A DNA stretch of 64,000 nucleotides from Rhodobacter sp. SGA-6-6 (GTDB lineage: Bacteria; Pseudomonadota; Alphaproteobacteria; Rhodobacterales; Rhodobacteraceae): the NCBI RefSeq assembly GCF_011043545.1, contig NZ_JAAKGP010000001.1:1-64000 (forward strand), written 5' to 3'. Each line of letters begins with the position of its first letter. Position 1 is the stretch's first letter. The position numbers and the translations under genes were made by a program. Positions 1-64,000 of the stretch are shown in pieces. The notes below the pieces were generated by a model that saw nothing but the letters and a program-made list of their open reading frames with translations, was not told the origin of the DNA and did no database searches.

Positions 1-813
1 GATCATGTCGGCAGGGTTTTGGCTTTCGGACCAGGCATGGGCGGCGATTGAGCCGCTGTTGCCGAAGAACCAGCCGGGGGCGCGGCGGGTGGATGACCGC
101 CGCGTCATCAGCGGCATCATTCACGTGCTGCGGATCGGGTGCCGTTGGGAAGATTGCCCGCCCGCCTACGGCCCTTCGACGACGATCTACAATCGCTTCA
201 ACCGCTGGAGCCATCGCGGCCTTTGGGGGCGCATCTTCGCCACCCTCGCGGCCCAGTCGGAGCTACCCGGGGATCTAAGCATCGACTCGACCGCCGTGCG
301 CGCCCACCGCTCCGCTCACGGCGGAAAAGGGGGGCGCAAGTTCAGGCCATCGGGCGCTCGCGTGGCGGGCCGACCACCAAAATCCACGCCCTGACAGATA
401 GTTGCGGGCGGGCGGTGGCCTTTGCCCTTAGCCCGGGGAACCATGCCGACATCTCGGAAGCCCCCGCGCTTCTGGACAAATCACCCGCGCCTACCCGCCT
501 TCTGGCCGACAAGGGCTATGACGCGAATAGCCTGCGTGACCGCCTTGCGGCAACTGAAACAGAGGCCGTCATCCCCTCGACCAGATCGCGCAAAACGCCT
601 ATCCCCTACGATACCGAGGCATATCGCGACAGGAATCTGATCGAGCGCGTTCGCCTGTTCTCTCGAACCGGTGGCGTTCACAGGCTCACTCTGCCGACTC
701 AAAGACTGGCGGCGCATCGCAACCCGCTACGACAAACTCGCCATCAACTTCGCATCAGCCGTCGCAATCGCAGCAACCGTCATCTGGTGGACTTGATTGA
801 GTCTGGAGCCTAG
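1..813 (+). mobile_element. IS5/IS427-type insertion sequence, left end outside window
   Basis: The first 0.8 kb is occupied by a transposase of the IS5 superfamily, IS427-like group. The window begins four bases before the start codon, so the left inverted repeat is not visible. The right end is probably near the sequence TTGAGTCTGGAGCCTA around 796-812, directly after the transposase stop, but without the left end I cannot confirm an inverted repeat or target duplication. The element borders a degraded exopolysaccharide locus and may have contributed to its decay. Confidence 0.7.
5..796 (+). pseudogene. IS5-family DDE transposase, frameshifted and disrupted
   Basis: Two overlapping frames make up the transposase. 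The first (5-394) carries the N-terminal domain and the first catalytic Asp in DSTAVRAHR. The second frame carries the second Asp in LLADKGYD and the catalytic Glu in DRNLIER. A run A4G6 at 325-334 is a good slippery site for a -1 shift that would join them, as in other IS427-group elements. The 3' part is damaged: after the codons for IER (about 648) some 41 bases (649-689) replace the few expected bases. The recognisable C-terminal tail (LKDWRRIATRYDK, to a TGA at 794-796) then lies in yet another frame, that of the first ORF. One programmed shift can be functional, but the second break predicts an inactive enzyme. Confidence 0.8.
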
Positions 814-1430
814 GCGGTGACGGGCTGCTGGTCCCGGATTATCGGTTCAACGACAGGATGGCTGGCTTTGCCCGAACGACGCTCGACGCCTTCGTCACGG
901 AATGGTGTGAAGTCGGCAAGATGCCTCGAAAGCGAAGAGAAGTGGATCATACACCCATTTCGATCGTTGCACGCGCGAACAGGGTGCGGGTTTCGCGTCT
1001 TCTGATGGCCGCCAGGGTTGTCGGGAAGGGCTTGTATCTGGATCGCAGGAAATGTGGTTTGGCGGGGGTCTTCGTCGAAAATTCCGATGCTGTGACATTG
1101 GTGAAATGCGCCGGATCCTTGTCTGGTCTCGAAGGGGCAGATCCAACTGCAGTTCGATGTGACGCGGATCACGCTGCCTGATGGCTTGATCATCACCGGT
1201 CAGTCGAGCTTCCTGATCAACGGCGTACTGCGGAAGGGTCGCCAATACGGCGCTGGCGATGGATGTGGACGGCTATCGGATCGTCGAGGCGGTTATTATG
1301 GATGACACGGGCAGCCGGGTGAAACCTGCCGCCCCATGGCCGGGGCTCATGCGTCTGAGAACCGGCTGGAAATCTGGCGAGGGAAGACCGAGATGGCTAC
1401 ATCGTGCTGGAACGGTCGTGCGGTGATACG
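814..1430. other. Unassigned stretch, probable gene relics
   Basis: No gene is recognised over about 600 bases. Short plus-strand stretches look protein-like, for example around 1150-1230 (ITLPDGLIITGQSS) and 1260-1320 (GYRIVEAVIMDDTG), but they are in different frames and broken by stops. This suggests a decayed gene rather than a working one. No family was recognised. Confidence 0.4.
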
Positions 1431-1589
1431 TTAGATTGGAAATCTGGCAGCAGAACCGTTCTGAATTGCGAAGGAAATCCTCACGCGATCGCGGGCCTCG
1501 GCCAGGGATTCGGGCAAGTCGAACACCCGGCGGTAGAGTTTAAGCCGTGTGGTCCTCTCGACACGAGCCGGAGGATCGTTTCGTGGCAG

Positions 1590-2033
1590 TCAACTGCGTT
1601 GGGTGGCCACCGGAGGCCGGGGCGTGACGGCGCGGTCGAATGTGGGACGGTCTACCGGCAAGAGGCGGGGGGCTTCGCCGGACTCGCGATCCGTTGCGGA
1701 GCGGAGCGGGGGATGGATGACGGTAAGGATCTCGCCCCGGTGGGACATGCCCCAAAGCAGGCGATGCGGTTTCCCGGAGAGGATGTCGAACGCATAGGTG
1801 ACGCGGAGCGGACGGAAGTCGCCAGGGGCCAGCCTCTCGCCGGCGTCTTCGGCCACGGGGAAGGGCAGGCAGGAGAAGGCGAAGCGGCTGCGCAACCGGC
1901 GCAGCGAGCTTTTCTCGTGGATATCGACGCGGAATTGGCCGAAATGACCGGTCAGCCGGAAGGCCGCATCGGCGGTCTGCTCGGGAAGTCCGGCGAGAGT
2001 CGCGTCCGGTTTGCCGGGGAGGGAGATGCCCAT
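1590..2033 (-). CDS. Unknown protein of exopolysaccharide remnant locus, in-frame TGA
   Basis: An ORF of 147 codons starts at ATG 2033, 11 bases after the stop of the GalU-like gene, so it is probably its operon partner. The sequence is Arg-rich in the middle and contains HRLLWGMSHRGEILTVIHP; I do not recognise the family. The TGA at 1592-1590 is followed in the same frame by 52 further codons that still look coding (TTRLKLYRRVFDLPESLAEA) and end with TAA at 1433-1431. The gene may therefore be a nonsense-mutated longer one. Function is unknown; a role in polysaccharide synthesis is only inferred from position. Confidence 0.45.
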   Translation of the reverse strand: MGISLPGKPDATLAGLPEQTADAAFRLTGHFGQFRVDIHEKSSLRRLRSRFAFSCLPFPVAEDAGERLAPGDFRPLRVTYAFDILSGKPHRLLWGMSHRGEILTVIHPPLRSATDRESGEAPRLLPVDRPTFDRAVTPRPPVATQRS

Positions 2034-2044
2034 AGGACAGACCT

Positions 2045-2860
2045 CTATTGCAGGGCGGACAGGCCCAGGCGGGCCGTCATCAGAAGGCCGCGGGGCCCGG
2101 CGGCGGTTTCGGCATCGGTTGCATGACGAAACTCCACCGGCCTGAACGGCAGCCGCAGCATTTGCCCGTTCCGCGCCAGAAGAAGCTGCGTCAGCGGCTC
2201 GAATGGGAACTGGCCGTAAAGCGGCGGGGGTGCGGGGCCGTCGCCCGGCACCGGCAGCGGCACGACGGCCCGCCCGGCGAATACCGTCAGGGAGTCGCAA
2301 TCGCCCGGCCTGTCGAAGGTGAGGGGGGGTCTTTCCTCCGGCCCGGTCAGGACCGGCAGCGACAGGGCGTCTTCCCAGGGGAGCGTGGCCACGGCGAGCA
2401 GTGGCCTTCGCCCGTGGTCCCCGGCGGCCCGGCACAGCATGAAGGCGGTATAGGTGGTGATCTTGCCGTCGCGCAGAAGGATGGTGGTCGGGTCGACCAC
2501 GACCGCGACGGACCCGCGGCAACGCCGGAGGGCCATATGGATCAGGCCATCCCATCCTTCTTCCCCGCCCGCAGCAGGATGGACCAGAAGCGCCGTGCGG
2601 ATATGGCGCCCCTTCCGGGCCTGATGGGTCCTGACGAACTGCCGCAGCCTGTCGGCCAGCACCGGCCCGGCGGCGAAGCCTTCGGCTGAGACCATGATGA
2701 TGCGGGTGGCCCCCGCCAGAATGGCCTCTTCGGCGGCCCATTCGATCAGGGCGCGGTCATGGAACCGCGCCATCTCCGGTATACCTCTCACCTCTCCGGT
2801 GCCGGGCTTGCCGAGGGGCAGGACGACATCCAGCCCGTCCTGACGGGACGGCCCGCTCAT
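2045..2860 (-). CDS. GalU-like nucleotidyltransferase-fold protein, probably non-catalytic
   Basis: The 271-residue product resembles UTP-glucose-1-phosphate uridylyltransferases in overall pattern. It has a PLGKPGTGEVRGIPEMARF segment like the GalU 'P..K.VPKE..P' region, followed by LIEWAAEEAILAGATRIIMV (Rossmann-like substrate half). It then has a hydrophobic strand ending in VVVDPTT where GalU has its PDD motif. The usual N-terminal GxGTRFLPxTK nucleotide-binding loop is absent: the protein starts just after where it should be. It is also shorter than GalU. Its ATG overlaps the TGA of the upstream export gene (ATGA), so they are translationally coupled. It could be a degenerate paralogue that acts as a regulator or partner, or a decayed enzyme. 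Confidence 0.6.
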   Translation of the reverse strand: MSGPSRQDGLDVVLPLGKPGTGEVRGIPEMARFHDRALIEWAAEEAILAGATRIIMVSAEGFAAGPVLADRLRQFVRTHQARKGRHIRTALLVHPAAGGEEGWDGLIHMALRRCRGSVAVVVDPTTILLRDGKITTYTAFMLCRAAGDHGRRPLLAVATLPWEDALSLPVLTGPEERPPLTFDRPGDCDSLTVFAGRAVVPLPVPGDGPAPPPLYGQFPFEPLTQLLLARNGQMLRLPFRPVEFRHATDAETAAGPRGLLMTARLGLSALQ

Positions 2861-3687
2861 TTGCCCATCGCATTCACGTCGTCGGCCGACGTTGCGACGC
2901 CGGTAACGGTGGCGATGACCTTCTGGGCGTTGCGGATCGGCGCCTCGCTGACATAGACGGTGTCGGCATGGCGCATCCGGAAGGTGCGGGCGGCGAAGAT
3001 GCCGGCCGGGGTGGAAAGGTCGAAGCGGATGACCAGCCTTTCCGTGTCCACCCCGCCCCGTTCGGTGGAGCGGAAGACGAAGACGCCTTTCGCATTGGCG
3101 ATGTTGCCGTTCAGGCCGCCGGCATCGCCCAGCAGGTCGATCAGCCGGTAGTCGTGGCGCGGCACGGGAATGCGGGTCTGGCCGCCGGTGGCGCCGAGGA
3201 CGGTGATGGTGCGGTCGTCCCGGATAAAGGTGATGCGGTCGCCGGGGCGCAACGCGATGTCTTGGACCGGATCGGCGACGATCAGCGACAGGCGCGCCTC
3301 GCCGCTGGTCCGGCCACGATCAACGCGGATGACCGTCTCTTCCAGCGGTGCGGCCACCCCGCCCGCCCGCGCCAGCATAGCTGTAAGGCGCATGGTATCG
3401 ACTTCGATCGGGTAGACGCCCTGCGCGGTGACCGCCCCCAGCAGGCTGATGCTTGCGCCCGATCCCGGCACGCGCTCCAGTGTGATCTGCGGGTTGGGGG
3501 TCTGGGGCTCCAATGCGGTCAGGATGTTCAGGCGCACCTGCTCGATGCTGCGGCCGGAGGCGCGGATATGGCCGACATAAGGCACGAAGATTTCGCCCGA
3601 CTGCAATACCTGCAGCTGCGGTATCTGGAATATCCGGTTTCCGGTGGTGGCGAAGAGACGCGGTAGTGATACGGGACGGGCTACCGT
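2857..3687 (-). pseudogene. Wza-type polysaccharide export protein, 5'-truncated
   Basis: The product matches outer-membrane polysaccharide export proteins (Poly_export plus SLBB domains). SGEIFVPYVGHIRASGRS is the second half of the Poly_export domain, followed by two SLBB-like repeats (SLLGAVTAQGVYPIE and TVLGATGG...DYRLIDLLGDAGG). The signal peptide, lipobox and first half of Poly_export are missing. The open frame reaches back only to a TGA at 3690-3688, with no ATG; the only obvious start is a TTG at 3606 inside the domain. Upstream DNA is AT-richer and unrelated. I infer a deletion or rearrangement that removed the 5' end of an exopolysaccharide operon whose remaining genes continue to 1431. 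Confidence 0.7.
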
Positions 3688-3880
3688 TCACTGCGGCAAC
3701 AATCATTTCTGCTTAAGTCCTAGTAAGTATAGGCGGCTTTTGCGCCGATAGTTACAAGATCAGAGGCCGAATGATCACGGTTGCGGGACGCAGCTCATTA
3801 TGAGCGGCGGCGGCGACATTAACGGGCCACGCATCCAATCAGCTTCTCGGCAACTTCTTAGCCCAAAATAGGTGGCTTTT
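3688..3880. other. AT-richer gap upstream of truncated export gene
   Basis: About 190 bases without a recognisable gene. Base composition is visibly lower in GC than the flanks. It probably contains the rearrangement junction that cut the 5' end of the export gene. Confidence 0.4.
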
Positions 3881-4165
3881 GCTGAAAGCGGGCCCCGAGG
3901 CCCATGCAGCTTCCGGGCATCCCGTCCACCCTTATTGGGCCGGAAGCAGCGGCCCCAGAAGTCCGACCTCTTCCTCCCTTCCGGCCGGAAGCGGGCCCCG
4001 AGGCCCATCCGACTTCCAGGCGCCCCGTCTCCCCTCCCTCGGCTGAAAGCAGCGGACCCGGAGATCAGGCTTCCACCCTCCCTCCAGCCGGAAGCGGCCC
4101 CCCGAAGCCGACCCAACCTCCGCCCCCCTACCCTTCCCTCTGCCGGAAGCGGCGGGCCCAGAGGC
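3881..4165 (+). repeat. Six-unit degenerate direct repeat, alternating about 58/45 bp spacing
   Basis: A core close to GCYGRAAGCRGCGGRCCC begins at 3881, 3939, 3984, 4042, 4087 and 4142. The spacings are 58, 45, 58, 45 and 55 bases. Between cores lie pyrimidine-rich spacers (CTTCC, CCTCCCT). The alternation suggests a higher-order unit of about 103 bases duplicated at least twice. The last unit lies inside the 3' end of the EamA gene on the minus strand and contributes its final residues. No gene is seen between 3688 and 4127. Confidence 0.7.
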
Positions 4166-5078
4166 CGGTGCGGGGGAGGGTGCCGACGTCCAGCCGCGAG
4201 CGGTTCTCCAACACCGGGCGGTTCTTCGACACTTTGCCCTCGCGCAGCACGATGTAGATGCCGCTGGCGATGATCACTCCGGCGCCGACCGCCGTCCAGC
4301 GGTCGATCTCCTCGGAGAACAGCAGCCAGCCGTAGAACACCGCCCAGAGGATCTGCGAATACTGCATCGGCGCGACGATCACCGCCGGCGCGGCGCGGTA
4401 GGCCAGGATCAGCAGGAAGGCGCCGCACATGCCGAGGACGGCGACCACGCCGTTCAGCGCCAGATGCTCCACCGGCATCGGCCGGTAGACGAAGGGCATC
4501 ACCAGCGCCATCGACAGCACCGAGACCAGCATCGGATACATCATCAGCACCACCGAGCGTTCGTCCTTGCCGATCTTCCTGATGATGATCGCCGACAGCG
4601 CCCCCATCACCGCCGCGCCCAGGCCGGCCAGATGGCCCAGCGACAAGGGCTCCGCCCCCGGGCGCAGCACGATCAGCACGCCGGTCAGCCCTGCCATCAC
4701 GGCAAGGCCGCGGTGCAGGCCGACCTTCTCGCCCAGCATCGGGATCGACAGCAGGGTGATCACCAGCGGCGTGGCGAAGAGCATGGCGTAGCATTGCGCC
4801 ATCGGCAGCACCGAGAAGGCGTAGAACCCCATCGCCCCGGTCGCCACCCCGGTCAGGGATCGGGCCAGCGACCACCAGGGATGCCGCGGCACCAGGGTGC
4901 CGTCGGTCTTGTCCGACAGGAGCAGGAGCGAGACCACGGGAAAGCTGAGCAGGCCGGAGAAGAAGATGATCTGGAACGAGGTGTAATGGCGGCCGAGCAG
5001 CTTCACCACCACGTCATGGGTGGAATACAGCCCGAAGGCCGCGACCGCGATCAGCGCGCCGCGCAGGATTGGAGACAT
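4128..5078 (-). CDS. EamA-family drug/metabolite transporter (first of tandem pair)
   Basis: A 316-residue inner-membrane protein with two EamA repeats, about ten hydrophobic segments, and the typical internal glycines and prolines (LLSIPMLGEKVGLHRGLAVMAG in the first half, APMQYSQILWAVFYGWLLFSEE in the second). Such proteins export or import small metabolites; the substrate cannot be read from sequence. It starts at ATG 5078. The C-terminal tail (after IYIVLREGKVSKNRP) is longer than in its paralogue and is encoded partly by the direct-repeat array, so the natural stop may have been displaced. The neighbouring gene at 5174 is a clear paralogue, indicating tandem duplication. Confidence 0.85.
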   Translation of the reverse strand: MSPILRGALIAVAAFGLYSTHDVVVKLLGRHYTSFQIIFFSGLLSFPVVSLLLLSDKTDGTLVPRHPWWSLARSLTGVATGAMGFYAFSVLPMAQCYAMLFATPLVITLLSIPMLGEKVGLHRGLAVMAGLTGVLIVLRPGAEPLSLGHLAGLGAAVMGALSAIIIRKIGKDERSVVLMMYPMLVSVLSMALVMPFVYRPMPVEHLALNGVVAVLGMCGAFLLILAYRAAPAVIVAPMQYSQILWAVFYGWLLFSEEIDRWTAVGAGVIIASGIYIVLREGKVSKNRPVLENRSRLDVGTLPRTGLWARRFRQREG

Positions 5079-5173
5079 GTCGCATCGGTCCGGGCGGGGG
5101 CGCCGCCGGGCGCCCGTGTTAGCGGAAACACTCTGGCGCGGAGGCCCGGCGAAGGCAAGGGGCGGCCGGGCGC

Positions 5174-6058
5174 TCAGGCGCTTTCCGGCTTGGCCGCCAC
5201 CGGCGGGCGGTCCTGCCGGGCGACCACCATCACCCCGGCAACGGCGATCAGCACCATGCCGAGGAAGGTGCCGCGGCCCATCTCCTCGCCGAACATCAGG
5301 GTGCCGAACAGCCCGGCCCAGGCGATCTGCGAATATTGCATCGGCGCCACCACGATGGCGGGCGCCCGGCGATAGGCGGCCAGGATGGTCAGCATCCCCG
5401 CCATCAGCACCACGGCCATGGCGGCGGCGATGCCCAGGTCGCGGATCGGCATCGGCCGGTAGACGAAGGGCATCGCGGCGGCGACGGTCAGGAACAGCGC
5501 CACCTGGGGCCAGATCAGCATCACCGCCGTGCGCTCCACCGCGCCGGTCTTGCGGATGATGACGTAGTTCATCGCCCCCACCAGCGCCCCGGTCAGCGCC
5601 ATGGCATGGCCCAGGTTCAGCGGCGTGGCGGTGGGGTCCAGCGCGATCACCACTCCGGCCAGGCCCAGAAGGATCGCTAGGCCGCGCTGCGGGTCCAGCC
5701 GCTCGCGCAGCACCGGCACGGCCAGCAGCGCGATGAACAGCGGCATGGTGAAGAAGATCACATAGGCCTCGGCCAGCGGCAGCAGGGTGAAGGCGGTGAC
5801 GCCGCAGACGAAGTTCAGGATGGTGCCCAGCGACCGCAGCGCCATCAGCCCGGGCCGGACGGGGCGCAGCGATCCGGTGCCGCGGTCCAGGAGCGCATAG
5901 ATCAAGAGCAGCGGCATGGTCATCAGCCCGGCGGCGGCGATGATCTGCAGCGGGTGATAGGCCCCGCCCAGCAGCTTGGCCGAAACGTCGTAGGCCGAAT
6001 AGGCGCCGAAGGCCAGAAGGCCGAGGCCCGCGCCGGTCAGGGTGGAGGGAAGCGCCAT
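5174..6058 (-). CDS. EamA-family drug/metabolite transporter (second of tandem pair)
   Basis: A 294-residue ten-segment DMT-superfamily transporter. It parallels the gene at 4128-5078 almost motif by motif: AYSAYDVSAKLLGGAYHPLQI at the N-terminus, NYVIIRKTGAVERTAVM in the centre, APMQYSQIAWAGLFGTLMFGEE in the second EamA repeat. Start ATG 6058. The two genes are co-directional, separated by about 95 bases, and probably diverged in substrate after duplication. Substrate unknown. Confidence 0.85.
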   Translation of the reverse strand: MALPSTLTGAGLGLLAFGAYSAYDVSAKLLGGAYHPLQIIAAAGLMTMPLLLIYALLDRGTGSLRPVRPGLMALRSLGTILNFVCGVTAFTLLPLAEAYVIFFTMPLFIALLAVPVLRERLDPQRGLAILLGLAGVVIALDPTATPLNLGHAMALTGALVGAMNYVIIRKTGAVERTAVMLIWPQVALFLTVAAAMPFVYRPMPIRDLGIAAAMAVVLMAGMLTILAAYRRAPAIVVAPMQYSQIAWAGLFGTLMFGEEMGRGTFLGMVLIAVAGVMVVARQDRPPVAAKPESA

Positions 6059-6081
6059 GATGGCAGGTCCGGGCGGGAAGG

Positions 6082-6103
6082 GGCGGCGCGGGATTGCGCC
6101 GCC
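6082..6103 (-). terminator. Hairpin downstream of leuB
   Basis: GGCGGCGC (6082-6089) pairs with GCGCCGCC (6096-6103) around a 6-base loop, 15 bases after the leuB stop. There is no strong U-run, so it is a weak intrinsic terminator or a 3'-stabilising hairpin. Confidence 0.45.
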
Positions 6104-6117
6104 GATAGGGACAGGGG

Positions 6118-7224
6118 TCAGAGGCTGGCGTCCAGCGCCGCGACGATGGCGTCGCCCATGGCCGCGGTGCCGATGGGGGTGCCGCCTTCCGGGCCCAGCA
6201 GGTCGGCGGTGCGCAGCCCGTCGGCCAGCACCTTCTCGACCGCCTTCTCGACCCGCGCCGCCTCGTCGCCGAGGTCGAAGCTGTAGCGCAGCGCCATGGC
6301 GAAGCTCAGGATGCAGGCGATCGGGTTGGCCTTGCCCTGCCCGGCGATGTCGGGGGCAGAGCCGTGGACGGGTTCATACATCGCCTTCGGCCGGCCGTTC
6401 GCCATCGGTGCGCCCAGGGACGCCGAGGGCAGCATCCCCAGAGAGCCGGTCAGCATGGCGGCGGCGTCGGAGAGAAGGTCGCCGAACAGGTTGTCGGTGA
6501 CGATCACGTCGAACTGCTTCGGCCAGCGGCACAACTGCATCGCGCCGGCGTCGGCATACATGTGGCTCAGCTCCACATCCGGGTAGTCCTTGTCATGGAC
6601 CTCCTGCACCACCTCGCGCCAGAGGATGCCGGATTCCATCACATTGGCCTTCTCCATCGAGCAGACCTTGTTCGACCGCCGCCGCGCCAACTCGAAGGCC
6701 GAACGCGCCACCCGGGCGATTTCGCTTTCGGTATAGCGTTGGGTGTTGATCCCCACCCGCTCGTTGCCTTCCTTGAAGATGCCGCGCGGCTCGCCGAAAT
6801 AGACGCCGGAGGTCAGTTCGCGCACGATCATGATGTCGAGGCCGGCGACGACATCGCGCTTCAGCGACGAGAAATCGGCCAGCGCATCGAAGCATTGCGC
6901 CGGGCGCAGGTTGGAGAACAGGTCCATCTCCTTGCGCAGGCGCAGCAGGCCGCGCTCGGGCTTCACGCTGAAGTCCAGCTTGTCGTATTTCGGCCCGCCG
7001 ACAGCGCCGAGCAACACCGCATCCACCTCCTGCGCCTTCGCCATGGTGGCGTCGGTCAGCGGGGTGCCGTGGGCGTCATAGGCGGCCCCGCCGACGAGGT
7101 CGTCCGACACGTCGAAGCCGATGCCGCGCTTCGCCTCCATCCAGCCGATGATCTTCTTCACCTCGGCCATGACTTCGGGGCCGATGCCGTCGCCGGCGAG
7201 GATCAGGAGGGAGCGGTTGGCCAT
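6118..7224 (-). CDS. leuB: 3-isopropylmalate dehydrogenase
   Basis: This cytoplasmic enzyme oxidatively decarboxylates 3-isopropylmalate to 2-oxoisocaproate with NAD+, the third step of leucine synthesis. The 368 residues are the normal family length. GDGIGPEV near the N-terminus, the substrate-binding Arg cluster ([20 protein letters not shown]), the Mg/active-site segment [15 protein letters not shown] and the NAD-binding [15 protein letters not shown] are all present. Start ATG 7224. It lies about 3.7 kb from leuD and leuC on the same strand, separated by the chromate-transport and nuclease-like genes. It diverges from chrA, so 7225-7401 should hold its promoter. Confidence 0.96.
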
Positions 7225-7401
7225 GGCGGAATCCTGCGTGAAATAAGGGTCGCGGCTGGCCTAGCCAAAGGCCGGGGCGCGGTCAAGGGCGGGCCGGAAG
7301 GGGCCGCGGATGGCAAGGGCATTTGGCCTCCGGTGCAGACTGTCATACAGAAGAAGCCGGCCGGCTGTATCGGAGCCGGGTCGAGGCCCCGGGGGGACAG
7401 G

Positions 7402-8613
7402 ATGACGGATCGGACACAGGCGACCGAAGCGCCAGAGGGAACACCGGGCGAGGTGTTCTCGGCCTTCCTGAAGCTGGGGCTGACCAGCTTCGGCGGTCCC
7501 ATCGCCCATCTCGGCTATTTCCGCGACGAGCTGGTGGTGCGGCGCGGATGGCTGGACGACGGCGCCTATGCCGATCTGGTGGCGCTGTGCCAGTTCCTGC
7601 CCGGCCCGACCTCCAGCCAGGTCGGCTTCGCCCTGGGGATGATGCGCGCGGGCTGGCCGGGGGCGCTGGCGGCCTTCGCCGGCTTCACCCTGCCCTCGGC
7701 GCTGGCGCTTCTGGTTTTCGCCATGACCGCGGCCGGCCTTTCCGGCCCGGTCGGAAACGGCGCGCTGCACGGATTGAAGATCGTCGCGGTGGCCATCGTG
7801 GCGCAGGCGGTCCTGGGCATGGCCCGGACGCTCTGCCCGGACCGGGAGCGCGCGGCGATTGCCGCCGCCGCGGTGGCGGTGCTGGCCTTCGCCCCCGGCG
7901 CCTTCGGCATGGCGGGGGCGATCCTGCTGGGCGCGGTCCTGGGCTTGGCCCTGGGGCGCGGAACCACAGCGCCGGTCGGGGGGCATGTCCTCCTGCCCGT
8001 CTCGCGCGGCATCGGCCTCGGCGCCCTGGCCGCCTTCCTGGGCCTGCTGGTCCTGCTGCCGCTGGCCGCGCCCTACAGTCAGGGATTGGCCGTGGTCGAC
8101 GGCTTCTACCGGGCGGGGTCGCTGGTCTTCGGCGGCGGGCATGTCGTGCTGCCGCTTCTGCAGGCCGAGGTGGTCGCGCCGGGCTGGGTCACGGCCGACG
8201 ACTTCCTGTCCGGCTACGGCGCGGCGCAGGCGGTGCCCGGCCCGCTTTTCACCTTCGCCGCCTATCTGGGCGCGGTCTCGGGGCCTGCGCCGAACGGCGT
8301 GGCCGGAGCGGTGCTGGCGCTGGTCTCCATCTTCCTGCCGGGCTTCCTGATCCTGACCGCCGCCCTGCCGTTCTGGGACCGCTTCCGCGCCCTGCCCCGG
8401 GCGCAATCGCTGATGCAGGGGGCGAATGCCGCCGTCGTCGGCATCCTCGCCGCCGCGCTCTATGCGCCGGTCTTCACCAGCGCCATCGGGGACCTGCGGG
8501 ATTTCGCCCTTGCGGTGGCAGGTTTCGTCCTGCTCACGGCCTGGAAGGCGCCGCCCTGGGCGGTGGTGATCGTCTCGGCCCTCGGCGGCGTGGCGCTGAA
8601 GCTGCTAGGGTGA
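7402..8613 (+). CDS. chrA: Chromate transporter (ChrA/CHR family)
   Basis: A 403-residue inner-membrane protein with two homologous chromate-transport domains. The first contains FLKLGLTSFGGPIAHLGYF and LCQFLPGPTSSQVGFALG. The second contains GSLVFGGGHVVLPLL and GYGAAQAVPGPLFTFAAYLG. These FGGP/FGGG and PGP motifs are diagnostic of the CHR family, which effluxes chromate, probably by exchange with sulfate or protons. Long-chain length fits the bidomain class. I chose ATG 7402, preceded by GGGGGGACAGG; the open frame extends much further upstream over leuB but that is antisense. The 3' end overlaps the convergent gene by 9 bases. Confidence 0.93.
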   Translation: MTDRTQATEAPEGTPGEVFSAFLKLGLTSFGGPIAHLGYFRDELVVRRGWLDDGAYADLVALCQFLPGPTSSQVGFALGMMRAGWPGALAAFAGFTLPSALALLVFAMTAAGLSGPVGNGALHGLKIVAVAIVAQAVLGMARTLCPDRERAAIAAAAVAVLAFAPGAFGMAGAILLGAVLGLALGRGTTAPVGGHVLLPVSRGIGLGALAAFLGLLVLLPLAAPYSQGLAVVDGFYRAGSLVFGGGHVVLPLLQAEVVAPGWVTADDFLSGYGAAQAVPGPLFTFAAYLGAVSGPAPNGVAGAVLALVSIFLPGFLILTAALPFWDRFRALPRAQSLMQGANAAVVGILAAALYAPVFTSAIGDLRDFALAVAGFVLLTAWKAPPWAVVIVSALGGVALKLLG

Positions 8614-9648
8614 CGGTTCCACCTCCACCCAGACCGGTGCGTGGCGGGAGGCGCGGGCGAGGGTTTCGGCGAAAGGGTCCCCGGCGGGCGGCCAAAGGAC
8701 TCCGCTTGCGGTGACGTGCAGACCGGCCGAGGGCAGGACGTAATCCACCCGCAGCCCGCCGAAATCGTAAAGCGCGGTGTCCAGCGCCGGATCGCCCTTT
8801 TGCGCGGGCTCCGCCCGTCCGTGGGTGCCCTTTGGCTGCGGGTCCTGCACCGCCGGATGGGCCAGCAGGGCGGAAATCCCGGCGGTCAGCCCGTCGCCAT
8901 CGGCCGGATCGAGGTTGGCGTCGCCCAGCAGGACGAAGGGCGCCGACGGCGGCGCCATCGGCAGGGCGCCGTCCAGCAGGCGGGTCCAGAACACCGCCTC
9001 GTCATGGTTGCGGCGGCCGTTCCTGTCCTCCGGCCCGTCGAAGACCGGCGGCGTGGCGTGGAAGGCCAGCAGATGCAGCGGGCCGGAAGCGGTGGCCACC
9101 GCCACATCCCAATGGCCGGTGGTCGAAAGCCGCAGCGCCGCCCGCACCTCCGGCGCGGTGCCGGGCGGGATCAGGGTCCCCGGCAGGTCGGCCCAGAGGA
9201 AGGCCGAGAAATCCCGCGCCTCCCCGACCGGCAGGCGCGACAGGATCGCCATGCCGCCCTCGCCCGAGAAGCGGCCCCAGCCCTGGGCATCCTCGGGCTC
9301 GCCCAGCCGGCCGTCGCCGTCAAGGTCCAGCCCCGCCTGCATCCCGGTGTTGGGACGCAGCGCGAAGAGATGCGGATAGGGCCGGCCGATCTGTGCCAGC
9401 CGGTCCTGCAGCAGGCCAAGCGCCACCAGCCCGCGGTCGTAATCCACCGCGGTCAGCAGCAGAACGTCGGCGTCCAGCGCGGCGATGACCTGCAGCGCGG
9501 CCTCGACCTGCGGGTCGTCGCCCTTCAGGATGTCGCGGGCCAGCAGGCCGGGGCCTTCGCGGGTCAGCCCGCTGTTCCAGGTGGCGATGCGCAGGGTCTC
9601 GGCCGCCGCGGGGGCGGCGAGGGCCAGGGCAACCGCGGCGGCGATCAC
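8605..9648 (-). CDS. Secreted endonuclease/exonuclease/phosphatase-family protein
   Basis: The 347-residue product begins with a signal peptide (VIAAAVALALAAPAAAE). An EEP-fold domain follows: LRIATWNSGL (first metal-binding Asn), a long middle, LLGDANLDPADGDG (the conserved Asp-x-Asn) and near the end GLRVDYVLPS (Asp of the terminal D-H pair) with a His shortly after. EEP enzymes hydrolyse phosphodiesters in nucleic acids or phospholipids; export suggests extracellular nucleic acid or lipid as substrate. The GTG start at 9648 overlaps the TGA of the preceding membrane-protein gene (GTGA), so the two are translationally coupled. Confidence 0.82.
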   Translation of the reverse strand: MIAAAVALALAAPAAAETLRIATWNSGLTREGPGLLARDILKGDDPQVEAALQVIAALDADVLLLTAVDYDRGLVALGLLQDRLAQIGRPYPHLFALRPNTGMQAGLDLDGDGRLGEPEDAQGWGRFSGEGGMAILSRLPVGEARDFSAFLWADLPGTLIPPGTAPEVRAALRLSTTGHWDVAVATASGPLHLLAFHATPPVFDGPEDRNGRRNHDEAVFWTRLLDGALPMAPPSAPFVLLGDANLDPADGDGLTAGISALLAHPAVQDPQPKGTHGRAEPAQKGDPALDTALYDFGGLRVDYVLPSAGLHVTASGVLWPPAGDPFAETLARASRHAPVWVEVEPSP

Positions 9649-10469
9649 TCGGCCGGGATGACGGCCCCGGACAGGGCGCCGTTGCGGGCGCGCTTTTCCT
9701 GGATCATCAGGGCGATGCGCCCCATGGCAATGCCCCGCATCAGAAGGCTGGCCGGAAGGAAGGCCCATGCTGTCATCGTCCAGATCAGGGTTTGCGGCGA
9801 GGTAAGGGTCAGCGGCTCGAAGCCGATGGAGGCAAGGCTGACCACGGCGGGGATCAGGAAGGGCAGCAGCACGCCAAGCGCCAGGTTGGCCCGCGCGTCG
9901 CGCTCCAGCCGGTCGACCACGTCGCCGCCCGCCGTCGGCTCGAAGGTCGGCAGGTTGACCCAGACGTTGAAGGCCTGCGCCCGGTCGGGCCAGCCGCGCA
10001 GCTTGAAGATCAGCACGAAGAAGGCCAGCGACAGCAGGGACAGGATATAGGCGGTGCCCGCGGCGGTGCGGACGGCGATCACCTGGCTGTCCGAGGCGCC
10101 CTCGGCCATCATCAGCGTGGCAAGGCGGACCGGCGAATAGGGGAAGTCCAGCGCCTGTCCGACCAGCACCGCCACCGCCTCGAACAGCCGCGGGAAGGCG
10201 GCGTCGCTGCCCTTGGCCGAGGCGACGATGGAAAGGGTCAGCACGATGGCGCAGAGCATCAGGAAGCGGACGCGGTTGAACGGCGGGGCGTCGCGGAACT
10301 CGACCAGGCTGGGATAGGTGGCGTTGTATTCGGCGAAGGTCAGCGCCCCTGCGAAAAGGGCGACGAGGGCGACCATCTGCTTGGTATCGGCGCCGATCCC
10401 CGGCAGGATCACCGAGGGCGTGGCGACAAGCACCATAACCAGAAACGCGCGCACTGCGGCGCCGGTCAT
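9645..10469 (-). CDS. Conserved multi-pass membrane protein, unknown function
   Basis: A 274-residue protein with about five to six hydrophobic segments (FLVMVLVATPSVILPG, MVALVALFAGALTFAEY, FLMLCAIVLTLSIVASA, AYILSLLSLAFFVLIFKL, TWAFLPASLLMRG). I do not recognise a characterised family. I chose ATG 10469 (MTGAAVRAFLVMV) because the longer open frame upstream is Arg/Pro-rich and not membrane-like. It is translationally coupled to the downstream EEP-family gene, which hints at a shared process at the envelope. Confidence 0.65.
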   Translation of the reverse strand: MTGAAVRAFLVMVLVATPSVILPGIGADTKQMVALVALFAGALTFAEYNATYPSLVEFRDAPPFNRVRFLMLCAIVLTLSIVASAKGSDAAFPRLFEAVAVLVGQALDFPYSPVRLATLMMAEGASDSQVIAVRTAAGTAYILSLLSLAFFVLIFKLRGWPDRAQAFNVWVNLPTFEPTAGGDVVDRLERDARANLALGVLLPFLIPAVVSLASIGFEPLTLTSPQTLIWTMTAWAFLPASLLMRGIAMGRIALMIQEKRARNGALSGAVIPAE

Positions 10470-10861
10470 CCGGGAAACCACTGCCCTTGCACCCTCGATA
10501 TGGACGGACGCGATGCGATGCCGCGCCCTTGTTCCAACGATGTCCCGCACATTGTGGCGGATTGCCTCAATCTTGCCCAATTTGTGCCTTCTTTCGCCGA
10601 TCCCCGCAACCGTCGCTTGAGGTAAACAGCGGCGGCGTGGCGCTTTCAGGGCAAAGGTGTTGCAGGATTGAAGCAAAGTCACGCCTGTTCCGGGCAGGAT
10701 TCGGGCAAAGCCGTGGCGGGACGCAACATATTGCGGTTGCCGGATTTTTCGCCACAAGGCGGAAACGGAAGGCGGCGGGTGCAAGGGGGTTTGCGGCGGA
10801 GACGGCCGATCCGAGGCGCCCGGATTCGACCGGACCAGGATTTACCGGACCGATGGACAAT
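10470..10861. other. Gene-free stretch between membrane-protein gene and leuD
   Basis: About 390 bases with no supported gene. It should contain the promoter of the minus-strand gene at 9645-10469. ORFs crossing it on either strand have atypical residue composition and are regarded as chance. Confidence 0.5.
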
Positions 10862-10891
10862 CCCCGGCGAAGGCGCGGACCTTCGCCGGGG
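10862..10891 (-). terminator. Strong hairpin after leuD
   Basis: CCCCGGCGAAGG (10862-10873) pairs perfectly with CCTTCGCCGGGG (10880-10891) over a 6-base loop, six bases downstream of the leuD stop. Twelve G/C-rich base pairs make it a likely terminator for the leuC-leuD unit, although the following minus-strand bases are not U-rich. Confidence 0.65.
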
Positions 10892-10897
10892 AAAGGC

Positions 10898-11503
10898 TCA
10901 GGCCCAGGGGCGCAGGGTGGCGTTCTTTGCCTCGAAAGCGTCGATGGAGGCCGCCTTCTCGAGCGTCAGGCCGATGTCGTCCAGCCCGTTCAGCAGGCAG
11001 TGCTTCTTGAACGGATCGACCTCGAACCGGAACGCGGTGCCGTCCGAGGCGGTGACGGTCTGGTTCTCCAGGTCCACCGTCAGCCGGGCGTTCTCGCCCT
11101 TCCGCGCGTCGTCCATCAGGTGATCCACCGCCTCCTGCGGCAGCACCACCGGCAGGATGCCGTTCTTGAAGCAGTTGTTGAAGAAGATGTCCGCGAAACT
11201 GGTCGAGATCACGCAGCGGATGCCGAAATCCAGCAGCGCCCAGGGCGCATGTTCGCGCGACGACCCGCAGCCGAAGTTGTCGCCGGCGACGATGATCTCG
11301 GCCTTGCGGTAGGCCGGCTGGTTCAGCACGAAATCCGGGATCTCCTGCCCGTCCTGAGTATAGCGCATCTCGTCGAACAGGTTCTTGCCGAGACCCGAGC
11401 GCTGGATCGTCTTCAGGAACTGTTTCGGGATGATCATGTCGGTGTCGATGTTGACCAGCGGCATGGGCGCCGCGATGCCGGTCAGGGTGGTGAACTTGTC
11501 CAT
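10898..11503 (-). CDS. leuD: 3-isopropylmalate dehydratase small subunit
   Basis: The 201-residue small subunit pairs with LeuC to isomerise 2-isopropylmalate to 3-isopropylmalate. The swivelling-domain signature is present: [31 protein letters not shown] at the N-terminus and [18 protein letters not shown] in the centre, with [11 protein letters not shown] after it. Start ATG 11503. It is third in a minus-strand unit leuC - small membrane protein - leuD. Confidence 0.96.
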
Positions 11504-11533
11504 TTCAGGTCTCCTGGAACCGCGCGAAGGCGG

Positions 11534-11914
11534 TCAATTCCTTTGGAAAGAGTAGCTCAATGTGCCGTCTGCCCAGACCATCGCGGCCATGCCGCCATCC
11601 TTCGGCCAGTCGATCCGCTGCGATTGCAGAGCGGCGGCCTGGATGTCCTCGGCAAATCCCTGTGCAGCCATGAAGACCCGCAGGTCGTCGGCCGAGACCG
11701 TCGCCGCGAAGAACCGCGTTGCGACGCCGTTGCTGACGTTGGTCCGGCAGGTCGAGATGCGAACGCTTTCCGGCAACTCGTTGGTCTCGCGCACGAAGTG
11801 GCGGCAGAACTTGTCGATGGGGTTGATGCCGAAGGCATAGAGCGCCACCGCCACCACGGCCAGAAGGCCGAGGATCAGCGCAATGACGCGCAGCGGTGTC
11901 ACCCTGATCGCCAT
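11534..11914 (-). CDS. Small membrane-anchored protein between leuC and leuD
   Basis: The 126-residue product has one N-terminal membrane segment (VIALILGLLAVVAVALYAFGI) and a soluble, presumably periplasmic domain with two cysteines (DKFCRHF and STCRTNV) that could form a disulfide. No family recognised. Its ATG at 11914 is 3 bases after the leuC stop, and leuD starts 30 bases beyond its own stop, so it is co-transcribed with the isopropylmalate isomerase subunits. A role in leucine synthesis is not obvious; it may simply be a passenger. Confidence 0.75.
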   Translation of the reverse strand: MAIRVTPLRVIALILGLLAVVAVALYAFGINPIDKFCRHFVRETNELPESVRISTCRTNVSNGVATRFFAATVSADDLRVFMAAQGFAEDIQAAALQSQRIDWPKDGGMAAMVWADGTLSYSFQRN

Positions 11915-11917
11915 GGG

Positions 11918-13336
11918 TCAGACACTTTCCGCCATCATCTCCCGCACATCCGTCAGATGCCCGGTGATCGCCGCCGCCGCGGCCATGCCGGGGCTGACCA
12001 GATGGGTGCGGCCGCCGCGGCCCTGACGGCCCTCGAAGTTGCGGTTGCTGGTCGCGGCGCAGCGTTCGCCCGGCGACAGCTGGTCGGGGTTCATGGCAAG
12101 GCACATCGAGCAGCCGGCCAGCCGCCATTCGAAACCGGCGTCGATGAAGATCTGCGCCAGACCTTCCTCTTCCGCCTGCGCGCGCACGAGGCCCGAGCCC
12201 GGCACCACCATCGCCCGCATCCCCGGGGCGATCTTCTTGCCCTTCAGGATCGCCGCCGCCGCCCGCAGGTCCTCGATCCTTCCGTTGGTGCAGGAGCCGA
12301 TGAACACCGTGTCGATCTTGATGTCGGTCAGCTTCATGCCCGGGGTCAGGCCCATGTAGTCCAGGCTGCGCCGCGCCGCCTCGACCTTGCCGCCGGTGAA
12401 ATCCTCGGGCGAGGGCACCACGGCGGTGATCGGCAGCACGTCCTCGGGGCTGGTGCCCCAGGTCACCACCGGGGCGATGTCCTCGCCGCGGATGGTGACG
12501 ACCTTGTCGAAATGCGCGCCCTCGTCGGTGAAGAGGGTCTTCCAGTAGGCCAGCGCGGCCTCCCATTTCGCGCCCTTCGGCGCGTGCGGGCGGCCCATGA
12601 CATAGGCGAAGGTCTTCTCGTCCGGCGCGATCAGGCCGGCGCGGGCGCCGCCCTCGATCGCCATGTTGCAGACGGTCATCCGGCCTTCCATCGACAGCTC
12701 GCGGATCGCCTGGCCGCAATATTCGATGACATAGCCGGTGCCGCCGGCGGTGCCGGTCTCGCCGATCACGCTCAGCGTGATGTCCTTGGCGGTGACGCCG
12801 GGGCGCAGCGACCCGGTGATCTCCACCTTCATGTTCTTCGACTTCTTCTGGATCAGCGTCTGGGTGGCCAGCACATGCTCCACCTCCGAGGTGCCGATGC
12901 CATGCGCCAGCGCGCCGAAGGCGCCATGCGTCGCAGTATGGCTGTCGCCGCAGACCACGGTCATCCCCGGCAGGGTCCAGCCCTGCTCCGGCCCGACGAT
13001 GTGGACGATGCCCTGGCGGATGTCCGACACCGGATAATAGTTGATGCCGAAGTCCTTGGCGTTCTTGTCCAGCGCCTCGACCTGGATGCGCGATTCCTCG
13101 TTGTCGATATGGGTCTCGCGCCCCGCGGTGGTGGGGACGTTGTGGTCCGGCACCGCGATGGTCTTCTCCGGCGCGCGGACCTTGCGGCCGGTCATGCGCA
13201 GGCCCTCGAAGGCCTGCGGGCTGGTGACCTCATGCACCAGATGGCGGTCGATATACAGCAGGCAGGTGCCGTCATCGGAGCGATGGACGACGTGATCGTC
13301 CCAGATCTTGTCGTAGAGCGTGTGGGGAGCGGACAT
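11918..13336 (-). CDS. leuC: 3-isopropylmalate dehydratase large subunit
   Basis: The 472-residue aconitase-family large subunit binds a 4Fe-4S cluster. The three cluster cysteines are visible in [10 protein letters not shown] and GCSMCLAMN (C..C spacing of two). [25 protein letters not shown] and [20 protein letters not shown] are further family signatures. Start ATG 13336. It leads the unit leuC - small ORF - leuD. The upstream 620 bases are non-coding and carry a large palindromic element. Confidence 0.97.
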
Positions 13337-13580
13337 GGAAAGGGTCCTTGGCTGTGGCCGTGCGGCCTTGGGGCTTTGGGAAAGGGATGCGCGGAGGGGC
13401 GCCCGCGCGGGCGGCGGCCGGGGGCTTAAAGTCGGGCCGAGATCGACCGGGTTTCACGGGCGAAGCGCCAAGGCAGGCGCGCGCGGTCGGCCATGTCGAA
13501 GAAGCGGATCATGGCGGTGAGATACGCCTTTCGCGCCCGCGGTTCAAGCGGAGTCCCCGGCGAGCCAAAGGTGCGGCTGC
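13337..13580. other. leuC upstream region
   Basis: No gene is supported here. It should contain the leuC promoter and leader. A minus-strand ORF from 13779 to 13426 crosses it, but its upstream part lies inside the palindrome and its composition is not convincing. Confidence 0.45.
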
Positions 13581-13791
13581 CGCCGCATTCCTTTTCGTGG
13601 CGGCTAACCGAGTCTCCTGCGGCTACCGTCGCCTGATGGGGGCATTCTGCCCCCAACCCCCCTGAGGATATTTGTTGTCCAGAAAGAGGAGCAGGTCTTT
13701 TTCCTCTTTCTGGACTCAAATATCCCCGCCGGAGGCACCTCCGAGCCGGTTGCGCCTGAAAGGCGCAGAGGCGAGACAAAAGGAATGCGGC
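13581..13791. repeat. Large imperfect palindrome of two inverted element copies
   Basis: The outer arms CGCCGCATTCCTTTT (13581-13595) and AAAAGGAATGCGGCG (13777-13791) are exact inverted copies. The inner arms GGATATTTG plus TCCAGAAAGAGGA (13665-13689) and their inverse (13701-13724) form a near-perfect 22-bp stem around a 12-base loop. Between them each half carries its own GC hairpin: GGGGGCA/TGCCCCC at 13637-13653 on the left, GCGCC/GGCGC at 13751-13765 and GGAGG/CCTCC near 13731-13742 on the right. The structure reads as two head-to-head copies of one dispersed hairpin-plus-TATTTG element, sitting between divergent leuC and rsfS. Confidence 0.75.
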
Positions 13792-13956
13792 GCAAGCCGC
13801 TCAATATGGCAACCGCGGTCGCGGGGCGCGCGCGCTCCCTTGCATCCCCGCCGATTCGGCGATATTCGCCCGCGCTTCCCGGAGATGTTGAGATTGCCGC
13901 CTTCGGGCGCTACCCTGATCCGGCAAGACCCTGCGCCGGGGCCGGATCGGCGCGCC

Positions 13957-14400
13957 ATGCGGAGGACCCTAGTCCTGTCTCACTCTGACCCAACGACCGG
14001 CCTGCCGGTCGGCCCGCGCGAGGGGCGCCCCGCCCCCGCCGACTATACCTCGGAACAGGTCCTGGCCGCCGTGCTGGCCTCGGTCGACGACGACAAGGCC
14101 GAAGAGGTCGTGCAGATCGACCTGCGCGGGCGGTCGGACGTGGCGGATTACATGGTGATCTGCTCGGGCCGGTCGAACCGGCAGGTGGCGGCGATCTCGG
14201 AAAAGCTGGCGGACCGGCTGAAGCAGCAGTTCCGCATCAACGCCAAGATGGAAGGCAAGGAGACCGGCGACTGGGTGCTGATCGACTCGGGCGACGTGAT
14301 CGTCCATGTCTTCCGGCCCGAGGTGCGCGACTTCTACCAGCTCGAGAAGATGTGGATGCCGGCCGGGCAGGCCGCCGCGCGGCCCGCGTCGCAGGGCTGA
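13957..14400 (+). CDS. rsfS: Ribosomal silencing factor
   Basis: RsfS (YbeB/Iojap) binds ribosomal protein L14 and blocks subunit joining when nutrients are short. The core [43 protein letters not shown] is typical, as are the later [16 protein letters not shown] and DFYQLEKMW segments. ATG 13957 gives 147 residues, somewhat longer than usual; a downstream start is possible because the first 35 residues are not conserved-looking. The next gene begins in the stop codon. Confidence 0.92.
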
Positions 14401-14870
14401 TGCGGCTGCACCTCTGCGCCGTCGGCCGGCTGCGGGCGGGGCCGGAGCGGGCGCTGGTGGACGACTACCTCGACCGTCTGGGCAAGACCGGGCGGCCACT
14501 GGGGCTCGGCCCGGTGGCGGAACACGAGGTGGAAGACCGGCGCGGCGGCGGCATGGCCGCGGAGGCGGAGCTGCTGGCCCGCACAGTGCCCGCCGGGGCG
14601 TCACTCTGCGTGCTGGACGAGCGCGGGCGGGCGATGACCTCGCCGGAATTCGCCGCGCAGCTGGCGCGCTGGCGCGACGGCGGGCGGCAGGACGCGGCCT
14701 TCGTCATCGGCGGGGCGGACGGGATCGACCCTTCCTTTCGGGCGCGGGCCGACCTGGCGGTCAGCTTCGGGGCGATGGTCTGGCCGCACATGCTGGTGCG
14801 GGTGATGCTGGCCGAACAGCTCTATCGCGCCGCGACCATCCTGGCGGGATCGCCCTATCATCGGGTGTGA
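14400..14870 (+). CDS. rlmH: 23S rRNA pseudouridine-1915 N3-methyltransferase
   Basis: RlmH is a SPOUT-class methyltransferase that methylates pseudouridine 1915 in helix 69 of 23S rRNA. The 156 residues are the usual length. [35 protein letters not shown] and the C-terminal [25 protein letters not shown] motif are all diagnostic. ATG 14400 shares one base with the rsfS stop (TGATG), so translation is coupled; the rsfS-rlmH pair is widely conserved. Confidence 0.96.
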
Positions 14871-14899
14871 GGCGCGATTTTTCGTCGAAAAATCGTCCC

Positions 14900-16825
14900 C
14901 TACCCCTTCAACTCCGCCGTGATCCGCACCGGGCCGACCTGGCCCTTCAGCTTGGCCCGGTAGATCACCACCCCCTCGACCACGCGCATGACATAGGTGC
15001 GGGTCTCGGCGAAGGGGATGGTCTCCACCCAGTCCACCACGTCCACCGCCTCCTGCCGCGGGTCGCCGAATTCCTCGATCCAGCGCTTCGGCCGGTTCGG
15101 CCCGGCGTTGTAGCCGCTGGCGATAAGGGCGATGGACGGCCCGAAGTCCTGCACCATCCTTGCCAGATAGGCCGAGCCGATGGTGACGTTGTAGGCCGGG
15201 TCGGCGATCAGCTTGCCGGCCTCGAACTCCAGCCCCAGCTCCTTCGCCACCAGCTTCGCGGTGGAGGGCAGCACCTGCATCAGCCCGCGCGCATCGGCGT
15301 GGGACCGCGCCGCCGGGTCGAACTCGCTTTCCCGGCGCGAGATCGCCAGCGCCAGCGCCCGGCTGACCGACAACCCGTCGGGCACCATCCCCGGCACCGG
15401 GTAATAGGCGCGCGGGATGATCACGCCGCGCTCGGCCGCGGCCTTGCCGACCAGCACGGCGATATGCGGCTCGTCCAGCTCCAGCGCCAAGTCGGCCAGC
15501 TGCGCCAGCCCGGCGGCATCCTGGGTTTCGGCCAGATGCAGCAGGAAGCGCTTGGCCAGCGTCCGGTCGCCGGCCTTCGACAGCAGCAGCGCCGCCTCCA
15601 GCACCGAGGATTTTGCAAATCCCGCCCCGCGCCAGTCGGCCGGGCGGCTGTCGTCCAACAGGAACGGGTCCAGCGCCTGCCCCAGCCTTTCGGCGGCCAG
15701 CAGCCCGTAATAGGCGGTCTGGTGCCGCGCGGCGGCCTTGTAGTGTTCGGCGGCCTTCTCGTTCCGCCCCGCCGCCTCTTCCGCCCGGCCCAGCCAGTAT
15801 TCCGCCCGCGCGACCGAGATCGGGGTGGAGACCCCGGCCTTCAGATGGCCGAAATGGCGCAGCGCGGTCTCCGCATCGCCCAGCTTGCGCAGGGCGATGA
15901 AGCCGGCAAGGAATTCCAGGTCGGCATAAGCCGCGCCCGCGGTCAGGCCGTGGCGGGAGGCGACGCGATAGGCGTCCTTCGGCCGCTCCTTCCGCATCAG
16001 CCAGCGCGCCATCAGCGCCCTCCGGTCGGCCCAGAGTTCGGGGCGGCCCAGGCCGTCGGCGGGGGTGTCCAGCAGCAGTTGCACCGCGTCGTCATAGGCG
16101 TCGCGCCGCATCCGCCAGAGGAAACGCTCATAGGCGAGGCCGGGGTCGGCCTTCAGCCCCGGCGGCACCGCCTCGATCAGCGCGGTGGTGCCGTTCTGGT
16201 CGGCGCGCAGGCCGATCCTTGCCGCCGCCAGCCGCTGCCAGTCCGGCCCCACCCGCGGCAGCATCCGCAGCGCCTCGGCCCGGCGGCCCTGCCACAACAG
16301 GTTGTCCAGCCGCAGCTGGTGGACCCGGGCCAGCGCCTCGGGCTCCAGCAGCAGCAGCGCGGTTTCCTCCTCGGCGGTGAAGGACAGTTCGGCCCAGGCC
16401 CGCATCGCCTCGGTCTCGGCCAGGTCGTGCCGGCCGTTGGCCTTCAGCGCCTGGACCAGCGCGATGGCGCCCTTCGCGGTCTGCGGCAGGTCGTTGCCGA
16501 AATAGGCGATGACGCGCGACGGCGTGGTCGACCGTGCGGCGGCCTCCTCGCCCTTTTCCTTCAGCATCGGCAGGCCGGGCCAGTCGGCGCGGCGCGACAG
16601 GAAGTCCTCGTAGTCGCCGAGGCTGCCTTTGCCGTCGCGCAGCTTCTGCCACAGGATCACGTCGCGCCCCACCCCCGCAGGGGCGGCGGCCAGCGCGGCG
16701 TCCCAGTCCTTCGCCGCCGCCAGCCGCAGCGCCGATTGCATCGGCTGCACTTCGTCGGCCAGCGCCGGCGGCGCAAACAGGCAGAGGCAGAGAAGGAGGC
16801 GGGGGATCAGCAACCGGGGCGACAT
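14900..16825 (-). CDS. slt: Soluble lytic murein transglycosylase
   Basis: A periplasmic enzyme that cleaves peptidoglycan glycan strands to 1,6-anhydromuropeptides. The 641 residues comprise a signal peptide ([19 protein letters not shown]), a long alpha-helical superhelical U-domain and a C-terminal goose-lysozyme-like SLT domain. The catalytic Glu is about residue 499 in [13 protein letters not shown], followed by [10 protein letters not shown] and [13 protein letters not shown]. Start ATG 16825 gives a proper signal peptide; the open frame extends further upstream but is antisense to dapA. It diverges from dapA, with slt-dapA-smpB being a familiar alphaproteobacterial neighbourhood. Confidence 0.94.
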
Positions 16826-16990
16826 GGCCCGAATCTGCCAAAGCCGCCCGCCCGCCACAAGCCACGAAGCCGTCATCCGGCCGGGGACGGGCGAACACCC
16901 GCGCCCCGCTTGGCAAGGGCGGTGAGGGCGGATAAGGAGGGCGCGTTTCCCAACCGGCCGAATCCCGGCCCATCCACAGGAGTGCGCGCC

Positions 16991-17866
16991 ATGTTCAAGG
17001 GGTCGATCCCTGCCCTGGTCACGCCGTTCAAGGACGGCAAGGTGGACATGGACGCGCTGAAGAAGCTGGTGGACTGGCAGATCGCCGAGGGTTCCACCGC
17101 GCTGGTGCCGGTGGGGACCACGGGCGAAAGCCCGACGCTGAGCCATGACGAACACCATGCGGTGGTCGAGGCGGTGGTGAAATTCGCCGCCGGCCGGGTG
17201 CCGGTGATCGCCGGCACCGGATCGAACAGCACGGACGAGGCCATCGACCTGATCCGCCACGCCGAGGGCGCCGGCGCCGATGCCGCGCTGGTGGTGACGC
17301 CCTATTACAACAAGCCGACGCAGGCCGGGCTGATCGCGCATTTCACCGCGATCCACGACGCCTCGAACCTGCCGATCATCATCTACAACATTCCCGGCCG
17401 CTCGGTGGTGGACATGTCGCCGGCGACGATGGGCGAACTGGCGAAGCTGCCGCGGATCATCGGCGTCAAGGATGCCACCGGCGACCTGAGCCGGGTGCCG
17501 AAGACCCGCATCACCTGCGGCAAGGAGTTCGTCCAGCTGTCGGGCGAGGATGCCACCGCGCTCGGCTTCAACGCCCATGGCGGGGTGGGCTGCATCTCGG
17601 TCACCGCCAACGTGGCGCCGCGGCTCTGCGCCGAGTTCCAGGAGGCGACGCTGGCCGGCGACTACCGCAAGGCGCTGGACTACCAGGACCGGCTGATGCC
17701 GCTGCACGACGCCATCTTCGCCGAGCCGGGGCTGGTGGGGGCGAAATACGGCCTGTCGCTGCTGGGGCGTTGCACGGAAGAGGTGCGCCTGCCCCATGTC
17801 GGCCTGACCGAGGGGGTGAAGGAGAAGATCCGCGCCGCCATGCGCCACGCGGGCCTGCTGAACTGA
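16991..17866 (+). CDS. dapA: 4-hydroxy-tetrahydrodipicolinate synthase
   Basis: Condenses pyruvate with aspartate semialdehyde in the first step of the diaminopimelate/lysine pathway. The 291 residues show the Schiff-base Lys160 ([10 protein letters not shown]), Tyr132 (IYNIPGRS) and Thr44 (GTTGES). Start ATG 16991 is preceded by CAGGAG. Followed after 47 bases by a metabolite transporter gene on the same strand. Confidence 0.97.
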
Positions 17867-17913
17867 CCGCGCTTCCCGGCCTCGACCACCGGAGCGGCAA
17901 CCGGCGCGGCGCG

Positions 17914-18738
17914 GTGCTGATGACCGCGGCCATGGCCGGTTTCGCCATCGAGGACCTCTGCCTGAAGGCCGTCGCCCGCGAGGTGCCGGTGGGACAGGTG
18001 ATGGTGATCATGGGTCTGGCCGGGATGGCCGTCTTCGGGCTGATGTCGCGCCGCGCCGGCGAGGCCGCCCTGCCCCGCGCCGTGCTGTCGCGCGCCATGC
18101 TGCTGCGCTCGGGCTGCGAGATCGCCGGGCGGCTGTTCCATGCGCTGGCCATTGCGCTGACCACGCTGTCGGCGACCTCGGCGATCTTGCAGGCTACGCC
18201 GCTGGTGGTGATCGCCGGGGCGGCGGTGCTGTTCGGCGAGAAGGTGCCGCTGTCGCGCTGGCTGGCGGTGGGGGTCGGCTTTCTCGGCGTGCTGATGATC
18301 CTGAAGCCGGGGCTTGCGGGCTTTTCCGCGCTGTCGCTGCTGGCGGTGGCGGGAACCATCGGCTTCGCCGGGCGCGACCTCGCCACCCGGGCTGCGCCTA
18401 AGGGGCTGTCGAACCGGCAGCTCGGCACGCTCGGCTTCGCCATGCTGGGGCTGGCGGGGGCGCTGATCCTGGGCTGGACCGGCGGGGCGCATTGGCCCGA
18501 CGCCGGCGGGGCGGCGCTGATCGCCGCCACCACCGGCTTCGGCATTGCCGGCTACCACGCGCTGACCGCGGCGATGCGGACCGGCGAGGTCTCGGCCGTC
18601 ACCCCCTTCCGCTACACGCGGCTGGTCTTCGCCCTGATCCTCGGCGCGCTGGTCTTCGCCGAGCGGCCGGATGCCGCGACGCTGGCGGGGGCGGCATTGA
18701 TCGTGGCCGCGGGGCTGTTCGGGCTGACCCGGCGGTAG
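17914..18738 (+). CDS. EamA-family drug/metabolite transporter
   Basis: A DMT-superfamily transporter of about 274 residues with ten hydrophobic segments in two EamA repeats (IEDLCLKAVAREVPVGQVM; AVLFGEKVPLSRWLAVGVGFLGVL; TPFRYTRLVFALILGALVFAE). It belongs to a different subgroup from the tandem pair at 4.1-6.1 kb. The start is uncertain: GTG 17914 and ATG 17920 are the first plausible codons after dapA, neither with an ideal ribosome-binding site. Probably co-transcribed with dapA; substrate unknown. Confidence 0.85.
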   Translation: MLMTAAMAGFAIEDLCLKAVAREVPVGQVMVIMGLAGMAVFGLMSRRAGEAALPRAVLSRAMLLRSGCEIAGRLFHALAIALTTLSATSAILQATPLVVIAGAAVLFGEKVPLSRWLAVGVGFLGVLMILKPGLAGFSALSLLAVAGTIGFAGRDLATRAAPKGLSNRQLGTLGFAMLGLAGALILGWTGGAHWPDAGGAALIAATTGFGIAGYHALTAAMRTGEVSAVTPFRYTRLVFALILGALVFAERPDAATLAGAALIVAAGLFGLTRR

Positions 18739-18766
18739 GGCCGACGGAGGTTTGCCCCGGATGGTC

Positions 18767-18975
18767 CGGGCGGGGACAGGCGAGGCATTGCCTCGCCCCC
18801 GCCCGTGCGGAAGGTTTCATCCGGAAACGCCGGCAGCACATCCCCCGAGAGGCCAGCGCCCGCCCGGGCGGGCGAGAAGCGCCCGCCAGGGGGCGGGCGG
18901 GCGCTGGCCGGGCCATTGAGGCCCGGCCGGTCCGGTTGACATGGCGCGCCAAGGCGAAGGCACCCGCCTTCGCCA
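18767..18975 (+). repeat. Oriented structured intergenic element, copy 1
   Basis: First of eight copies of a 208-213 bp element. It starts 28 bases after the EamA stop and runs CGGGCGGG, then the palindrome GCGAGGCATTGCCTCGC. A nested hairpin follows with outer GGCCAGCGCCCG and inner GGCGGGCG-AGAAG-CGCCCGCC, then CCGGGCC-ATTGA-GGCCCGG, and finally GGCGAAGGC/GCCTTCGCC. The strand given follows the orientation shared by all copies. The remaining 300 bases between this gene and smpB hold nothing else recognisable. Confidence 0.9.
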
Positions 18976-19050
18976 AGTCAGCCGGGCGAGGCTTTCCCGG
19001 CGGTAGCCGCACTGGACAGGGCGGCCGCCGCCGCCTATCTGGAAGCGACC

Positions 19051-19524
19051 ATGGTCCAGAAATCCGATCCCAATTCGAAGCTGATCGCCGAGAACCGGCG
19101 GGCGCGTTTCGATTACCACATCGAATCCGACCTGGAGGCCGGGATCGTCCTGCAGGGCTCCGAGGTGAAAAGCCTGCGCCAGGGCGGGGCCAACATCGGC
19201 GAGAGCTATGCCTCGGTCGAGAACGGCGAGCTGTGGCTGATCAACGGCTATATCGCGCCCTACCTGCAGGCCAAGACCTGGGGGCACGAGGAACGCCGGC
19301 GGCGCAAGCTGCTGGTCAGCCGCAAGGAACTGGCGCGGCTGTGGTCGGCCACCGCGCGCGAGGGGATGACCATCGTGCCGATCCGGATGTATTTCAACGA
19401 CCGCGGCATGGTGAAGCTGAAGCTGGGCATCGCCAAGGGCAAGAAGCTGTCCGACAAGCGCGAGACCTCGGCCAAGCGCGACTGGGACCGGCAGAAGGCC
19501 CGGCTGCTGAAGCAGGGCGGGTAA
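19051..19524 (+). CDS. smpB: SsrA-binding protein
   Basis: SmpB delivers tmRNA to stalled ribosomes for trans-translation. The 157-residue protein has the OB-fold core ([37 protein letters not shown]), the tmRNA-binding [16 protein letters not shown] loop and the basic, disordered tail [21 protein letters not shown] that enters the mRNA channel. Start ATG 19051. It is bracketed by two copies of the structured repeat (18767-18975 and 19556-19765). Confidence 0.97.
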
Positions 19525-19555
19525 GGCGGCCGCGGTGGGGTGAACCCCATTGCCT

Positions 19556-19765
19556 CGGGCGGGAACAGGCGAGGCACTGCCTCGCCCCGCCCGTGCGCAG
19601 CGGTTGCAGCCGGAGACGGCCGTAACACCAGACCCCGGGAGGCCAGCGCCCGACCGGGCGGGCGAGAAGCGCCCGCCGAGGGGCGGGCGGGCGCTGGCCG
19701 GGCCATTGAGGCCCGGCCGGTCCGGCTGAAATGGTGCGCTGTGGCGAAGGCGATGGCCTTCGCCA
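19556..19765 (+). repeat. Oriented structured intergenic element, copy 2
   Basis: Starts 31 bases after the smpB stop. The palindrome centre is GCGAGGCACTGCCTCGC, the loop of the third hairpin is ATTGA, and the terminal hairpin is GGCGAAGGC-gat-GGCCTTCGCC. It is on the same strand as the other copies. Only 580 bases separate its end from copy 1's end region, so smpB is flanked on both sides. Confidence 0.9.
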
Positions 19766-19937
19766 AGGAGGCTGCCCGCCCCTAACCCCTCCTGACCCCA
19801 CGTTAACCTTTCTTAACGGGGCTTCCCGGCGGGGGAAGGATGCGGCAGCATTCCCCTGCCCCCGGCGCGCGGCCTGCGCGATACAGGGGGTGTGTGAACC
19901 GGCCGGAGAACCGGGCGGAACAGGGAAAGGTGGCACT

Positions 19938-20210
19938 ATGGAACTGATCATCCAGCTGATCGCGGGCGCGATCGGCGGCAATGCCGCAGGGGCGGCGGCG
20001 AAGAACCTCAGCCTCGGCACGCTGGGCAACTCCATCGCCGGGATCGTCGGCGGCGGCATCGGCGGGCAGATCCTCTCGGCGCTCGGCGCCGGCGGCGGGG
20101 CCGAGGGGCTGGACCTGGGCGCGATCGTGCAGAGCGTGGCAGGCGGCGGTGTCGGCGGCGCGGTGCTGCTGGCCATCGTCGGCGCGGTCAAGAAGGCCGT
20201 CGCCAAGTAA
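19938..20210 (+). CDS. Small glycine-rich protein, unknown function
   Basis: A 90-residue protein of alternating hydrophobic and glycine-rich stretches ([65 protein letters not shown]). The GxxxG-like pattern resembles glycine-zipper membrane proteins. Start ATG 19938 has AAAGGTGG upstream. It stands alone between a repeat copy and a strong terminator. No function can be assigned. Confidence 0.75.
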
Positions 20211-20232
20211 GCGGCCGGCAACGGCATCCCGG

Positions 20233-20263
20233 GGGGCCCCGCGCGCAAGCCGGGGCCCCTTTC
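20233..20263 (+). terminator. Intrinsic terminator after the glycine-rich gene
   Basis: GGGGCCCCG (20233-20241) pairs with CGGGGCCCC (20251-20259), followed by TTTCCTT. It lies 22 bases after the stop. Confidence 0.75.
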
Positions 20264-20334
20264 CTTCGGGCCGCCACCTTGCACTTCGCCCCCGGCCCGC
20301 GCTAGGACGGGAGCAGTTGCAGAAGGCCCGCGCG

Positions 20335-21201
20335 ATGACCCCATCCCCTGCCGACGACCCGAAGACGCTGGTTTCCACCGACTGGCTGGCCCGCCACCTG
20401 AAGGACCCCGATCTGCGGGTGCTGGATGCCAGCTGGTTCCTGCCCGCCTCGAGCCGCGACGCCCGGGCGGAATACGAGGCCGGCCATATCCCCGGCGCCC
20501 GCTTCTTCGACATCGAGGAAATCTCCGACCAGCGCTCGGACCTGCCGCACATGGCGCCGCCGGTCGAGAAGTTCATGTCCCGCCTGCGCGCCATGGGCGT
20601 GGGCGACGGGCATCAGGTGGTGGTCTACGACGGCTCGGGCCTGTTCTCGGCCGCGCGGGTCTGGTGGACCTTCCGGCTGATGGGCAAGACCGATGTCGCC
20701 GTGCTGGACGGCGGCTTCCCCAAGTGGAAGGCCGAGGGGCGCGAGGTCGAGGACCTGCCGCCGGTGGTGCGCGACCGCCACATGACCGTCTCGCGCCAGG
20801 CGGGGCTGGTGAAGGACGTCACGCAAGTCGCCCATGCCGCCAAGCTGGGGCTGGCCGAGGTGCTGGACGCCCGCTCCCCCGCCCGCTTCGCCGGGGCGGA
20901 GCCGGAGCCGCGGCCCGGCCTGCGCGCCGGCCATATCCCGGGGTCGAAGAACATCCCCTTCGGAACCCTGCTGAACCCCGACGGCACCATGAAGGACCCT
21001 GCAGCCCTGCGCGCGGTGTTTCAGGCCGCGGGGGTGGACCTGTCGCTGCCCGCCATCACCAGCTGCGGCTCGGGCGTCACCGCCGCGATCCTCGCGCTGG
21101 CGCTGGAGCGGATCGGCCACCGGGACTGGGCGCTCTATGACGGCTCCTGGGCCGAATGGGGCATGTATGAGGACCTGCCGGTCGCGACCGGCGCCGCCTG
21201 A
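20335..21201 (+). CDS. sseA: 3-mercaptopyruvate sulfurtransferase
   Basis: A 288-residue protein with two rhodanese domains. The first is inactive-type ([35 protein letters not shown]). The second carries the persulfide-forming Cys244 in [10 protein letters not shown], the loop type (CG[S/G]GVTA) characteristic of mercaptopyruvate sulfurtransferases rather than thiosulfate rhodaneses. It transfers sulfur from 3-mercaptopyruvate to thiols or cyanide. Start ATG 20335. The aminotransferase starts 6 bases after its stop. This fits a cysteine-to-mercaptopyruvate-to-sulfane-sulfur route, since such aminotransferases can act on cysteine. Confidence 0.93.
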
Positions 21202-21207
21202 GGACGC

Positions 21208-22389
21208 ATGATGCTGGAAAGCCTGAACCCGCAGCCGCAGGACAAGATCCTGGCGCTGATCGCGATGTTCCGCGACGACCCGAGGACCGACAAGATCGAC
21301 CTCGGCGTCGGCGTCTACAAGGACGCCACCGGCCTGACCCCGGTGATGCGCGCCGTGAAGGCCGCCGAGAAGAAGCTGTGGGAGGTGGAGACCACCAAGA
21401 CCTACACCGGGCTGGCGGGCGAGCCGGCCTACAATGCCGCCATGGTGGGGCTGATCCTGGGCGAGGGGTTCTCCGACCGCGCGGCCTCGGTCGCCACGCC
21501 CGGGGGGACGGGGGCGATCCGGCAGGCGCTGGAGCTGATCCGCATGGCCGCGCCCAAGGCGAAGGTCTGGATGTCGAACCCGACCTGGCCGAACCATCCT
21601 TCCATCGTGAAATACCTCGGGATGCCGGCCGCGGAATACCGCTACTTCGACGCCGCCACCCGCGGGGTGGATTTCGCCGGGCTGATGGCGGACCTGGATG
21701 GCGTGGCCGCGGGCGATGCGGTGCTGCTGCACGGCTGCTGCCACAACCCGACCGGGGCGAACCTGTCGCAGGACCAGTGGGACCAGGTGATCGCGCTCTT
21801 GCAACGGAAGGGCGCGGTGCCGCTGGTCGACCTCGCCTACCAGGGCTTCGGCGACGGGCTGGACGCGGATGCGGAAGCCACCCGCAAGGTCGCGGCCGCC
21901 TTCCCCGAGGTGCTGATCGCCGCCTCCTGCTCGAAGAACTTCGGTATCTACCGGGAACGCACCGGCATCCTGATCGCCCTGACCAGCCCCGACCGCAAGG
22001 CCGTGGTGCAGGGCAACCTGAACTTCCTGAACCGGCAGAACTATTCCTTCCCGCCCGACCACGGCGCCCGGCTGGTGACGATGATCCTGGAGGACCCCGC
22101 CCTGACGGCCGACTGGAAGGCCGAGCTGGAGGAGGTGCGGCAGAACATGCTGTCCCTGCGCAAGCAGCTGGCGGACGAGTTGCGCCGCGCCACCAACTCC
22201 GACCGCTTCGACTTCGTGGCGGACCACCGCGGCATGTTCAGCCGCCTCGGCCTGACCGAGGAACAGGTCGTCACCCTGCGCGAGAAGCACGGCATCTACA
22301 TGGTCGGCGACAGCCGCATCAACATCGCCGGGCTGAACGCCGGGACGGTGCCGGTGCTGGCCGCCGCCATCGCGCAGGTCGCGGGGTAA
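21208..22389 (+). CDS. Aspartate/aromatic aminotransferase
   Basis: A 393-residue fold-type I, subgroup I-gamma PLP enzyme that exchanges amino groups between aspartate or aromatic amino acids and 2-oxoglutarate. Lys243 in AASCSKNFGIYRERTG is the PLP lysine. LGVGVYKDATG, TYTGLAGEPAY, HGCCHNPTGANL and the substrate-carboxylate Arg near DSRINIAGL complete the signature. It resembles TyrB/AspC. It is co-transcribed with sseA. A structured repeat lies 67 bases after the stop. Confidence 0.93.
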   Translation: MMLESLNPQPQDKILALIAMFRDDPRTDKIDLGVGVYKDATGLTPVMRAVKAAEKKLWEVETTKTYTGLAGEPAYNAAMVGLILGEGFSDRAASVATPGGTGAIRQALELIRMAAPKAKVWMSNPTWPNHPSIVKYLGMPAAEYRYFDAATRGVDFAGLMADLDGVAAGDAVLLHGCCHNPTGANLSQDQWDQVIALLQRKGAVPLVDLAYQGFGDGLDADAEATRKVAAAFPEVLIAASCSKNFGIYRERTGILIALTSPDRKAVVQGNLNFLNRQNYSFPPDHGARLVTMILEDPALTADWKAELEEVRQNMLSLRKQLADELRRATNSDRFDFVADHRGMFSRLGLTEEQVVTLREKHGIYMVGDSRINIAGLNAGTVPVLAAAIAQVAG

Positions 22390-22456
22390 GCCCGGTCGGG
22401 GCGCGGACAGGCCTTCATCGCGGGTCCTGGGCACATTCCCATCAATGTGATTGCCG

Positions 22457-22665
22457 CGGGCGGGAGAAGGCGAGGCACTGCCTCGCCCCGCCCGTGCGGA
22501 CGGGTTCACCCGGAAACGGCGGCAGCCCTGAACTCCGAGAGGCCAGCGTCCGCCCGGGCGGGCGAGAAGCGCCCGCCGAGGGGCGGGCGGGCGCTGGCCG
22601 GGTCATTGAGGCCCGGCCGAACAAGGGGAAGCGGTGCGCTGTGGCGAAGGCGATGGCCTTCGCCA
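22457..22665 (+). repeat. Oriented structured intergenic element, copy 3
   Basis: Starts 67 bases after the aminotransferase stop. The third hairpin has a CCGGGTC arm opposite GGCCCGG, so one G-C pair is replaced by G-U (G-T). Its loop is ATTGA. The final hairpin is GGCGAAGGC-gat-GGCCTTCGCC. Nothing else is recognisable between 22390 and 22832. Confidence 0.9.
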
Positions 22666-22793
22666 GACAGGACGCGGACTTTCGGCACCCCTCGTCGCAG
22701 CGTCGATCCTCTCTGCGGCAGATTGCCCGACCTTTCGGCATTTTGCCTGTTTTCTGCGCAATCACCCTTCAAACCGCCTGAAAATTCCCCTAA

Positions 22794-24194
<1,401 letters not shown>

Positions 24195-24215
24195 CCCGCC
24201 TGCCGGCAAGAACAG

Positions 24216-24248
24216 GGGCCCGCGGCTGACCGCGGGCCCTTTGGTTTT
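24216..24248 (+). terminator. Strong intrinsic terminator of gdhA
   Basis: GGGCCCGCGG (24216-24225) pairs with CCGCGGGCCC (24230-24239) around CTGA, followed by TTTGGTTTT. It lies between gdhA and repeat copy 4, so that copy is largely outside the gdhA transcript. Confidence 0.88.
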
Positions 24249-24266
24249 CACGGATCACGGCTTGGC

Positions 24267-24479
24267 CGGGCGGGAACAGGCGAGGCACTGCCTCGTCCCC
24301 GCCCGTGCGGACGGGTTCACCCGGAAACGCTGGTGGCACGAGATCCCGAGAGGCCAGCGCCCGACCCGGCGGGCGAGAAGCGCCCGCCGAGGGCGGGGCG
24401 GGCGCTGGCCGGGTGCTTTGGGCACCCGGCCGGTCTTGGGTGAACCGTTGCACTGTGGCGAAGGCACACGCCTTCGCCA
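24267..24479 (+). repeat. Oriented structured intergenic element, copy 4
   Basis: Starts 72 bases after the gdhA stop and ends 12 bases from the convergent amtB stop. The third hairpin reads CCGGGTGC-TTTGG-GCACCCGG: both arms differ from the other copies (CCGGGCC/GGCCCGG) but still pair perfectly, a compensatory change. The first palindrome ends in CGT rather than CGC. Confidence 0.9.
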
Positions 24480-24491
24480 GACAGCCGGCGC

Positions 24492-25823
24492 CTACCCGTG
24501 ATAGGCGCTTTCGCCGTGCGAGGTCAGGTCCAGCCCCTCGCGCTCGGCATCCACCGGGACGCGCAGGCCGATCACCGCGTCCACCAGCTTGTAGAGGATG
24601 GCCGAGGCGACGCCGCACCAGACCACGGTGATCGCCACCGCAAGGATCTGCGTCCAGACCTGCGCGCCCATGGTCACGCCCTCGGCATAGCCCTGCCCGC
24701 CGAAGCCGGCCGAGGCGAGGATGCCGGTGCCCACGGCACCGATGATCCCGGCGACGCCGTGGATGCCGAAGACATCCAGGCTGTCGTCGTAGCCCGCCTT
24801 CACCTTGACCACGGCGACGAACCAGTAGGCCACCAGCGAGGCCACCGCCCCCAGCAGGATCGCCCCCACCGGGCCGACCGCGCCCGCCGCCGGCGTCACC
24901 GCCACCAGCCCGGCGATGATGCCCGAGGCCGCGCCGAGGGCCGAGGCCTTGCCGCGCGCCAGTTTCTCGACCAGGAGCCAGGCCACCACCGCGCCCGCCG
25001 TCGCGGTCATGGTGTTGATCACCGCCAGCGTCGCCAGCGTTCCCGCGCCAAGCGCCGAGCCGGCGTTGAAGCCGAACCAGCCGACCCACAGCATCCCCGC
25101 GCCCGCCACCGCCAGCGGCAGCGAATGCGGCGCCATGTTGTCCTTGCCGTAGCCGGTGCGCTTGCCCAGCAGGATCGCCCCCACCAGACCGGCGATCCCG
25201 GCGTTGATGTGCACCACCGTGCCGCCGGCGAAGTCCAGCACGCCCCAACCGAAGAACAACCCGTTGGCGTCCCAGGCCATGTGGGCGATGGGGAAATAGA
25301 CGAAGGTCACCCACAGCACCGAGAAGGCCACCACCGCGCCGAACCTCATCCGCTCGGCGAAGGCGCCGACGATCAGAGCCGGGGTGATGGCGGCGAAGGT
25401 CATCTGGAAGGCGATGAACAGGTATTCCGGGATGGTGCCGGATTCGGAGGTGGCGGTAACCCCTTTCAGGAACAGTTTGCCGAAGCCGCCGAAATAAGGG
25501 CTGTCCGAGCCGCCGAAGGCGAAGGAATAGCCGTAGACCACCCAGACGATCATCACCGTCGCGGCGACGGCGGTGACCTGCACCAGCACCGACAGCATGT
25601 TCTTGGCCCGCACGAGGCCGCCATAGAACAGCGCCAGGCCGGGCAGGATCATGAACATCACCAGCACCGTCGCCACGATCATCCAGGCGGTGTCGCCGCT
25701 GTCCAGGGCCGAGGCCGGGGCCTCGACCACCTCTTCCGCCACCTCCTGCGCCCAGGCGGGCAGCCCGGCCATCAGCGCCGGGGCCAGGGCCACCAGGCCC
25801 GAAAGTCTTTTCTTCATGTCCAT
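24492..25823 (-). CDS. amtB: Ammonium transporter
   Basis: The 443-residue precursor has a signal peptide (LSGLVALAPALMAGLPAWAQ) and eleven membrane segments. Family motifs include DTAWMIVATVLVMFMILPGLALFYGGLVR at the first helix, the pore region GVLDFAGGTVVHINAGIAGLVGA (with the first conserved His) and DVFGIHGVAGIIGAVGTG (second conserved His). Start ATG 25823 is preceded by GGAGGG and lies 16 bases after the glnK stop, the classical glnK-amtB operon. Expression is expected to respond to nitrogen status. Confidence 0.96.
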   Translation of the reverse strand: MDMKKRLSGLVALAPALMAGLPAWAQEVAEEVVEAPASALDSGDTAWMIVATVLVMFMILPGLALFYGGLVRAKNMLSVLVQVTAVAATVMIVWVVYGYSFAFGGSDSPYFGGFGKLFLKGVTATSESGTIPEYLFIAFQMTFAAITPALIVGAFAERMRFGAVVAFSVLWVTFVYFPIAHMAWDANGLFFGWGVLDFAGGTVVHINAGIAGLVGAILLGKRTGYGKDNMAPHSLPLAVAGAGMLWVGWFGFNAGSALGAGTLATLAVINTMTATAGAVVAWLLVEKLARGKASALGAASGIIAGLVAVTPAAGAVGPVGAILLGAVASLVAYWFVAVVKVKAGYDDSLDVFGIHGVAGIIGAVGTGILASAGFGGQGYAEGVTMGAQVWTQILAVAITVVWCGVASAILYKLVDAVIGLRVPVDAEREGLDLTSHGESAYHG

Positions 25824-25839
25824 CTGTCCCTCCGGCGCC

Positions 25840-26178
25840 TCAGAGCGCGTCGTCATCGGTTTCGCCGGTGCGCACCCGCACCGCATGTTCCACGTCGAGG
25901 ACGAAGATCTTCCCGTCGCCGATCTTGTCGGTCTTCGCGGTGGTGCGGATCGTCGCCACCACCTGCTCGGCCAGGGCATCGGCCACCACGATCTCCAGCC
26001 GGATCTTCGGCACGAAGTTCACCGCATATTCGGCGCCGCGATAGATCTCGGTATGGCCGGATTGCAGGCCGAAGCCCTTGATTTCAGTCACCATCATGCC
26101 GCGCACGCCGATCGCGGTCAGCGCCTCGCGCACCTCGTCCAGCTTGAACGGCTTGATTGCCGCGATGATCAGTTTCAC
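25840..26178 (-). CDS. glnK: Nitrogen regulatory protein P-II
   Basis: A 112-residue PII trimer subunit that senses ATP/ADP and 2-oxoglutarate and blocks AmtB when nitrogen is plentiful. The uridylylated Tyr51 sits in the T-loop (YRGAEYAVNF). MKLIIAAIKPFKLDEVREAL and GDGKIFVLDVEHAVRVRTGE are the two PROSITE-type regions. The start is GTG 26178 with GGAAGG upstream. Being next to amtB, it is named GlnK rather than GlnB. Confidence 0.96.
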   Translation of the reverse strand: MKLIIAAIKPFKLDEVREALTAIGVRGMMVTEIKGFGLQSGHTEIYRGAEYAVNFVPKIRLEIVVADALAEQVVATIRTTAKTDKIGDGKIFVLDVEHAVRVRTGETDDDAL

Positions 26179-26453
26179 ATCCTTCCCCTTCTTCCCTGCG
26201 GGACCCGGGGGTGGGCCCTTGCGGCCAAGCAGGCGGCATTTCGCAGTTGCAGCACAAGCGGACGCCGGGGCCGTGCCGCCCCGCAGCGGGCAAGGGCACG
26301 GATTTTCGGCAGTCCGCCGCGCCGCTGCCCGATCCTTGGGCGGCCGGCGCACGCGAATCGGCGCGCGGGGCGGCGTCCCGCCCTTCGCTTCCCGGCAAAA
26401 GCAGGTTATGGTCCGCGCCAATCAGATCGCGCAGCAGGCGGACAGGCAGGCCA

Positions 26454-28661
26454 ATGGTGACAGGTAAGGGGGGCGGCAGGCCCCTGGTGGCAGACAGGCG
26501 CTATCCCCGCGCGGGCGCATCGGCACAGCCGCCCGCCCGCAAATCCCCGCCGCCGAAGAAACCGCGCAAGCCGCAGCGCCCGCGCCGCCAGCACGGGCTG
26601 GTCGTCTCGGTGGTGCTGTTCTTCTGGCGGGCGATCTGGGCGGTGCTCTGGCGCGTCACCGCCGTCGGCGCGCTGATCCTGGGCGCGGTGGTCCTGTATT
26701 TCTACGCCCAGCTGCCGCCGATGACCGACCTGCTGGACGGCCGCGCCCGCGGCTCCGTCACCATGCTGGACCGCAACGGCGAGGTCTTCGCCTGGCGGGG
26801 CGAGACCTTCGGCGGCCAGATCACCGCCGACACGGTGTCGAAATACCTGCACGACGCCGTGGTGGCGACCGAGGACAAGCGCTTCTACTGGCATTTCGGC
26901 ATCTCGCCCCGCGGCATCGCCTCTGCCATCCGCATCAACCTGTCCGAGGGCCGCGGCGCCTTCGAGGGCAACGGCGGCTCCACCATCACCCAGCAGGTGG
27001 CGAAGCTGCTGTGCCTCGGCGTGACCTACGATCCGCAGCTCTGGAAGACCGAGGCCGAATACGAGAAGGACTGCCGCGCCGGCGGGATGTGGCGCAAGAT
27101 CAAGGAAGTGCCCTTCTCCATGGCAATGGAGCTGAAATATTCCAAGGAAGACATCCTGACGATCTACTTCAACCGCGCCTATCTCGGCGCCGGCGCCCGC
27201 GGCTTCGAGGCGGCGGCGCAGCGCTATTTCGGCAAGTCGGCGGCCAATGTCACGGCACCCGAGGCGGCGATGCTGGCGGGGCTGCTGAAGGCCCCTTCGA
27301 CCTATGCCCCCACCTCGAACATGGACCGCGCCCGCGACCGGGCGGCGGTGGTGATCGGGCTGATGGAGGAACAGGGCTACCTGACCAGGCAGGAGGCCGA
27401 CGAGGCCCGCGCCAACCCCGCGCAGCTGTCCAAGGCCGCGCGGCAGAAGATGGGCGGCTTCTTCGCCGACTGGGTGATGGAGACGACGCCCGACTACCTG
27501 GCCCGCGACACCACCGAGGACGTGATCATCCAGACCACGCTGGACCAGAAGATGCAGGCCCAGGCCGAAGAGGCGCTGAAATGGGTGTTCGAGAACAAGG
27601 TGAAGGAGGGCTCCAAGGCCCAGGCCGCCATTGTGGTGATGAGCGCGGACGGCGCCGTCCGCGCCATGGTCGGCGGCCGCGACCTGCCGCAGGCGGGGGA
27701 CTTCAACCGCGCGACGCAGGCGCTGCGGCAGACCGGATCGGCCTTCAAGCCCTTCATCTATGCCGTGGCGATGGACCTCGGCTACAGCCCCATGGACTAT
27801 GTCGACGACAGTCCCTGGTCGATCAACGTCCCCGGCTCGGGCCTCTATGCGCCGAAGAACTACGACGGCAAGTTCAAGGGCATGATCACCCTGACCCAGG
27901 CCCTGGCCGAAAGCCGCAACATCCCGGCGGTGAAGATCCAGGAGCTGGTGGGCCGCGATCTGGTGAAGCAGGTGGCGACCCAGTTCGGCGTGGCGCAGAA
28001 CCTGGCGGACGGGCCGGCGCTGGCCCTCGGCGCCAGCGAGTCGACGCTGATCGAGATGACCGGCGCCTATGCCGGCATCCTGAACGGCGGCTCCTCGGTC
28101 ACGCCCTATGGCCTCGTGGCGCTGAAGTTGAAGCACGAGGACGAAGAGCTGTTCGGCCAGGGCGGCGGCATCGGCGAGCGGGTGATCACCGAAAGGGCGG
28201 CACATGCGCTGATCTACATGATGACCCAGGTGATCGAGGTGGGCACCGGCACCCGCGCCCGGCTGGACGGGCGCGAGGCGGCGGGCAAGACCGGCACGAC
28301 GAACTCGGCCCGCGACGCCTGGTTCGTCGGCTTCACCGCCGATTACGTGGTGGGGGTCTGGCTCGGCTACGACGACAACAAGCCGCTGACCGGGGTGACC
28401 GGCGGCGGGCTGCCGGCCGAAATCTGGCACGAGGTGATGGTGCGCATCAACGAAGGCGTGGAGACGAAGCCGCTGCCGAAGGAAATCCCGCCCAACACCG
28501 TCACCCCCGCAATGGGCGGCTACGAAGGCACCTACGACCCCAACGATTTCGTCCAGCCCGAGGACGTGCCCTATTTCGACGGCTCCAACCCCAACCAGCC
28601 CGGGATGACCGAGGACGACCTGGCCGAGCAGATCCTGAACGAGGTTCTGGGGACCAATTGA
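26454..28661 (+). CDS. Class A penicillin-binding protein (PBP1A type)
   Basis: A bifunctional peptidoglycan synthase of 735 residues. It has a basic Pro-rich cytoplasmic tail (1-48), one membrane segment (about 60-85), a glycosyltransferase-51 domain with catalytic Glu140 (VVATEDKRFYWHFG) and a transpeptidase domain. That domain has Ser429-x-x-Lys432 (TGSAFK), Ser487-Arg-Asn and Lys612-Thr-Gly. The C-terminal tail is acidic and Pro/Asn-rich (PNQPGMTEDDLAEQILNEV). ATG 26454 is chosen. It diverges from glnK across 275 bases. It may be one of several class A PBPs in the genome, so I leave the symbol blank. Confidence 0.93.
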   Translation: MVTGKGGGRPLVADRRYPRAGASAQPPARKSPPPKKPRKPQRPRRQHGLVVSVVLFFWRAIWAVLWRVTAVGALILGAVVLYFYAQLPPMTDLLDGRARGSVTMLDRNGEVFAWRGETFGGQITADTVSKYLHDAVVATEDKRFYWHFGISPRGIASAIRINLSEGRGAFEGNGGSTITQQVAKLLCLGVTYDPQLWKTEAEYEKDCRAGGMWRKIKEVPFSMAMELKYSKEDILTIYFNRAYLGAGARGFEAAAQRYFGKSAANVTAPEAAMLAGLLKAPSTYAPTSNMDRARDRAAVVIGLMEEQGYLTRQEADEARANPAQLSKAARQKMGGFFADWVMETTPDYLARDTTEDVIIQTTLDQKMQAQAEEALKWVFENKVKEGSKAQAAIVVMSADGAVRAMVGGRDLPQAGDFNRATQALRQTGSAFKPFIYAVAMDLGYSPMDYVDDSPWSINVPGSGLYAPKNYDGKFKGMITLTQALAESRNIPAVKIQELVGRDLVKQVATQFGVAQNLADGPALALGASESTLIEMTGAYAGILNGGSSVTPYGLVALKLKHEDEELFGQGGGIGERVITERAAHALIYMMTQVIEVGTGTRARLDGREAAGKTGTTNSARDAWFVGFTADYVVGVWLGYDDNKPLTGVTGGGLPAEIWHEVMVRINEGVETKPLPKEIPPNTVTPAMGGYEGTYDPNDFVQPEDVPYFDGSNPNQPGMTEDDLAEQILNEVLGTN

Positions 28662-28702
28662 GGGGGCAGTCTACCGGCGCCTCCCACTGACCGGGGCATC
28701 CC

Positions 28703-28913
28703 CGGGCGGGATCAGGCGAGGCACTGCCTCGCCCCCGCCCGTGCGCAGCATGTCAAACGGAAACGGTTGCAGCCTTGAACCCCGAGAGGCCAGCGCCCGA
28801 CCCGGCGGGCGAGAAGCGCCCGCCGAGGGCGGGGCGGGCGCTGGCCGGGCCATTGAGGCCCGGCCGGGACAAGGGGAAACGTTGCGCTGTGGCGAAGGCA
28901 CGCGCCTTCGCCA
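28703..28913 (+). repeat. Oriented structured intergenic element, copy 5
   Basis: Starts 41 bases after the PBP stop and ends 40 bases before the convergent mlaC-like stop. The palindrome is GCGAGGCACTGCCTCGC, the third loop ATTGA and the final hairpin GGCGAAGGC-ACGC-GCCTTCGCC. No intrinsic terminator other than the element itself is seen between the two genes. Confidence 0.9.
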
Positions 28914-28953
28914 TAGAACCCACGGAAAAGAGGGCGGGGCTCACCCTCCCGAC

Positions 28954-29556
28954 TCAGCTATTCTTCAGATCCTCGATCAGCGCGTCCAGGTTGCCCTTCC
29001 GCTTGTCCAGCATCGCGCCGATCTCGGTGCGTTCGCTGGCCAGCATGTTCACGCCCTCGATGATGATGTTGAAGAACAGGCTCTTGCCCGCCTTGTCCGA
29101 CACATGCCAGCGCACCTCGAACGGCGCCTCGCCCTTCAGGTGGGCGGTCGAGATCACCTCATAATAGCTTTTCAGCGGATGGGCGTCGGTCACTTCGATC
29201 CGCCCCCCGATGAACTCGCGGAAGCGGCGGCCGTATTTGCGGCTGATGTAGACCTGGAATGCCTTGGTGAAAGCCTTCATCTGCGCGTTCGAGGCCGAGC
29301 GCGCCGCCACGCCGAGGGCCGAGCGCGCGATGGTCGGCACGTCGGCATAGCGGGCGAACAGCTTCTCGAACTCAGGGAACATCGCCGACTCGGACTTGCC
29401 CGAGTTGATCACCCGGTTTATGTCGGCCACCGCCTTGTCGATCAGCGCGCGGGCCTGGTCGACGTTCAGCGCCAGCGCCGGCAGGGCCGAGACGGCCAGC
29501 CCGGCCCCCAGGGCCAGGCCGAAGCTGCGGCGGGTCAGGATCGTGTCACTCGGCAT
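28954..29556 (-). CDS. mlaC: MlaC/Ttg2D-type phospholipid-binding protein
   Basis: The 200-residue periplasmic protein carries phospholipids between the outer-membrane MlaA complex and the inner-membrane MlaFEDB transporter. LFARYADVPTIARSALGVAAR, QMKAFTKAFQVYISRKYGRRF and GVNMLASERTEIGAMLD are family segments. The signal peptide begins TRRSFGLALGAGLA, with a twin-arginine-like RR pair, suggesting Tat export (inference). Start ATG 29556 overlaps the mlaA gene by 11 bases. The mlaFED genes are not in this window. Confidence 0.88.
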   Translation of the reverse strand: MPSDTILTRRSFGLALGAGLAVSALPALALNVDQARALIDKAVADINRVINSGKSESAMFPEFEKLFARYADVPTIARSALGVAARSASNAQMKAFTKAFQVYISRKYGRRFREFIGGRIEVTDAHPLKSYYEVISTAHLKGEAPFEVRWHVSDKAGKSLFFNIIIEGVNMLASERTEIGAMLDKRKGNLDALIEDLKNS

Positions 29557-30319
29557 AGGGGTCCTCGTAGGGGTCGATGAAATCATCCGCTGCGGCGCCT
29601 TCGCCCCCGGCATCGGCGCCGCGCGACAGCTCGAACCGGCGGTTCTGCAGATACAGCAGCCGCGCCTGCGCATAGCTGTCGGCGCTTTCATATAGGATCG
29701 AATCCACGGTGTTGGAATAGCGGCCCCGGTCACGCAATCGTGCAAGGACCTTGGCCACGGTCACCGCCGTGGCATCCTTGCCCTTGGCCACCCGGTTCAC
29801 CGGATTCAGCCCCAGGTCCACCGCCAGCCCCACCGCATCGCGCATGGTGGAGGGGCCGAAGCCCGGCAATTCGACATAGGGCCCCTCGCCGACGCCCCAG
29901 ACATGCAGCGTCTCGCCGAAATCGGTGCTGTCGCGCGGCAGGCCCGCCTCGGTCGCCACGTCCATCAGCCCGCCGAGGCCGAAGACCACGTTGACGCCGA
30001 AGCGCAGGAAGTTGGTGGTGGCCGGGCCGATCCGCCCCTGCAGCAGGTGGTTGGCCATGTCGCCCGGCAGGTCCAGCGTGTCGGCGACGTTGGACACGCC
30101 CTGCCGCACCGGCTCGGGCACCACGCCGTAGGCCTTGGCGCCGGGGCGCAGGATCACGGTGTCCAGCCCCTTGTTCAGCCCGTGGACGGCGCGGTTCATC
30201 GGCTCCAGCGGGTCGTTGATCCCGGTCGGCTGCGGGGCCGGGCCGCAGGCCGCCAGCATCAGCGCCGCCGTTAAGGCAAGCGAAACCCGATGCCGTGCAA
30301 AAAGGAATGGAAAACGCAC
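29546..30319 (-). CDS. mlaA: MlaA/VacJ outer-membrane lipoprotein
   Basis: Removes phospholipids from the outer leaflet of the outer membrane. The 257-residue precursor has a lipobox with Cys25 (LMLAAC). Family motifs are INDPLEPMNRAVHGLNKGLD, PEPVRQGVSNVADTLDLPG, TNFLRFGVNVVFGLGGLMDVATEAGL and FGPSTMRDAVG. An acidic C-terminal tail (FIDPYEDPYAE) follows. It is translationally linked to mlaC and diverges from the type I secretion genes. Confidence 0.95.
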   Translation of the reverse strand: MRFPFLFARHRVSLALTAALMLAACGPAPQPTGINDPLEPMNRAVHGLNKGLDTVILRPGAKAYGVVPEPVRQGVSNVADTLDLPGDMANHLLQGRIGPATTNFLRFGVNVVFGLGGLMDVATEAGLPRDSTDFGETLHVWGVGEGPYVELPGFGPSTMRDAVGLAVDLGLNPVNRVAKGKDATAVTVAKVLARLRDRGRYSNTVDSILYESADSYAQARLLYLQNRRFELSRGADAGGEGAAADDFIDPYEDPYAE

Positions 30320-30523
30320 GGCCTACTCCCTAACGTCCGCCCGATCGGTTCCTCGGCGCGGGCGCCCCTTCCCGGGCCTCCCGCACCCGACTCCCTTTAG
30401 GGGCAGGGCCGGGGCAAGACAACCTCCCGCCCCCCGATTTCCGGCCAGGGTGGCGGGAAGCGGCCACAGGCTGCAACAGGGCCGTGAACGGGGCCGGTCG
30501 GGCCGTGAAAGGACGCGCCTTCG

Positions 30524-32260
30524 ATGCGACAAGCGGACAGCGCAGCGGGACGGAAGGAGATGCTGGCGGTGCGGCGGCGGTCGAACCGGGCGCTGGCGGC
30601 GGCCTTCCTCTTCTCGGTCTTCGTCAACCTGCTGATGCTGACCTCGCCGCTCTACATGCTGCAGGTCTACGACCGGGTGCTGGTCTCGCGGTCCGAGGCG
30701 ACGCTGCTGGCGCTGTCGGTGCTGGTCGCCTTCCTGTTCCTGGCGATGGGGCTGCTGGACCATGCCCGCAACCGGGTGATGGTGCGGGTCGGCGCGCGGA
30801 TGCAGGCCGACCTCGACCGCCGGGTGCTGTCGGCCGCCTTCCGCCGGCTGACCGCCGCCCCGCAGGATGCCGCCGCCCATTCCGCGCAGCGCGACCTGGA
30901 GACGGTGGCGCGGGTCTGGTCCTCGCCCGCGCTGATGGCGCTGTTCGACCTGCCCTGGACGCCGCTGTTCGCCGGCGCGCTGTTCGTTTTCCACCCCTGG
31001 CTGGGCTGGACCGCCATCGCCGGCATGGCGGTGCTGGTCGCGGTGACGCTGCTGAACCAGCGCGCGACCGAGACGGCGGTGAACGAGGCGGTGACGCTCG
31101 GCCTGCGCGCCGACCGCCAGGCCGAGAACCTGAAGGCCGAATCCGAACTGGTCCGCGCCCTGGGCATGACCGGCGCCGCCTTCGCCCGCTGGCAGGGGCT
31201 GCGCGGCCGGGCGTCGGAGCGGGCGCTGGCCACCGCCGACACCGCGGGCAGCTTCGCCGTGCTGACGCGGACCTTCCGGCTGTTCCTGCAATCGGCCATC
31301 CTCGGCGTCGGCGCCTGGCTGGTGCTGAGGAACGAACTGACCGCGGGGGCGATGATCGCCGGCTCCATCCTGATGGGCCGCGCCCTGCAGCCGATCGAGG
31401 TTGCGGTCGGCCAGTGGTCCACCCTGACCCGCGCCCGCCAGGCGAAAGCCCGGCTGGAAGGGCTGCTGTCGCAGGCGCCCGAACCCGCGCCGCGCACCGC
31501 CCTGCCCCGCCCCGCGGCCCGGCTGGAGGTGCGCAACCTGTCGCTGGTGGTGCCGGGCGAGGGCAAGCCGGTGCTGCGCGGCGTCTCCTTCACGCTGGAG
31601 CCGGGGCAGGCGCTCGGGGTGATCGGGCCTTCCGGCTCGGGCAAGTCTTCGCTGGCGCGGGCGCTGATCGGGGTCTGGCCGCCCGCCGCCGGACAGGTCC
31701 GGCTGGATGGCGCGACGCTGGATCAGTATGATCCCGACACGCTCGGCCGCTGCATCGGCTATCTGCCGCAAAGGGTGACGCTGTTCGACGGCACCATCGC
31801 GGCCAACATCGCCCGGCTGGACGCCGAGGCCGATCCGGCGGCCATTGTCGCCGCCGCGCAATCCGCCGCCGCGCATGAACTGATCAAGGCGCTGCCGCAG
31901 GGCTACGACACCGAGGTCGCCACCATGGGCGGCCGCCTCTCCGGCGGGCAGGTCCAGCGCGTCGGCATGGCCCGGGCGCTTTACGGCGACCCGGTGCTCC
32001 TGGTGCTGGACGAGCCGAACTCCAATCTCGACAACGACGGCTCCATGGCGCTGAACGCCTCGATCCGCGCCGCCAAGGAGAAGGGCCGCGCCGTGCTGAT
32101 CATGGCCCACCGCCCCGCCGCGATCCAGGAATGCGACCTGCTGCTGGTGCTGAACGACGGTGCCGCCGCCGCCTTCGGCCCCCGCGACCAGGTGCTGCGC
32201 GGCATGGTGAGGAACGCGGGGGAGATCGCCCGCTCCGCCGCGCCCGGAGGTGTGGCATGA
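30524..32260 (+). CDS. Type I secretion ABC transporter (PrtD/HlyB class)
   Basis: A 578-residue inner-membrane exporter with an N-terminal transmembrane domain (about 25-310, [19 protein letters not shown] being typical of the PrtD subgroup) and an ATPase domain. The latter has Walker A GPSGSGKS (368-375), signature LSGGQ (472-476), Walker B LVLDEP (493-498) and His in MAHRP. There is no C39 peptidase or CLD domain. It energises secretion of RTX-type proteins from cytoplasm to exterior together with the downstream HlyD-type adaptor and a TolC-like pore (not in the window). No substrate gene is adjacent; the RTX-Hint gene at 55.3-58.0 kb is a candidate. Confidence 0.93.
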
Positions 32261-33558
32261 CCGCCCACCCGTTCTGGTCGATCCGCGGCCCGGTCCTGCT
32301 GGGCCTGGCGACGCTCGCCCTGCTGGTCGGCGGCTTCGGGGCCTGGGCCACGCTGACCGAACTCTCGGGCGCGGTGGTCGCCCCCGGCCGCATCGAGGTG
32401 GAGCTGAACCGCCAGGTGGTCCAGCACCCCGACGGCGGCGTGGTGGCCGAGATCGGCGTGATCGAAGGCGCCACCGTCGCCGCCGGCGAGGTGCTGGTCC
32501 GGCTGGACGGCACGCTGCTGCGCTCGGACCGTGCGGTGCTGCAGGGGCAGCTGAACGAATTCTCCGCCCGCCGCGCCCGCCTGCTGGCCGAGCGTGACGG
32601 GCTGGAGGCGCCGGCCTTCCCTGCCGAGCTGGCCGCGCTGGCCGCCGGCGACCCGACGGTGGCCGAACTGATCGACGGCCAGGAGCGGCTGTTCGCCGCC
32701 CGGCTGGAGACCTTCGTCACCACCAACGAGCAGTTTCGCCGCCGCATCGGCCAGATCGCCTCGCAGGTCGAGGGGGTGGAGGCGCAGCAGGCCGCGCTGG
32801 ACACCCAGCTGCGGCTGATCGGGGACGAGCTGGCGAACCAGCAGGCGCTGCTGGCCAAGGGGCTGGCGCAGGCCTCCACCGTGCTGGCGCTGGAACGCGA
32901 ACAGGCCCGCCTCCTGGGCCAGCAGGGCGAGCTGACCGCCAGCCGCGGCCAGTCCGAGGAACGGATCACCGAGATCGAGCTGGAGATCAGCCGCCTGGCC
33001 AGCACCCGCATCGAGGAGGCCGAGGCCGGGCTGCGCGAGATCGGCCCGGCGATGATGGAACTGGCCGAGAAGCTGCGGGCGGTGGACGAGCGCATCGCCC
33101 GCCTGGACATCCGCGCGCCGGTGGCGGGGGTGGTCCTCGGCCTGACGGTGACGACGCCGCGCGCGGTGATCCGCCCGGCCGACCCGGTGCTCTACATCGT
33201 GCCGCAGGACCGGCCGCTGGTGATCGCCGCGCAGGTGGCGCCGATCCATGTCGACCAGGTCCATGTCGGCCAGCCGGTGGAACTGGTGTTCTCGGCCTTC
33301 TCTTCCCGCGATACGCCGCATCTGAACGGCAGGGTCTCGGTGGTCTCGGCCGATGCCTTCACCGACCAAGCCACCCATGCCTCCTATTACCGGGCCGAGA
33401 TCCTGCTGGACGAGGGCGAAATCGCCCGGCTGGACGGCAAGCCCCTGCTGCCGGGGATGCCGGTGGATGCCTTCATCCAGACCGAGGCGCGGACGCCGAT
33501 GGCCTATCTGCTGAAACCCTTCACCGATTATTTCTCGAAGGCGTTCCGGGAGAGCTGA
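32257..33558 (+). CDS. Type I secretion membrane-fusion protein (HlyD/PrtE class)
   Basis: The 433-residue periplasmic adaptor has one N-terminal membrane helix ([20 protein letters not shown]). The lipoyl/beta-barrel halves follow ([18 protein letters not shown] at the start, [12 protein letters not shown] and the later ALTVTTPR...[20 protein letters not shown] region). A long coiled-coil hairpin lies between them (about 90-290, heptad-rich [16 protein letters not shown]). Its ATG overlaps the stop of the ABC gene (ATGA), so the pair is translationally coupled. A structured repeat lies 56 bases after the stop. Confidence 0.93.
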
Positions 33559-33614
33559 GAGGGGCCGTTTGTCCTCGGGGGACGGTGTCCATCCCGCCGC
33601 TCCCTCGATATCCG

Positions 33615-33827
33615 CGGGCGGGAGAAGGCGAGGCACTGCCTCGCCCCCGCCCGTGCGCAGCGGTTGCACCCGGAGACGCTGGCAGCCCTGAACCCGGAGA
33701 GGCCAGCGCCCGCCCGGGCGGGCGTGAAGCGCCCGCCGAGGGGCGGGCGGGCGCTGGCCGGGCCTTTGGGGCCCGGCCGGGACAAGGGGGAAGCGTTGCG
33801 CTGTGGCGAAGGCACCGGCCTTCGCCA
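33615..33827 (+). repeat. Oriented structured intergenic element, copy 6
   Basis: Starts 56 bases after the HlyD-type gene and ends 87 bases before the ridA-like start, between two co-directional genes. The third hairpin loop is TTTGG rather than ATTGA, placing it with copies 4, 7 and 8. The final hairpin is GGCGAAGGC-ACCG-GCCTTCGCC. Confidence 0.9.
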
Positions 33828-33914
33828 AGGGATCGGGAAAGTCCCGCCATCCCCTCCCGCCTTGCCGCCCCCGCCCCGCCCCGCTAGGCTCCGCGCCAAC
33901 CAGAGGAGTCCGCC

Positions 33915-34376
33915 ATGTCCCAGATCGAATCCCGCCTCGCCGAACTCGGCGTCACCCTGCCCGACGCGCCCGCCCCGGCGGCGAACTACGTGCCCTTCGT
34001 GGTGGTCGGCACCCTCGTCCACATCTCCGGCCAGATTTCCCAAGGCCCCGACGGCCTGATCAAGGGCCGCCTCGGCGCCGATCTCAGCGTCGAACAGGGG
34101 GCCGAGGCCGCCAAGCGCTGCGCCATCTCGCTGCTGGCGCAGCTGAAGAAGGCCTGCGGCGGCGACCTGTCGCGGCTGGTGCGGGCGGTGAAGCTGACCG
34201 GCTTCGTCAATTCCACCGCCGATTTCACCGACCAGCCCAAGGTGATCAACGGCGCCTCCGACTTCCTGGTCGCCGCGCTCGGCGATGCCGGCCGCCATGC
34301 CCGCTCGGCGGTCTCGGCCGCCTCGCTGCCCCTCGGCGTCGCGGTCGAGATCGAGGGCATCTTCGAGATCCGCTGA
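33915..34376 (+). CDS. RidA/YjgF-family protein
   Basis: RidA-family enzymes hydrolyse reactive enamine/imine intermediates to keto acids and ammonia. The 153-residue protein belongs to the longer, LeuB/YjgF-like branch: PAANYVPFVVVGTLVHISGQIS at the N-terminus and HARSAVSAASLPLGVAVEIEGIFE at the C-terminus, with the key Arg in HARSAV. Start ATG 33915 has AGAGGAG upstream. The next gene starts inside its stop codon. Confidence 0.9.
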   Translation: MSQIESRLAELGVTLPDAPAPAANYVPFVVVGTLVHISGQISQGPDGLIKGRLGADLSVEQGAEAAKRCAISLLAQLKKACGGDLSRLVRAVKLTGFVNSTADFTDQPKVINGASDFLVAALGDAGRHARSAVSAASLPLGVAVEIEGIFEIR

Positions 34377-35146
34377 TGCGCGTCCCGCTGCCGCCCGGCC
34401 TGCTGCACCGCCCCATCGCCCATCGCGCCCTGCACGACCGCGCGGCGGGGCGGATCGAGAACTCCCCCGCCGCGATCCGGGCCGCCATCGACCATGGCTA
34501 TGCCATCGAGATCGACCTGCAACTGTCGCAGGACGGCGTGCCGATGGTGTTCCACGACGAGGACCTGGAGCGGCTGACCGGCGAGACCGGCCCCGTGGCC
34601 GCCCGCCCCGCCGCCGCGCTGCGGGCGATCCGGCTGGCGGGCGGCGGCGACGGCATCCCGACGCTGGAGGAGGTGCTGGCGCTGGTCGGCGGGCGGGTGC
34701 CGCTGTTGATCGAGCTGAAGGACCAGTCGCTGGTCATGGGCCCGACCGACGGCCGGCTGGAGGCCGCCACCGCCGCGGCGCTGCAAGGCTACGGGGGCGA
34801 GGTGGCGCTGATGTCCTTCAACCCGGCCTGCATCCATCACCTCGCCCGGCTGGCGCCGGAGATTCCCCGCGGGATCACCACCGCCGCCTACGACCCGGAA
34901 AGCTGGCACCCGATGCCGCCGGAGATGTGCGCGCATTTCCGCGCCATCCCGGACTACGATCCCACCCTGTCCAGCTTCGTCAGCCACGAGGCCGCCGACC
35001 TGTCCTCCCCCCGCGTCGCCGAGTTGAAGGCGCAGGGCGCGGCGATCCTGTGCTGGACCATCCGCTCCGCCGCCGAGGAGGCGCTGGCCCGCAGGGTGGC
35101 GCAGAACGTCACCTTCGAAGGCTACCTGCCGCCGCTTGCGGCCTGA
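34376..35146 (+). CDS. Glycerophosphodiester phosphodiesterase family protein
   Basis: A 256-residue TIM-barrel enzyme that releases glycerol-3-phosphate from glycerophosphodiesters. PIAHRALHDRAAGRIENS holds the catalytic His-Arg pair (HR[AG]). EIDLQLSQDGVPMVFHDEDLERLTG holds the metal-binding Glu/Asp and second catalytic His. PTLEEVL and LIELK are further family motifs. No signal peptide, so cytoplasmic. ATG 34376 shares a base with the preceding TGA (TGATG). Confidence 0.92.
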   Translation: MRVPLPPGLLHRPIAHRALHDRAAGRIENSPAAIRAAIDHGYAIEIDLQLSQDGVPMVFHDEDLERLTGETGPVAARPAAALRAIRLAGGGDGIPTLEEVLALVGGRVPLLIELKDQSLVMGPTDGRLEAATAAALQGYGGEVALMSFNPACIHHLARLAPEIPRGITTAAYDPESWHPMPPEMCAHFRAIPDYDPTLSSFVSHEAADLSSPRVAELKAQGAAILCWTIRSAAEEALARRVAQNVTFEGYLPPLAA

Positions 35147-35153
35147 CGCCGGC

Positions 35154-36308
35154 ATGGAAACCGCCCTCCACGAGTCGCTGACCGAGATCGCCCCCGCCGA
35201 CTGGGACGCGATGGCCGCGCCCGAACAGGCCACGGGGCGGCCGGAGGACCCCTTCACCACCCATCGCTTCCTGTCGGCGCTGGAACGCTCCGGCTCCACC
35301 GGCAAGGGCACCGGCTGGCTGCCGCGGCCGTTGGTGCTGCACCACGACGGCCGCCCCGCCGCCGCGCTGCCGCTTTACGTCAAGACCCACAGCCAAGGCG
35401 AATACATCTTCGACCACGGCTGGGCCGATGCCTGGGAAAGGGCCGGCGGGCGCTACTATCCGAAATTGCAGGCCGCCGTGCCCTTCACCCCGGTCCCCGG
35501 CCGCCGCTTTCTGGGGCCGCCGGAGCTGCGCCGGGACCTCGCCTCCGCCGCCATCGGGCTGACGGGGGGCAACCACCTCTCCTCGCTGCATGTCACCTTC
35601 TGCACCGGCGAGGAGGCGGCGGCGCTGGCGGGGCACGAGGGGCTGCTGCACCGCGTCACCCAGCAATACCACTGGCAGAACCGGGGCTACGGCAGCTTTG
35701 CCGATTTCCTCGCCGACCTCTCCAGCCGCAAGCGCAAGACCATCCGCAAGGAGCGGGAAACCGCGCTGGCCTCGGGCCTGACCGTCCGCGCCCTGACCGG
35801 CGACGGGATCGAGCCCGCGCATTGGGATGCGTTCTGGGCCTTCTACCAGGACACCGGCAGCCGCAAATGGGGCCGCCCCTACCTGACCCGCGCCGCCTTC
35901 GACGCCTTCCACGCCACCATGCGCGACGACATGCTGCTGGTGCTGGCCTTCAACGGCGAGCGCCCGGTGGCGGGGGCGCTGAACTTCATCGGCCGCTCGG
36001 CGCTTTACGGCCGTTACTGGGGCGCCATCGAGGACCACCCCTGCCTGCATTTCGAGCTGTGCTACTATCAGGCCATCGACTGGGCCATCGCCCATGGGTT
36101 GCAGCGGGTGGAGGCCGGCGCGCAGGGCGAGCACAAGCTGGCCCGGGGCTACCTGCCGGTGGAGACCCATTCGCTGCACTGGATCGCCGATCCCGGCTTC
36201 CGCACCGCGGTGGCGGAATATCTGGAGCGGGAGCGGCTGGCGGTCGGCGAGGAGATCGAGGTCCTCACCGCTTACGGGCCTTTCCGCCGCTCGGGGGCGG
36301 AACCGTAG
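35154..36308 (+). CDS. FemAB-like acyltransferase (COG3146/DUF482)
   Basis: A 384-residue double-GNAT-fold protein of the family annotated as peptidoglycan-biosynthesis-like. Recognisable parts are DPFTTHRFLSALERSGS, PLYVKTHSQGEYIFDHGWADAWE, the basic SSRKRKTIRKERE stretch, YQDTGSRKWGRPYLT and VEAGAQGEHKLARGYLPVETHSLHWI. The biochemical substrate of this family is not established. ATG 35154 is chosen; a TTG 18 bases earlier is possible. It forms a tight unit with the RidA and GDPD genes. Confidence 0.85.
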   Translation: METALHESLTEIAPADWDAMAAPEQATGRPEDPFTTHRFLSALERSGSTGKGTGWLPRPLVLHHDGRPAAALPLYVKTHSQGEYIFDHGWADAWERAGGRYYPKLQAAVPFTPVPGRRFLGPPELRRDLASAAIGLTGGNHLSSLHVTFCTGEEAAALAGHEGLLHRVTQQYHWQNRGYGSFADFLADLSSRKRKTIRKERETALASGLTVRALTGDGIEPAHWDAFWAFYQDTGSRKWGRPYLTRAAFDAFHATMRDDMLLVLAFNGERPVAGALNFIGRSALYGRYWGAIEDHPCLHFELCYYQAIDWAIAHGLQRVEAGAQGEHKLARGYLPVETHSLHWIADPGFRTAVAEYLERERLAVGEEIEVLTAYGPFRRSGAEP

Positions 36309-36312
36309 CGGC

Positions 36313-36355
36313 GGGGGTTTCACACCCCCGTGGAGTATTTGTGCCAAGATGAAGG
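36313..36355 (+). terminator. Hairpin plus TATTTG motif after FemAB-like gene
   Basis: GGGGG-TTTCACA-CCCCC (36313-36329) lies 4 bases after the stop, followed by TGGAGTATTTG and CAAGATGAAGG. The same composite occurs near 13.65, 40.64 and 63.05 kb. Here it is oriented as a terminator for the upstream gene and lies just before the GST gene. Confidence 0.6.
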
Positions 36356-36376
36356 GCGAAGAATCGGAGGAGCCGG

Positions 36377-36985
36377 ATGCTGACCTTCTACACCAACCCG
36401 ATGAGCCGCGGCCGCATCGCCCGGGTGATGCTGGAGGAAATCGGCGAGCCCTACGAGACCGTGGTGCTGGACTACGGCACCACCATGAAGGCGCCGGACT
36501 ACCTGGCGGTGAACCCGATGGGCAAGGTGCCGGCGGTGGTGCATGACGGCGCCGTGGTCACCGAATGCGCCGCGATCTGCACCTATCTGGCGATGGCCTT
36601 CCCGGAGAAGGGCCTGATGGCCGAGGACAAGGCCGCCTTCTTCCGCTGGATGTTCTTCGCCGCCGGGCCGCTGGAGCAGGCGGTGGTCAACACCTCCTTC
36701 GGCTGGAAGGCCACCAGGCCGGAAGACCGCGGCCGCATCGGCTATGGCACGCTGGAGGATGTGGTCCGCACCCTGGCCGGGCATCTGACGGTGCAGGACT
36801 ACATCGCCGACAACCGCTTCACCGCGGCGGATGTCTATGTCGGCAGCCAGATCGGCTGGGGCCTGCAGTTCGGAACGCTGCCCGCCGATCCCGCGTTCAT
36901 CTCCTACTGGAACCGCATCAAGGACCGCCCCGCACGGGCAGCGGCGGATGCGAAGGACAATGCGCTGATGGAGAAGAAGCCATGA
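36377..36985 (+). CDS. Glutathione S-transferase
   Basis: A 202-residue cytosolic GST. The thioredoxin-fold N-domain starts [21 protein letters not shown] (Ser/Tyr active-site region, Beta-like class). [28 protein letters not shown] carries the cis-Pro and the gamma-Glu-binding E-[CS] motif. The helical C-domain includes [22 protein letters not shown] with the conserved capping-box Asp. Substrate unknown. Start ATG 36377 has GGAGGAG upstream. Overlaps the next gene by 4 bases. Confidence 0.92.
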
Positions 36986-37347
36986 CCGACCGCATCCCCC
37001 AGGACGAACGCGCCGCCGCGCTGGCCCCGCTGGGCGAGACCGGCTGGGCCGCCGTGCCCGGCCGCGACGCCATCCGCAAGATCTGGAAGTTCCGCAGCTT
37101 CTCGGAAGCCTGGGGCTTCATGTCCCGCGCCGCGCTGAGGGCCGAGAAGCTGAACCACCACCCGGAATGGTCGAACACCTACAACGTGGTGGACGTGACC
37201 CTGACCACGCATTCCTGCGAGGGGCTGTCCCCGCTGGACATCCAGCTGGCCGGTTTCATGGACAAGATCGCCCCCGGTGCCGAGGTCCAGCGCGACCATG
37301 GCGAGCCGGTCTCCTGCCTCTGCGAGTTGCATCACCGCAAGGCGTAA
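36982..37347 (+). CDS. phhB: Pterin-4a-carbinolamine dehydratase
   Basis: Dehydrates 4a-hydroxytetrahydrobiopterin to recycle pterin cofactor. The 121-residue protein has the signature [24 protein letters not shown] with the catalytic His pair and a third His. It has a longer than usual N-terminal part. ATG 36982 overlaps the GST stop (ATGA). No phenylalanine hydroxylase gene is visible in the window, so the physiological partner is unclear. Confidence 0.92.
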
Positions 37348-37391
37348 CCTCAGCGAATTTGCATTCAGCGCGGGACGGTCCACCGCTTGGT

Positions 37392-37601
37392 CGGGCGGGA
37401 GCAGGCGAGGCATTGCCTCGCCCCCGCCCGTGCGTGGCATATCACCCGGAGACACTGGCAGCACGAGACCGGGAGATGCCAGCGCCCGACCCGGCGGGCG
37501 AGAAGCGCCCGCCGGGGGCGGGTCGGGCGCTGGCCGGGCCTTTGGGGCCCGGCCGGGCAAGGGGAACCCGCATCGCGTGGCGAAGGCACGCGCCTTCGCC
37601 A
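37392..37601 (+). repeat. Oriented structured intergenic element, copy 7
   Basis: Starts 44 bases after the phhB stop and ends 19 bases from the convergent peroxiredoxin stop. The nested central hairpin pairs further than in other copies (GCCCGACCC against GGGTCGGGC). The third loop is TTTGG and the final hairpin GGCGAAGGC-ACGC-GCCTTCGCC. Confidence 0.9.
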
Positions 37602-37620
37602 GATCAGGCCCCGTAGCCCA

Positions 37621-38109
37621 TCAAAGCTGCTTCAGCAGCGTCTCGCCGCCCGAAATCTCGCAGGTGCCGGGGCTTTCCTCCAGGTTCAGCTGCTTGACCA
37701 CCCCGTCCTCGGCATAGAGCGAATAGCGTTTGGAGCGGTCGATGAGCCCGATGGCGGGGGCGGAGAATTCCATCCCGATCGCCTTGGTGAACGACGAATC
37801 CGCGTCCCCCAGCATGGTGATCCCGGCATCGGCGGCGCCGGTCGACTCGCCCCAGGCCTTCATCACGAAGCCGTCGTTGACCGAAACGCAGATCACCTCG
37901 TCCACGCCCTTCCCGGCCAGCTCGTCGCGCACCCGCATGAAGCTGGGCACATGGGCGGTGGTGCAGGTGCCGGTATAGGCCCCCGGCAGGCCGAAGATCA
38001 CCACCTTGCGGCCCTTCAGCTTGTCCGCCAGCGCCACCTGTTCCGGCCCGTCGGCCCCGACCCGCTGGAGGGTGGCGTCCGGCAGCTTGTCCCCTACGGC
38101 AATCGTCAT
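37621..38109 (-). CDS. Peroxiredoxin (Prx5/type II-like)
   Basis: A thiol peroxidase of 162 residues that reduces hydrogen and organic peroxides with thioredoxin, glutaredoxin or GSH. The peroxidatic Cys49 is in GLPGAYTGTCTTAHVPSF; Cys74 and Cys150 are additional. The family motif here is normally G[AP]F-P-x-C, so GAYTGTC has an unusual Gly in place of Pro. VSVNDGFVMKAWG and YSLYAEDGVVKQLNLEESPG are Prx5 features. ATG 38109 is chosen (AAGGA 8 bases upstream); ATG 38118 is the alternative. It diverges from the ferredoxin-reductase gene. Confidence 0.92.
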   Translation of the reverse strand: MTIAVGDKLPDATLQRVGADGPEQVALADKLKGRKVVIFGLPGAYTGTCTTAHVPSFMRVRDELAGKGVDEVICVSVNDGFVMKAWGESTGAADAGITMLGDADSSFTKAIGMEFSAPAIGLIDRSKRYSLYAEDGVVKQLNLEESPGTCEISGGETLLKQL

Positions 38110-38192
38110 TTTCGTCATCCTTTCCTGTTCGTCGCGTTGCACGCGGCATCCTCTCGGTTATAGGCTCGCCCGGCGGGTTTGCCAGAGGGGGA

Positions 38193-39401
38193 ATGCGGAT
38201 GCGGGTAGTGATCGTCGGGGCCGGACAGGCGGGGGCCGCGCTGGCCGCGAAGCTGCGCGCGCTCGGCCATCAGGGGCCCATCACGATGATCGGCGAGGAG
38301 CCGGCGCCGCCCTACCAGCGCCCGCCGCTGTCCAAGGCCTATCTGCTGGGCGAGATGGAGGAAGAACGGCTCTGGCTGCGCGCTCCTGATTTCTATGCGG
38401 AAAACGGCATCGAGCTGCGGTTGGGCCGGCCCGTCGCCGGAATCGACCGGGCGGCGAAGACGGTGACGGTGAACGGCGAAGCGATCCCCTACGATCACCT
38501 CGCGCTGACCACCGGCTCCACCCCCCGCCGCCTGCCCGCCAGCATCGGCGGAGAGCTGCCGGGCGTCTACACCGTCCGCACGCTCGCCGATGTCGATGCC
38601 ATGCGGGCGGAGTTCCAGCCGGGCCGCCGGGTGATCATCGTCGGCGGCGGCTATATCGGGCTGGAAGCCGCGGCGGTGGCCTGCAAGCTGGGGCTGAAGG
38701 CCACCGTGCTGGAAATGGCGCCGCGCATCCTGCAGCGGGTGGCCTCGCCCGAAACCTCGGCCTTCGTCGCCGCGCTGCACCGCGGGCATGGGGTGGAGAT
38801 CCTGGAAGAGACCGGGCTCGACCGCCTGCTGGGCGAGGCCCGCGTCACCGGGGTGCGGCTGCGGGACGGGCGAGAGCTGCCGGCGGATTTCGTCGTCGTC
38901 GGCGTCGGGATTTCCCCGAACGACCGGCTGGCGGCCGAGGCCGGGCTGACCCTCGACAACGGCATCGCCACCGATGCCGAAGGACGCACCTCGGACCCGG
39001 CGATCTGGTCGGCGGGGGACTGCGCCTCATTTCCGTATCGCGGCGGGCGGATCCGGCTGGAATCGGTGGGCAATGCCATCGACCAGGCCGAGGCGGTGGC
39101 CGCCAACATGCTGGGCGCCGGCCAGCCCTACGAGGCGAAGCCCTGGTTCTGGTCCGACCAGTTCGACCTGAAGCTGCAGATCGCCGGGCTGAACACCGGC
39201 TACGACCATATCGTCACCCGCAAGGCCGAGGGCGAGGCGGTGTCGTTCTGGTATTACCGCGGCGCGGAGCTGCTGGCGGTGGACGCGATGAACGACCCCC
39301 GCGCCTATATGGTCGGCAAGCGGCTGATCGAGGGCGGGAAAAGCCCGGCGCCGGAGGTCCTGGCCTCCACTCCCGACCTCAAGGCGCTTTTGAAGGCATG
39401 A
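38193..39401 (+). CDS. FAD-dependent ferredoxin-NAD(P) reductase-like oxidoreductase
   Basis: A 402-residue two-dinucleotide-fold flavoprotein of the rubredoxin/putidaredoxin reductase type. It has N-terminal FAD-binding VVIVGAGQAGAALAAKL, the characteristic PYQRPPLSKAYLLGEMEEERLWLR, NAD-binding VIIVGGGYIGLEAAAVA and the late IWSAGDCASFP. It passes electrons from NADH to a ferredoxin or similar acceptor that is not encoded nearby. The second codon pair offers ATG 38199 as alternative start. rsmD follows with an ATGA-type overlap. Confidence 0.92.
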   Translation: MRMRVVIVGAGQAGAALAAKLRALGHQGPITMIGEEPAPPYQRPPLSKAYLLGEMEEERLWLRAPDFYAENGIELRLGRPVAGIDRAAKTVTVNGEAIPYDHLALTTGSTPRRLPASIGGELPGVYTVRTLADVDAMRAEFQPGRRVIIVGGGYIGLEAAAVACKLGLKATVLEMAPRILQRVASPETSAFVAALHRGHGVEILEETGLDRLLGEARVTGVRLRDGRELPADFVVVGVGISPNDRLAAEAGLTLDNGIATDAEGRTSDPAIWSAGDCASFPYRGGRIRLESVGNAIDQAEAVAANMLGAGQPYEAKPWFWSDQFDLKLQIAGLNTGYDHIVTRKAEGEAVSFWYYRGAELLAVDAMNDPRAYMVGKRLIEGGKSPAPEVLASTPDLKALLKA

Positions 39402-39961
39402 GGATCATCGGCGGGGCGCGGCGCGGGCTTCTGCTGGCCGATGTCGGTGCGGGCGACCCGGAGGCGCATCTGCGCCCGACCTCGGACCGGGTGCGCGAGG
39501 CGATCTTCAACCTGCTGGTGAACGGCGGCTACGGCGATCCCGTCACCGGCGCGCGGGTGCTGGACCTGTTCGCCGGCACCGGCGCGCTCGGGCTGGAGGC
39601 GCTGTCGCGCGGCGCCGCCCGGGTGGCCTTCGTCGACGACGGGGGGAAGGCGCGGGCACTGTTGCGCGCGAACATCGAGAAGATGCAGGCCATGGGCAGC
39701 ACCGATGTCTGGCGCCGCGACGCCACCCGGCTCGGCCCCAACCGCGGGCCGGGCTATGGCCTCGTGTTCCTCGACCCGCCCTATGGCAAGGGGCTGGGAG
39801 AGGCCGCGCTGGCCTCGGCGCTGGCAGGCGGCTGGCTCTCCCCCGGCGCGCTGGTGGTCTGGGAGGAAGGCAGCGCCCCCGCCGCGCCGCCGGGCTTCGC
39901 GCCGCTGGACCAGCGCAGATATGGCGACACCCTCGTCACGCTCCTGAGGGCGCCGGAATGA
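39398..39961 (+). CDS. rsmD: 16S rRNA (guanine-966-N2)-methyltransferase
   Basis: Methylates G966 of 16S rRNA with S-adenosylmethionine. In 187 residues it shows MRIIGGARRG, LRPTSDRVREAIFN, the SAM loop DLFAGTGALG (56-65) and catalytic DPPY (126-129). Overlaps the upstream reductase gene and the downstream HAD gene by 4 bases each, making a three-gene coupled unit. Confidence 0.96.
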   Translation: MRIIGGARRGLLLADVGAGDPEAHLRPTSDRVREAIFNLLVNGGYGDPVTGARVLDLFAGTGALGLEALSRGAARVAFVDDGGKARALLRANIEKMQAMGSTDVWRRDATRLGPNRGPGYGLVFLDPPYGKGLGEAALASALAGGWLSPGALVVWEEGSAPAAPPGFAPLDQRRYGDTLVTLLRAPE

Positions 39962-40620
39962 CCCCGAAGGCGGTGATCTTCGACTGCGACGGGGTGCTGG
40001 TCGACAGTGAAGGCCCGACCTTCGACCTGCTGATCGAGGATCTGGCGCGGCACGGGCTGGCGCTGACCCGGCACCAGTTGGAGACCGACTATATCGGCGG
40101 CACGGTGGAAATGCTGGCGGTGAAGGCCCGGGCGGCGGGGGCGCGGCTGCCCGAGGGCTGGGTCGCCGATTTCTACGCCCGGATGTATGCGATGCTGGAA
40201 CAGGGCACGGCCCTGATGCCCGGCGTGCCCGCGGTGCTGGACGCGCTGGACGCCGCCGGCATCCCCTATGCCGTCGGCTCCAACGGCTCGCCCGAGAAGA
40301 TGCGGATCAGCCTCGGCCAGCACGGCCTGCTCCCGCGCTTCCGCGCCCTGCTCTCCGGGCAGGCCATCGGCAAACCGAAGCCCGCGCCCGACCTGTTCCT
40401 CGCCGCCGCGGCCGCCTGCGGGGCCGCGCCCGCCGACTGCGTGGTGATCGAGGACAGCCCCACCGGCGCCCGCGCCGCCATCGCCGCCGGCATCCCCTGC
40501 CGCGGCTATGCGCCCCACGGGCCGGGCACCCCGCCCGCAAGCCGGATGCAGGCCCTCGGCATCCCCCTCTTCCACGATATGCACGACCTGCCCGGCCTTC
40601 TCGGCCTCCCCGGCCTCTGA
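39958..40620 (+). CDS. HAD-superfamily hydrolase (phosphatase/phosphoglucomutase-like)
   Basis: A 220-residue subfamily IA HAD enzyme. Motif I is DCDGVLVDS with nucleophile Asp9, motif II is the Ser in VGSNGS, motif III is KPKPAPD and motif IV VIEDSPTG. The alpha-helical cap (about 15-80) with LMPGVPAVLDAL resembles beta-phosphoglucomutases and sugar-phosphate phosphatases. Substrate not predictable. Coupled to rsmD. Confidence 0.9.
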   Translation: MTPKAVIFDCDGVLVDSEGPTFDLLIEDLARHGLALTRHQLETDYIGGTVEMLAVKARAAGARLPEGWVADFYARMYAMLEQGTALMPGVPAVLDALDAAGIPYAVGSNGSPEKMRISLGQHGLLPRFRALLSGQAIGKPKPAPDLFLAAAAACGAAPADCVVIEDSPTGARAAIAAGIPCRGYAPHGPGTPPASRMQALGIPLFHDMHDLPGLLGLPGL

Positions 40621-40672
40621 TTTCATCTGTCTCCAAATATCCCACGGGGGTCCGGGGGTGTGAAACCCCCGG
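40621..40672 (-). repeat. Hairpin plus TATTTG motif, inverted relative to flanking genes
   Basis: On the minus strand: GGGGG-TTTCACA-CCCCC, a short GC spacer, GGGATATTTG, then CAGATGAAA. It immediately follows the HAD stop. Both flanking genes are on the plus strand, so in this orientation it cannot serve either as a conventional U-tailed terminator. Confidence 0.6.
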
Positions 40673-40751
40673 CCTCGGCTTCCCCCATGACGCCGCGTTG
40701 CGGATGACTTCCCCCGCGCCCTTCGCCATTCTCCCGCAGAGGGAGACCGCC

Positions 40752-42770
40752 ATGACCAGCTATCCGCACCTTCTTTCCCCGCTGACGCTCGGCCCGAAAC
40801 GCTTGCGCAACCGCAGCCTGATGGGGTCGATGCACACGGGGCTGGAGGAGACCGGCGACTGGTCGCGCGTCGCCGCCTTCTACGCCGCCCGCGCCCGGGG
40901 CGGGGCCGGGCTGATCGTCACCGGCGGCATGGCCCCCAATGCCGAGGGCGGGGTCTTCCCCGGCGCCGCCGGGTTGTTCACCGACAGGGACATCGCCAAC
41001 CACCGCCGCGTCACCGATGCCGTCCATGCCGAGGGCGGCCATATCGCCATGCAGATCCTGCACGCCGGCCGCTACGCCTATTCAAAGGACTGCGTCGCCC
41101 CCTCGGCGATCAAGTCGCCGATCTCACCCTTTCCGCCGAGGGAGCTGGACGAGGAGGGGATCGAGAAGCAGATCGCCGACATCGCCACCGCCGCCGCCCG
41201 TGCCGTCGAGGCGGGCTATGACGGGGTGGAGGTGATGGGGTCCGAGGGCTATTTCCTCAACCAGTTCCTGGTGACCCACACCAACCGCCGCAGCGACCGC
41301 TGGGGCGGGGCTTACGAGAACCGGATGCGGCTGCCGGTCGAGGTGGTGCGCCGGGTCCGTGCCGCGATGGGGCCGGAGCCGATCCTGATCTTCCGGCTGT
41401 CGCTGATCGACCTGGTGCCGGACGGGTCCAGCTGGGACGAAGTTCTCACCCTCGCCCGCGCCGTTCAGGCCGAAGGGGCCTCGCTGCTCAACACCGGCAT
41501 CGGCTGGCACGAGGCGCGGGTGCCGACCATCGCCACCTCGGTCCCCCGCGCCGCCTTCGCCGACCTGACCGCAAGGCTGCGGCCGGAGGTCTCTATCCCG
41601 GTGATCGCCTCGAACCGCATCAACACGCCCGAGGTGGCGGAGCGGCTGCTGGCGGAAGGCGCGGCCGACATGGTGTCGATGGCGCGGCCCTGGCTGGCGG
41701 ATGCCGATTTCATCGCCAAGGCCGCGGCGGGCCGGTCCGGGGACATCGCCCCCTGCATCGCCTGCAACCAGGCCTGTCTGGACCACACTTTCTCGGGCAA
41801 GCTGACCTCCTGTCTGGTCAACCCGCGCGCCTGCCACGAGACGGAACTGCCGCTGGACACCGCCGCCGCGCCGAAACGCATCGCCGTGGTCGGTGCCGGC
41901 CCGGCAGGGATGGCCGCCGCGATCACTGCCGCCGGGCGGGGACACAGCGTCACATTGTTCGAGGCCTCCGCCCGCCCCGGCGGCCAGCTGCACCTTGCCG
42001 CCACCATCCCGGGGAAAGAGGAATTCCAGGGCCTACTCGGCTGGTTCACCCGGCAGCTCGACCATCCCCGGATCGACCTGCGCCTGAACGAAGCCGCCAC
42101 CGAGGAGAGCCTGCAAGGCTACGACGAGGTGATCCTCGCCACCGGCGTCACCCCGCGTGATCCGGGCATCCCCGCCACCCCGGGCGCCCCAGTGCTGTCC
42201 TACATCGAAGTGCTGCAAGGCGCGCCGGTCGGACCGCGCGTCGCCATCGTCGGCGCGGGCGGCATCGGCTTCGACGTGGCGGAGTTCCTGACCCACCAGG
42301 GCACCAGCCCGACGCTGGACCGCGCCCTCTGGCGGCGGGAATGGGGCGTCGCCCCGCCCTGGACCGCCCGCGGCGGGCTGGCCGAGCCGCAGCCGGAACC
42401 GCCGGCGCGGCAGGTCTGGCTGCTCCAGCGCAAGCCGGAGAAACCCGGCCGCAAGCTGGGCCGCACCACCGGCTGGATCCACCGCGCCACCCTGGCCGCC
42501 AAGGGCGTGCAGATGATCGGCGGGGTGAATTACGATCGCATCGACGAAAAGGGCCTGCACATCAGCCACGGCCCGGCGCGCGACAGGGCCGAGACGCTTG
42601 CCGTCGATACGGTCGTGCTCTGTGCAGGCCAGAACCCCGCGCGCAGTCTTTCGGAGAGGCTCGCTGCGGCGGGGATCGCGCATCACCTGATCGGCGGGGC
42701 GGATGTCGCGGCCGAACTGGACGCCAAGCGCGCCATCGACCAGGCCACCCGCCTCGCCGCCCGTCTCTGA
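40752..42770 (+). CDS. fadH: 2,4-dienoyl-CoA reductase (NADPH), FadH type
   Basis: A 672-residue iron-sulfur flavoprotein that reduces 2,4-dienoyl-CoA in oxidation of polyunsaturated fatty acids. It has an N-terminal Old-Yellow-Enzyme TIM barrel with FMN (about 1-330; HAGRYAY, GSEGYFLNQFL). The 4Fe-4S cysteines are 335, 338, 342 and 354 (CIACNQAC and CLVNP). A C-terminal FAD/NADPH two-domain reductase follows (GAGPAG 381-386; IVGAGGIGFDVAEFL). ATG 40752 is preceded by GGGAGA. It probably acts with beta-oxidation enzymes encoded elsewhere. Confidence 0.94.
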   Translation: MTSYPHLLSPLTLGPKRLRNRSLMGSMHTGLEETGDWSRVAAFYAARARGGAGLIVTGGMAPNAEGGVFPGAAGLFTDRDIANHRRVTDAVHAEGGHIAMQILHAGRYAYSKDCVAPSAIKSPISPFPPRELDEEGIEKQIADIATAAARAVEAGYDGVEVMGSEGYFLNQFLVTHTNRRSDRWGGAYENRMRLPVEVVRRVRAAMGPEPILIFRLSLIDLVPDGSSWDEVLTLARAVQAEGASLLNTGIGWHEARVPTIATSVPRAAFADLTARLRPEVSIPVIASNRINTPEVAERLLAEGAADMVSMARPWLADADFIAKAAAGRSGDIAPCIACNQACLDHTFSGKLTSCLVNPRACHETELPLDTAAAPKRIAVVGAGPAGMAAAITAAGRGHSVTLFEASARPGGQLHLAATIPGKEEFQGLLGWFTRQLDHPRIDLRLNEAATEESLQGYDEVILATGVTPRDPGIPATPGAPVLSYIEVLQGAPVGPRVAIVGAGGIGFDVAEFLTHQGTSPTLDRALWRREWGVAPPWTARGGLAEPQPEPPARQVWLLQRKPEKPGRKLGRTTGWIHRATLAAKGVQMIGGVNYDRIDEKGLHISHGPARDRAETLAVDTVVLCAGQNPARSLSERLAAAGIAHHLIGGADVAAELDAKRAIDQATRLAARL

Positions 42771-42830
42771 GACCAGCCCCTGCCGCGCTGCCCGGGGGGA
42801 AGCCGGGCCGGACGCGGCAGGGAGCGGTCC

Positions 42831-43088
42831 TCAGCCCTCGACGGGCTTCAGAACACCGTTGTCCCAGGCCGCCTGCAGTTCGGCCGCATCGACCGCGCCG
42901 TCGGTGTTGGTGTCGATGGCGGTGAAGCCGTCCTCGGTCAGGTCGGTCCAGACCGCCTGCAGCTCGGCCAGCGACCAGTTGCCGCTGGCATCTGCGTCCT
43001 CGACCGCCGGAGGCGTGCTGCCGGCCGTCTGCGCCATCGCGGCGGAGGCCAGCACCAGCGGCAGGAGAAGCGGAATCGTGCGTTTCAT
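42831..43088 (-). CDS. Small secreted EF-hand protein (first of pair)
   Basis: An 85-residue protein with a signal peptide (TIPLLLPLVLASAAMAQ) and two EF-hand-like loops. The first, DADASGNWSLAEL, has a Trp at loop position 8; the second, DTNTDGAVDAAEL, is canonical. It probably binds Ca2+ in the periplasm or outside. ATG 43088 is chosen with AGGA upstream. It shares architecture with the gene at 43365-43661: signal peptide, DxxxxG loop, VW-DL linker, second loop, AAW or IAW. Confidence 0.8.
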   Translation of the reverse strand: MKRTIPLLLPLVLASAAMAQTAGSTPPAVEDADASGNWSLAELQAVWTDLTEDGFTAIDTNTDGAVDAAELQAAWDNGVLKPVEG

Positions 43089-43318
43089 CGGATCATCCTT
43101 TCGTTCGATCTTCTGCAAGGCCGGCGCGCCCTCATCGGCCCGCCGCCCTGGCCATCAGTTGAACCCTTCCGCCCGTCCCGTCCAGCACGGCAGCCGACCG
43201 GCGGAATTCCCCCGCCGACGCGCGGCTTTCCCCCGGCCGGAAGCTGCCTGCGGTCGCCGGTTTCCCTTGCGCCGCCGATGCCGCCCGCCGGATCGGCGAA
43301 GAGGGGCCCGAACGCAAA

Positions 43319-43348
43319 GGGGCCGGGCAAGACTGCCCGGCCCCCGAA
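43319..43348 (-). terminator. Intrinsic terminator of the second EF-hand gene
   Basis: GGGGCCGGGCA (43319-43329) pairs with TGCCCGGCCCC (43334-43344) across a 4-base loop, with TTTG following on the minus strand. It lies about 20 bases after the stop at 43365. Confidence 0.8.
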
Positions 43349-43364
43349 CCCTTTCGCGGCAGCC

Positions 43365-43661
43365 TCAGCCGCCGGTGTTGGCCTCGTTCTGCTTGTCCTC
43401 GGCCTCGCCATGGACGTTGTCCTTCAGGACGTCGGTGGTGTCCCAGGCGATCCGCAGTTCCTCATCGGTGATGCTGCCATCCGCATCGGTGTCGATGATC
43501 TTGATGTCGTCGTCGGACAGGTCGACCCAGACCACCCGAAGCTCGTCGGCCGAATAGACGCCGTCGCCGTTGGTGTCGGCCACCACGGGGATGGCTTCCT
43601 GCGCCAAGGCCGGCGCGGCAAGCAGGCCCAAGGCGAACAGGGACATCGAGAAGAGTTTCAT
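43365..43661 (-). CDS. Small secreted EF-hand protein (second of pair)
   Basis: A 98-residue precursor with signal peptide (LFSMSLFALGLLAAPALAQ) and two canonical EF-hand loops, DTNGDGVYSADEL and DTDADGSITDEEL, joined by VVWVDLSDDDIKII. A hydrophilic tail follows (DNVHGEAEDKQNEANTGG). A paralogue of the gene at 42831-43088 but separated by 276 bases and its own terminator, so probably an independent transcript. Function unknown; likely extracytoplasmic calcium binding. Confidence 0.82.
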   Translation of the reverse strand: MKLFSMSLFALGLLAAPALAQEAIPVVADTNGDGVYSADELRVVWVDLSDDDIKIIDTDADGSITDEELRIAWDTTDVLKDNVHGEAEDKQNEANTGG

Positions 43662-43956
43662 CACAGAGTCCTTTCCGTATCTGTTGCATCTGCAGGCGGC
43701 CGTTGCAGCGGCGGCCCGTCGCTCAGGTGCTTTCCGCCAAGCCGGGCCCGATCCGGGGCCGGCGGCCTGGAGGAAATGCGCGGACAGAACCATCGCCTGT
43801 CAGAATCGTTCCCGCCACCGTCCCCGCCATCGGCGTTTCTCCGCCTCGAACGATCCGCCACATTTCCCCGGATAGGACGCGCCCTCGCCGCGTTCCTGCC
43901 CGATTTGGCCGCCAATACACGGGGATGACCTGGTATCTGCTTGCTTGGGGAGAGAC

Positions 43957-44862
43957 ATGGACCGACTGACCGAAATGGAAGCCTTCGCCACCGTGGTGGA
44001 TCAGGGCGGCTTCACGGACGCGGCCAAGAAGATGGGCATCTCGAAATCTGCCGTTTCGAAGCATGTCTCCGCCCTGGAAGCCCGCCTCGGCGCGCGGCTC
44101 TTGAACCGCACCACCCGCCGCGTCTCGCCGACCGAGATCGGCCTGGCCTATTACGACCGCGCCCGCCGGGTGCTGAACGACGCCGGCGAGGCCGATGCGC
44201 TGGTCACCTCGATGCAGTCGGCGCCCTCGGGCCTGCTCAGGATTTCCGTCGCCACCGATTTCGGGGTGAATCTGCTGTCGCCGATCCTGGGGGATTTCCT
44301 GCTGGAATATCCCGAGATCACCGTCAACATGGTGCTGAACAACCGCTATGTCGAACTGATCTCCGAAGGCTTCGACATGGCGATCCGGGTGGGAGAGCTG
44401 GAGGATTCCAGCCTGCGCGCCCGCAAGCTGACCGAGACGACGCGGCGGATGATCGGCTCCCCGGCCTATTTCCAGAAATTCGGCCGGCCGATGAAGATCG
44501 ACGACCTGAACGAGCACAAGCTTCTGCATTATTCCAACCAGGCCAACGGCAATGTCTGGAAGGTCACCGCGCCTTCGGGCGAGAAGCGGCAGGTGCGGTC
44601 GAACGGCTGGCTGACGGTGAACGACGGGCAGAGCCTCTTGAATGCCGCGGTCTCGGGCCTCGGCATCGCCTATCTGCCCAGCTTCCTTTACGCCGACGCC
44701 ATGCGCGAGGGACTGATCGAAGAGGCGATTCCCGGCCTGCCGACCGAGGTCCTGGGCATCTATGCCGTCTATCCGCCGGGCCGGTTCACCCAGCCCAAGG
44801 TGCGCGCCTTCATCGACTTCCTCGCCCGCCGCTTCATCGACAAGGGGCCGGACAACTGGTGA
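43957..44862 (+). CDS. LysR-family transcriptional regulator
   Basis: A 301-residue LTTR with N-terminal winged HTH (MEAFATVVDQGGFTDAAKKMGISKSAVSKHVSALEARLGARLLNRTTR) and a periplasmic-binding-like effector domain (about 90-295; GLLRISVATDFGVNLLSPIL). It belongs to the CrgA/DsdC-like group without an obvious effector. ATG 43957 has GGGGAGAG upstream; the ATG at 43945 lacks one. It diverges from the EF-hand gene at 43365-43661, which is its most likely local target by position only. Confidence 0.9.
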   Translation: MDRLTEMEAFATVVDQGGFTDAAKKMGISKSAVSKHVSALEARLGARLLNRTTRRVSPTEIGLAYYDRARRVLNDAGEADALVTSMQSAPSGLLRISVATDFGVNLLSPILGDFLLEYPEITVNMVLNNRYVELISEGFDMAIRVGELEDSSLRARKLTETTRRMIGSPAYFQKFGRPMKIDDLNEHKLLHYSNQANGNVWKVTAPSGEKRQVRSNGWLTVNDGQSLLNAAVSGLGIAYLPSFLYADAMREGLIEEAIPGLPTEVLGIYAVYPPGRFTQPKVRAFIDFLARRFIDKGPDNW

Positions 44863-44905
44863 TCCGAACTTGCCCCCGGTCCTCCCTCGGGCCGGGCTTG
44901 CCTGG

Positions 44906-44934
44906 CCGCGGTCCTGCCCCCGCCCGGACCGCGG
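44906..44934. terminator. Bidirectional hairpin between lysR and ompA-like genes
   Basis: CCGCGGTCC (44906-44914) pairs with GGACCGCGG (44926-44934). It sits between two convergent genes and directly abuts the ompA-like stop codon. Confidence 0.6.
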
Positions 44935-44935
44935 C

Positions 44936-45871
44936 TTACTGGGTCGAGGCCATCACGGCCTCGACCCGTCTGTTTTTCCGCCGGCCCTCTTCGGTCAGGT
45001 TGGTCGCCCGCGGCGCCAGCGGGCCGACGCCCTCGGCGCTGACCTGCCCGGCCGCGACGCCACGGTCCAGCAGCGCCTGCCGCACCGCCTGGGCGCGTTT
45101 CTTCGACAGGGCGATGTTCGCCTCCAGCCCGCCGGAATTATCGGTATGTCCGACCAGGGCCACCCGCCGCGCCGGGTCGGCCGCCAGCCACTCGGCCAGC
45201 GCGGTCAGTGAAGGGGTGTCGCCCGATTCCAGCGCCGAGGAGCCGGAGGCGAAGACCAGGTCCTCCAGCACCACCGCCCCCTCGGCCTCCAGCGCCGCGC
45301 CCAGGTCGCCGGGCGGCGGGGCGGCGGGCGCGGGGGCCGGCGCGACCGCCGGCACCGGATCGGGTTCGGCCGCAGCGGGCACGGCATCCGCCATCGGCTC
45401 CGGCGCGACGCGGGTCAGCTGGACGAAGCCGTAGCCGGGCGAGCGGCTGACCAGCAGGTTCACCACCTCCTCGCCCTTTTCGGCGGCGATGAAGCGGAAG
45501 TCGCCCAGGTCGACATGCATCCCCGGCTCCGGCATCACCTCGATGACGAAGCGGAAGTCGAAGCCGCCGCATCCCTTGGTCTCGCAGTCGAACAGGATGT
45601 CGTAGCCCTGCGCCAGCAGCTGTTCGCGCAACGGCCCGGCCAGTTCGGCCAGCGAAAGACGCGGCGCGTCCAGCTGCCAGGCCCGGCGATCCAGCGCGCC
45701 GGTGACCCGGCGGACCGGCAGCGCCCCCGCGGCGAAGGGGCCGGTCGGCAGTTCGACGCTGGCCGGGTTCTCGCTGGCCGCCTGCTGCCCCGCCACCGGC
45801 GCGGGCAGGGTGAGGTCCAGCGCGAAGGCCGGACCGGACAACAGGAGAAGCAGGGGAAGACAGCGATACAC
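44936..45871 (-). CDS. OmpA-family peptidoglycan-binding protein
   Basis: A 311-residue exported protein: signal peptide (VYRCLPLLLLLSGPAFA), a central domain with a Cys pair (FDCETKGCGGFDF) and a Pro/Ala-rich linker (about 160-190). A C-terminal OmpA_C-like domain follows (LVFASGSSALES, VALVGHTDNSGGLEANIALSKKRAQAVRQAL, GVGPLAPRATNLTEEGRRKNRRVE). The domain binds diaminopimelate in peptidoglycan, anchoring the envelope. The start is GTG 45871, with AAGG 8 bases upstream, which yields a proper signal peptide. Confidence 0.88.
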   Translation of the reverse strand: MYRCLPLLLLLSGPAFALDLTLPAPVAGQQAASENPASVELPTGPFAAGALPVRRVTGALDRRAWQLDAPRLSLAELAGPLREQLLAQGYDILFDCETKGCGGFDFRFVIEVMPEPGMHVDLGDFRFIAAEKGEEVVNLLVSRSPGYGFVQLTRVAPEPMADAVPAAAEPDPVPAVAPAPAPAAPPPGDLGAALEAEGAVVLEDLVFASGSSALESGDTPSLTALAEWLAADPARRVALVGHTDNSGGLEANIALSKKRAQAVRQALLDRGVAAGQVSAEGVGPLAPRATNLTEEGRRKNRRVEAVMASTQ

Positions 45872-45890
45872 GGCGGACCTTCGCAACGGC

Positions 45891-46604
45891 TCAGCCCTTG
45901 CGATAGTGGTAACGCCCCGCCTCGGCCATGCCCGCCCGGGCATAAAGCGCGCGGGCGGCGGCGTTCCGCTCGGTCACCACCAGCGACAGGATCTCTGCGC
46001 CCTGCCCGGCCGCCCAGTTGGCCGCGGCGCGCAGGAGATGGCCGCCCATGCCCTGCCGCCTTTGCCCCGGGCGCACCTCCAGCGCGTGCAGCATGGCGAT
46101 GCCGCCGTGCACCGCCACGAAGGCCGCGCCCGCGGGCCGGTCGCCGCCGCGGCCGAGGATCGCCGTGCGCGGCCCGCCGGTGCGCGCCATCACCTCCACC
46201 CGGGCCGGGCCGATGCCGCCCTCGGCCCAAAGCGCGCGGACGGTCTCCAGCGGCGGCCAGTGCGGGAAGGCGGCGAGGAAGGGCACCTCGCCCGCCAGCG
46301 CCGGAACCGGGGCGGCATAGGCGACCACGGGGTCATGCAGCCGGAATCCGCGCACTGCCAGCGCCGCATCCAGCGCCATGTCGGCGGCGCTTCGGTCGGG
46401 GTGGATGGCGAACAGCGGCTCCGGCATCGCGGCAAGCGCGGCCTCCAGATCGCCCTCGGTGAACGCCCCCTCCACCGTGGCGGCCGAGACCCTTTGCCCG
46501 CCGCCCCCGCCCTGCCGCAGGGTGAAGGGGCCAAGCCGCGTCCGGCCCGCCGCGGGCCATGTCGCCTCCATCACCTCGGCGAGGGTGGCCGGGGACAGGC
46601 TCAC
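45891..46604 (-). CDS. GNAT-family N-acetyltransferase
   Basis: A 237-residue acetyl-CoA-dependent acyltransferase. The C-terminal half has the GNAT core: GAAFVAVHGGIAMLHALEVRPGQRRQGMGGHLLRAAANWA (acetyl-CoA pyrophosphate loop RRQGMG) and LVVTERNAAARALYARAGMAEAGRYHYR. The N-terminal half is a degenerate partner domain. Substrate unknown. ATG 46604 overlaps the upstream gene stop (ATGA). Confidence 0.88.
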   Translation of the reverse strand: MSLSPATLAEVMEATWPAAGRTRLGPFTLRQGGGGGQRVSAATVEGAFTEGDLEAALAAMPEPLFAIHPDRSAADMALDAALAVRGFRLHDPVVAYAAPVPALAGEVPFLAAFPHWPPLETVRALWAEGGIGPARVEVMARTGGPRTAILGRGGDRPAGAAFVAVHGGIAMLHALEVRPGQRRQGMGGHLLRAAANWAAGQGAEILSLVVTERNAAARALYARAGMAEAGRYHYRKG

Positions 46605-47329
46605 TGTGGCTCTCCGAACAGCCGCACCAGTTGCATCATCGCCGCGTCCAGCCGGGCCGGATCGGTGCCGCGGATCACCAGATTGGTGCCGAAGGCGCCG
46701 TTCAGGTTGAACGGGTAGGAGCCCATCGACAGGTCGGGATATTCCGCCGCCAGCTTGCCGAATTCCGCCGCGATCTCGCCCTCGCCGCGCAGCACCCGCA
46801 GCGACTGCGACAGCAGCGGCGCGCCGCCGGTCAGCGTCGGCAGGATGCCGGCCAGCATCGCCTCGAAGATCTTCGGCACCCCGGCCATGACATGGACATT
46901 GCCGATGGAGAAGCCCGGCGCCACCGAGACCGGGTTGTCGATCAGGGTCGCGCCCTCCGGGATGCGGGCCATGCGCTGGCGGGCCTCGTTAAAGGGCAGG
47001 CCCTGGCGGTCGTAATGCTCCTGCAGCAGCGCCATGGCATCGGCGCGCGGGCCGATCTGCGCCCCCATCGCCTCGGCCACCGCATCGGCGGTGATGTCGT
47101 CATGCGTCGGCCCGATGCCGCCGCTGGTGAAGACATGGTCATGGGCCGCCGACATCGCCCGCACCGCGGCGACGATGGCGGCATGGTCGTCGGCCACCAC
47201 CCGCGCCTCGCGCAGGTCGATGCCGACGCGGGTCAGCTCCCCGGCCAGGTAATGCAGGTTGGAATCCCGCGTCCGGCCCGAGAGCAACTCGTCGCCGATC
47301 ACCACCATCGCGCCCGTCGGATTACCCAT
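46601..47329 (-). CDS. MoaB/CinA-N family molybdopterin-binding-like protein
   Basis: A 242-residue protein with the MoCF_biosynth domain. AMVVIGDELLSGRTRDSNLHYLAGEL, VFTSGGIGPTHDDITADAVAEA and GNVHVMAGVPKIFEAMLAGILP are typical of the CinA N-terminal domain. The CinA C-terminal amidohydrolase domain is absent, as in the stand-alone COG1058 proteins that include nicotinamide-mononucleotide or pyrophosphate-acting members. ATG 47329 chosen; coupled to the GNAT gene; diverges from map. Confidence 0.88.
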   Translation of the reverse strand: MGNPTGAMVVIGDELLSGRTRDSNLHYLAGELTRVGIDLREARVVADDHAAIVAAVRAMSAAHDHVFTSGGIGPTHDDITADAVAEAMGAQIGPRADAMALLQEHYDRQGLPFNEARQRMARIPEGATLIDNPVSVAPGFSIGNVHVMAGVPKIFEAMLAGILPTLTGGAPLLSQSLRVLRGEGEIAAEFGKLAAEYPDLSMGSYPFNLNGAFGTNLVIRGTDPARLDAAMMQLVRLFGEPQ

Positions 47330-47445
47330 CTGTCCGCCCCTCTTGCCGCCTGCGCCCCGGGTATATCGCCGGCGCCGCGGCAATCCAACCGCCCTCTGGC
47401 GTTTCACGGCCCTTCCGCCTATGTAGGGCCCGAAAGGACCCCGCC

Positions 47446-48255
47446 ATGGAAGAGACCCGCGCCCGCATCACCCGCGAAGGCATCCGCATCTACGAGGATG
47501 CGGATTTCGCCGGCATGGCGAAGGCGGGGCGCTGCGCGGCCGAGATCCTGGACCTGGTGGCGCCGCTGGTGAAGCCGGGGGTGACCACCGGCGCGCTGGA
47601 CGATTTCATCCGCGGAGAGATCGAGCGGCGCGGCGTGACCTCGGCCACCATCGGCTACAAGGGCTATCAGCACGCCAGCTGTATCAGCGTGAACCATGTG
47701 GTCTGCCACGGGATTCCGGGCGCCAAGCTGCTGGCCGAGGGCGACATCTTGAACATCGACGTGACGGTGATCGTCGACGGCTGGTATGGCGACACCTCGC
47801 GGATGTATGTGGCGGGCACGCTGCCGCGGAAGGCCGAGCGGCTGATCGAGGTGACGCACGAGGCGCTGATGCGCGGCATCGCGGCGGTGAAGCCCGGCGC
47901 CACCTTCGGCGACATCGGCCACGCCATCCAGTCCTATGCCGAGGCCAACCGGATGTCGGTGGTGCGCGACTTCTGCGGACACGGGCTGGGCCGGGTGTTC
48001 CACGCGCCGCCGAACGTGCTGCACTACGGCCGCCCCGGCACCGGCCCGGTGCTGGAGGAAGGCATGTTCTTCACCATCGAGCCGATGGTGAACCTTGGCC
48101 GGCCCGAGACCAAGGTGCTGGCCGACGACTGGACCGCGGTGACCCGCGACAAGTCGCTTTCGGCGCAATACGAGCATTCGGTGGGGGTCACGGCCACGGG
48201 CTGCGAGATCTTCACCCTCTCGCCCGCCGGCAAGTTCTTCCGCACCTGGGAATAG
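47446..48255 (+). CDS. map: Methionine aminopeptidase, type I
   Basis: Removes N-terminal methionine from nascent proteins. In 269 residues the five metal ligands are Asp105, Asp116, His179, Glu212 and Glu243 (NIDVTVIVDGWYGDTS, CGHGLG, TIEPMV, YEHSVGV). Also SVNHVVCHGIPG with the substrate-contact His. Start ATG 47446. The following 214 bases up to the thuA-like gene contain no recognised feature. Confidence 0.96.
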   Translation: MEETRARITREGIRIYEDADFAGMAKAGRCAAEILDLVAPLVKPGVTTGALDDFIRGEIERRGVTSATIGYKGYQHASCISVNHVVCHGIPGAKLLAEGDILNIDVTVIVDGWYGDTSRMYVAGTLPRKAERLIEVTHEALMRGIAAVKPGATFGDIGHAIQSYAEANRMSVVRDFCGHGLGRVFHAPPNVLHYGRPGTGPVLEEGMFFTIEPMVNLGRPETKVLADDWTAVTRDKSLSAQYEHSVGVTATGCEIFTLSPAGKFFRTWE

Positions 48256-48469
48256 GCCGGGGAACACATCGCACTCCGGTCGGTTCGAGGCAGGCCCCCG
48301 CCCTCCCCTTCCCGTGCAGACCCGTCTCATCGTGTCATCCCCCGCCCCTCGCCCTGTCATCCCTGCGAAAGCACCGGGTCCCGCATCGCCCGCCTTCCCT
48401 ATCGACCCGTCTTCCAAACCGCTTTGACTCCCGCTACCCTTGCCCCGCAACCACAAGAGGAATCGGCCC

Positions 48470-49258
48470 ATGTCCAGGATCCGCGTCACCGTCTGGGGCG
48501 AGAACGTCCATGAACGGAAATCCGCCGTGGTCCGCGGCGTCTACCCGCAGGGGATGCACCAATGCATCGCCGATGCGCTGAACGCCGCCGGCGGGATCGA
48601 GGCCGGCACCGCCACGCTGGACCAGCCCGACCACGGCCTGCCGCCCGGCCGGCTGGAGGAAACCGATGTGCTGATCTGGTGGGGCCATGCCGCCCATGGC
48701 GAGGTCCGCGACGAGATCGTCGAGCGGGTGACGCAGGCCGTCTGGTCCGGCATGGGGGCGATCTTCCTGCATTCCGCCCATTTCTCCAAGCCGTTCAAGC
48801 GCTTGATGGGAACCCCCTGCAACCTGACCTGGCGCGAGGCCGGCGAACGCGAGCGTCTTTGGCTGACCTCGCGCAGCCATCCCATCGCCGCCGGCCTGCC
48901 CGACCATTTCGAGCTGGAGCACGAGGAGATGTATGGCGAGCCCTTCGGCATCCCCGACCCGATGGAGACCGTCTTCGTCTCCTGGTTCCAGGGCGGCGAG
49001 GTGTTCCGCTCGGGCGTGACCTACAAGCGCGGCGCCGGCAAGGTGTTCTACTTCCGCCCCGGGCACGAGACCTATCCGACCTATCACGACGCCAACATCC
49101 AGCGGGTGATCGCCAATGCCGTCCGCTGGGCGCACAATCCGGCGCCGCGGCTGGCCGATCCCTCCGCCGCCCCCAACATCCCGGTTGAAACCGCTTTGGA
49201 GCCGATCACCGAGCGCGGACCGAAGCTGCACGCCGCCGGAGAGGAAGGCTACAGATGA
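48470..49258 (+). CDS. ThuA-like trehalose-utilisation protein
   Basis: A 262-residue ThuA-domain protein (glutamine-amidotransferase-like fold): [57 protein letters not shown] and [16 protein letters not shown]. In rhizobia ThuA works with ThuB in the 3-keto-trehalose/sugar route. ATG 48470 has AGAGGAA upstream. The next gene, a Gfo/Idh/MocA dehydrogenase, overlaps by 4 bases, reproducing a thuAB-like pair. No sugar ABC transporter is in the window, so the actual sugar is unknown. Confidence 0.88.
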
Positions 49259-50307
49259 CCGTCCGCCTGCTGATCCTCGGCACCGGCGGCATGGCCAATA
49301 CCCAGGCCGGGGCCTTTGCCGCGATCCCCGGCGTGAGCCTTGTCGCGGGCGTCGATCCGCGGCCCGAGCAGTTGGCCGCCTTCGCCGCGAAGCACGGGCT
49401 GCCGCGGACCTTCGCCAGCCTGCAGGAGGCGCTGGACTGGGGCGAGTTCGACGCGGCGACCAACGTCACCCCCGACGCGGCGCATCACGCCACCACCCTG
49501 CCGCTGCTGGCCGCGGGCAGGCATGTGCTGTGCGAGAAGCCGCTGGCGACCAATGCCCCGGACGCCGAGGAGATGGCACGGGCCGCCGCCGCCGCAGGAG
49601 TGGTCGCCATGGTCAACCTGACCTACCGCAACGTCCCGGCGCTGCAGCAGGCCGCGCTGATGGTGCGCGAGGGCGTGCTCGGCCCGGTCCGGCATTTCGA
49701 GGCCAGCTACCTGCAAAGCTGGCTGACCCAGCCGGCCTGGGGCGACTGGAAGACGGAACCGCAATGGCTCTGGCGGCTTTCCACCGCGCATGGGTCGAAG
49801 GGGGTGCTCGGCGATGTCGGCATCCATATCCTCGACTTCGCCACCTTCGTCGCCGGCGAGGAGGCGGTGGAGGTCTCGGCCCGGCTGGCCACCTTCGACA
49901 AGGCCCCGGGCGGGCGGATCGGCGATTATGCGCTGGATGCCAACGACAGCGCGACGATGCAGCTGCGGCTGGCGGGCGGGGCGCTCGGCGTGGTCCACGC
50001 TACGCGCTTCGCCAGCGGCCACCTGAACGACCTGCGGCTGCGCATCTACGGCGAGCGGGGCGGGCTGGAGGTGCGGTTCGAGGGCGCGGTGTCGTCGCTG
50101 TCCGCCTGTCTCGGCCCGGACATGCCGGCGGCGGCCTGGCGCCCGGTCGATTGCCCGCCGGTCCCCACCGTCTACCAGCGCTTCATCGACGCGATCCGGG
50201 GCGAGCGGCTGGCGGAACCCGGCTTCGCCCGCGGGGCGGCGCTGCAAAGGCTCCTGGACGCCGCCGAGGAAAGCGCCAAGGCCGAGGGGCGGGCGGTAAG
50301 GCTCTGA
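49255..50307 (+). CDS. Gfo/Idh/MocA-family oxidoreductase (ThuB-like)
   Basis: A 350-residue NAD(P)-dependent sugar or polyol dehydrogenase. The Rossmann start is [22 protein letters not shown] and the family's EKP motif is [18 protein letters not shown]. The C-terminal beta-sheet domain has [18 protein letters not shown], where Asp and His are likely catalytic. Coupled to the ThuA-like gene. A structured repeat lies 33 bases after the stop. Confidence 0.92.
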
Positions 50308-50340
50308 ACGGTATTCGCTTTTGAAAATCCACGATCCGGC

Positions 50341-50548
50341 CGGGCGGGAGAAGGCGAGGCGCTGCCTCGCCCCGCCCGTGCGAACGAGGTCAACCGGAGA
50401 CATTGGTCACGCTAAACCCGAGAGGCCAGCGCCCGACCCCGGCGGGCGAGAAGCGCCCGCCGGGTCGGGGCGAGCGCTGGCCGGGCCTTTGGGGCCCGGC
50501 CGGACAAGGGGAAGCGTTGCGCTGTGGCGAAGACACACGCCTTCGCCA
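50341..50548 (+). repeat. Oriented structured intergenic element, copy 8
   Basis: Starts 33 bases after the dehydrogenase stop and ends 25 bases from a convergent gene. The palindrome centre is GCGAGGCGCTGCCTCGC and the third loop TTTGG. The final stem has one A in place of G (GGCGAAGAC), making an A-C mismatch. It is 12.7 kb from the nearest other copy, and none lies downstream of it in the window. Confidence 0.9.
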
Positions 50549-50573
50549 AGGAGACCGGAGAACCCGCCCGCCC

Positions 50574-50960
50574 CTACCCCATAGTCTCCAGGCAATGCCG
50601 GCGGAAGGCGCGTTTCAGCATGTCCAGTTCGGCGCGCAGCAGGTCGATCTCGGCGCGCAGGTCGTCTTCCATGGCGACGCCGGTGATGATGGTGAAATGC
50701 GCCAGGGTGTCGTCGCCGCGGCGGATCAGGAAGGTCTGCACCCCCTCGCTCAGCACCTCCGGCGGGATCGGCACCCGGACCTGGAAGTCGCCCTCGCGCC
50801 CGGGCACCGCCGCCACGGTCACGCCGGACAGCTTGCGTTCCTGATGCAGCACCTCCAGCTGCGGCACGGCGGCGCCCGCCCCCGAACCGGCCCCCGTCAG
50901 CACGCCTTCCCAGACCCCGGCGCGGATGCGCGTCTGAACCAGCTTCATCCCCTCGGCCAT
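50574..50960 (-). CDS. Small conserved protein with C-terminal coiled coil, unknown
   Basis: A 128-residue cytoplasmic protein. Residues about 1-90 form a beta-rich stretch (KLSGVTVAAVPGREGDFQVRVPIPPEVL, VQTFLIRRGDDTLAHFTIITG) and the end is helical with heptads (LRAEIDLLRAELDMLKRAFRRHC). No family recognised. ATG 50960 is 5 bases after the stop of the DUF6478-like gene, so they are co-transcribed. Confidence 0.72.
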   Translation of the reverse strand: MAEGMKLVQTRIRAGVWEGVLTGAGSGAGAAVPQLEVLHQERKLSGVTVAAVPGREGDFQVRVPIPPEVLSEGVQTFLIRRGDDTLAHFTIITGVAMEDDLRAEIDLLRAELDMLKRAFRRHCLETMG

Positions 50961-50965
50961 GGCCC

Positions 50966-51739
50966 TTACAACTCCGCTCTCGGCCTGCGGCTGACGGTCA
51001 CGTCGCGCAGGATGATCTGGTTCATCTCCGGCCCCTCGAAGATCAGGTCCAGCCACAGCTTCTCGACCCGCTTCTCGTTCACCTTGGTATAGGCGAGGTC
51101 GAATTCCACCATCACCTCTTCCTCGTTCAGCGGCAGTTCGCGCACGATCTGCTCGACGTTCGGCCCGTGCTTCACGTTCAGCCGGGCGAAGATCTCCAGC
51201 GGCTTCTCCATCTCGACGATGGCGTCCAGCCGGATCAGGTGGCGCAGCTTCAGGCCCTGCGCGGCCTCGGGCGGCAGGTCGAGCACCAGCGACAGGAAGC
51301 TGCCGTCGAACCTGAACACGTCCATGCGGAAGCCGAAGGGGGCCACGTCGGCCTCGCGCGTGTTGCGGATCTGGCGCACCGTCAGCTCGGACCTGCGGCA
51401 GTCGTGGAAGATGGTGGCGCCGTCGCAGACTTGCGCCCGGGCGGGGACCGAGGACATGCCGGGCAGCGGGATCTGGCCCTTCCACAGGTCGGGACGCCAG
51501 GCCCAGTCGGTGCCCATCGGCTTGCGGATCGCGGTGACGCCGATCACCGGCAGGGCAAGGCGGTATTCGGCCTGGTGGATCACCCGGTCCAGCTCGCGCC
51601 GCAGCTGGCGTGCACGGGAGCGGAGCGCGCGCAGCCCCTCCAACCCCATCTTCGGCGCCTCTTCCGCCGCCTTGCCCCAGCGGGCCAGCGCACGCCGGAA
51701 GACCAGCCGGTCCAGCACCTTGTCCAACTGCCCCGCCAT
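50966..51739 (-). CDS. DUF6478-like protein, unknown function
   Basis: A 257-residue protein that I recall as the DUF6478 family of Rhodobacterales (from memory, not checked). It begins with a basic helical region (LRALRSRARQLRRELDRVIHQAEYRL), followed by a beta-sandwich-like domain (DWAWRPDLWKGQIPLPGMSSVPARAQV, VFRFDGSFLSLVLDLP, ELPLNEEEVMVEFDLAYTKVNEKRVEKLWLDLIFEGPEMNQI). No catalytic motif is apparent. Start ATG 51739. It is followed by a small partner gene at 50574-50960. Confidence 0.78.
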   Translation of the reverse strand: MAGQLDKVLDRLVFRRALARWGKAAEEAPKMGLEGLRALRSRARQLRRELDRVIHQAEYRLALPVIGVTAIRKPMGTDWAWRPDLWKGQIPLPGMSSVPARAQVCDGATIFHDCRRSELTVRQIRNTREADVAPFGFRMDVFRFDGSFLSLVLDLPPEAAQGLKLRHLIRLDAIVEMEKPLEIFARLNVKHGPNVEQIVRELPLNEEEVMVEFDLAYTKVNEKRVEKLWLDLIFEGPEMNQIILRDVTVSRRPRAEL

Positions 51740-51863
51740 CGTTTCCCCGACCCGCAGTCTTTCCGTTACACATTCCGCACTGTTGCCGGCGCGGAAACGA
51801 TTCCCATATCACCGAAAACGTGTTGACAAGCCAACCCATTCCCCGGGGCATGAGGCAATTATT

Positions 51864-52436
51864 TCACGGGCTTGCGGCGTTCGCCCGCTTGATCCCGGTG
51901 ATCGCCCGCTCCAGGATCTCCCGGCCCTCCTCCAGCGGCAGGCCGCCCTGCGCCGGCGGGCTGACCGAGACCATCACCAGCCGCCCCTTCAGCCCGATGG
52001 CCGCGCGCCAGTAGGGGCCGGTCGCGCGGTCCTCCAGCCGGATCAGGAAGGCGCCGTCCCAGACCAGCGTCTCGCGCACGGCAACCGACCCGGCCTTGCC
52101 GTCGCGGGCCAGCGCGGCACGGCCGGCGGGGCTGCGGGCCCAGTCGGTCAGCGCCCGGGCGCCGGCCTTCAGGATGGCGGAGGAGCCTTCGCCCCCCACG
52201 CTGACGGTCAGCACCGCGGCGGGGACGGGGCGGTCGGCGGCACAGCGCCCGGCGATCACCAGCGCGCTTCGGCCGTCGTCATGGCTGGCGCGCGGGTCGA
52301 TGCAATAGCCTGCGGGCACCGCGACCGTCAGCGCCCCGCCCAGGACGGGGGTGACGGCAGCCCCCCCGCCCCCCGGCGCGACGCAGGCCGCCAGCAGAAA
52401 CAGCACCGGAAACGCCCTGCCGATCCAGATTGCCAT
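51864..52436 (-). CDS. Predicted lipoprotein, unknown function
   Basis: A 190-residue protein with a signal peptide and lipobox (RAFPVLFLLAACVAPGG, Cys at about residue 18). A compact domain follows: LTVAVPAGYCIDPRASHDDGRSALVIAGRCAADRP with two cysteines that may pair, then WRAAIGLKGRLVMVSVSPPAQGGLPLEEGREILERAI. No family recognised. ATG 52436 chosen. Confidence 0.78.
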   Translation of the reverse strand: MAIWIGRAFPVLFLLAACVAPGGGGAAVTPVLGGALTVAVPAGYCIDPRASHDDGRSALVIAGRCAADRPVPAAVLTVSVGGEGSSAILKAGARALTDWARSPAGRAALARDGKAGSVAVRETLVWDGAFLIRLEDRATGPYWRAAIGLKGRLVMVSVSPPAQGGLPLEEGREILERAITGIKRANAASP

Positions 52437-52513
52437 GGCTTGCAACGGCCCTCCCGCAAACTCCCGCTGCCGGGATAAAGGGCCGGAGGGATCAGGGCAA
52501 GCGGAAGCCGCGC

Positions 52514-52651
52514 TCAGCCCTCGGGCAGGCCGAGCGCGAACAGCACCGGCGACCCCGCCCAGAGCATCAGGAAGGTCATCGCCATCAGCAGGCACAGCCG
52601 CCAGCGCGGCATACCGCGGGGGCGGTCGGGGATTTGCAGCCAGTCGTCCAT
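52514..52651 (-). CDS. Small single-pass membrane protein
   Basis: A 45-residue ORF (ATG 52651; longer starts exist) with a cytoplasmic, Trp/Arg-containing N-terminus (MDDWLQIPDRPRGMPRW) and one hydrophobic helix (LCLLMAMTFLMLWAGSPVLFA). It lies upstream of and in line with the lipoprotein gene, 77 bases away. Small size makes the call tentative. Confidence 0.5.
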   Translation of the reverse strand: MDDWLQIPDRPRGMPRWRLCLLMAMTFLMLWAGSPVLFALGLPEG

Positions 52652-52818
52652 GCCCTCTCCTACCATGGCTTGCCGGGACATGCGCCCCCCGGGCCGGGCA
52701 ACAGCGCGTTTCCCCCTGCGCACAGGTTTCGCCCCAGGGATGTGCGGCCTGCCCGGGCCTTCCCCTTTCCCTGCCCATGCGCTAATGCGTTTTCCCGTTG
52801 ATCAAGGGACTGCCGCAG

Positions 52819-55239
52819 ATGAAATTCACCCTCTCCTGGCTCCGCGACCATCTGGAGACCGAGGCCCCGGTCGAGGCGATCGCCGAGGCGCTGACCGACC
52901 TCGGGCTGGAGGTCGAGGGGATCGAGGACCCCGCCGCCAGCCTGGGCGCCTTCCGCATCTGCAAGGTGATCGAGGCGGTGCAGCACCCCAACGCCGACCG
53001 GCTGCGGGTCTGCCGGGTGGCGACCTATCCCGACGGCCCCGGCGGGCGGATGGAAGAGGTGCAGGTGGTCTGCGGCGCGCCCAATGCGCGCACCGGGCTG
53101 GTGGGCGTCTTCGCGCCGGTGGGCACCCATGTGCCGGGGACGGGCGTGGACCTGAAGCCGGGCAACATCCGCGGCGTGGACAGCAACGGAATGCTCTGTT
53201 CGGAACGCGAGATGATGCTGTCGGACGACCACACCGGCATCATCGACCTGCCCGAGGATGCGCCGCTTGGCGAACGCTTCATCGACTACAAGGGCCTGAA
53301 CGACCCGGTGATCGAGATCAAGGTGACGCCGAACCGCCCCGATGCCCTTGGCATCCACGGCATCGCCCGCGACCTTGCGGCGCGCGGGCTGGGGCGGCTG
53401 ATCCCGCCGCAGGTGCCGATGATCGAGGGCGCCTTCCCCTCGCCGATCCGGGTGGAGATCGACCCGGCGCTGAAGGAGAAGGGTTGCCCGCATTTCGCCG
53501 GCCGGCTGATCCGCGGCGTGAAGAACGGCCCCTCGCCCGACTGGCTGCAGGCCCGGCTGAAGGCGATCGGGCTGCGGCCGATCTCGGCCCTGGTCGACAT
53601 CACCAACTTCTTCACCTATGGCTGGAACCGCCCGCTGCACGTCTTCGACGCCGACAAGGTGATGGGCGGCGTCCTGCGCGTCCATCCCGCCAAGGGCGGC
53701 GAAGAGTTCCTGGCGCTGGACGGCAAGACCTATACCCTTTCCGCCGGCCAGATGGCGATTTCGGACGACGCCGGAGTGGCATCGCTGGCCGGGATCATGG
53801 GCGGCGAGCATTCGGGCTGCACCGAAGCCACGGTGAACGTCTTCCTCGAATCCGCCTGGTGGGACCCGATCACCGTCGCCGCCACCGGCCGGGCGCTGAA
53901 GATCAACTCCGACGCCCGCTATCGGTTCGAGCGCGGGGCGGACCCGGCCTTCACCCTGCCGGGCCTCGACATGGCGACGCAGATGATCCTCGACCTCTGC
54001 GGCGGCGAGGCCTCGGCGGTGGCGCAGGACGGCGCGCCCCTGGACACCAGACGCAGCTACCGGCTGAACCCGGCGCGGGTGGTTTCGCTGGTCGGCATGG
54101 ACATCCCCGAGGCCGAGCAGCGCCAGACGCTGACCGCGCTCGGCTTCCGCATGGCCGGCAACGAGGCGACGCCGCCCAGCTGGCGGCCCGACATCCTGGG
54201 CGAGGCCGATCTGGTGGAAGAAGTGGCGCGGATCGCCAGCCTGACCCGGCTGAAGGGCGCGCCCCTGCGGCGGGCCGAGCCGGGGGTGCCGAAGCCGATC
54301 CTGACGCCCTTGCAGCAGCGGGAGAAGGCGGCGCGGCGGCAGATCGCGGCGCTCGGCTACAACGAATGCGTGACCTACAGCTTCATCGACGCCCGCGCCG
54401 CTGCCCTGTTCGGCGGCGGGACCGAGGCGGTCCGGGTGGAGAACCCGATCTCGTCCGAGATGACGCATCTGCGCCCCGACCTGCTGCCCGGCCTGCTGGC
54501 GGCGGCGGCGCGCAACCAGGCGCGCGGCTTCATGGACCTGGCGCTGTTCGAGGTCGGCCCCGCCTTCCAGGGCGGCGAACCCGGGGAGCAGCACCTGCAG
54601 GCCGCCGGCCTGCTGGTCAGCGCCGCGGCGGCGCGCGATCCGCACGGGTCGCGCCGGATGGTGGACGTCTTCGACGCCAAGGCAGATGCCGAGGCGGTGC
54701 TGGCCGCGCTCGGCGCGCCGGCGAAGGTGCAGATCACCCGCAAGGCGGCGGGCTGGTGGCATCCCGGCCGGTCGGGCGTGATCGGGCTGGGGCCGAACGT
54801 GCTGGCCACCTTCGGCGAGGTGCATCCGCGGGTGCTGGCGGCGATGGATGTGAAGGGGCCGGCGGTGGCCTTCACCGTGCTGGTGGCCAACGTGCCGCAG
54901 CCCAAGGTCAAGACCCCCACCCGCCCGGCGCTGGCGATCAGCGACCTTCAGGCGGTGGAACGCGATTTCGCCTTCGTGGTGGATGCGCGGGTCGAGGCGC
55001 TGACCGCGGTGAACGCCGCGCAGGGCGCCGACAAGGCGCTGATCGAAAGCGTCCGCGTCTTCGACCAGTTCACCGGCGAGAAGGCCGAGGCGCAGATGGG
55101 GGCGGGCAAGAAGTCCATCGCCTTGACCGTGCGGCTGCAACCCGGCGAGAAGACCCTGACCGATGCAGAGATCGAGGCGGTCTCGGCGAAGATCGTCGAG
55201 AAGGTGGCCAAGGCCACCGGCGGGGTGCTGCGGGGCTGA
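52819..55239 (+). CDS. pheT: Phenylalanine-tRNA ligase beta subunit
   Basis: Partner of PheS in the alpha2-beta2 enzyme that charges tRNA-Phe. The 806-residue beta subunit shows the N-terminal MKFTLSWLRDHLET start and the EMAP-like tRNA-binding domain (about 40-150, ICKVIEAVQHPNADRLRVC). B3/B4 editing is seen in SALVDITNFFTYGWNRPLHVFDADKV, B5 in SYRLNPARVVSLVG, a catalytic-like core with SYSFID-type YNECVTYSFIDARA, and a C-terminal FDX-ACB domain (PALAISDLQAVERDFAFVVD). ATG 52819 chosen. pheS is not adjacent: the 5' neighbours are minus-strand small genes. Confidence 0.96.
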   Translation: MKFTLSWLRDHLETEAPVEAIAEALTDLGLEVEGIEDPAASLGAFRICKVIEAVQHPNADRLRVCRVATYPDGPGGRMEEVQVVCGAPNARTGLVGVFAPVGTHVPGTGVDLKPGNIRGVDSNGMLCSEREMMLSDDHTGIIDLPEDAPLGERFIDYKGLNDPVIEIKVTPNRPDALGIHGIARDLAARGLGRLIPPQVPMIEGAFPSPIRVEIDPALKEKGCPHFAGRLIRGVKNGPSPDWLQARLKAIGLRPISALVDITNFFTYGWNRPLHVFDADKVMGGVLRVHPAKGGEEFLALDGKTYTLSAGQMAISDDAGVASLAGIMGGEHSGCTEATVNVFLESAWWDPITVAATGRALKINSDARYRFERGADPAFTLPGLDMATQMILDLCGGEASAVAQDGAPLDTRRSYRLNPARVVSLVGMDIPEAEQRQTLTALGFRMAGNEATPPSWRPDILGEADLVEEVARIASLTRLKGAPLRRAEPGVPKPILTPLQQREKAARRQIAALGYNECVTYSFIDARAAALFGGGTEAVRVENPISSEMTHLRPDLLPGLLAAAARNQARGFMDLALFEVGPAFQGGEPGEQHLQAAGLLVSAAAARDPHGSRRMVDVFDAKADAEAVLAALGAPAKVQITRKAAGWWHPGRSGVIGLGPNVLATFGEVHPRVLAAMDVKGPAVAFTVLVANVPQPKVKTPTRPALAISDLQAVERDFAFVVDARVEALTAVNAAQGADKALIESVRVFDQFTGEKAEAQMGAGKKSIALTVRLQPGEKTLTDAEIEAVSAKIVEKVAKATGGVLRG

Positions 55240-55277
55240 CCTCCTCGCCGACTTCGTCGCTCGTCGGAGCGAGGAGG
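55240..55277. terminator. Bidirectional terminator between pheT and RTX gene
   Basis: CCTCCTCGC (55240-55248) pairs with GCGAGGAGG (55269-55277), with a smaller CGAC/GTCG hairpin inside. It directly follows the pheT stop and lies 26 bases from the convergent RTX gene stop. Confidence 0.7.
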
Positions 55278-55303
55278 AGCCGAAGGCGAACGACGCGCCG
55301 CGA

Positions 55304-57970
55304 TCAGGCCGCCAGCAGCAGCTTCGCCTCGAACTTCTTCAACGTCGGGCGGGCGGCCGGGTAGCGGCCGCCGGATGCCAGCGCCGGGAACAGCGCGAAC
55401 AACTCGTCCCGCGCGGCATCGTCCATGCCGGCCAGCGTGCGGTCGCCGGGCTGGAAGCTCTCGCTCCAGGTGCCGTCGGACAGCACCACCTCGTGCCGGT
55501 CGAACAGCAGGTGGACATAGGTCACGCTGCGGTCCGCCGCATGGCTGACGCCCGGCAGATGGGTCAGGTGCTCGGCCTGCACCAGCACCTCCTCGGCGCC
55601 GAACAGCAGCTCCGCCCGCGGCCCGGTCACCAGCATCCGGTGCTGGCGGCTGACCCGCATGTCGCGCGCCGGCAAGCCGGGGCCGAGCGCGCCGGCCCGG
55701 ATCAGCACCGGCTGCAGCTTCGGCTCGGCGGCCAGTTCGGCCGGGCCGAGCAGCTTGCGGCCGACCCAGCGCAGCTCTTGCAGCCCATGGTCGCGGGTCA
55801 TCACCCGGTCGCCGGGGCGCAGGTCCTCGACCAGCCGCTCGCCGGTCTCGCAGGCGATCAGGGTGCCGGGGGTGAAGCAGGGGATGACGTTCTCGATATT
55901 GCTGAACGTCATCGTGCCGATGACCTGGCGGAGACCGTTGTAGAAGGTGACGGTGCCGTTTTCCGGGTTCAGCGGGTCATAGGTGACATGCAGCGGGCCG
56001 AGGCCGGTCAGGTCCAGCACGTCCCATTCGGACCCGCCCTCGCCGCCGTCGATATGGTCGGCGGGAACGCCCTGGAACAGGTCGTTGCCCGAGCCGCCGT
56101 AAAGCGATGCGGCGCCCGAGCCGATGAAGACGTTGTCGCCCGCCCCGCCGTAGACGGTATCGCCCGCGGCCACGGTGAGACTGTCGTTGCCGTCGCCGCC
56201 GTAGATCAGGTCGTTGCCGTCGCCGCCCGACAGGACATCGTCGCCCGCATCGCCGTAAAGCGTGTCGTTGCCGGCGCCGCCGTGGATGACATCGTTGCCC
56301 TGGCCGCCATAGAGCGAGTCGTGGCCCGCGCCGCCGTCCAGGCTGTCGTTGCCGAGATCGCCGTAAAGCGTGTCCTGTCCGTCGCCGCCCAGCAGCGTGT
56401 CCTGACCCGCGCCGCCGGTGAGAAGGTCCTGCCCGGTGCCGCCGGACAGGCTGTCGTTGCCCGTCCCGCCCGACAGCGTGTCGTTGCCCGTCCCCCCGAA
56501 GAGCCGGTCGTCGCCCTCGTCGCCGGCCAGCAGGTCGTTGCCGTCGCCGCCGTCGACGCTGTCGTTGCCCTCGCCGCCCTCGGCGGTGTCGTCGCCCGCG
56601 CCGGCCAGGATGGTATCGTTGCCGGTGCCGCCGTAGAGGCTGTCGTTGCCGGCGCGGCCGTCGATGTGGTCGTTGCCGCCGCCGCCGTAGAAGAGGTTGG
56701 TGTAGATGTCGCCGGACAGGCCGACCTGGTCGAAGCCGATCAGCGTGTCGTCGTATTCCGAGCCGATGATCCCGTCGATGCCCTGCAGCACATCGCCGGT
56801 GGCGTGGCCGCCAGAGGCCGTCCAGTCGGTCAGGTCGATGTTCACCGCCGCGTTCGAGGTGCTGTAGTCGGCGATATCCAGCCCTTCGCCGCCGGTCAGC
56901 GTGTCCCGGCCCTCGCCGCCCTGCAGGGTGTCGTCGCCCTCGCCGCCGTAGATCTGGTCGTTGCCGGCGCCGCCGTAAAGGTAGTTCGCCCCGGCATCGC
57001 CGGTCAGCGTGTCGGCATAGTTGGAGCCGAGGATGTTCTCGATCCCCGAGAGCGTGTCACCCGCGGCCTCGTTGCCGCTGCCGCTGCCCGAGGAGAGGTT
57101 GATGTTCACCCCGCCGGTGGCGCCGGAATAATCGGCGGTGTCGATGCCGTCGCCGCCGTAAAGCGCATCCGCCGAGGTGCCGCCCCGCAACGTGTCGTCG
57201 CCGTCGCCGCCGTAAAGCGTGTCGAAGCCGGCGCCGCCCGACAGGAGATCGTTCCCCGCGCCGCCCTCCAGCCGGTTGGCGCCGGTGGTGCCGGTCAGGG
57301 TGTCGGCATGGGCCGAGCCGGAAAGGTTCTCGATCGACGAGAAGCTGTCGCCCTGCGCATCGCCGCCGCTGGCGGTGTTGGCGCCCAGATCGACGTTCAC
57401 CCCGGCCGAGGAGTCGGAATAATCCGCGGTGTCGGTGCCGTTGCCGCCGTAGAACTGGTCCGCCCCCGCGCCACCTTGCAGGGTGTCGTTGCCGGACCCG
57501 CCGTAAAGCCGGTCGTTCCCGGCCCCGCCCGACAGGCTGTTGGCGCCGCTGTCCCCCGTCAGCGTGTCGGCGAAGGCCGAGCCGACAAGGTATTCGATCC
57601 CGGTCAGCGTGTCGCCCTGCGCATCGCCGCCGCTGCCCGTGCTGCCCAGGGTGACGTTCACCGCCGCCCCGGAGCCCGAGTAATCCGCAACGTCGGCCGA
57701 GCCCGTGCCGCCGTCCAGCAGGTCGTTGCCGGCCCCGCCGATCAGGACATCGTTGCCGTCGCCGCCGTAAAGCCGGTCGTTGCCGGCGCCGCCGTCCAGC
57801 ACATCGGCGCCGCTGCCGCCATAAAGCGAATCGTTGCCGATGCCGCCGTCCAGCGTGTCATCGCCATTGCCGCCGGTCAGCGTATCGTTGCCGCCCAGAC
57901 CCGAGAGAGAGTCCGCGCCGGTCGTGCCGCCAATATTGTCGTTGCCCGCCGATCCGCTGATCGTCGCCAC
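55304..57970 (-). CDS. RTX calcium-binding protein with C-terminal Hint domain
   Basis: An 888-residue protein with no classical signal peptide. Residues about 1-640 are dominated by GGxGxDxLxG nonapeptide RTX repeats that fold into Ca2+-binding beta-rolls outside the cell, interspersed with [15 protein letters not shown]-type spacers (Peptidase_M10 serralysin-C-like units). At Cys698 a Hint (hedgehog/intein-type) domain begins: [30 protein letters not shown], with the block-B-like [10 protein letters not shown] and [19 protein letters not shown]. Such proteins are typical type I secretion substrates; the only exporter in the window is at 30.5-33.6 kb. Start ATG 57970. The Hint domain may self-cleave. 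Confidence 0.9.
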
Positions 57971-58093
57971 TTGCCCTTGCCCGCCTCATTCGCGGCGGGG
58001 TTGTTCCCCGCCTGTTCTGGGCGCGAGATTGCGGTCAAATTGTGTCAAAATTTGGACGGACGCCGCGGGGCGCACCGGGCAGAGGCGCGAAAA

Positions 58094-58765
58094 TCACTTG
58101 CGCGGCTTGCCCTTCCAGCTGCCCAGCCAGCCGGTGAAGCGGCCCCAGACGCCCTTCACCTCACCCGCCGCGGCATCGGCCCGGGCATCCACCCGGTCCC
58201 AGGCGTCGCCGGCCCGGTCCAGCGCCGGGTCCACCGTGCGTTCGCGGAACTGCAGCCACATCTTGCGGATCATCAGCAGGACGAAGGCGAGGAAGCCGAG
58301 AATGACGATGTTGACCCAGGGAATAATCGTCGCATCCGGCCCCTCGACCTGCTTCACCGCCACCGCATTGGGGAAGATGGTGAACAGCTTGTTGCGCCAG
58401 CCGTAATGGGTGACCGAGACCCAGATCGGCTTGTCCACCGTCGAGATCAGTTCCTTCGCCTGGGTCTGCAACCCGAAGCTGTCGACCTTGAAATAGGGCG
58501 GCCAGCCCCAGCCGGTGTCCTCGTTGCGGTATTCCATCGTCTTGCCGTTCGGGTAGACGGCATTGATGAAGAACACGTCGCGGCTGGTGCTGTCCGCCAT
58601 GCCGACCTCGGCCCGGCTCCAGAAGATCGAGTTGTCGCCGATGTCGACCCGACGGTTCTCGGTGCCGACGATGCGCACGATGTCGTGCTGCGGCAGGGTG
58701 TAGTGGAAGAAGCCGAAGACCAGCAGCGCCAGCAGCAGCCAGACCGTCCATTTCACATAGCGCAT
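58094..58765 (-). CDS. DUF1523-family membrane protein
   Basis: A 223-residue protein with an N-terminal membrane helix (WTVWLLLALLVFGFFHYTLP), a periplasmic domain (DIVRIVGTENRRVDIGDNSIFW, NGKTMEYRNEDTGWGWPPYFKVDSFGLQTQAKEL), a second helix (WVNIVILGFLAFVLLMI) and a basic cytoplasmic tail. I recall it as DUF1523. Last gene of the minus-strand operon; 4 bases after the 89-residue gene. Function unknown. Confidence 0.82.
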   Translation of the reverse strand: MRYVKWTVWLLLALLVFGFFHYTLPQHDIVRIVGTENRRVDIGDNSIFWSRAEVGMADSTSRDVFFINAVYPNGKTMEYRNEDTGWGWPPYFKVDSFGLQTQAKELISTVDKPIWVSVTHYGWRNKLFTIFPNAVAVKQVEGPDATIIPWVNIVILGFLAFVLLMIRKMWLQFRERTVDPALDRAGDAWDRVDARADAAAGEVKGVWGRFTGWLGSWKGKPRK

Positions 58766-58769
58766 CGCG

Positions 58770-59039
58770 TCAATCCCAGTTCACATAGAAGAAGATCGCG
58801 GTGAAGGCCGCCATCGGCAGGATGTAGATAAGCCAGAGGAGCCGCCTTTTCAGCCCCCCGTCATAGGCTTTCATCCCCGCCTCGATCCAGGCGTCGCGGT
58901 CGCCCTCCATCTGCTCGGCCGCCCAGCGTTTCTCCAGCTTCTCGCGCCGGACCGAGCGGGAGTAGATGCCGACGAGGAAATAGGCGACCGTCAGCACGAT
59001 CATCGCCATCGCCGCCAGCCGCAACCATCCCAGGATCAT
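58770..59039 (-). CDS. Small two-helix membrane protein
   Basis: An 89-residue protein with an N-terminal helix (LGWLRLAAMAMIVLTVAYFLVGIY), a charged soluble middle (SVRREKLEKRWAAEQMEGDRDAWIEAGMKAYDG) and a C-terminal helix (LLWLIYILPMAAFTAIFFYV). The ATG at 59039 overlaps the preceding gene's stop (ATGA). No family recognised; its position ties it to the ATPase operon and gives that system a membrane anchor candidate. Confidence 0.78.
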   Translation of the reverse strand: MILGWLRLAAMAMIVLTVAYFLVGIYSRSVRREKLEKRWAAEQMEGDRDAWIEAGMKAYDGGLKRRLLWLIYILPMAAFTAIFFYVNWD

Positions 59040-60412
59040 CTGCGCCCTCCCCAGGGTCCTGCCGCCGGTGCGCCCCAGGGCCCGCGGATGCCCGGGGCCG
59101 CCTTCGGCCCCTCGCGCATCTCGGGCCGGCTGAGTTCGTCCATCTTCGGCTCCGGCCCGAACAATGCCTCACGCGCGCCCTCGCGGTCCACCTTGTATTC
59201 GCGGGCGAGGAAGTCGGCGACATAGGTCTTCTTGGCGTCGGACCAGCCGGCATATTCCTCGTAGAAGCGTTCCTTGTGGGTGATGAACATCTGCCGCACG
59301 TCCATCGGCGACAGTTCCGCCAAGAGCATGTTCACCAGGTCGCGGTCGCGGCCCGGCCTTGCCCGCAGGGTATAGAAATAGGCCGGATGTTCGCTGGAAA
59401 TCTTCGGCCATGCCCCCGCCCCCTCCACCCACCGCAGCATGGCGGCGAGGCCCAGGAACTCGGGCGGCAGCGCCGTGCCCAGTCGGTAGGCCACCTTGCG
59501 CAATTCGGTGCGGCGGGCATCGCCGACCTCGATCCCCAGCCGGTCGGCGGCATCGACCAGGATGAAGTCCATCTTCTGCCGCAGGATGGCGCCGGCATCG
59601 GCGCCCCGGGCCTGCACGATGGGCTCCACCAGCTGGTTGCGGTCCAGCCAGTCGGCGATGTGGTTGCGGTGGCTGAAATCCATCACCTGCGCCACCGGCA
59701 CCTTGCCGAGCGAGCCGATGCCGAGGCGGCTGATGGCGGCGGGGAACTTCACGTCGCGGAAGACATAGATGCCGCCGAAGAAGCCGGTCCAGAAATTGCC
59801 CTGCTCGAAGGTCATCGCCGGCAGGCTGATCGGCACCCGCGTCACGTCGCCGGTCTTCCGCGCCAGCCCGATCATCTCGGTGACCAGCGCCTCGTCGCGC
59901 CAGCCGTCCGGCTCGCGCCGGAACGTCTCGATCAGCCCGGCCAGCTTGCCCGCATCCGCGACATGGCCGCCGATGGTATCGGCCTCGACCGTGACCTGCC
60001 TGATCTCGAACAGCTGCGCCGGGGTATCGACGGCATAGACCGAGCCCTGCAACTCTCCCGCCACCACGTCCCGCGCCGTCAGCGCGAACAGCTGCGCCTC
60101 GTTCTTCTCGATGAACTGGGTGAGGATGCCGCGGCTGGTGGAGAACTTGATGTTCAGAAGCGGCGCCTCCTTCTGCGCCGTGGTCAGCAGGATGAACTGC
60201 CGGTTGGCCCCGGTGGGGTTCAGGTAGACCGGATCGCCGAATTCATCGCCGATCTCGGGGGAATAGCCGGAGAGGTCGATGTGGAAATCCTTCAGCGCGG
60301 TTTCCCTGCCGGTGAGGTGCTTCAGCGCCCGGTTGTAGCGATCCACCAGTTGGGGAGAGGAGACCTCGATGAGGTTCCCGAACATCAGGCCGCGCTGGAT
60401 GAGGCGTTTCAT
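59036..60412 (-). CDS. DUF6638-like protein of the ATPase operon
   Basis: A 458-residue soluble protein I recall as DUF6638 (unverified). Segments include MFGNLIEVSSPQLVDRYNRALKHLTG, FILLTTAQKEAPLLNIKFSTSRG, QGNFWTGFFGGIYVFRDVKFPA, GLAAMLRWVEGAGAWPKISSEHPAYFYTLRA and MFITHKERFYEEYAGWSDAKKTYVADFLAREYKVDREGAREALFG, then a Pro/Gly-rich tail. No catalytic motif recognised. Its ATG (60412) lies 3 bases after the TIR stop. The upstream bases belong to the low-GC TIR gene and contain no Shine-Dalgarno sequence, so translation probably relies on re-initiation. Confidence 0.8.
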   Translation of the reverse strand: MKRLIQRGLMFGNLIEVSSPQLVDRYNRALKHLTGRETALKDFHIDLSGYSPEIGDEFGDPVYLNPTGANRQFILLTTAQKEAPLLNIKFSTSRGILTQFIEKNEAQLFALTARDVVAGELQGSVYAVDTPAQLFEIRQVTVEADTIGGHVADAGKLAGLIETFRREPDGWRDEALVTEMIGLARKTGDVTRVPISLPAMTFEQGNFWTGFFGGIYVFRDVKFPAAISRLGIGSLGKVPVAQVMDFSHRNHIADWLDRNQLVEPIVQARGADAGAILRQKMDFILVDAADRLGIEVGDARRTELRKVAYRLGTALPPEFLGLAAMLRWVEGAGAWPKISSEHPAYFYTLRARPGRDRDLVNMLLAELSPMDVRQMFITHKERFYEEYAGWSDAKKTYVADFLAREYKVDREGAREALFGPEPKMDELSRPEMREGPKAAPGIRGPWGAPAAGPWGGRR

Positions 60413-60415
60413 AGT

Positions 60416-61108
60416 TTAGACCAACTTAATACCGTCTCTAGTCTTTGGTTCATTTGGTTTCGGACGCCTGATCCTGACCTTGGCTGGGCCAAACTCTGAA
60501 ACAGTCTTTCGTAGAGTCGTGAGAAATTCGTCATCGTATGACTTATTAATATTTTTCCTGATAATATGGAAGCTTACAAGTCTGAGGCCCATTCGATTCA
60601 AGTATGCCTTGATCTCATCTCTTGCTTTTACCTGCTTTTCTGACAGATTCGTTTCTGTGATGGAGTCGCCATCAATCGATCCTCCTTCTGGATCACTCGG
60701 CACATCGTCGACCTTCTCAGACGCTTCTAGAACTTCTCTGATCCGCTGAATAAGCTCCTGCCAACTTGCGTCAGAGTGTTGGCGAAAGTCCATATACTGT
60801 AGAGGTTCCAATTTTGGATGCAGGTCACAAGTTTCAAGTAGAACCGGAATAATTGGCTTTAGCTTTGCCATCGCGGTGGCCCACTCGTAAGTGACGTAGT
60901 GTGATGCACTTGAGTCTTTGGAGAGCGCAAGAATGAGAGCATCAGCACTCTGAATTCCTTTATCTATAGATTGCCTCCAATTATCGCCAGCCCGAAATGA
61001 CCTTGTATCTCTCCATACGCCAATGTTGCTTGCTTCAACCTTCAGTTGAAGCAGTTCTGCAAAGAACTTATCGCTGTGAGCGTAGCTCAAAAAGACTGTG
61101 ACGCTCAC
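60416..61108 (-). CDS. TIR-domain protein embedded in ATPase operon
   Basis: A 230-residue protein whose first 125 residues form a TIR domain. It has box 1 VTVFLSYAHSDKFFAELLQLK, then NIGVWRDTRSFRAGDNWRQSIDKGIQSADALILALSKDSSASHYVTYEWATAMAKLKPIIPVLL, with a conserved acidic Glu75 in the position of the NADase catalytic Glu. Residues 130-230 are an unassigned charged domain. Many bacterial TIR proteins cleave NAD+ in antiphage defence; activity here is inferred. The DNA is markedly poorer in GC than its neighbours. GTG 61108 overlaps the ATPase stop (GTGA), with AGGAGGG inside the ATPase gene as ribosome-binding site. This is probably horizontally acquired. Confidence 0.88.
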   Translation of the reverse strand: MSVTVFLSYAHSDKFFAELLQLKVEASNIGVWRDTRSFRAGDNWRQSIDKGIQSADALILALSKDSSASHYVTYEWATAMAKLKPIIPVLLETCDLHPKLEPLQYMDFRQHSDASWQELIQRIREVLEASEKVDDVPSDPEGGSIDGDSITETNLSEKQVKARDEIKAYLNRMGLRLVSFHIIRKNINKSYDDEFLTTLRKTVSEFGPAKVRIRRPKPNEPKTRDGIKLV

Positions 61109-63033
61109 CCCCGCCCCTCCTGATACCGCCGCCTCGCCTCTTCCATCCGCCGCATGTCCCGCATGGCATTCTCGATGGCCACCTCGTCCGACTTGTCGGC
61201 ATAGCGGAATTCGGAATCGGCGTAGCGGTTGACCTCCTGGATCACCATCTCCACCGTGATCGGCTGCATCAGCCCCTTGATCATCGCCAGCTTCTCGTCA
61301 TAGGGCCGGAACAGGAACAGCTCCGGGTCTTCCATCCATTCGTCCGGCAGCTCGAAGTCCATCGCGCGGACCTTCACCGCATCGGTGATGTTCTTGATCG
61401 CCCGGCCGGTGAAGCGCTCGTCCGCCCCCTGGATCGCCTTCAGATAGGCGCCGATCTTCGCAATCGTATCCAGCGGGCCGATCTCGGCGGCGGTCTGCTC
61501 CCAGACCCGCAGCAGCCCCTCCTCATGCGGCTTGGAGTGCCCCTCGAAACTCGCCGCCACCGCCTTCCTGATCTCCTGCGCCGCGAACAGGTCGTGGTCG
61601 CCCACCGGGATGGCATGGTTCTTGCCCAAGAGCAGCGAGAGGATGTCGATGTAATCCTCCTTCGTCTGCGGCCCGTCCACCAGGAAGCGCGCGCCGGCCC
61701 TTTGCCGCAGGGCATCGTCCACGTTCTCGGGGTAGTTCGAGAACATGCCGAAGGTGCAGTTCCCCCGCACCACCGTGCCCGCCCCGGCGAAGGCCTGCAT
61801 GAAGACCGCCGTCACCTCCTGCTGGCCGGCGCTGGACTGCCGGTCCCCCCGCTTGCCCGCCACCTGGTCGATGTCGTCGATGGTGCCGAAGCCGATCACC
61901 GTCGGGTCCAGCACCGCGTCGATGAAGGCCTTGGCGTTCTGGCCCGACTTGCCCTGATAGCTGTCGATCTGGTCGATGGAGAAGTTCTGGTAGCGGAACG
62001 GATAGCCCGCCGCCTTGCAATAGCCGTCCAGCAGCCCCGCCATCATCTGGATCAGCGTGGTCTTTCCCGTCCCCGGCTTGCCGTCGCCCATGAAGGTGAA
62101 GATGAAGCCGCCGAGTTCGGCGAAGGGATTCAGCCGGCGGTCGAAGTCATAGGCCATCAGCATCTTCGCCAGCCGCAGGCTCTGGTATTTGGCGATGTGG
62201 TTGCCCACCACCTCATGCGGCTGCTTGAAGGCCATGGCGATCTGCCCGCCCTTCGCCGCCTTGGCCGGCTTGAAGCCGGCGATGGTCAGCTGGTCCGCCT
62301 CCACCTTCCAGCTGCCGGAGGTGAAGGCCGAGGTCCGCGCGCCGTTCTCGGCCCGGATCTGCACCTTCTTCATCAGCGCCTCGGCGAAGCCCGAGATCAC
62401 CGCGACCAGCCGCGCATCGTCGGTCGCCAGCGCGCCGATGTCCTGGTCCAGCTCCCACAGCACGCCTTGCAAGGCCAGCGGCGCGTTGTCGGTCAGCACT
62501 TCCTCCACCTCGCCCAGTTCCACCGGCTGGCTGCCGACATGGGGGGCGATCAGATAGGCGGTGGCATTGGCGAAAGTGAACAGCACCACCAGCGCCTCGG
62601 CCTGCAGCAATTCGCCGAATTCCGCCCGCTTGGCCTCCGGCACCCGGCCTTCCAGATTGGCCCGCTTCAACTCGGCCAGCCCGGATTGCGCCGCGAAGGT
62701 CTCCCCCATCGCCAGCGCGATCGCCAGCGCCCGCCGCAGGGCGTTCAGCGCCGCCGCCTGCACCGGCGAGACGAGGCCGTCCGACAGCCCCTCCACCCGC
62801 TCGGCGATCCGCACGCCGCCGGGCCGCACGGTGGACCGCGCCGCCATCCCCGGCACGGTGGAGCGGAACCGCGGCCGGGTGCCGATGCCCGGAGACCGCT
62901 CGGCCGCCACCGCCGCCTCCAAAGGCTTCGCCAGCCGCGGCGCATGGTCGAAGCCGGAAATCAGCCCGAGCGCGGCGTCATACTGCGCCCGGATCGCCTC
63001 TTCCTTCAGCTCCATCGTGTCGCGCACGCTCAT
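61105..63033 (-). CDS. AAA+ ATPase of uncharacterised operon
   Basis: A 642-residue cytoplasmic protein. Residues 1-300 are a helical N-terminal region without known motif. The AAA+ module has Walker A GDGKPGTGKT (316-325), Walker B-like GTIDDIDQ (383-390), a sensor-1-type Asn433 (MFSNYPEN) and Arg443/Arg445 as possible finger residues. A C-terminal lid extends to about 560, with FTGRAIKNITDAVKVRAMDFELP as the sensor-2-like helix. The ending is a highly charged helix (RDMRRMEEARRRYQEGRG). ATG 63033 is chosen over a TTG at 63039; AAGGGG lies 8 bases upstream. It presumably remodels a partner encoded in the same operon. Confidence 0.88.
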   Translation of the reverse strand: MSVRDTMELKEEAIRAQYDAALGLISGFDHAPRLAKPLEAAVAAERSPGIGTRPRFRSTVPGMAARSTVRPGGVRIAERVEGLSDGLVSPVQAAALNALRRALAIALAMGETFAAQSGLAELKRANLEGRVPEAKRAEFGELLQAEALVVLFTFANATAYLIAPHVGSQPVELGEVEEVLTDNAPLALQGVLWELDQDIGALATDDARLVAVISGFAEALMKKVQIRAENGARTSAFTSGSWKVEADQLTIAGFKPAKAAKGGQIAMAFKQPHEVVGNHIAKYQSLRLAKMLMAYDFDRRLNPFAELGGFIFTFMGDGKPGTGKTTLIQMMAGLLDGYCKAAGYPFRYQNFSIDQIDSYQGKSGQNAKAFIDAVLDPTVIGFGTIDDIDQVAGKRGDRQSSAGQQEVTAVFMQAFAGAGTVVRGNCTFGMFSNYPENVDDALRQRAGARFLVDGPQTKEDYIDILSLLLGKNHAIPVGDHDLFAAQEIRKAVAASFEGHSKPHEEGLLRVWEQTAAEIGPLDTIAKIGAYLKAIQGADERFTGRAIKNITDAVKVRAMDFELPDEWMEDPELFLFRPYDEKLAMIKGLMQPITVEMVIQEVNRYADSEFRYADKSDEVAIENAMRDMRRMEEARRRYQEGRG

Positions 63034-63041
63034 CGGCAAAC

Positions 63042-63104
63042 CCCTTCATCTGTCCACAAATATCCCGGGGGGCCCGGGGGGCTGGCCCCCCGGCGCCTGC
63101 CACC
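63042..63104 (-). promoter_or_regulatory. Hairpin plus TATTTG motif within the ATPase operon
   Basis: On the minus strand a GC hairpin (GGGGGGC/GCCCCCC with a tiny loop) is followed by GGGATATTTG, a short spacer and CAGATGAAGGGG. The AAGGGG is the apparent ribosome-binding site of the ATPase gene. This sits in the 75-base gap between the DUF6384-like and ATPase genes. It could attenuate or uncouple expression of the first gene from the rest. Confidence 0.55.
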
Positions 63105-63108
63105 GGGC

Positions 63109-64000
63109 TCAAACCCCCGGGATCAGCCGCCCCCCGGCCCCCACCACGAATTTCCGTATCCCGCGCAGGCCGGGCGGGTCCTGCTCCACCAGCACCTGAT
63201 AGGGCCGCTCGGGCAGGATGATCATCCGCTCCTGCAGCGTCGCGCCCGTATCGGCGCCGGTCAGCGGGTCCAGCCGGTAGATCTGCTTCGGGCGCGAGGA
63301 GAACCAGCCGTCCTTCACCACCTCCTCGCGGTCGGACACCAGATCCTCCACCGTCCAGACCAGCGCCCAGTCCTGTCCCTCCGGCGCGCGGGCATCCTCC
63401 AGCACGCGGGAGATCGGGCCGGATTGCAGGGTGAAGCCGGCCGAATACATCGGGCCGAGGGTGATCCGCCGCAGCCGCTTCGGGTGCAGCGCTTCGAAAT
63501 CGGTGTCGAAGCCGGTGGCGATGGTCAGCAGTTTCAAGCCCCCCACCGATTGCGCCAGCACCTTCTGCTGCAGCTGCGGCCAGCGGTAATCGTCGTTCGG
63601 CAGCGGCTTCTTCCCGGAATCCTCGACATCCATCAGATAGACCACCGGCAGGTTCACCCCGGTGTCCCAGACCGCCCAATGGACCAGATACTTCCGCCGC
63701 TCGCCCTCCTGCCCCAACCATTGCGCATCGGCATCGTTGCGCAGCCAGAACAGGCCGCCTTCCTTCAGCGCCTCGAAGTAGAGCCGCTGCGACAGCGCGA
63801 ATTGCAACCCCACCGGCAGCTTCAGCTCGCCGACGATGGTGCGGATCATGCGGTCCTTCAGCTCGGCCTCCGAGGCCATGCCGGCCAGGTGCTTGTCGGC
63901 CTGCTGGGCGTCGACCGCCATCATCATCAACTCCTGCGCCACCGGGAAGCCGCTCTCGTGCCGGTCGATGGTCAGGCGCGAGGCCGCCTCGGCCTTGCCG
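63109..64000 (-). CDS. DUF6384-like protein, 5' end beyond window
   Basis: The reading frame is open from the window edge to a TGA at 63111-63109, giving about 297 residues of the C-terminal part. I recall the family as DUF6384 (unverified). Features: helical N-terminal part (AASRLTIDRHESGFPVAQELMMMAVDAQQADKHLAGM), LQFALSQRLYFEALKEGGLFWLRN, then a beta-rich region (YLVHWAVWDTGVNLPVVYLMDVE, SAGFTLQSGPISRVLED, WALVWTVEDLVSDREEVVKDGWFS). An internal GTG at 63942 is not the true start, since coding continues upstream. First visible gene of the TIR/ATPase operon. Confidence 0.75.
   Translation of the reverse strand, partial: GKAEAASRLTIDRHESGFPVAQELMMMAVDAQQADKHLAGMASEAELKDRMIRTIVGELKLPVGLQFALSQRLYFEALKEGGLFWLRNDADAQWLGQEGERRKYLVHWAVWDTGVNLPVVYLMDVEDSGKKPLPNDDYRWPQLQQKVLAQSVGGLKLLTIATGFDTDFEALHPKRLRRITLGPMYSAGFTLQSGPISRVLEDARAPEGQDWALVWTVEDLVSDREEVVKDGWFSSRPKQIYRLDPLTGADTGATLQERMIILPERPYQVLVEQDPPGLRGIRKFVVGAGGRLIPGV

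Follow-up and report, generated by a model that had tools for sequence, protein, structure and literature searches.

A structured intergenic element of about 210 bp occurs in eight copies in the window (the whole stretch of 64,000 nucleotides analysed here) and in many more across the host genome, where it is polar with respect to the replication strand and unaccompanied by a REP-type (Y1) transposase. The element is on balance probably a non-autonomous, parasite-like mobile element of the REP/BIME type, a series of hairpins in fixed order that is copied or inserted by way of a folded single strand at replication forks. That it spreads to new sites is well supported; what is said below of the enzyme, the route of spread and any host function, we infer. 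Palindromic repeats of bacteria are often ascribed to RAYT, and here a large, ordered and strand-polar family lacks the RAYT hallmarks, with a core that is kept across a whole bacterial family by compensatory changes.

Copies in the window and layout of the element

The eight copies are 208-213 bp long, all intergenic and all on the + strand, and a profile scan at E ≤ 1 returned no further copy in the window:

18767..18975, + strand, copy 1 (209 bp), EamA transporter gene on one side and smpB on the other
19556..19765, + strand, copy 2 (210 bp), 3' of smpB; the reference copy for the hairpin sub-parts
22457..22665, + strand, copy 3 (209 bp), preceded by an aminotransferase gene
24267..24479, + strand, copy 4 (213 bp), in the gap of convergent Glu/Leu dehydrogenase and ammonium transporter genes
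28703..28913, + strand, copy 5 (211 bp), in the gap of convergent penicillin-binding protein and MlaC genes
33615..33827, + strand, copy 6 (213 bp), preceded by a HlyD-family gene
37392..37601, + strand, copy 7 (210 bp), in the gap of convergent pterin dehydratase and redoxin genes
50341..50548, + strand, copy 8 (208 bp), preceded by a GFO/IDH/MocA oxidoreductase gene

An earlier note on this DNA had listed these copies as strictly intergenic and sharing one series of hairpins. All eight were recovered at their positions on the + strand, the hairpin series was found in every one, and none overlaps a called gene (0/8). Its term "near-identical" was too strong, since ungapped identity to one reference copy is 62-85% for the other seven and mean column identity across the eight is 81%. 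The linkers vary and the stems are almost invariant; in copy 4 the P3 arms are divergent (GGGTGC/GCACCC) with pairing retained. The hairpins follow the order H1, a core of P1, P2 and P3, and H4, as set out here for copy 2:

19556..19593, + strand, hairpin H1, outer CGGGCGGG/CCGCCCG and inner GGCGAGGC-ACT-GCCTCGCC
19641..19699, + strand, core, with the long stem P1 GGCCAGCGCCCG ... CGGGCGCTGGCC around P2
19660-19674, + strand, P2, GGGCG-AGAAG-CGCCC, inside P1
19696..19718, + strand, hairpin P3, GGCCGGGCC-ATTGA-GGCCCGGCC
19743..19765, + strand, hairpin H4, GGCGAAGGC-GATG-GCCTTCGCC, then a final A

The first four bases of P3 in this copy double as the 3' end of P1. Read directly from the sequence, the 5' end CGGGCGGG and the 3' end CCTTCGCCA are noncomplementary and form no terminal inverted repeats.

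Distribution in the host genome and in relatives

Far from being confined to the window, an outcome that the earlier note had set against its own reading, the core gives 196 matches genome-wide with a 16-base pattern (at most one mismatch) versus 6 for the reversed pattern, which excludes chance as the source of the copies. In the 2.35 Mb read out of the 4.29 Mb host genome there are 137 full-length copies (106 + 31), the set of 106 excluding 11 partial matches outside full copies. Within that set divergence is 2.1% at stem positions and 10.6% elsewhere, about 5-fold, for columns with a majority base of at least 70% and with totals taken from rounded rates. One of the 106 overlaps a gene call, at a predicted gene start. 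No strongly conserved promoter-like sequence was seen upstream in the 106-copy consensus and flanks, and no target-site duplication was detected, flank k-mer matches (k=3-6) standing at the shuffle level in the 91 of 106 copies whose ends could be parsed, the 15 unparsed copies being left out.

Of 149 Rhodobacterales genomes sampled, 57 carry the core, spread over Rhodobacteraceae, and the complete set of four hairpins was seen in Frigidibacter albus, Fuscovulum blasticum and three MAGs; among 50 related stretches, L228 alone had no profile match at 1e-12. The earlier note had taken abundance across the genome, with restriction to close relatives, as a sign of novelty; the copies are indeed abundant, but the restriction did not hold. 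F. blasticum has one full-length copy and 11 partial matches, and the other 11 genomes of the genus have 0-1 matches. The element also sits at different places in relatives: nine syntenic junctions with a copy in Frigidibacter or MAG50 are all unfilled in the window genome (0/9), and profile searches around smpB in 11 relatives found no element, the window smpB locus returning its two copies. One site is common to three Frigidibacter species, with the inner H1 stem and H4 unchanged and the linkers drifting; there genome G161 has lost part of the core and G164 has an insertion within it, and another Frigidibacter copy is worn down to a remnant in G161. Carriage by phages was rejected: none of 50,697 phage records matched at blastn sensitivity, and two exact-pattern searches of viral contigs returned 0 and 1 stretches. 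Plasmids gave core-length matches only, on 6 Leisingera plasmids.

Covariation and alternative pairings

The stems are maintained by compensatory change. In an alignment of 30 cores, retrieved with model R1 and so biased towards sequences retaining that model's pairs, 98.3% of cells are paired, 11 of 21 pairs show double changes, and covariation is 0.296 as against 0.112 when shuffled and at most 0.060 when slid. (The alignment omits L033, L038, L040-L047, L140, L141, L143, L161, L164, L167, L170 and L172; three of its rows, L031, L037 and L039, belong to a single genome, and the L147/L169 pair is the same site seen in two genera.) Nested and side-by-side pairings of the four inner arms are both more than 98% paired, the arms tending to change together, and the alternative pairings are conserved across cores.

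Across species, G.U outnumbers A.C in the stems by 33 to 1, which argues for a signal carried by a single strand, the sense strand being the one that would be folded. Among the 106 copies G.T is in excess by 46 versus 22 when cells are counted but by only 18 versus 15 when positions are counted, with long-range and linker pairs and columns 81, 82 and 153-155 excluded; without the column exclusions the figures are 119 versus 33, much of it due to one pair that is G.U in most copies. With DNA parameters, 95 of 106 copies have a more stable fold on the described strand than on its complement (mean folding energy -85.5 vs -81.5 kcal/mol).

Orientation relative to replication

In the window genome the described strand lies on the C-rich strand of its contig in 113 of 137 full-length copies, fork direction being inferred from the weak GC skew of contigs; for comparison, 722 of 1573 genes lie on the C-rich strand. 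Such a bias relative to replication, as in single-strand transposition of the IS200/IS605 type, is seen on seven of eight contigs (C1 30/33, C12 18/21, C23 21/25, C55 12/13, C6 8/8, C3 6/6, C33 10/13) and fails on C44 (8/18). The idea that C44 is a repABC plasmid is without support because repC is confined to contig C13. A search of the sampled sequence for a dif site and ribosomal operons, meant as a check on fork direction, found neither; single ftsK, gap and ftsZ matches all lie on the inferred leading strand, and the rplJ motif was too loose for use. Within same-direction gene pairs the element keeps its replication strand in 47 of 55 cases, including 29 of the 30 in which the two genes occupy the opposite strand.

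The polarity is demonstrated for the window genome alone. F. albus contigs are mixed except C35 (5/5) and C38 (4/4), the Frigidibacter G161 chromosome has no bias by eye among the matches listed (assuming that the record starts at the origin), and GC skew computed in Frigidibacter over 20 stretches, each 4 kb long, is too noisy for a polarity call.

KOPS and other polar motifs are chromosome elements with selected orientation, and the element could likewise serve the host, in gyrase action, nucleoid structure, segregation or fork handling. The polarity on seven of eight contigs would fit such a role, as would the conservation of stems over linkers within the genome and the unchanged inner H1 stem and H4 at the three-species Frigidibacter site. 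Nevertheless we consider it unlikely: the leaps in copy number between relatives count against it, as do the lack of any site in common with more distant carriers (0/9), the decay of the Frigidibacter copies and the unbiased C44.

Gene context

Copies are enriched in convergent gaps (43/106, against 236/1566 of all gaps) and depleted in divergent ones (8/106, against 237/1566). Orientation is not governed by the direction of neighbouring genes in the 106-copy sample; between same-direction genes, 36 of 55 copies are antisense to both. In other genomes, 10 same-direction sites are co-oriented and 8 opposed (18 sites among 35 loci, of which 26 were classed, with L170/L172 and L147/L169 counted twice). 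All eight window copies sit behind a co-oriented gene, as a 3'-UTR element co-oriented with its upstream gene would, but that candidate fails in the 106-copy sample.

Among the loci examined in relatives, no gene for a transposase or recombinase is a repeated neighbour of the cores. L161, L163 and L031 adjoin genes for ABC-F-type ATPases, which are common paralogues (L161 and L163 are 81% identical); L153 and L171 have a common neighbour ORF with no Pfam match; the pairs L147/L169 and L170/L172 each represent a single site found in two genomes; and the neighbour cluster L037/L038/L142 passes through the element itself. A recurring neighbour gene as partner was rejected on these grounds.

These data also bear on a structured RNA, such as a transcription terminator, an mRNA stabiliser or a multi-copy small RNA. 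The covariation, the G.U excess, the switch-like alternative pairings, the convergent-gap enrichment and the placement of the window copies would all suit an RNA, yet gene direction does not set orientation, in the host genome or elsewhere, recurring neighbours are few, Rfam gives no match and upstream sequence is not strongly conserved. An RNA role therefore seems to us improbable.

Possible routes of spread

The covariation might be mutational and not selected, arising by quasi-palindrome correction in which template switching copies one arm onto the other. The joint changes of the four inner arms, with both pairings conserved, are what arm-to-arm copying predicts, and quasi-palindrome mutations are described as strand-biased and as perfecting imperfect inverted repeats (PMC7202029). 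As a full account this is rather improbable, for it leaves the spread and the strand imbalance of G.U over A.C unexplained; it is compatible with a mobile element. Far less probable is a bias acting after insertion, by which copies exposing the stronger-folding strand on the lagging template or on the non-template strand of genes are lost or disfavoured: in most copies the better-folding strand falls on the inferred leading-strand template and there is a tilt against gene sense, but the energy gap is small, and the account is partial, a separate spreading mechanism being required.

For the mobile element of the REP/BIME type that we favour, the proposed model is that a single strand folded at the replication fork would be copied or inserted by an enzyme supplied in trans, which would read the hairpins. 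Insertion at the fork, or purging of a harmful orientation, could place most copies on one replication strand, and selection against damage to genes and promoters could account for the intergenic placement, the convergent-end enrichment and the depletion of divergent gaps. Several observations count against this model: C44 is unbiased, polarity is unconfirmed in Frigidibacter, fork direction depends on a weak GC skew, the sense strand would, if it is the folded one, lie on the leading-strand template, the G.T excess within the 106 copies is slight when positions are counted, and no mobilising enzyme was found among the core neighbours or in the enzyme searches, which covered Y1_Tnp, IS110 and RVT_1. 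RAYT (Y1_Tnp, PF01797) was sought as mover and found in 0 of 13 genomes of the genus, while 5 of 14 controls gave a positive result. Nine of the 13 have IS110 transposases, though element-carrying F. blasticum does not, and 3 of 13 have reverse transcriptases; both were set aside because their presence does not track the element.

IS200/IS605 elements make no target duplication, and in this they resemble the element, as they do in the orientation biased to replication in the window genome; they differ in that Y1_Tnp is absent from its genus. They act on folded single strands in a manner tied to replication and, according to PMC6006769, use the lagging-strand template, whereas the described strand, if it is the folded one, lies on the leading-strand template.

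A more specific version, which we offer as a tentative possibility, is a Rhodobacteraceae-wide family acting as a single strand and spread and oriented at forks by an enzyme not of the REP type, with a strand-exchange core in which the four inner arms and a three-way common outer arm could re-pair. The overlapping arms provide a concrete structural hypothesis for in-vitro work, and the family a tractable system for asking what moves palindromic repeats that lack RAYT, and whether replication sets or filters their orientation.

Relation to named repeat families

The earlier note knew of no named family with this layout. None was found in the literature searched, and Rfam release 15 gave no match at gathering score for the window and 15 related loci; seven matches fell below threshold, the highest-scoring being RT-15 (21.5 bits; cut-off 82). 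That note mentions neither the polarity with respect to replication nor the overlapping arms, nor that a REP transposase is missing.

ERIC, RUP and other MITEs are non-coding, intergenic and of a similar size range, but they have terminal inverted repeats and a target-site duplication, and the element has neither. RIME (Rhizobium-specific intergenic mosaic elements) and Bru-RS, like the element intergenic palindromic repeats of Alphaproteobacteria, appear to differ from it in layout and taxonomic range. The comparison with REP/BIME and ERIC that the note drew "in spirit", for a longer and more ordered element, holds. Like REP, BIME and REPIN, the element is high-copy, intergenic and hairpin-forming; REP units are 20-40 bp and the element has four or more ordered hairpins in its ~210 bp. 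Unlike REP/BIME it keeps mostly to one replication strand in the window genome, and it lacks the Y1 transposase of REP/RAYT systems. REP-type repeats are believed to travel as folded single strands that are mobilised in trans (PMC8266576).

CGTC-tagged REPs, according to PMC3733652, predominate in Alphaproteobacteria, apparently without a dedicated transposase. They share with the element palindromic structure, alphaproteobacterial hosts and the apparent lack of such an enzyme; they differ by a CGTC tag and 8-9 bp stems starting with AT pairs, neither of which is in the element consensus. GTAG REPs carry a GTAG/CTAC tag, whereas neither the consensus of the 106 copies nor their flanks show a conserved GTAG; G.T stem pairs are also reported for GTAG repeats (PMC3733652). 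A separate GTAG-type repeat is present in the host genome.

Copies in the window and the genome

The eight elements described by the earlier note are present in the window, each 208-213 bp long and on the + strand, and their claimed intergenic placement was borne out; the flanking genes belong to a variety of Pfam families. They had also been called near-identical, but are instead diverged, with a mean column identity of 81%; a profile made from the eight found no ninth element in the window. In the window genome (4.29 Mb in 67 contigs), similarity search gave at least 40 copies among the matches listed, and a 16-base core pattern with at most one mismatch gave 196 matches versus 6 for its reversed control. 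A 2.35 Mb sample (the window plus stretches of contigs C1, C12, C23, C55, C6, C3, C33 and C44) holds 137 full-length copies (106 + 31) at E<1e-30. Scaled to the whole genome, this would give about 250 copies, but density is uneven and the core-pattern count is lower.

Conservation and pairing of the stems

Among 106 distinct copies, conservation is mostly 95-100% in the stems of hairpins H1, P1, P2 and H4 and drops to 40-60% in linkers; divergence from the consensus is 2.1% at stem positions versus 10.6% elsewhere. In relatives the layout is unchanged, and the arms are different yet compensated.

Arms in relatives
F. blasticum (L037), H1 inner: GGAAACGC/GCGTTTCC
F. blasticum (L037), P3: GGGTGC/GCACCC
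F. blasticum (L037), H4: GGCGGCGAC/GTCGCCGCC
Genus genome G008 (L032), H1 inner: GGAAAAGC/GCTTTTCC; H4 also different

F. blasticum loci L040-L046 carry a related repeat of different arrangement, with only part of the core (P1 enclosing P2, then P3) in common.

Of 149 Rhodobacterales genomes, 57 match a covariance model of the core at E<=1e-4. All of these belong to the family of the window genome, with 1-15 copies per genome except in the window genome (at least 31) and G026 (25), taken as Frigidibacter albus. Over 30 cores, P1 and P2 are 98.3% paired, with double changes in 11 of 21 pairs (45 cells versus 10.2 shuffled) and a covariation of 0.296, versus 0.112 shuffled and 0.018-0.060 slid. 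Side-by-side pairing of the inner arms (first with second, third with fourth) is also possible: it is 98.7% paired, with a covariation of 0.283 versus 0.142 shuffled and 0.016-0.117 slid. Four of its pairs show double changes, a number reached in 29 of 500 shuffles. Of the two folds, the nested one has the greater stability in 29 of the 30 cores.

In 23 of the 30 cores (2/2 GGAC, 1/1 GGTC, 4/7 GGCC and 16/20 GGGC), the 3' arm of P3 repeats the outer P1 arm, so that P1 and P3 share a strand and cannot both form fully. The shared arm may reflect selected strand exchange or be a trace of arm-to-arm copying. According to PMC7202029, template switching at quasi-palindromes has a strand bias and brings inverted repeats closer to perfect symmetry.

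Across species, the non-Watson-Crick cells of P1 and P2 comprise 33 G.U, 1 A.C and 10 other mismatches (p 4e-9 for 33 to 1, inflated by relatedness of the sequences). Within the window genome, G.T exceeds A.C by 46 to 22 in cells, but by 18 to 15 in positions. Counts of C>T and G>A are 64 and 40 at stem positions, and 85 and 191 at the others (odds ratio 3.6). These biases suggest that the described strand, as read on the window + strand, is the one that folds, either as ssDNA or as RNA. Of the two strands, it has the better fold in 95/106 copies with DNA parameters and 90/106 with RNA parameters.

Orientation with respect to replication and genes

The described strand lies on the C-rich strand of the contig in 95 of 106 copies on the first six contigs, and the sign of contig GC skew predicts the majority orientation in all six.

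Copies whose described strand is the contig's C-rich one
C1: 30 of 33
C12: 18 of 21
C23: 21 of 25
C55: 12 of 13
C6: 8 of 8
C3: 6 of 6
C33: 10 of 13, in agreement with the first six
C44: 8 of 18, polarity absent, GC skew weak

The total is 113 of 137, for which a binomial p of 5e-15 is a guide only, because copies on one contig share replication direction. By eye, 29 of 32 copies among the core-pattern matches listed for C2-C6, C9 and C11 follow the contig majority. The leading strand is usually G-rich; by this rule the described strand would be the leading-strand template, reading against fork movement, a direction that we infer because origin and terminus were not located in this genome. Between 160 and 337 kb of C44, orientation is mixed with a seeming shift around 275 kb that could mark an inversion or a terminus. 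In Frigidibacter, polarity is not established: most F. albus contigs carry both orientations, and GC-skew sampling in G161 was too noisy.

Element orientation is not set by gene direction. With genes called by our own simple caller, the 106 copies occupy convergent (43), same-direction (55) and divergent (8) gaps, versus 236, 1093 and 237 among all gaps. Where both genes of a same-direction pair are on the G-rich strand, 29 of 30 elements are on the opposite one; where both are on the C-rich strand, 18 of 25 elements share it. Antisense elements thus number 36/55 (p 0.03). In other genomes, with a class assigned at 26 of 35 loci, same-direction pairs hold 10 co-oriented and 8 opposed elements. 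In the window, each of the eight copies comes after a + gene, a pattern that taken alone would have misled on the orientation rule.

Spread and decay

A search of the genome collection for exact matches to H1 gave 50 stretches (perhaps not including the window's own record). Their labels are Frigidibacter, Fuscovulum, Gemmobacter or Rhodobacteraceae, and 49 also match the profile. Among 64 places compared between carriers and the window genome (53 unplaced, 2 non-syntenic), none of the 9 syntenic junctions, with both flanks within 8 kb, holds a copy in the window genome. The smpB loci of 11 relatives gave no profile match, while the window's smpB locus yields its two copies. One site is common to three Frigidibacter species: its linkers have drifted, H4 and the inner stem of H1 have stayed the same, and the core has lost a part in G161 and is split by an insertion in G164. 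A second Frigidibacter site has a full copy in F. albus, an eroded remnant in G161, no copy recognisable by eye in G162 and G163, and other inserted sequence in G164. In the metagenome-assembled genome MAG50 (L236, L242, L245, L249, L215), elements stand in direct pairs separated by about 28-51 nt, whereas copies in the window genome are spaced out. From the empty junctions, the shared and eroded sites and these pairs, it follows that copies spread, last for a time and then decay. No target duplication was found at element copies.

A putative mobilising enzyme and known repeats

The element is hardly present in phages and viral contigs. IS110 and reverse transcriptase were rejected as movers, as neither distribution tracks the element. 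Y1 transposase was found in 0 of 13 genus genomes, and no transposase gene recurs beside cores: the few core loci with neighbours in common share ABC-F-type ones or are one site in two genomes. With these results, we infer that an enzyme supplied in trans would move the element. At L161, L163 and L031, in three genomes, it adjoins ABC-F-type ATPase genes, perhaps by coincidence, perhaps as an old common site.

IS200/IS605 elements insert into the lagging-strand template, according to PMC6006769. If the folded strand is on the leading-strand template, that scheme cannot be carried over as it stands: the source of the G.U signal would be RNA or a different step, or else the loss of opposite-direction copies would determine orientation.

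The element works like REP/BIME but is without two defining features that were tested, the tag and the RAYT (the Y1 transposase of REPs). In PMC3733652, REPs are 20-40 bp long; the CGTC REPs described there come closest as a precedent for palindromes without a RAYT, although built differently. The claim that no named family has this layout held for the literature searched and Rfam, with ISfinder and RIME sequences outside the comparison; 'Rhodobact' is absent from the available text of the REP survey PMC12306157.

Other repeats

Window 56114-57968: direct repeats of 27-nt period, within a long ORF (55163-58804, + strand) with no Pfam match
Window 19534-19547 and 28933-28946: near-matches to GTAGGGCGGGGTTCACCCCGCC
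Window 13638-13735: copies of the further short repeats AAATATCCCCGCCGGAGGC, GGGGGCATTCTGCCC and AAATATCCTCAGGGG

The second, shorter palindrome GTAGGGCGGGGTTCACCCCGCC, with a REP-type GTAG tag, is frequent in the window genome, which is without Y1 transposase; several copies adjoin 210-bp elements. Its 14-mers occur 43-47 times in 1.66 Mb, and those of AAATATCCCCGCCGGAGGC, GGGGGCATTCTGCCC and AAATATCCTCAGGGG 21-29 times.
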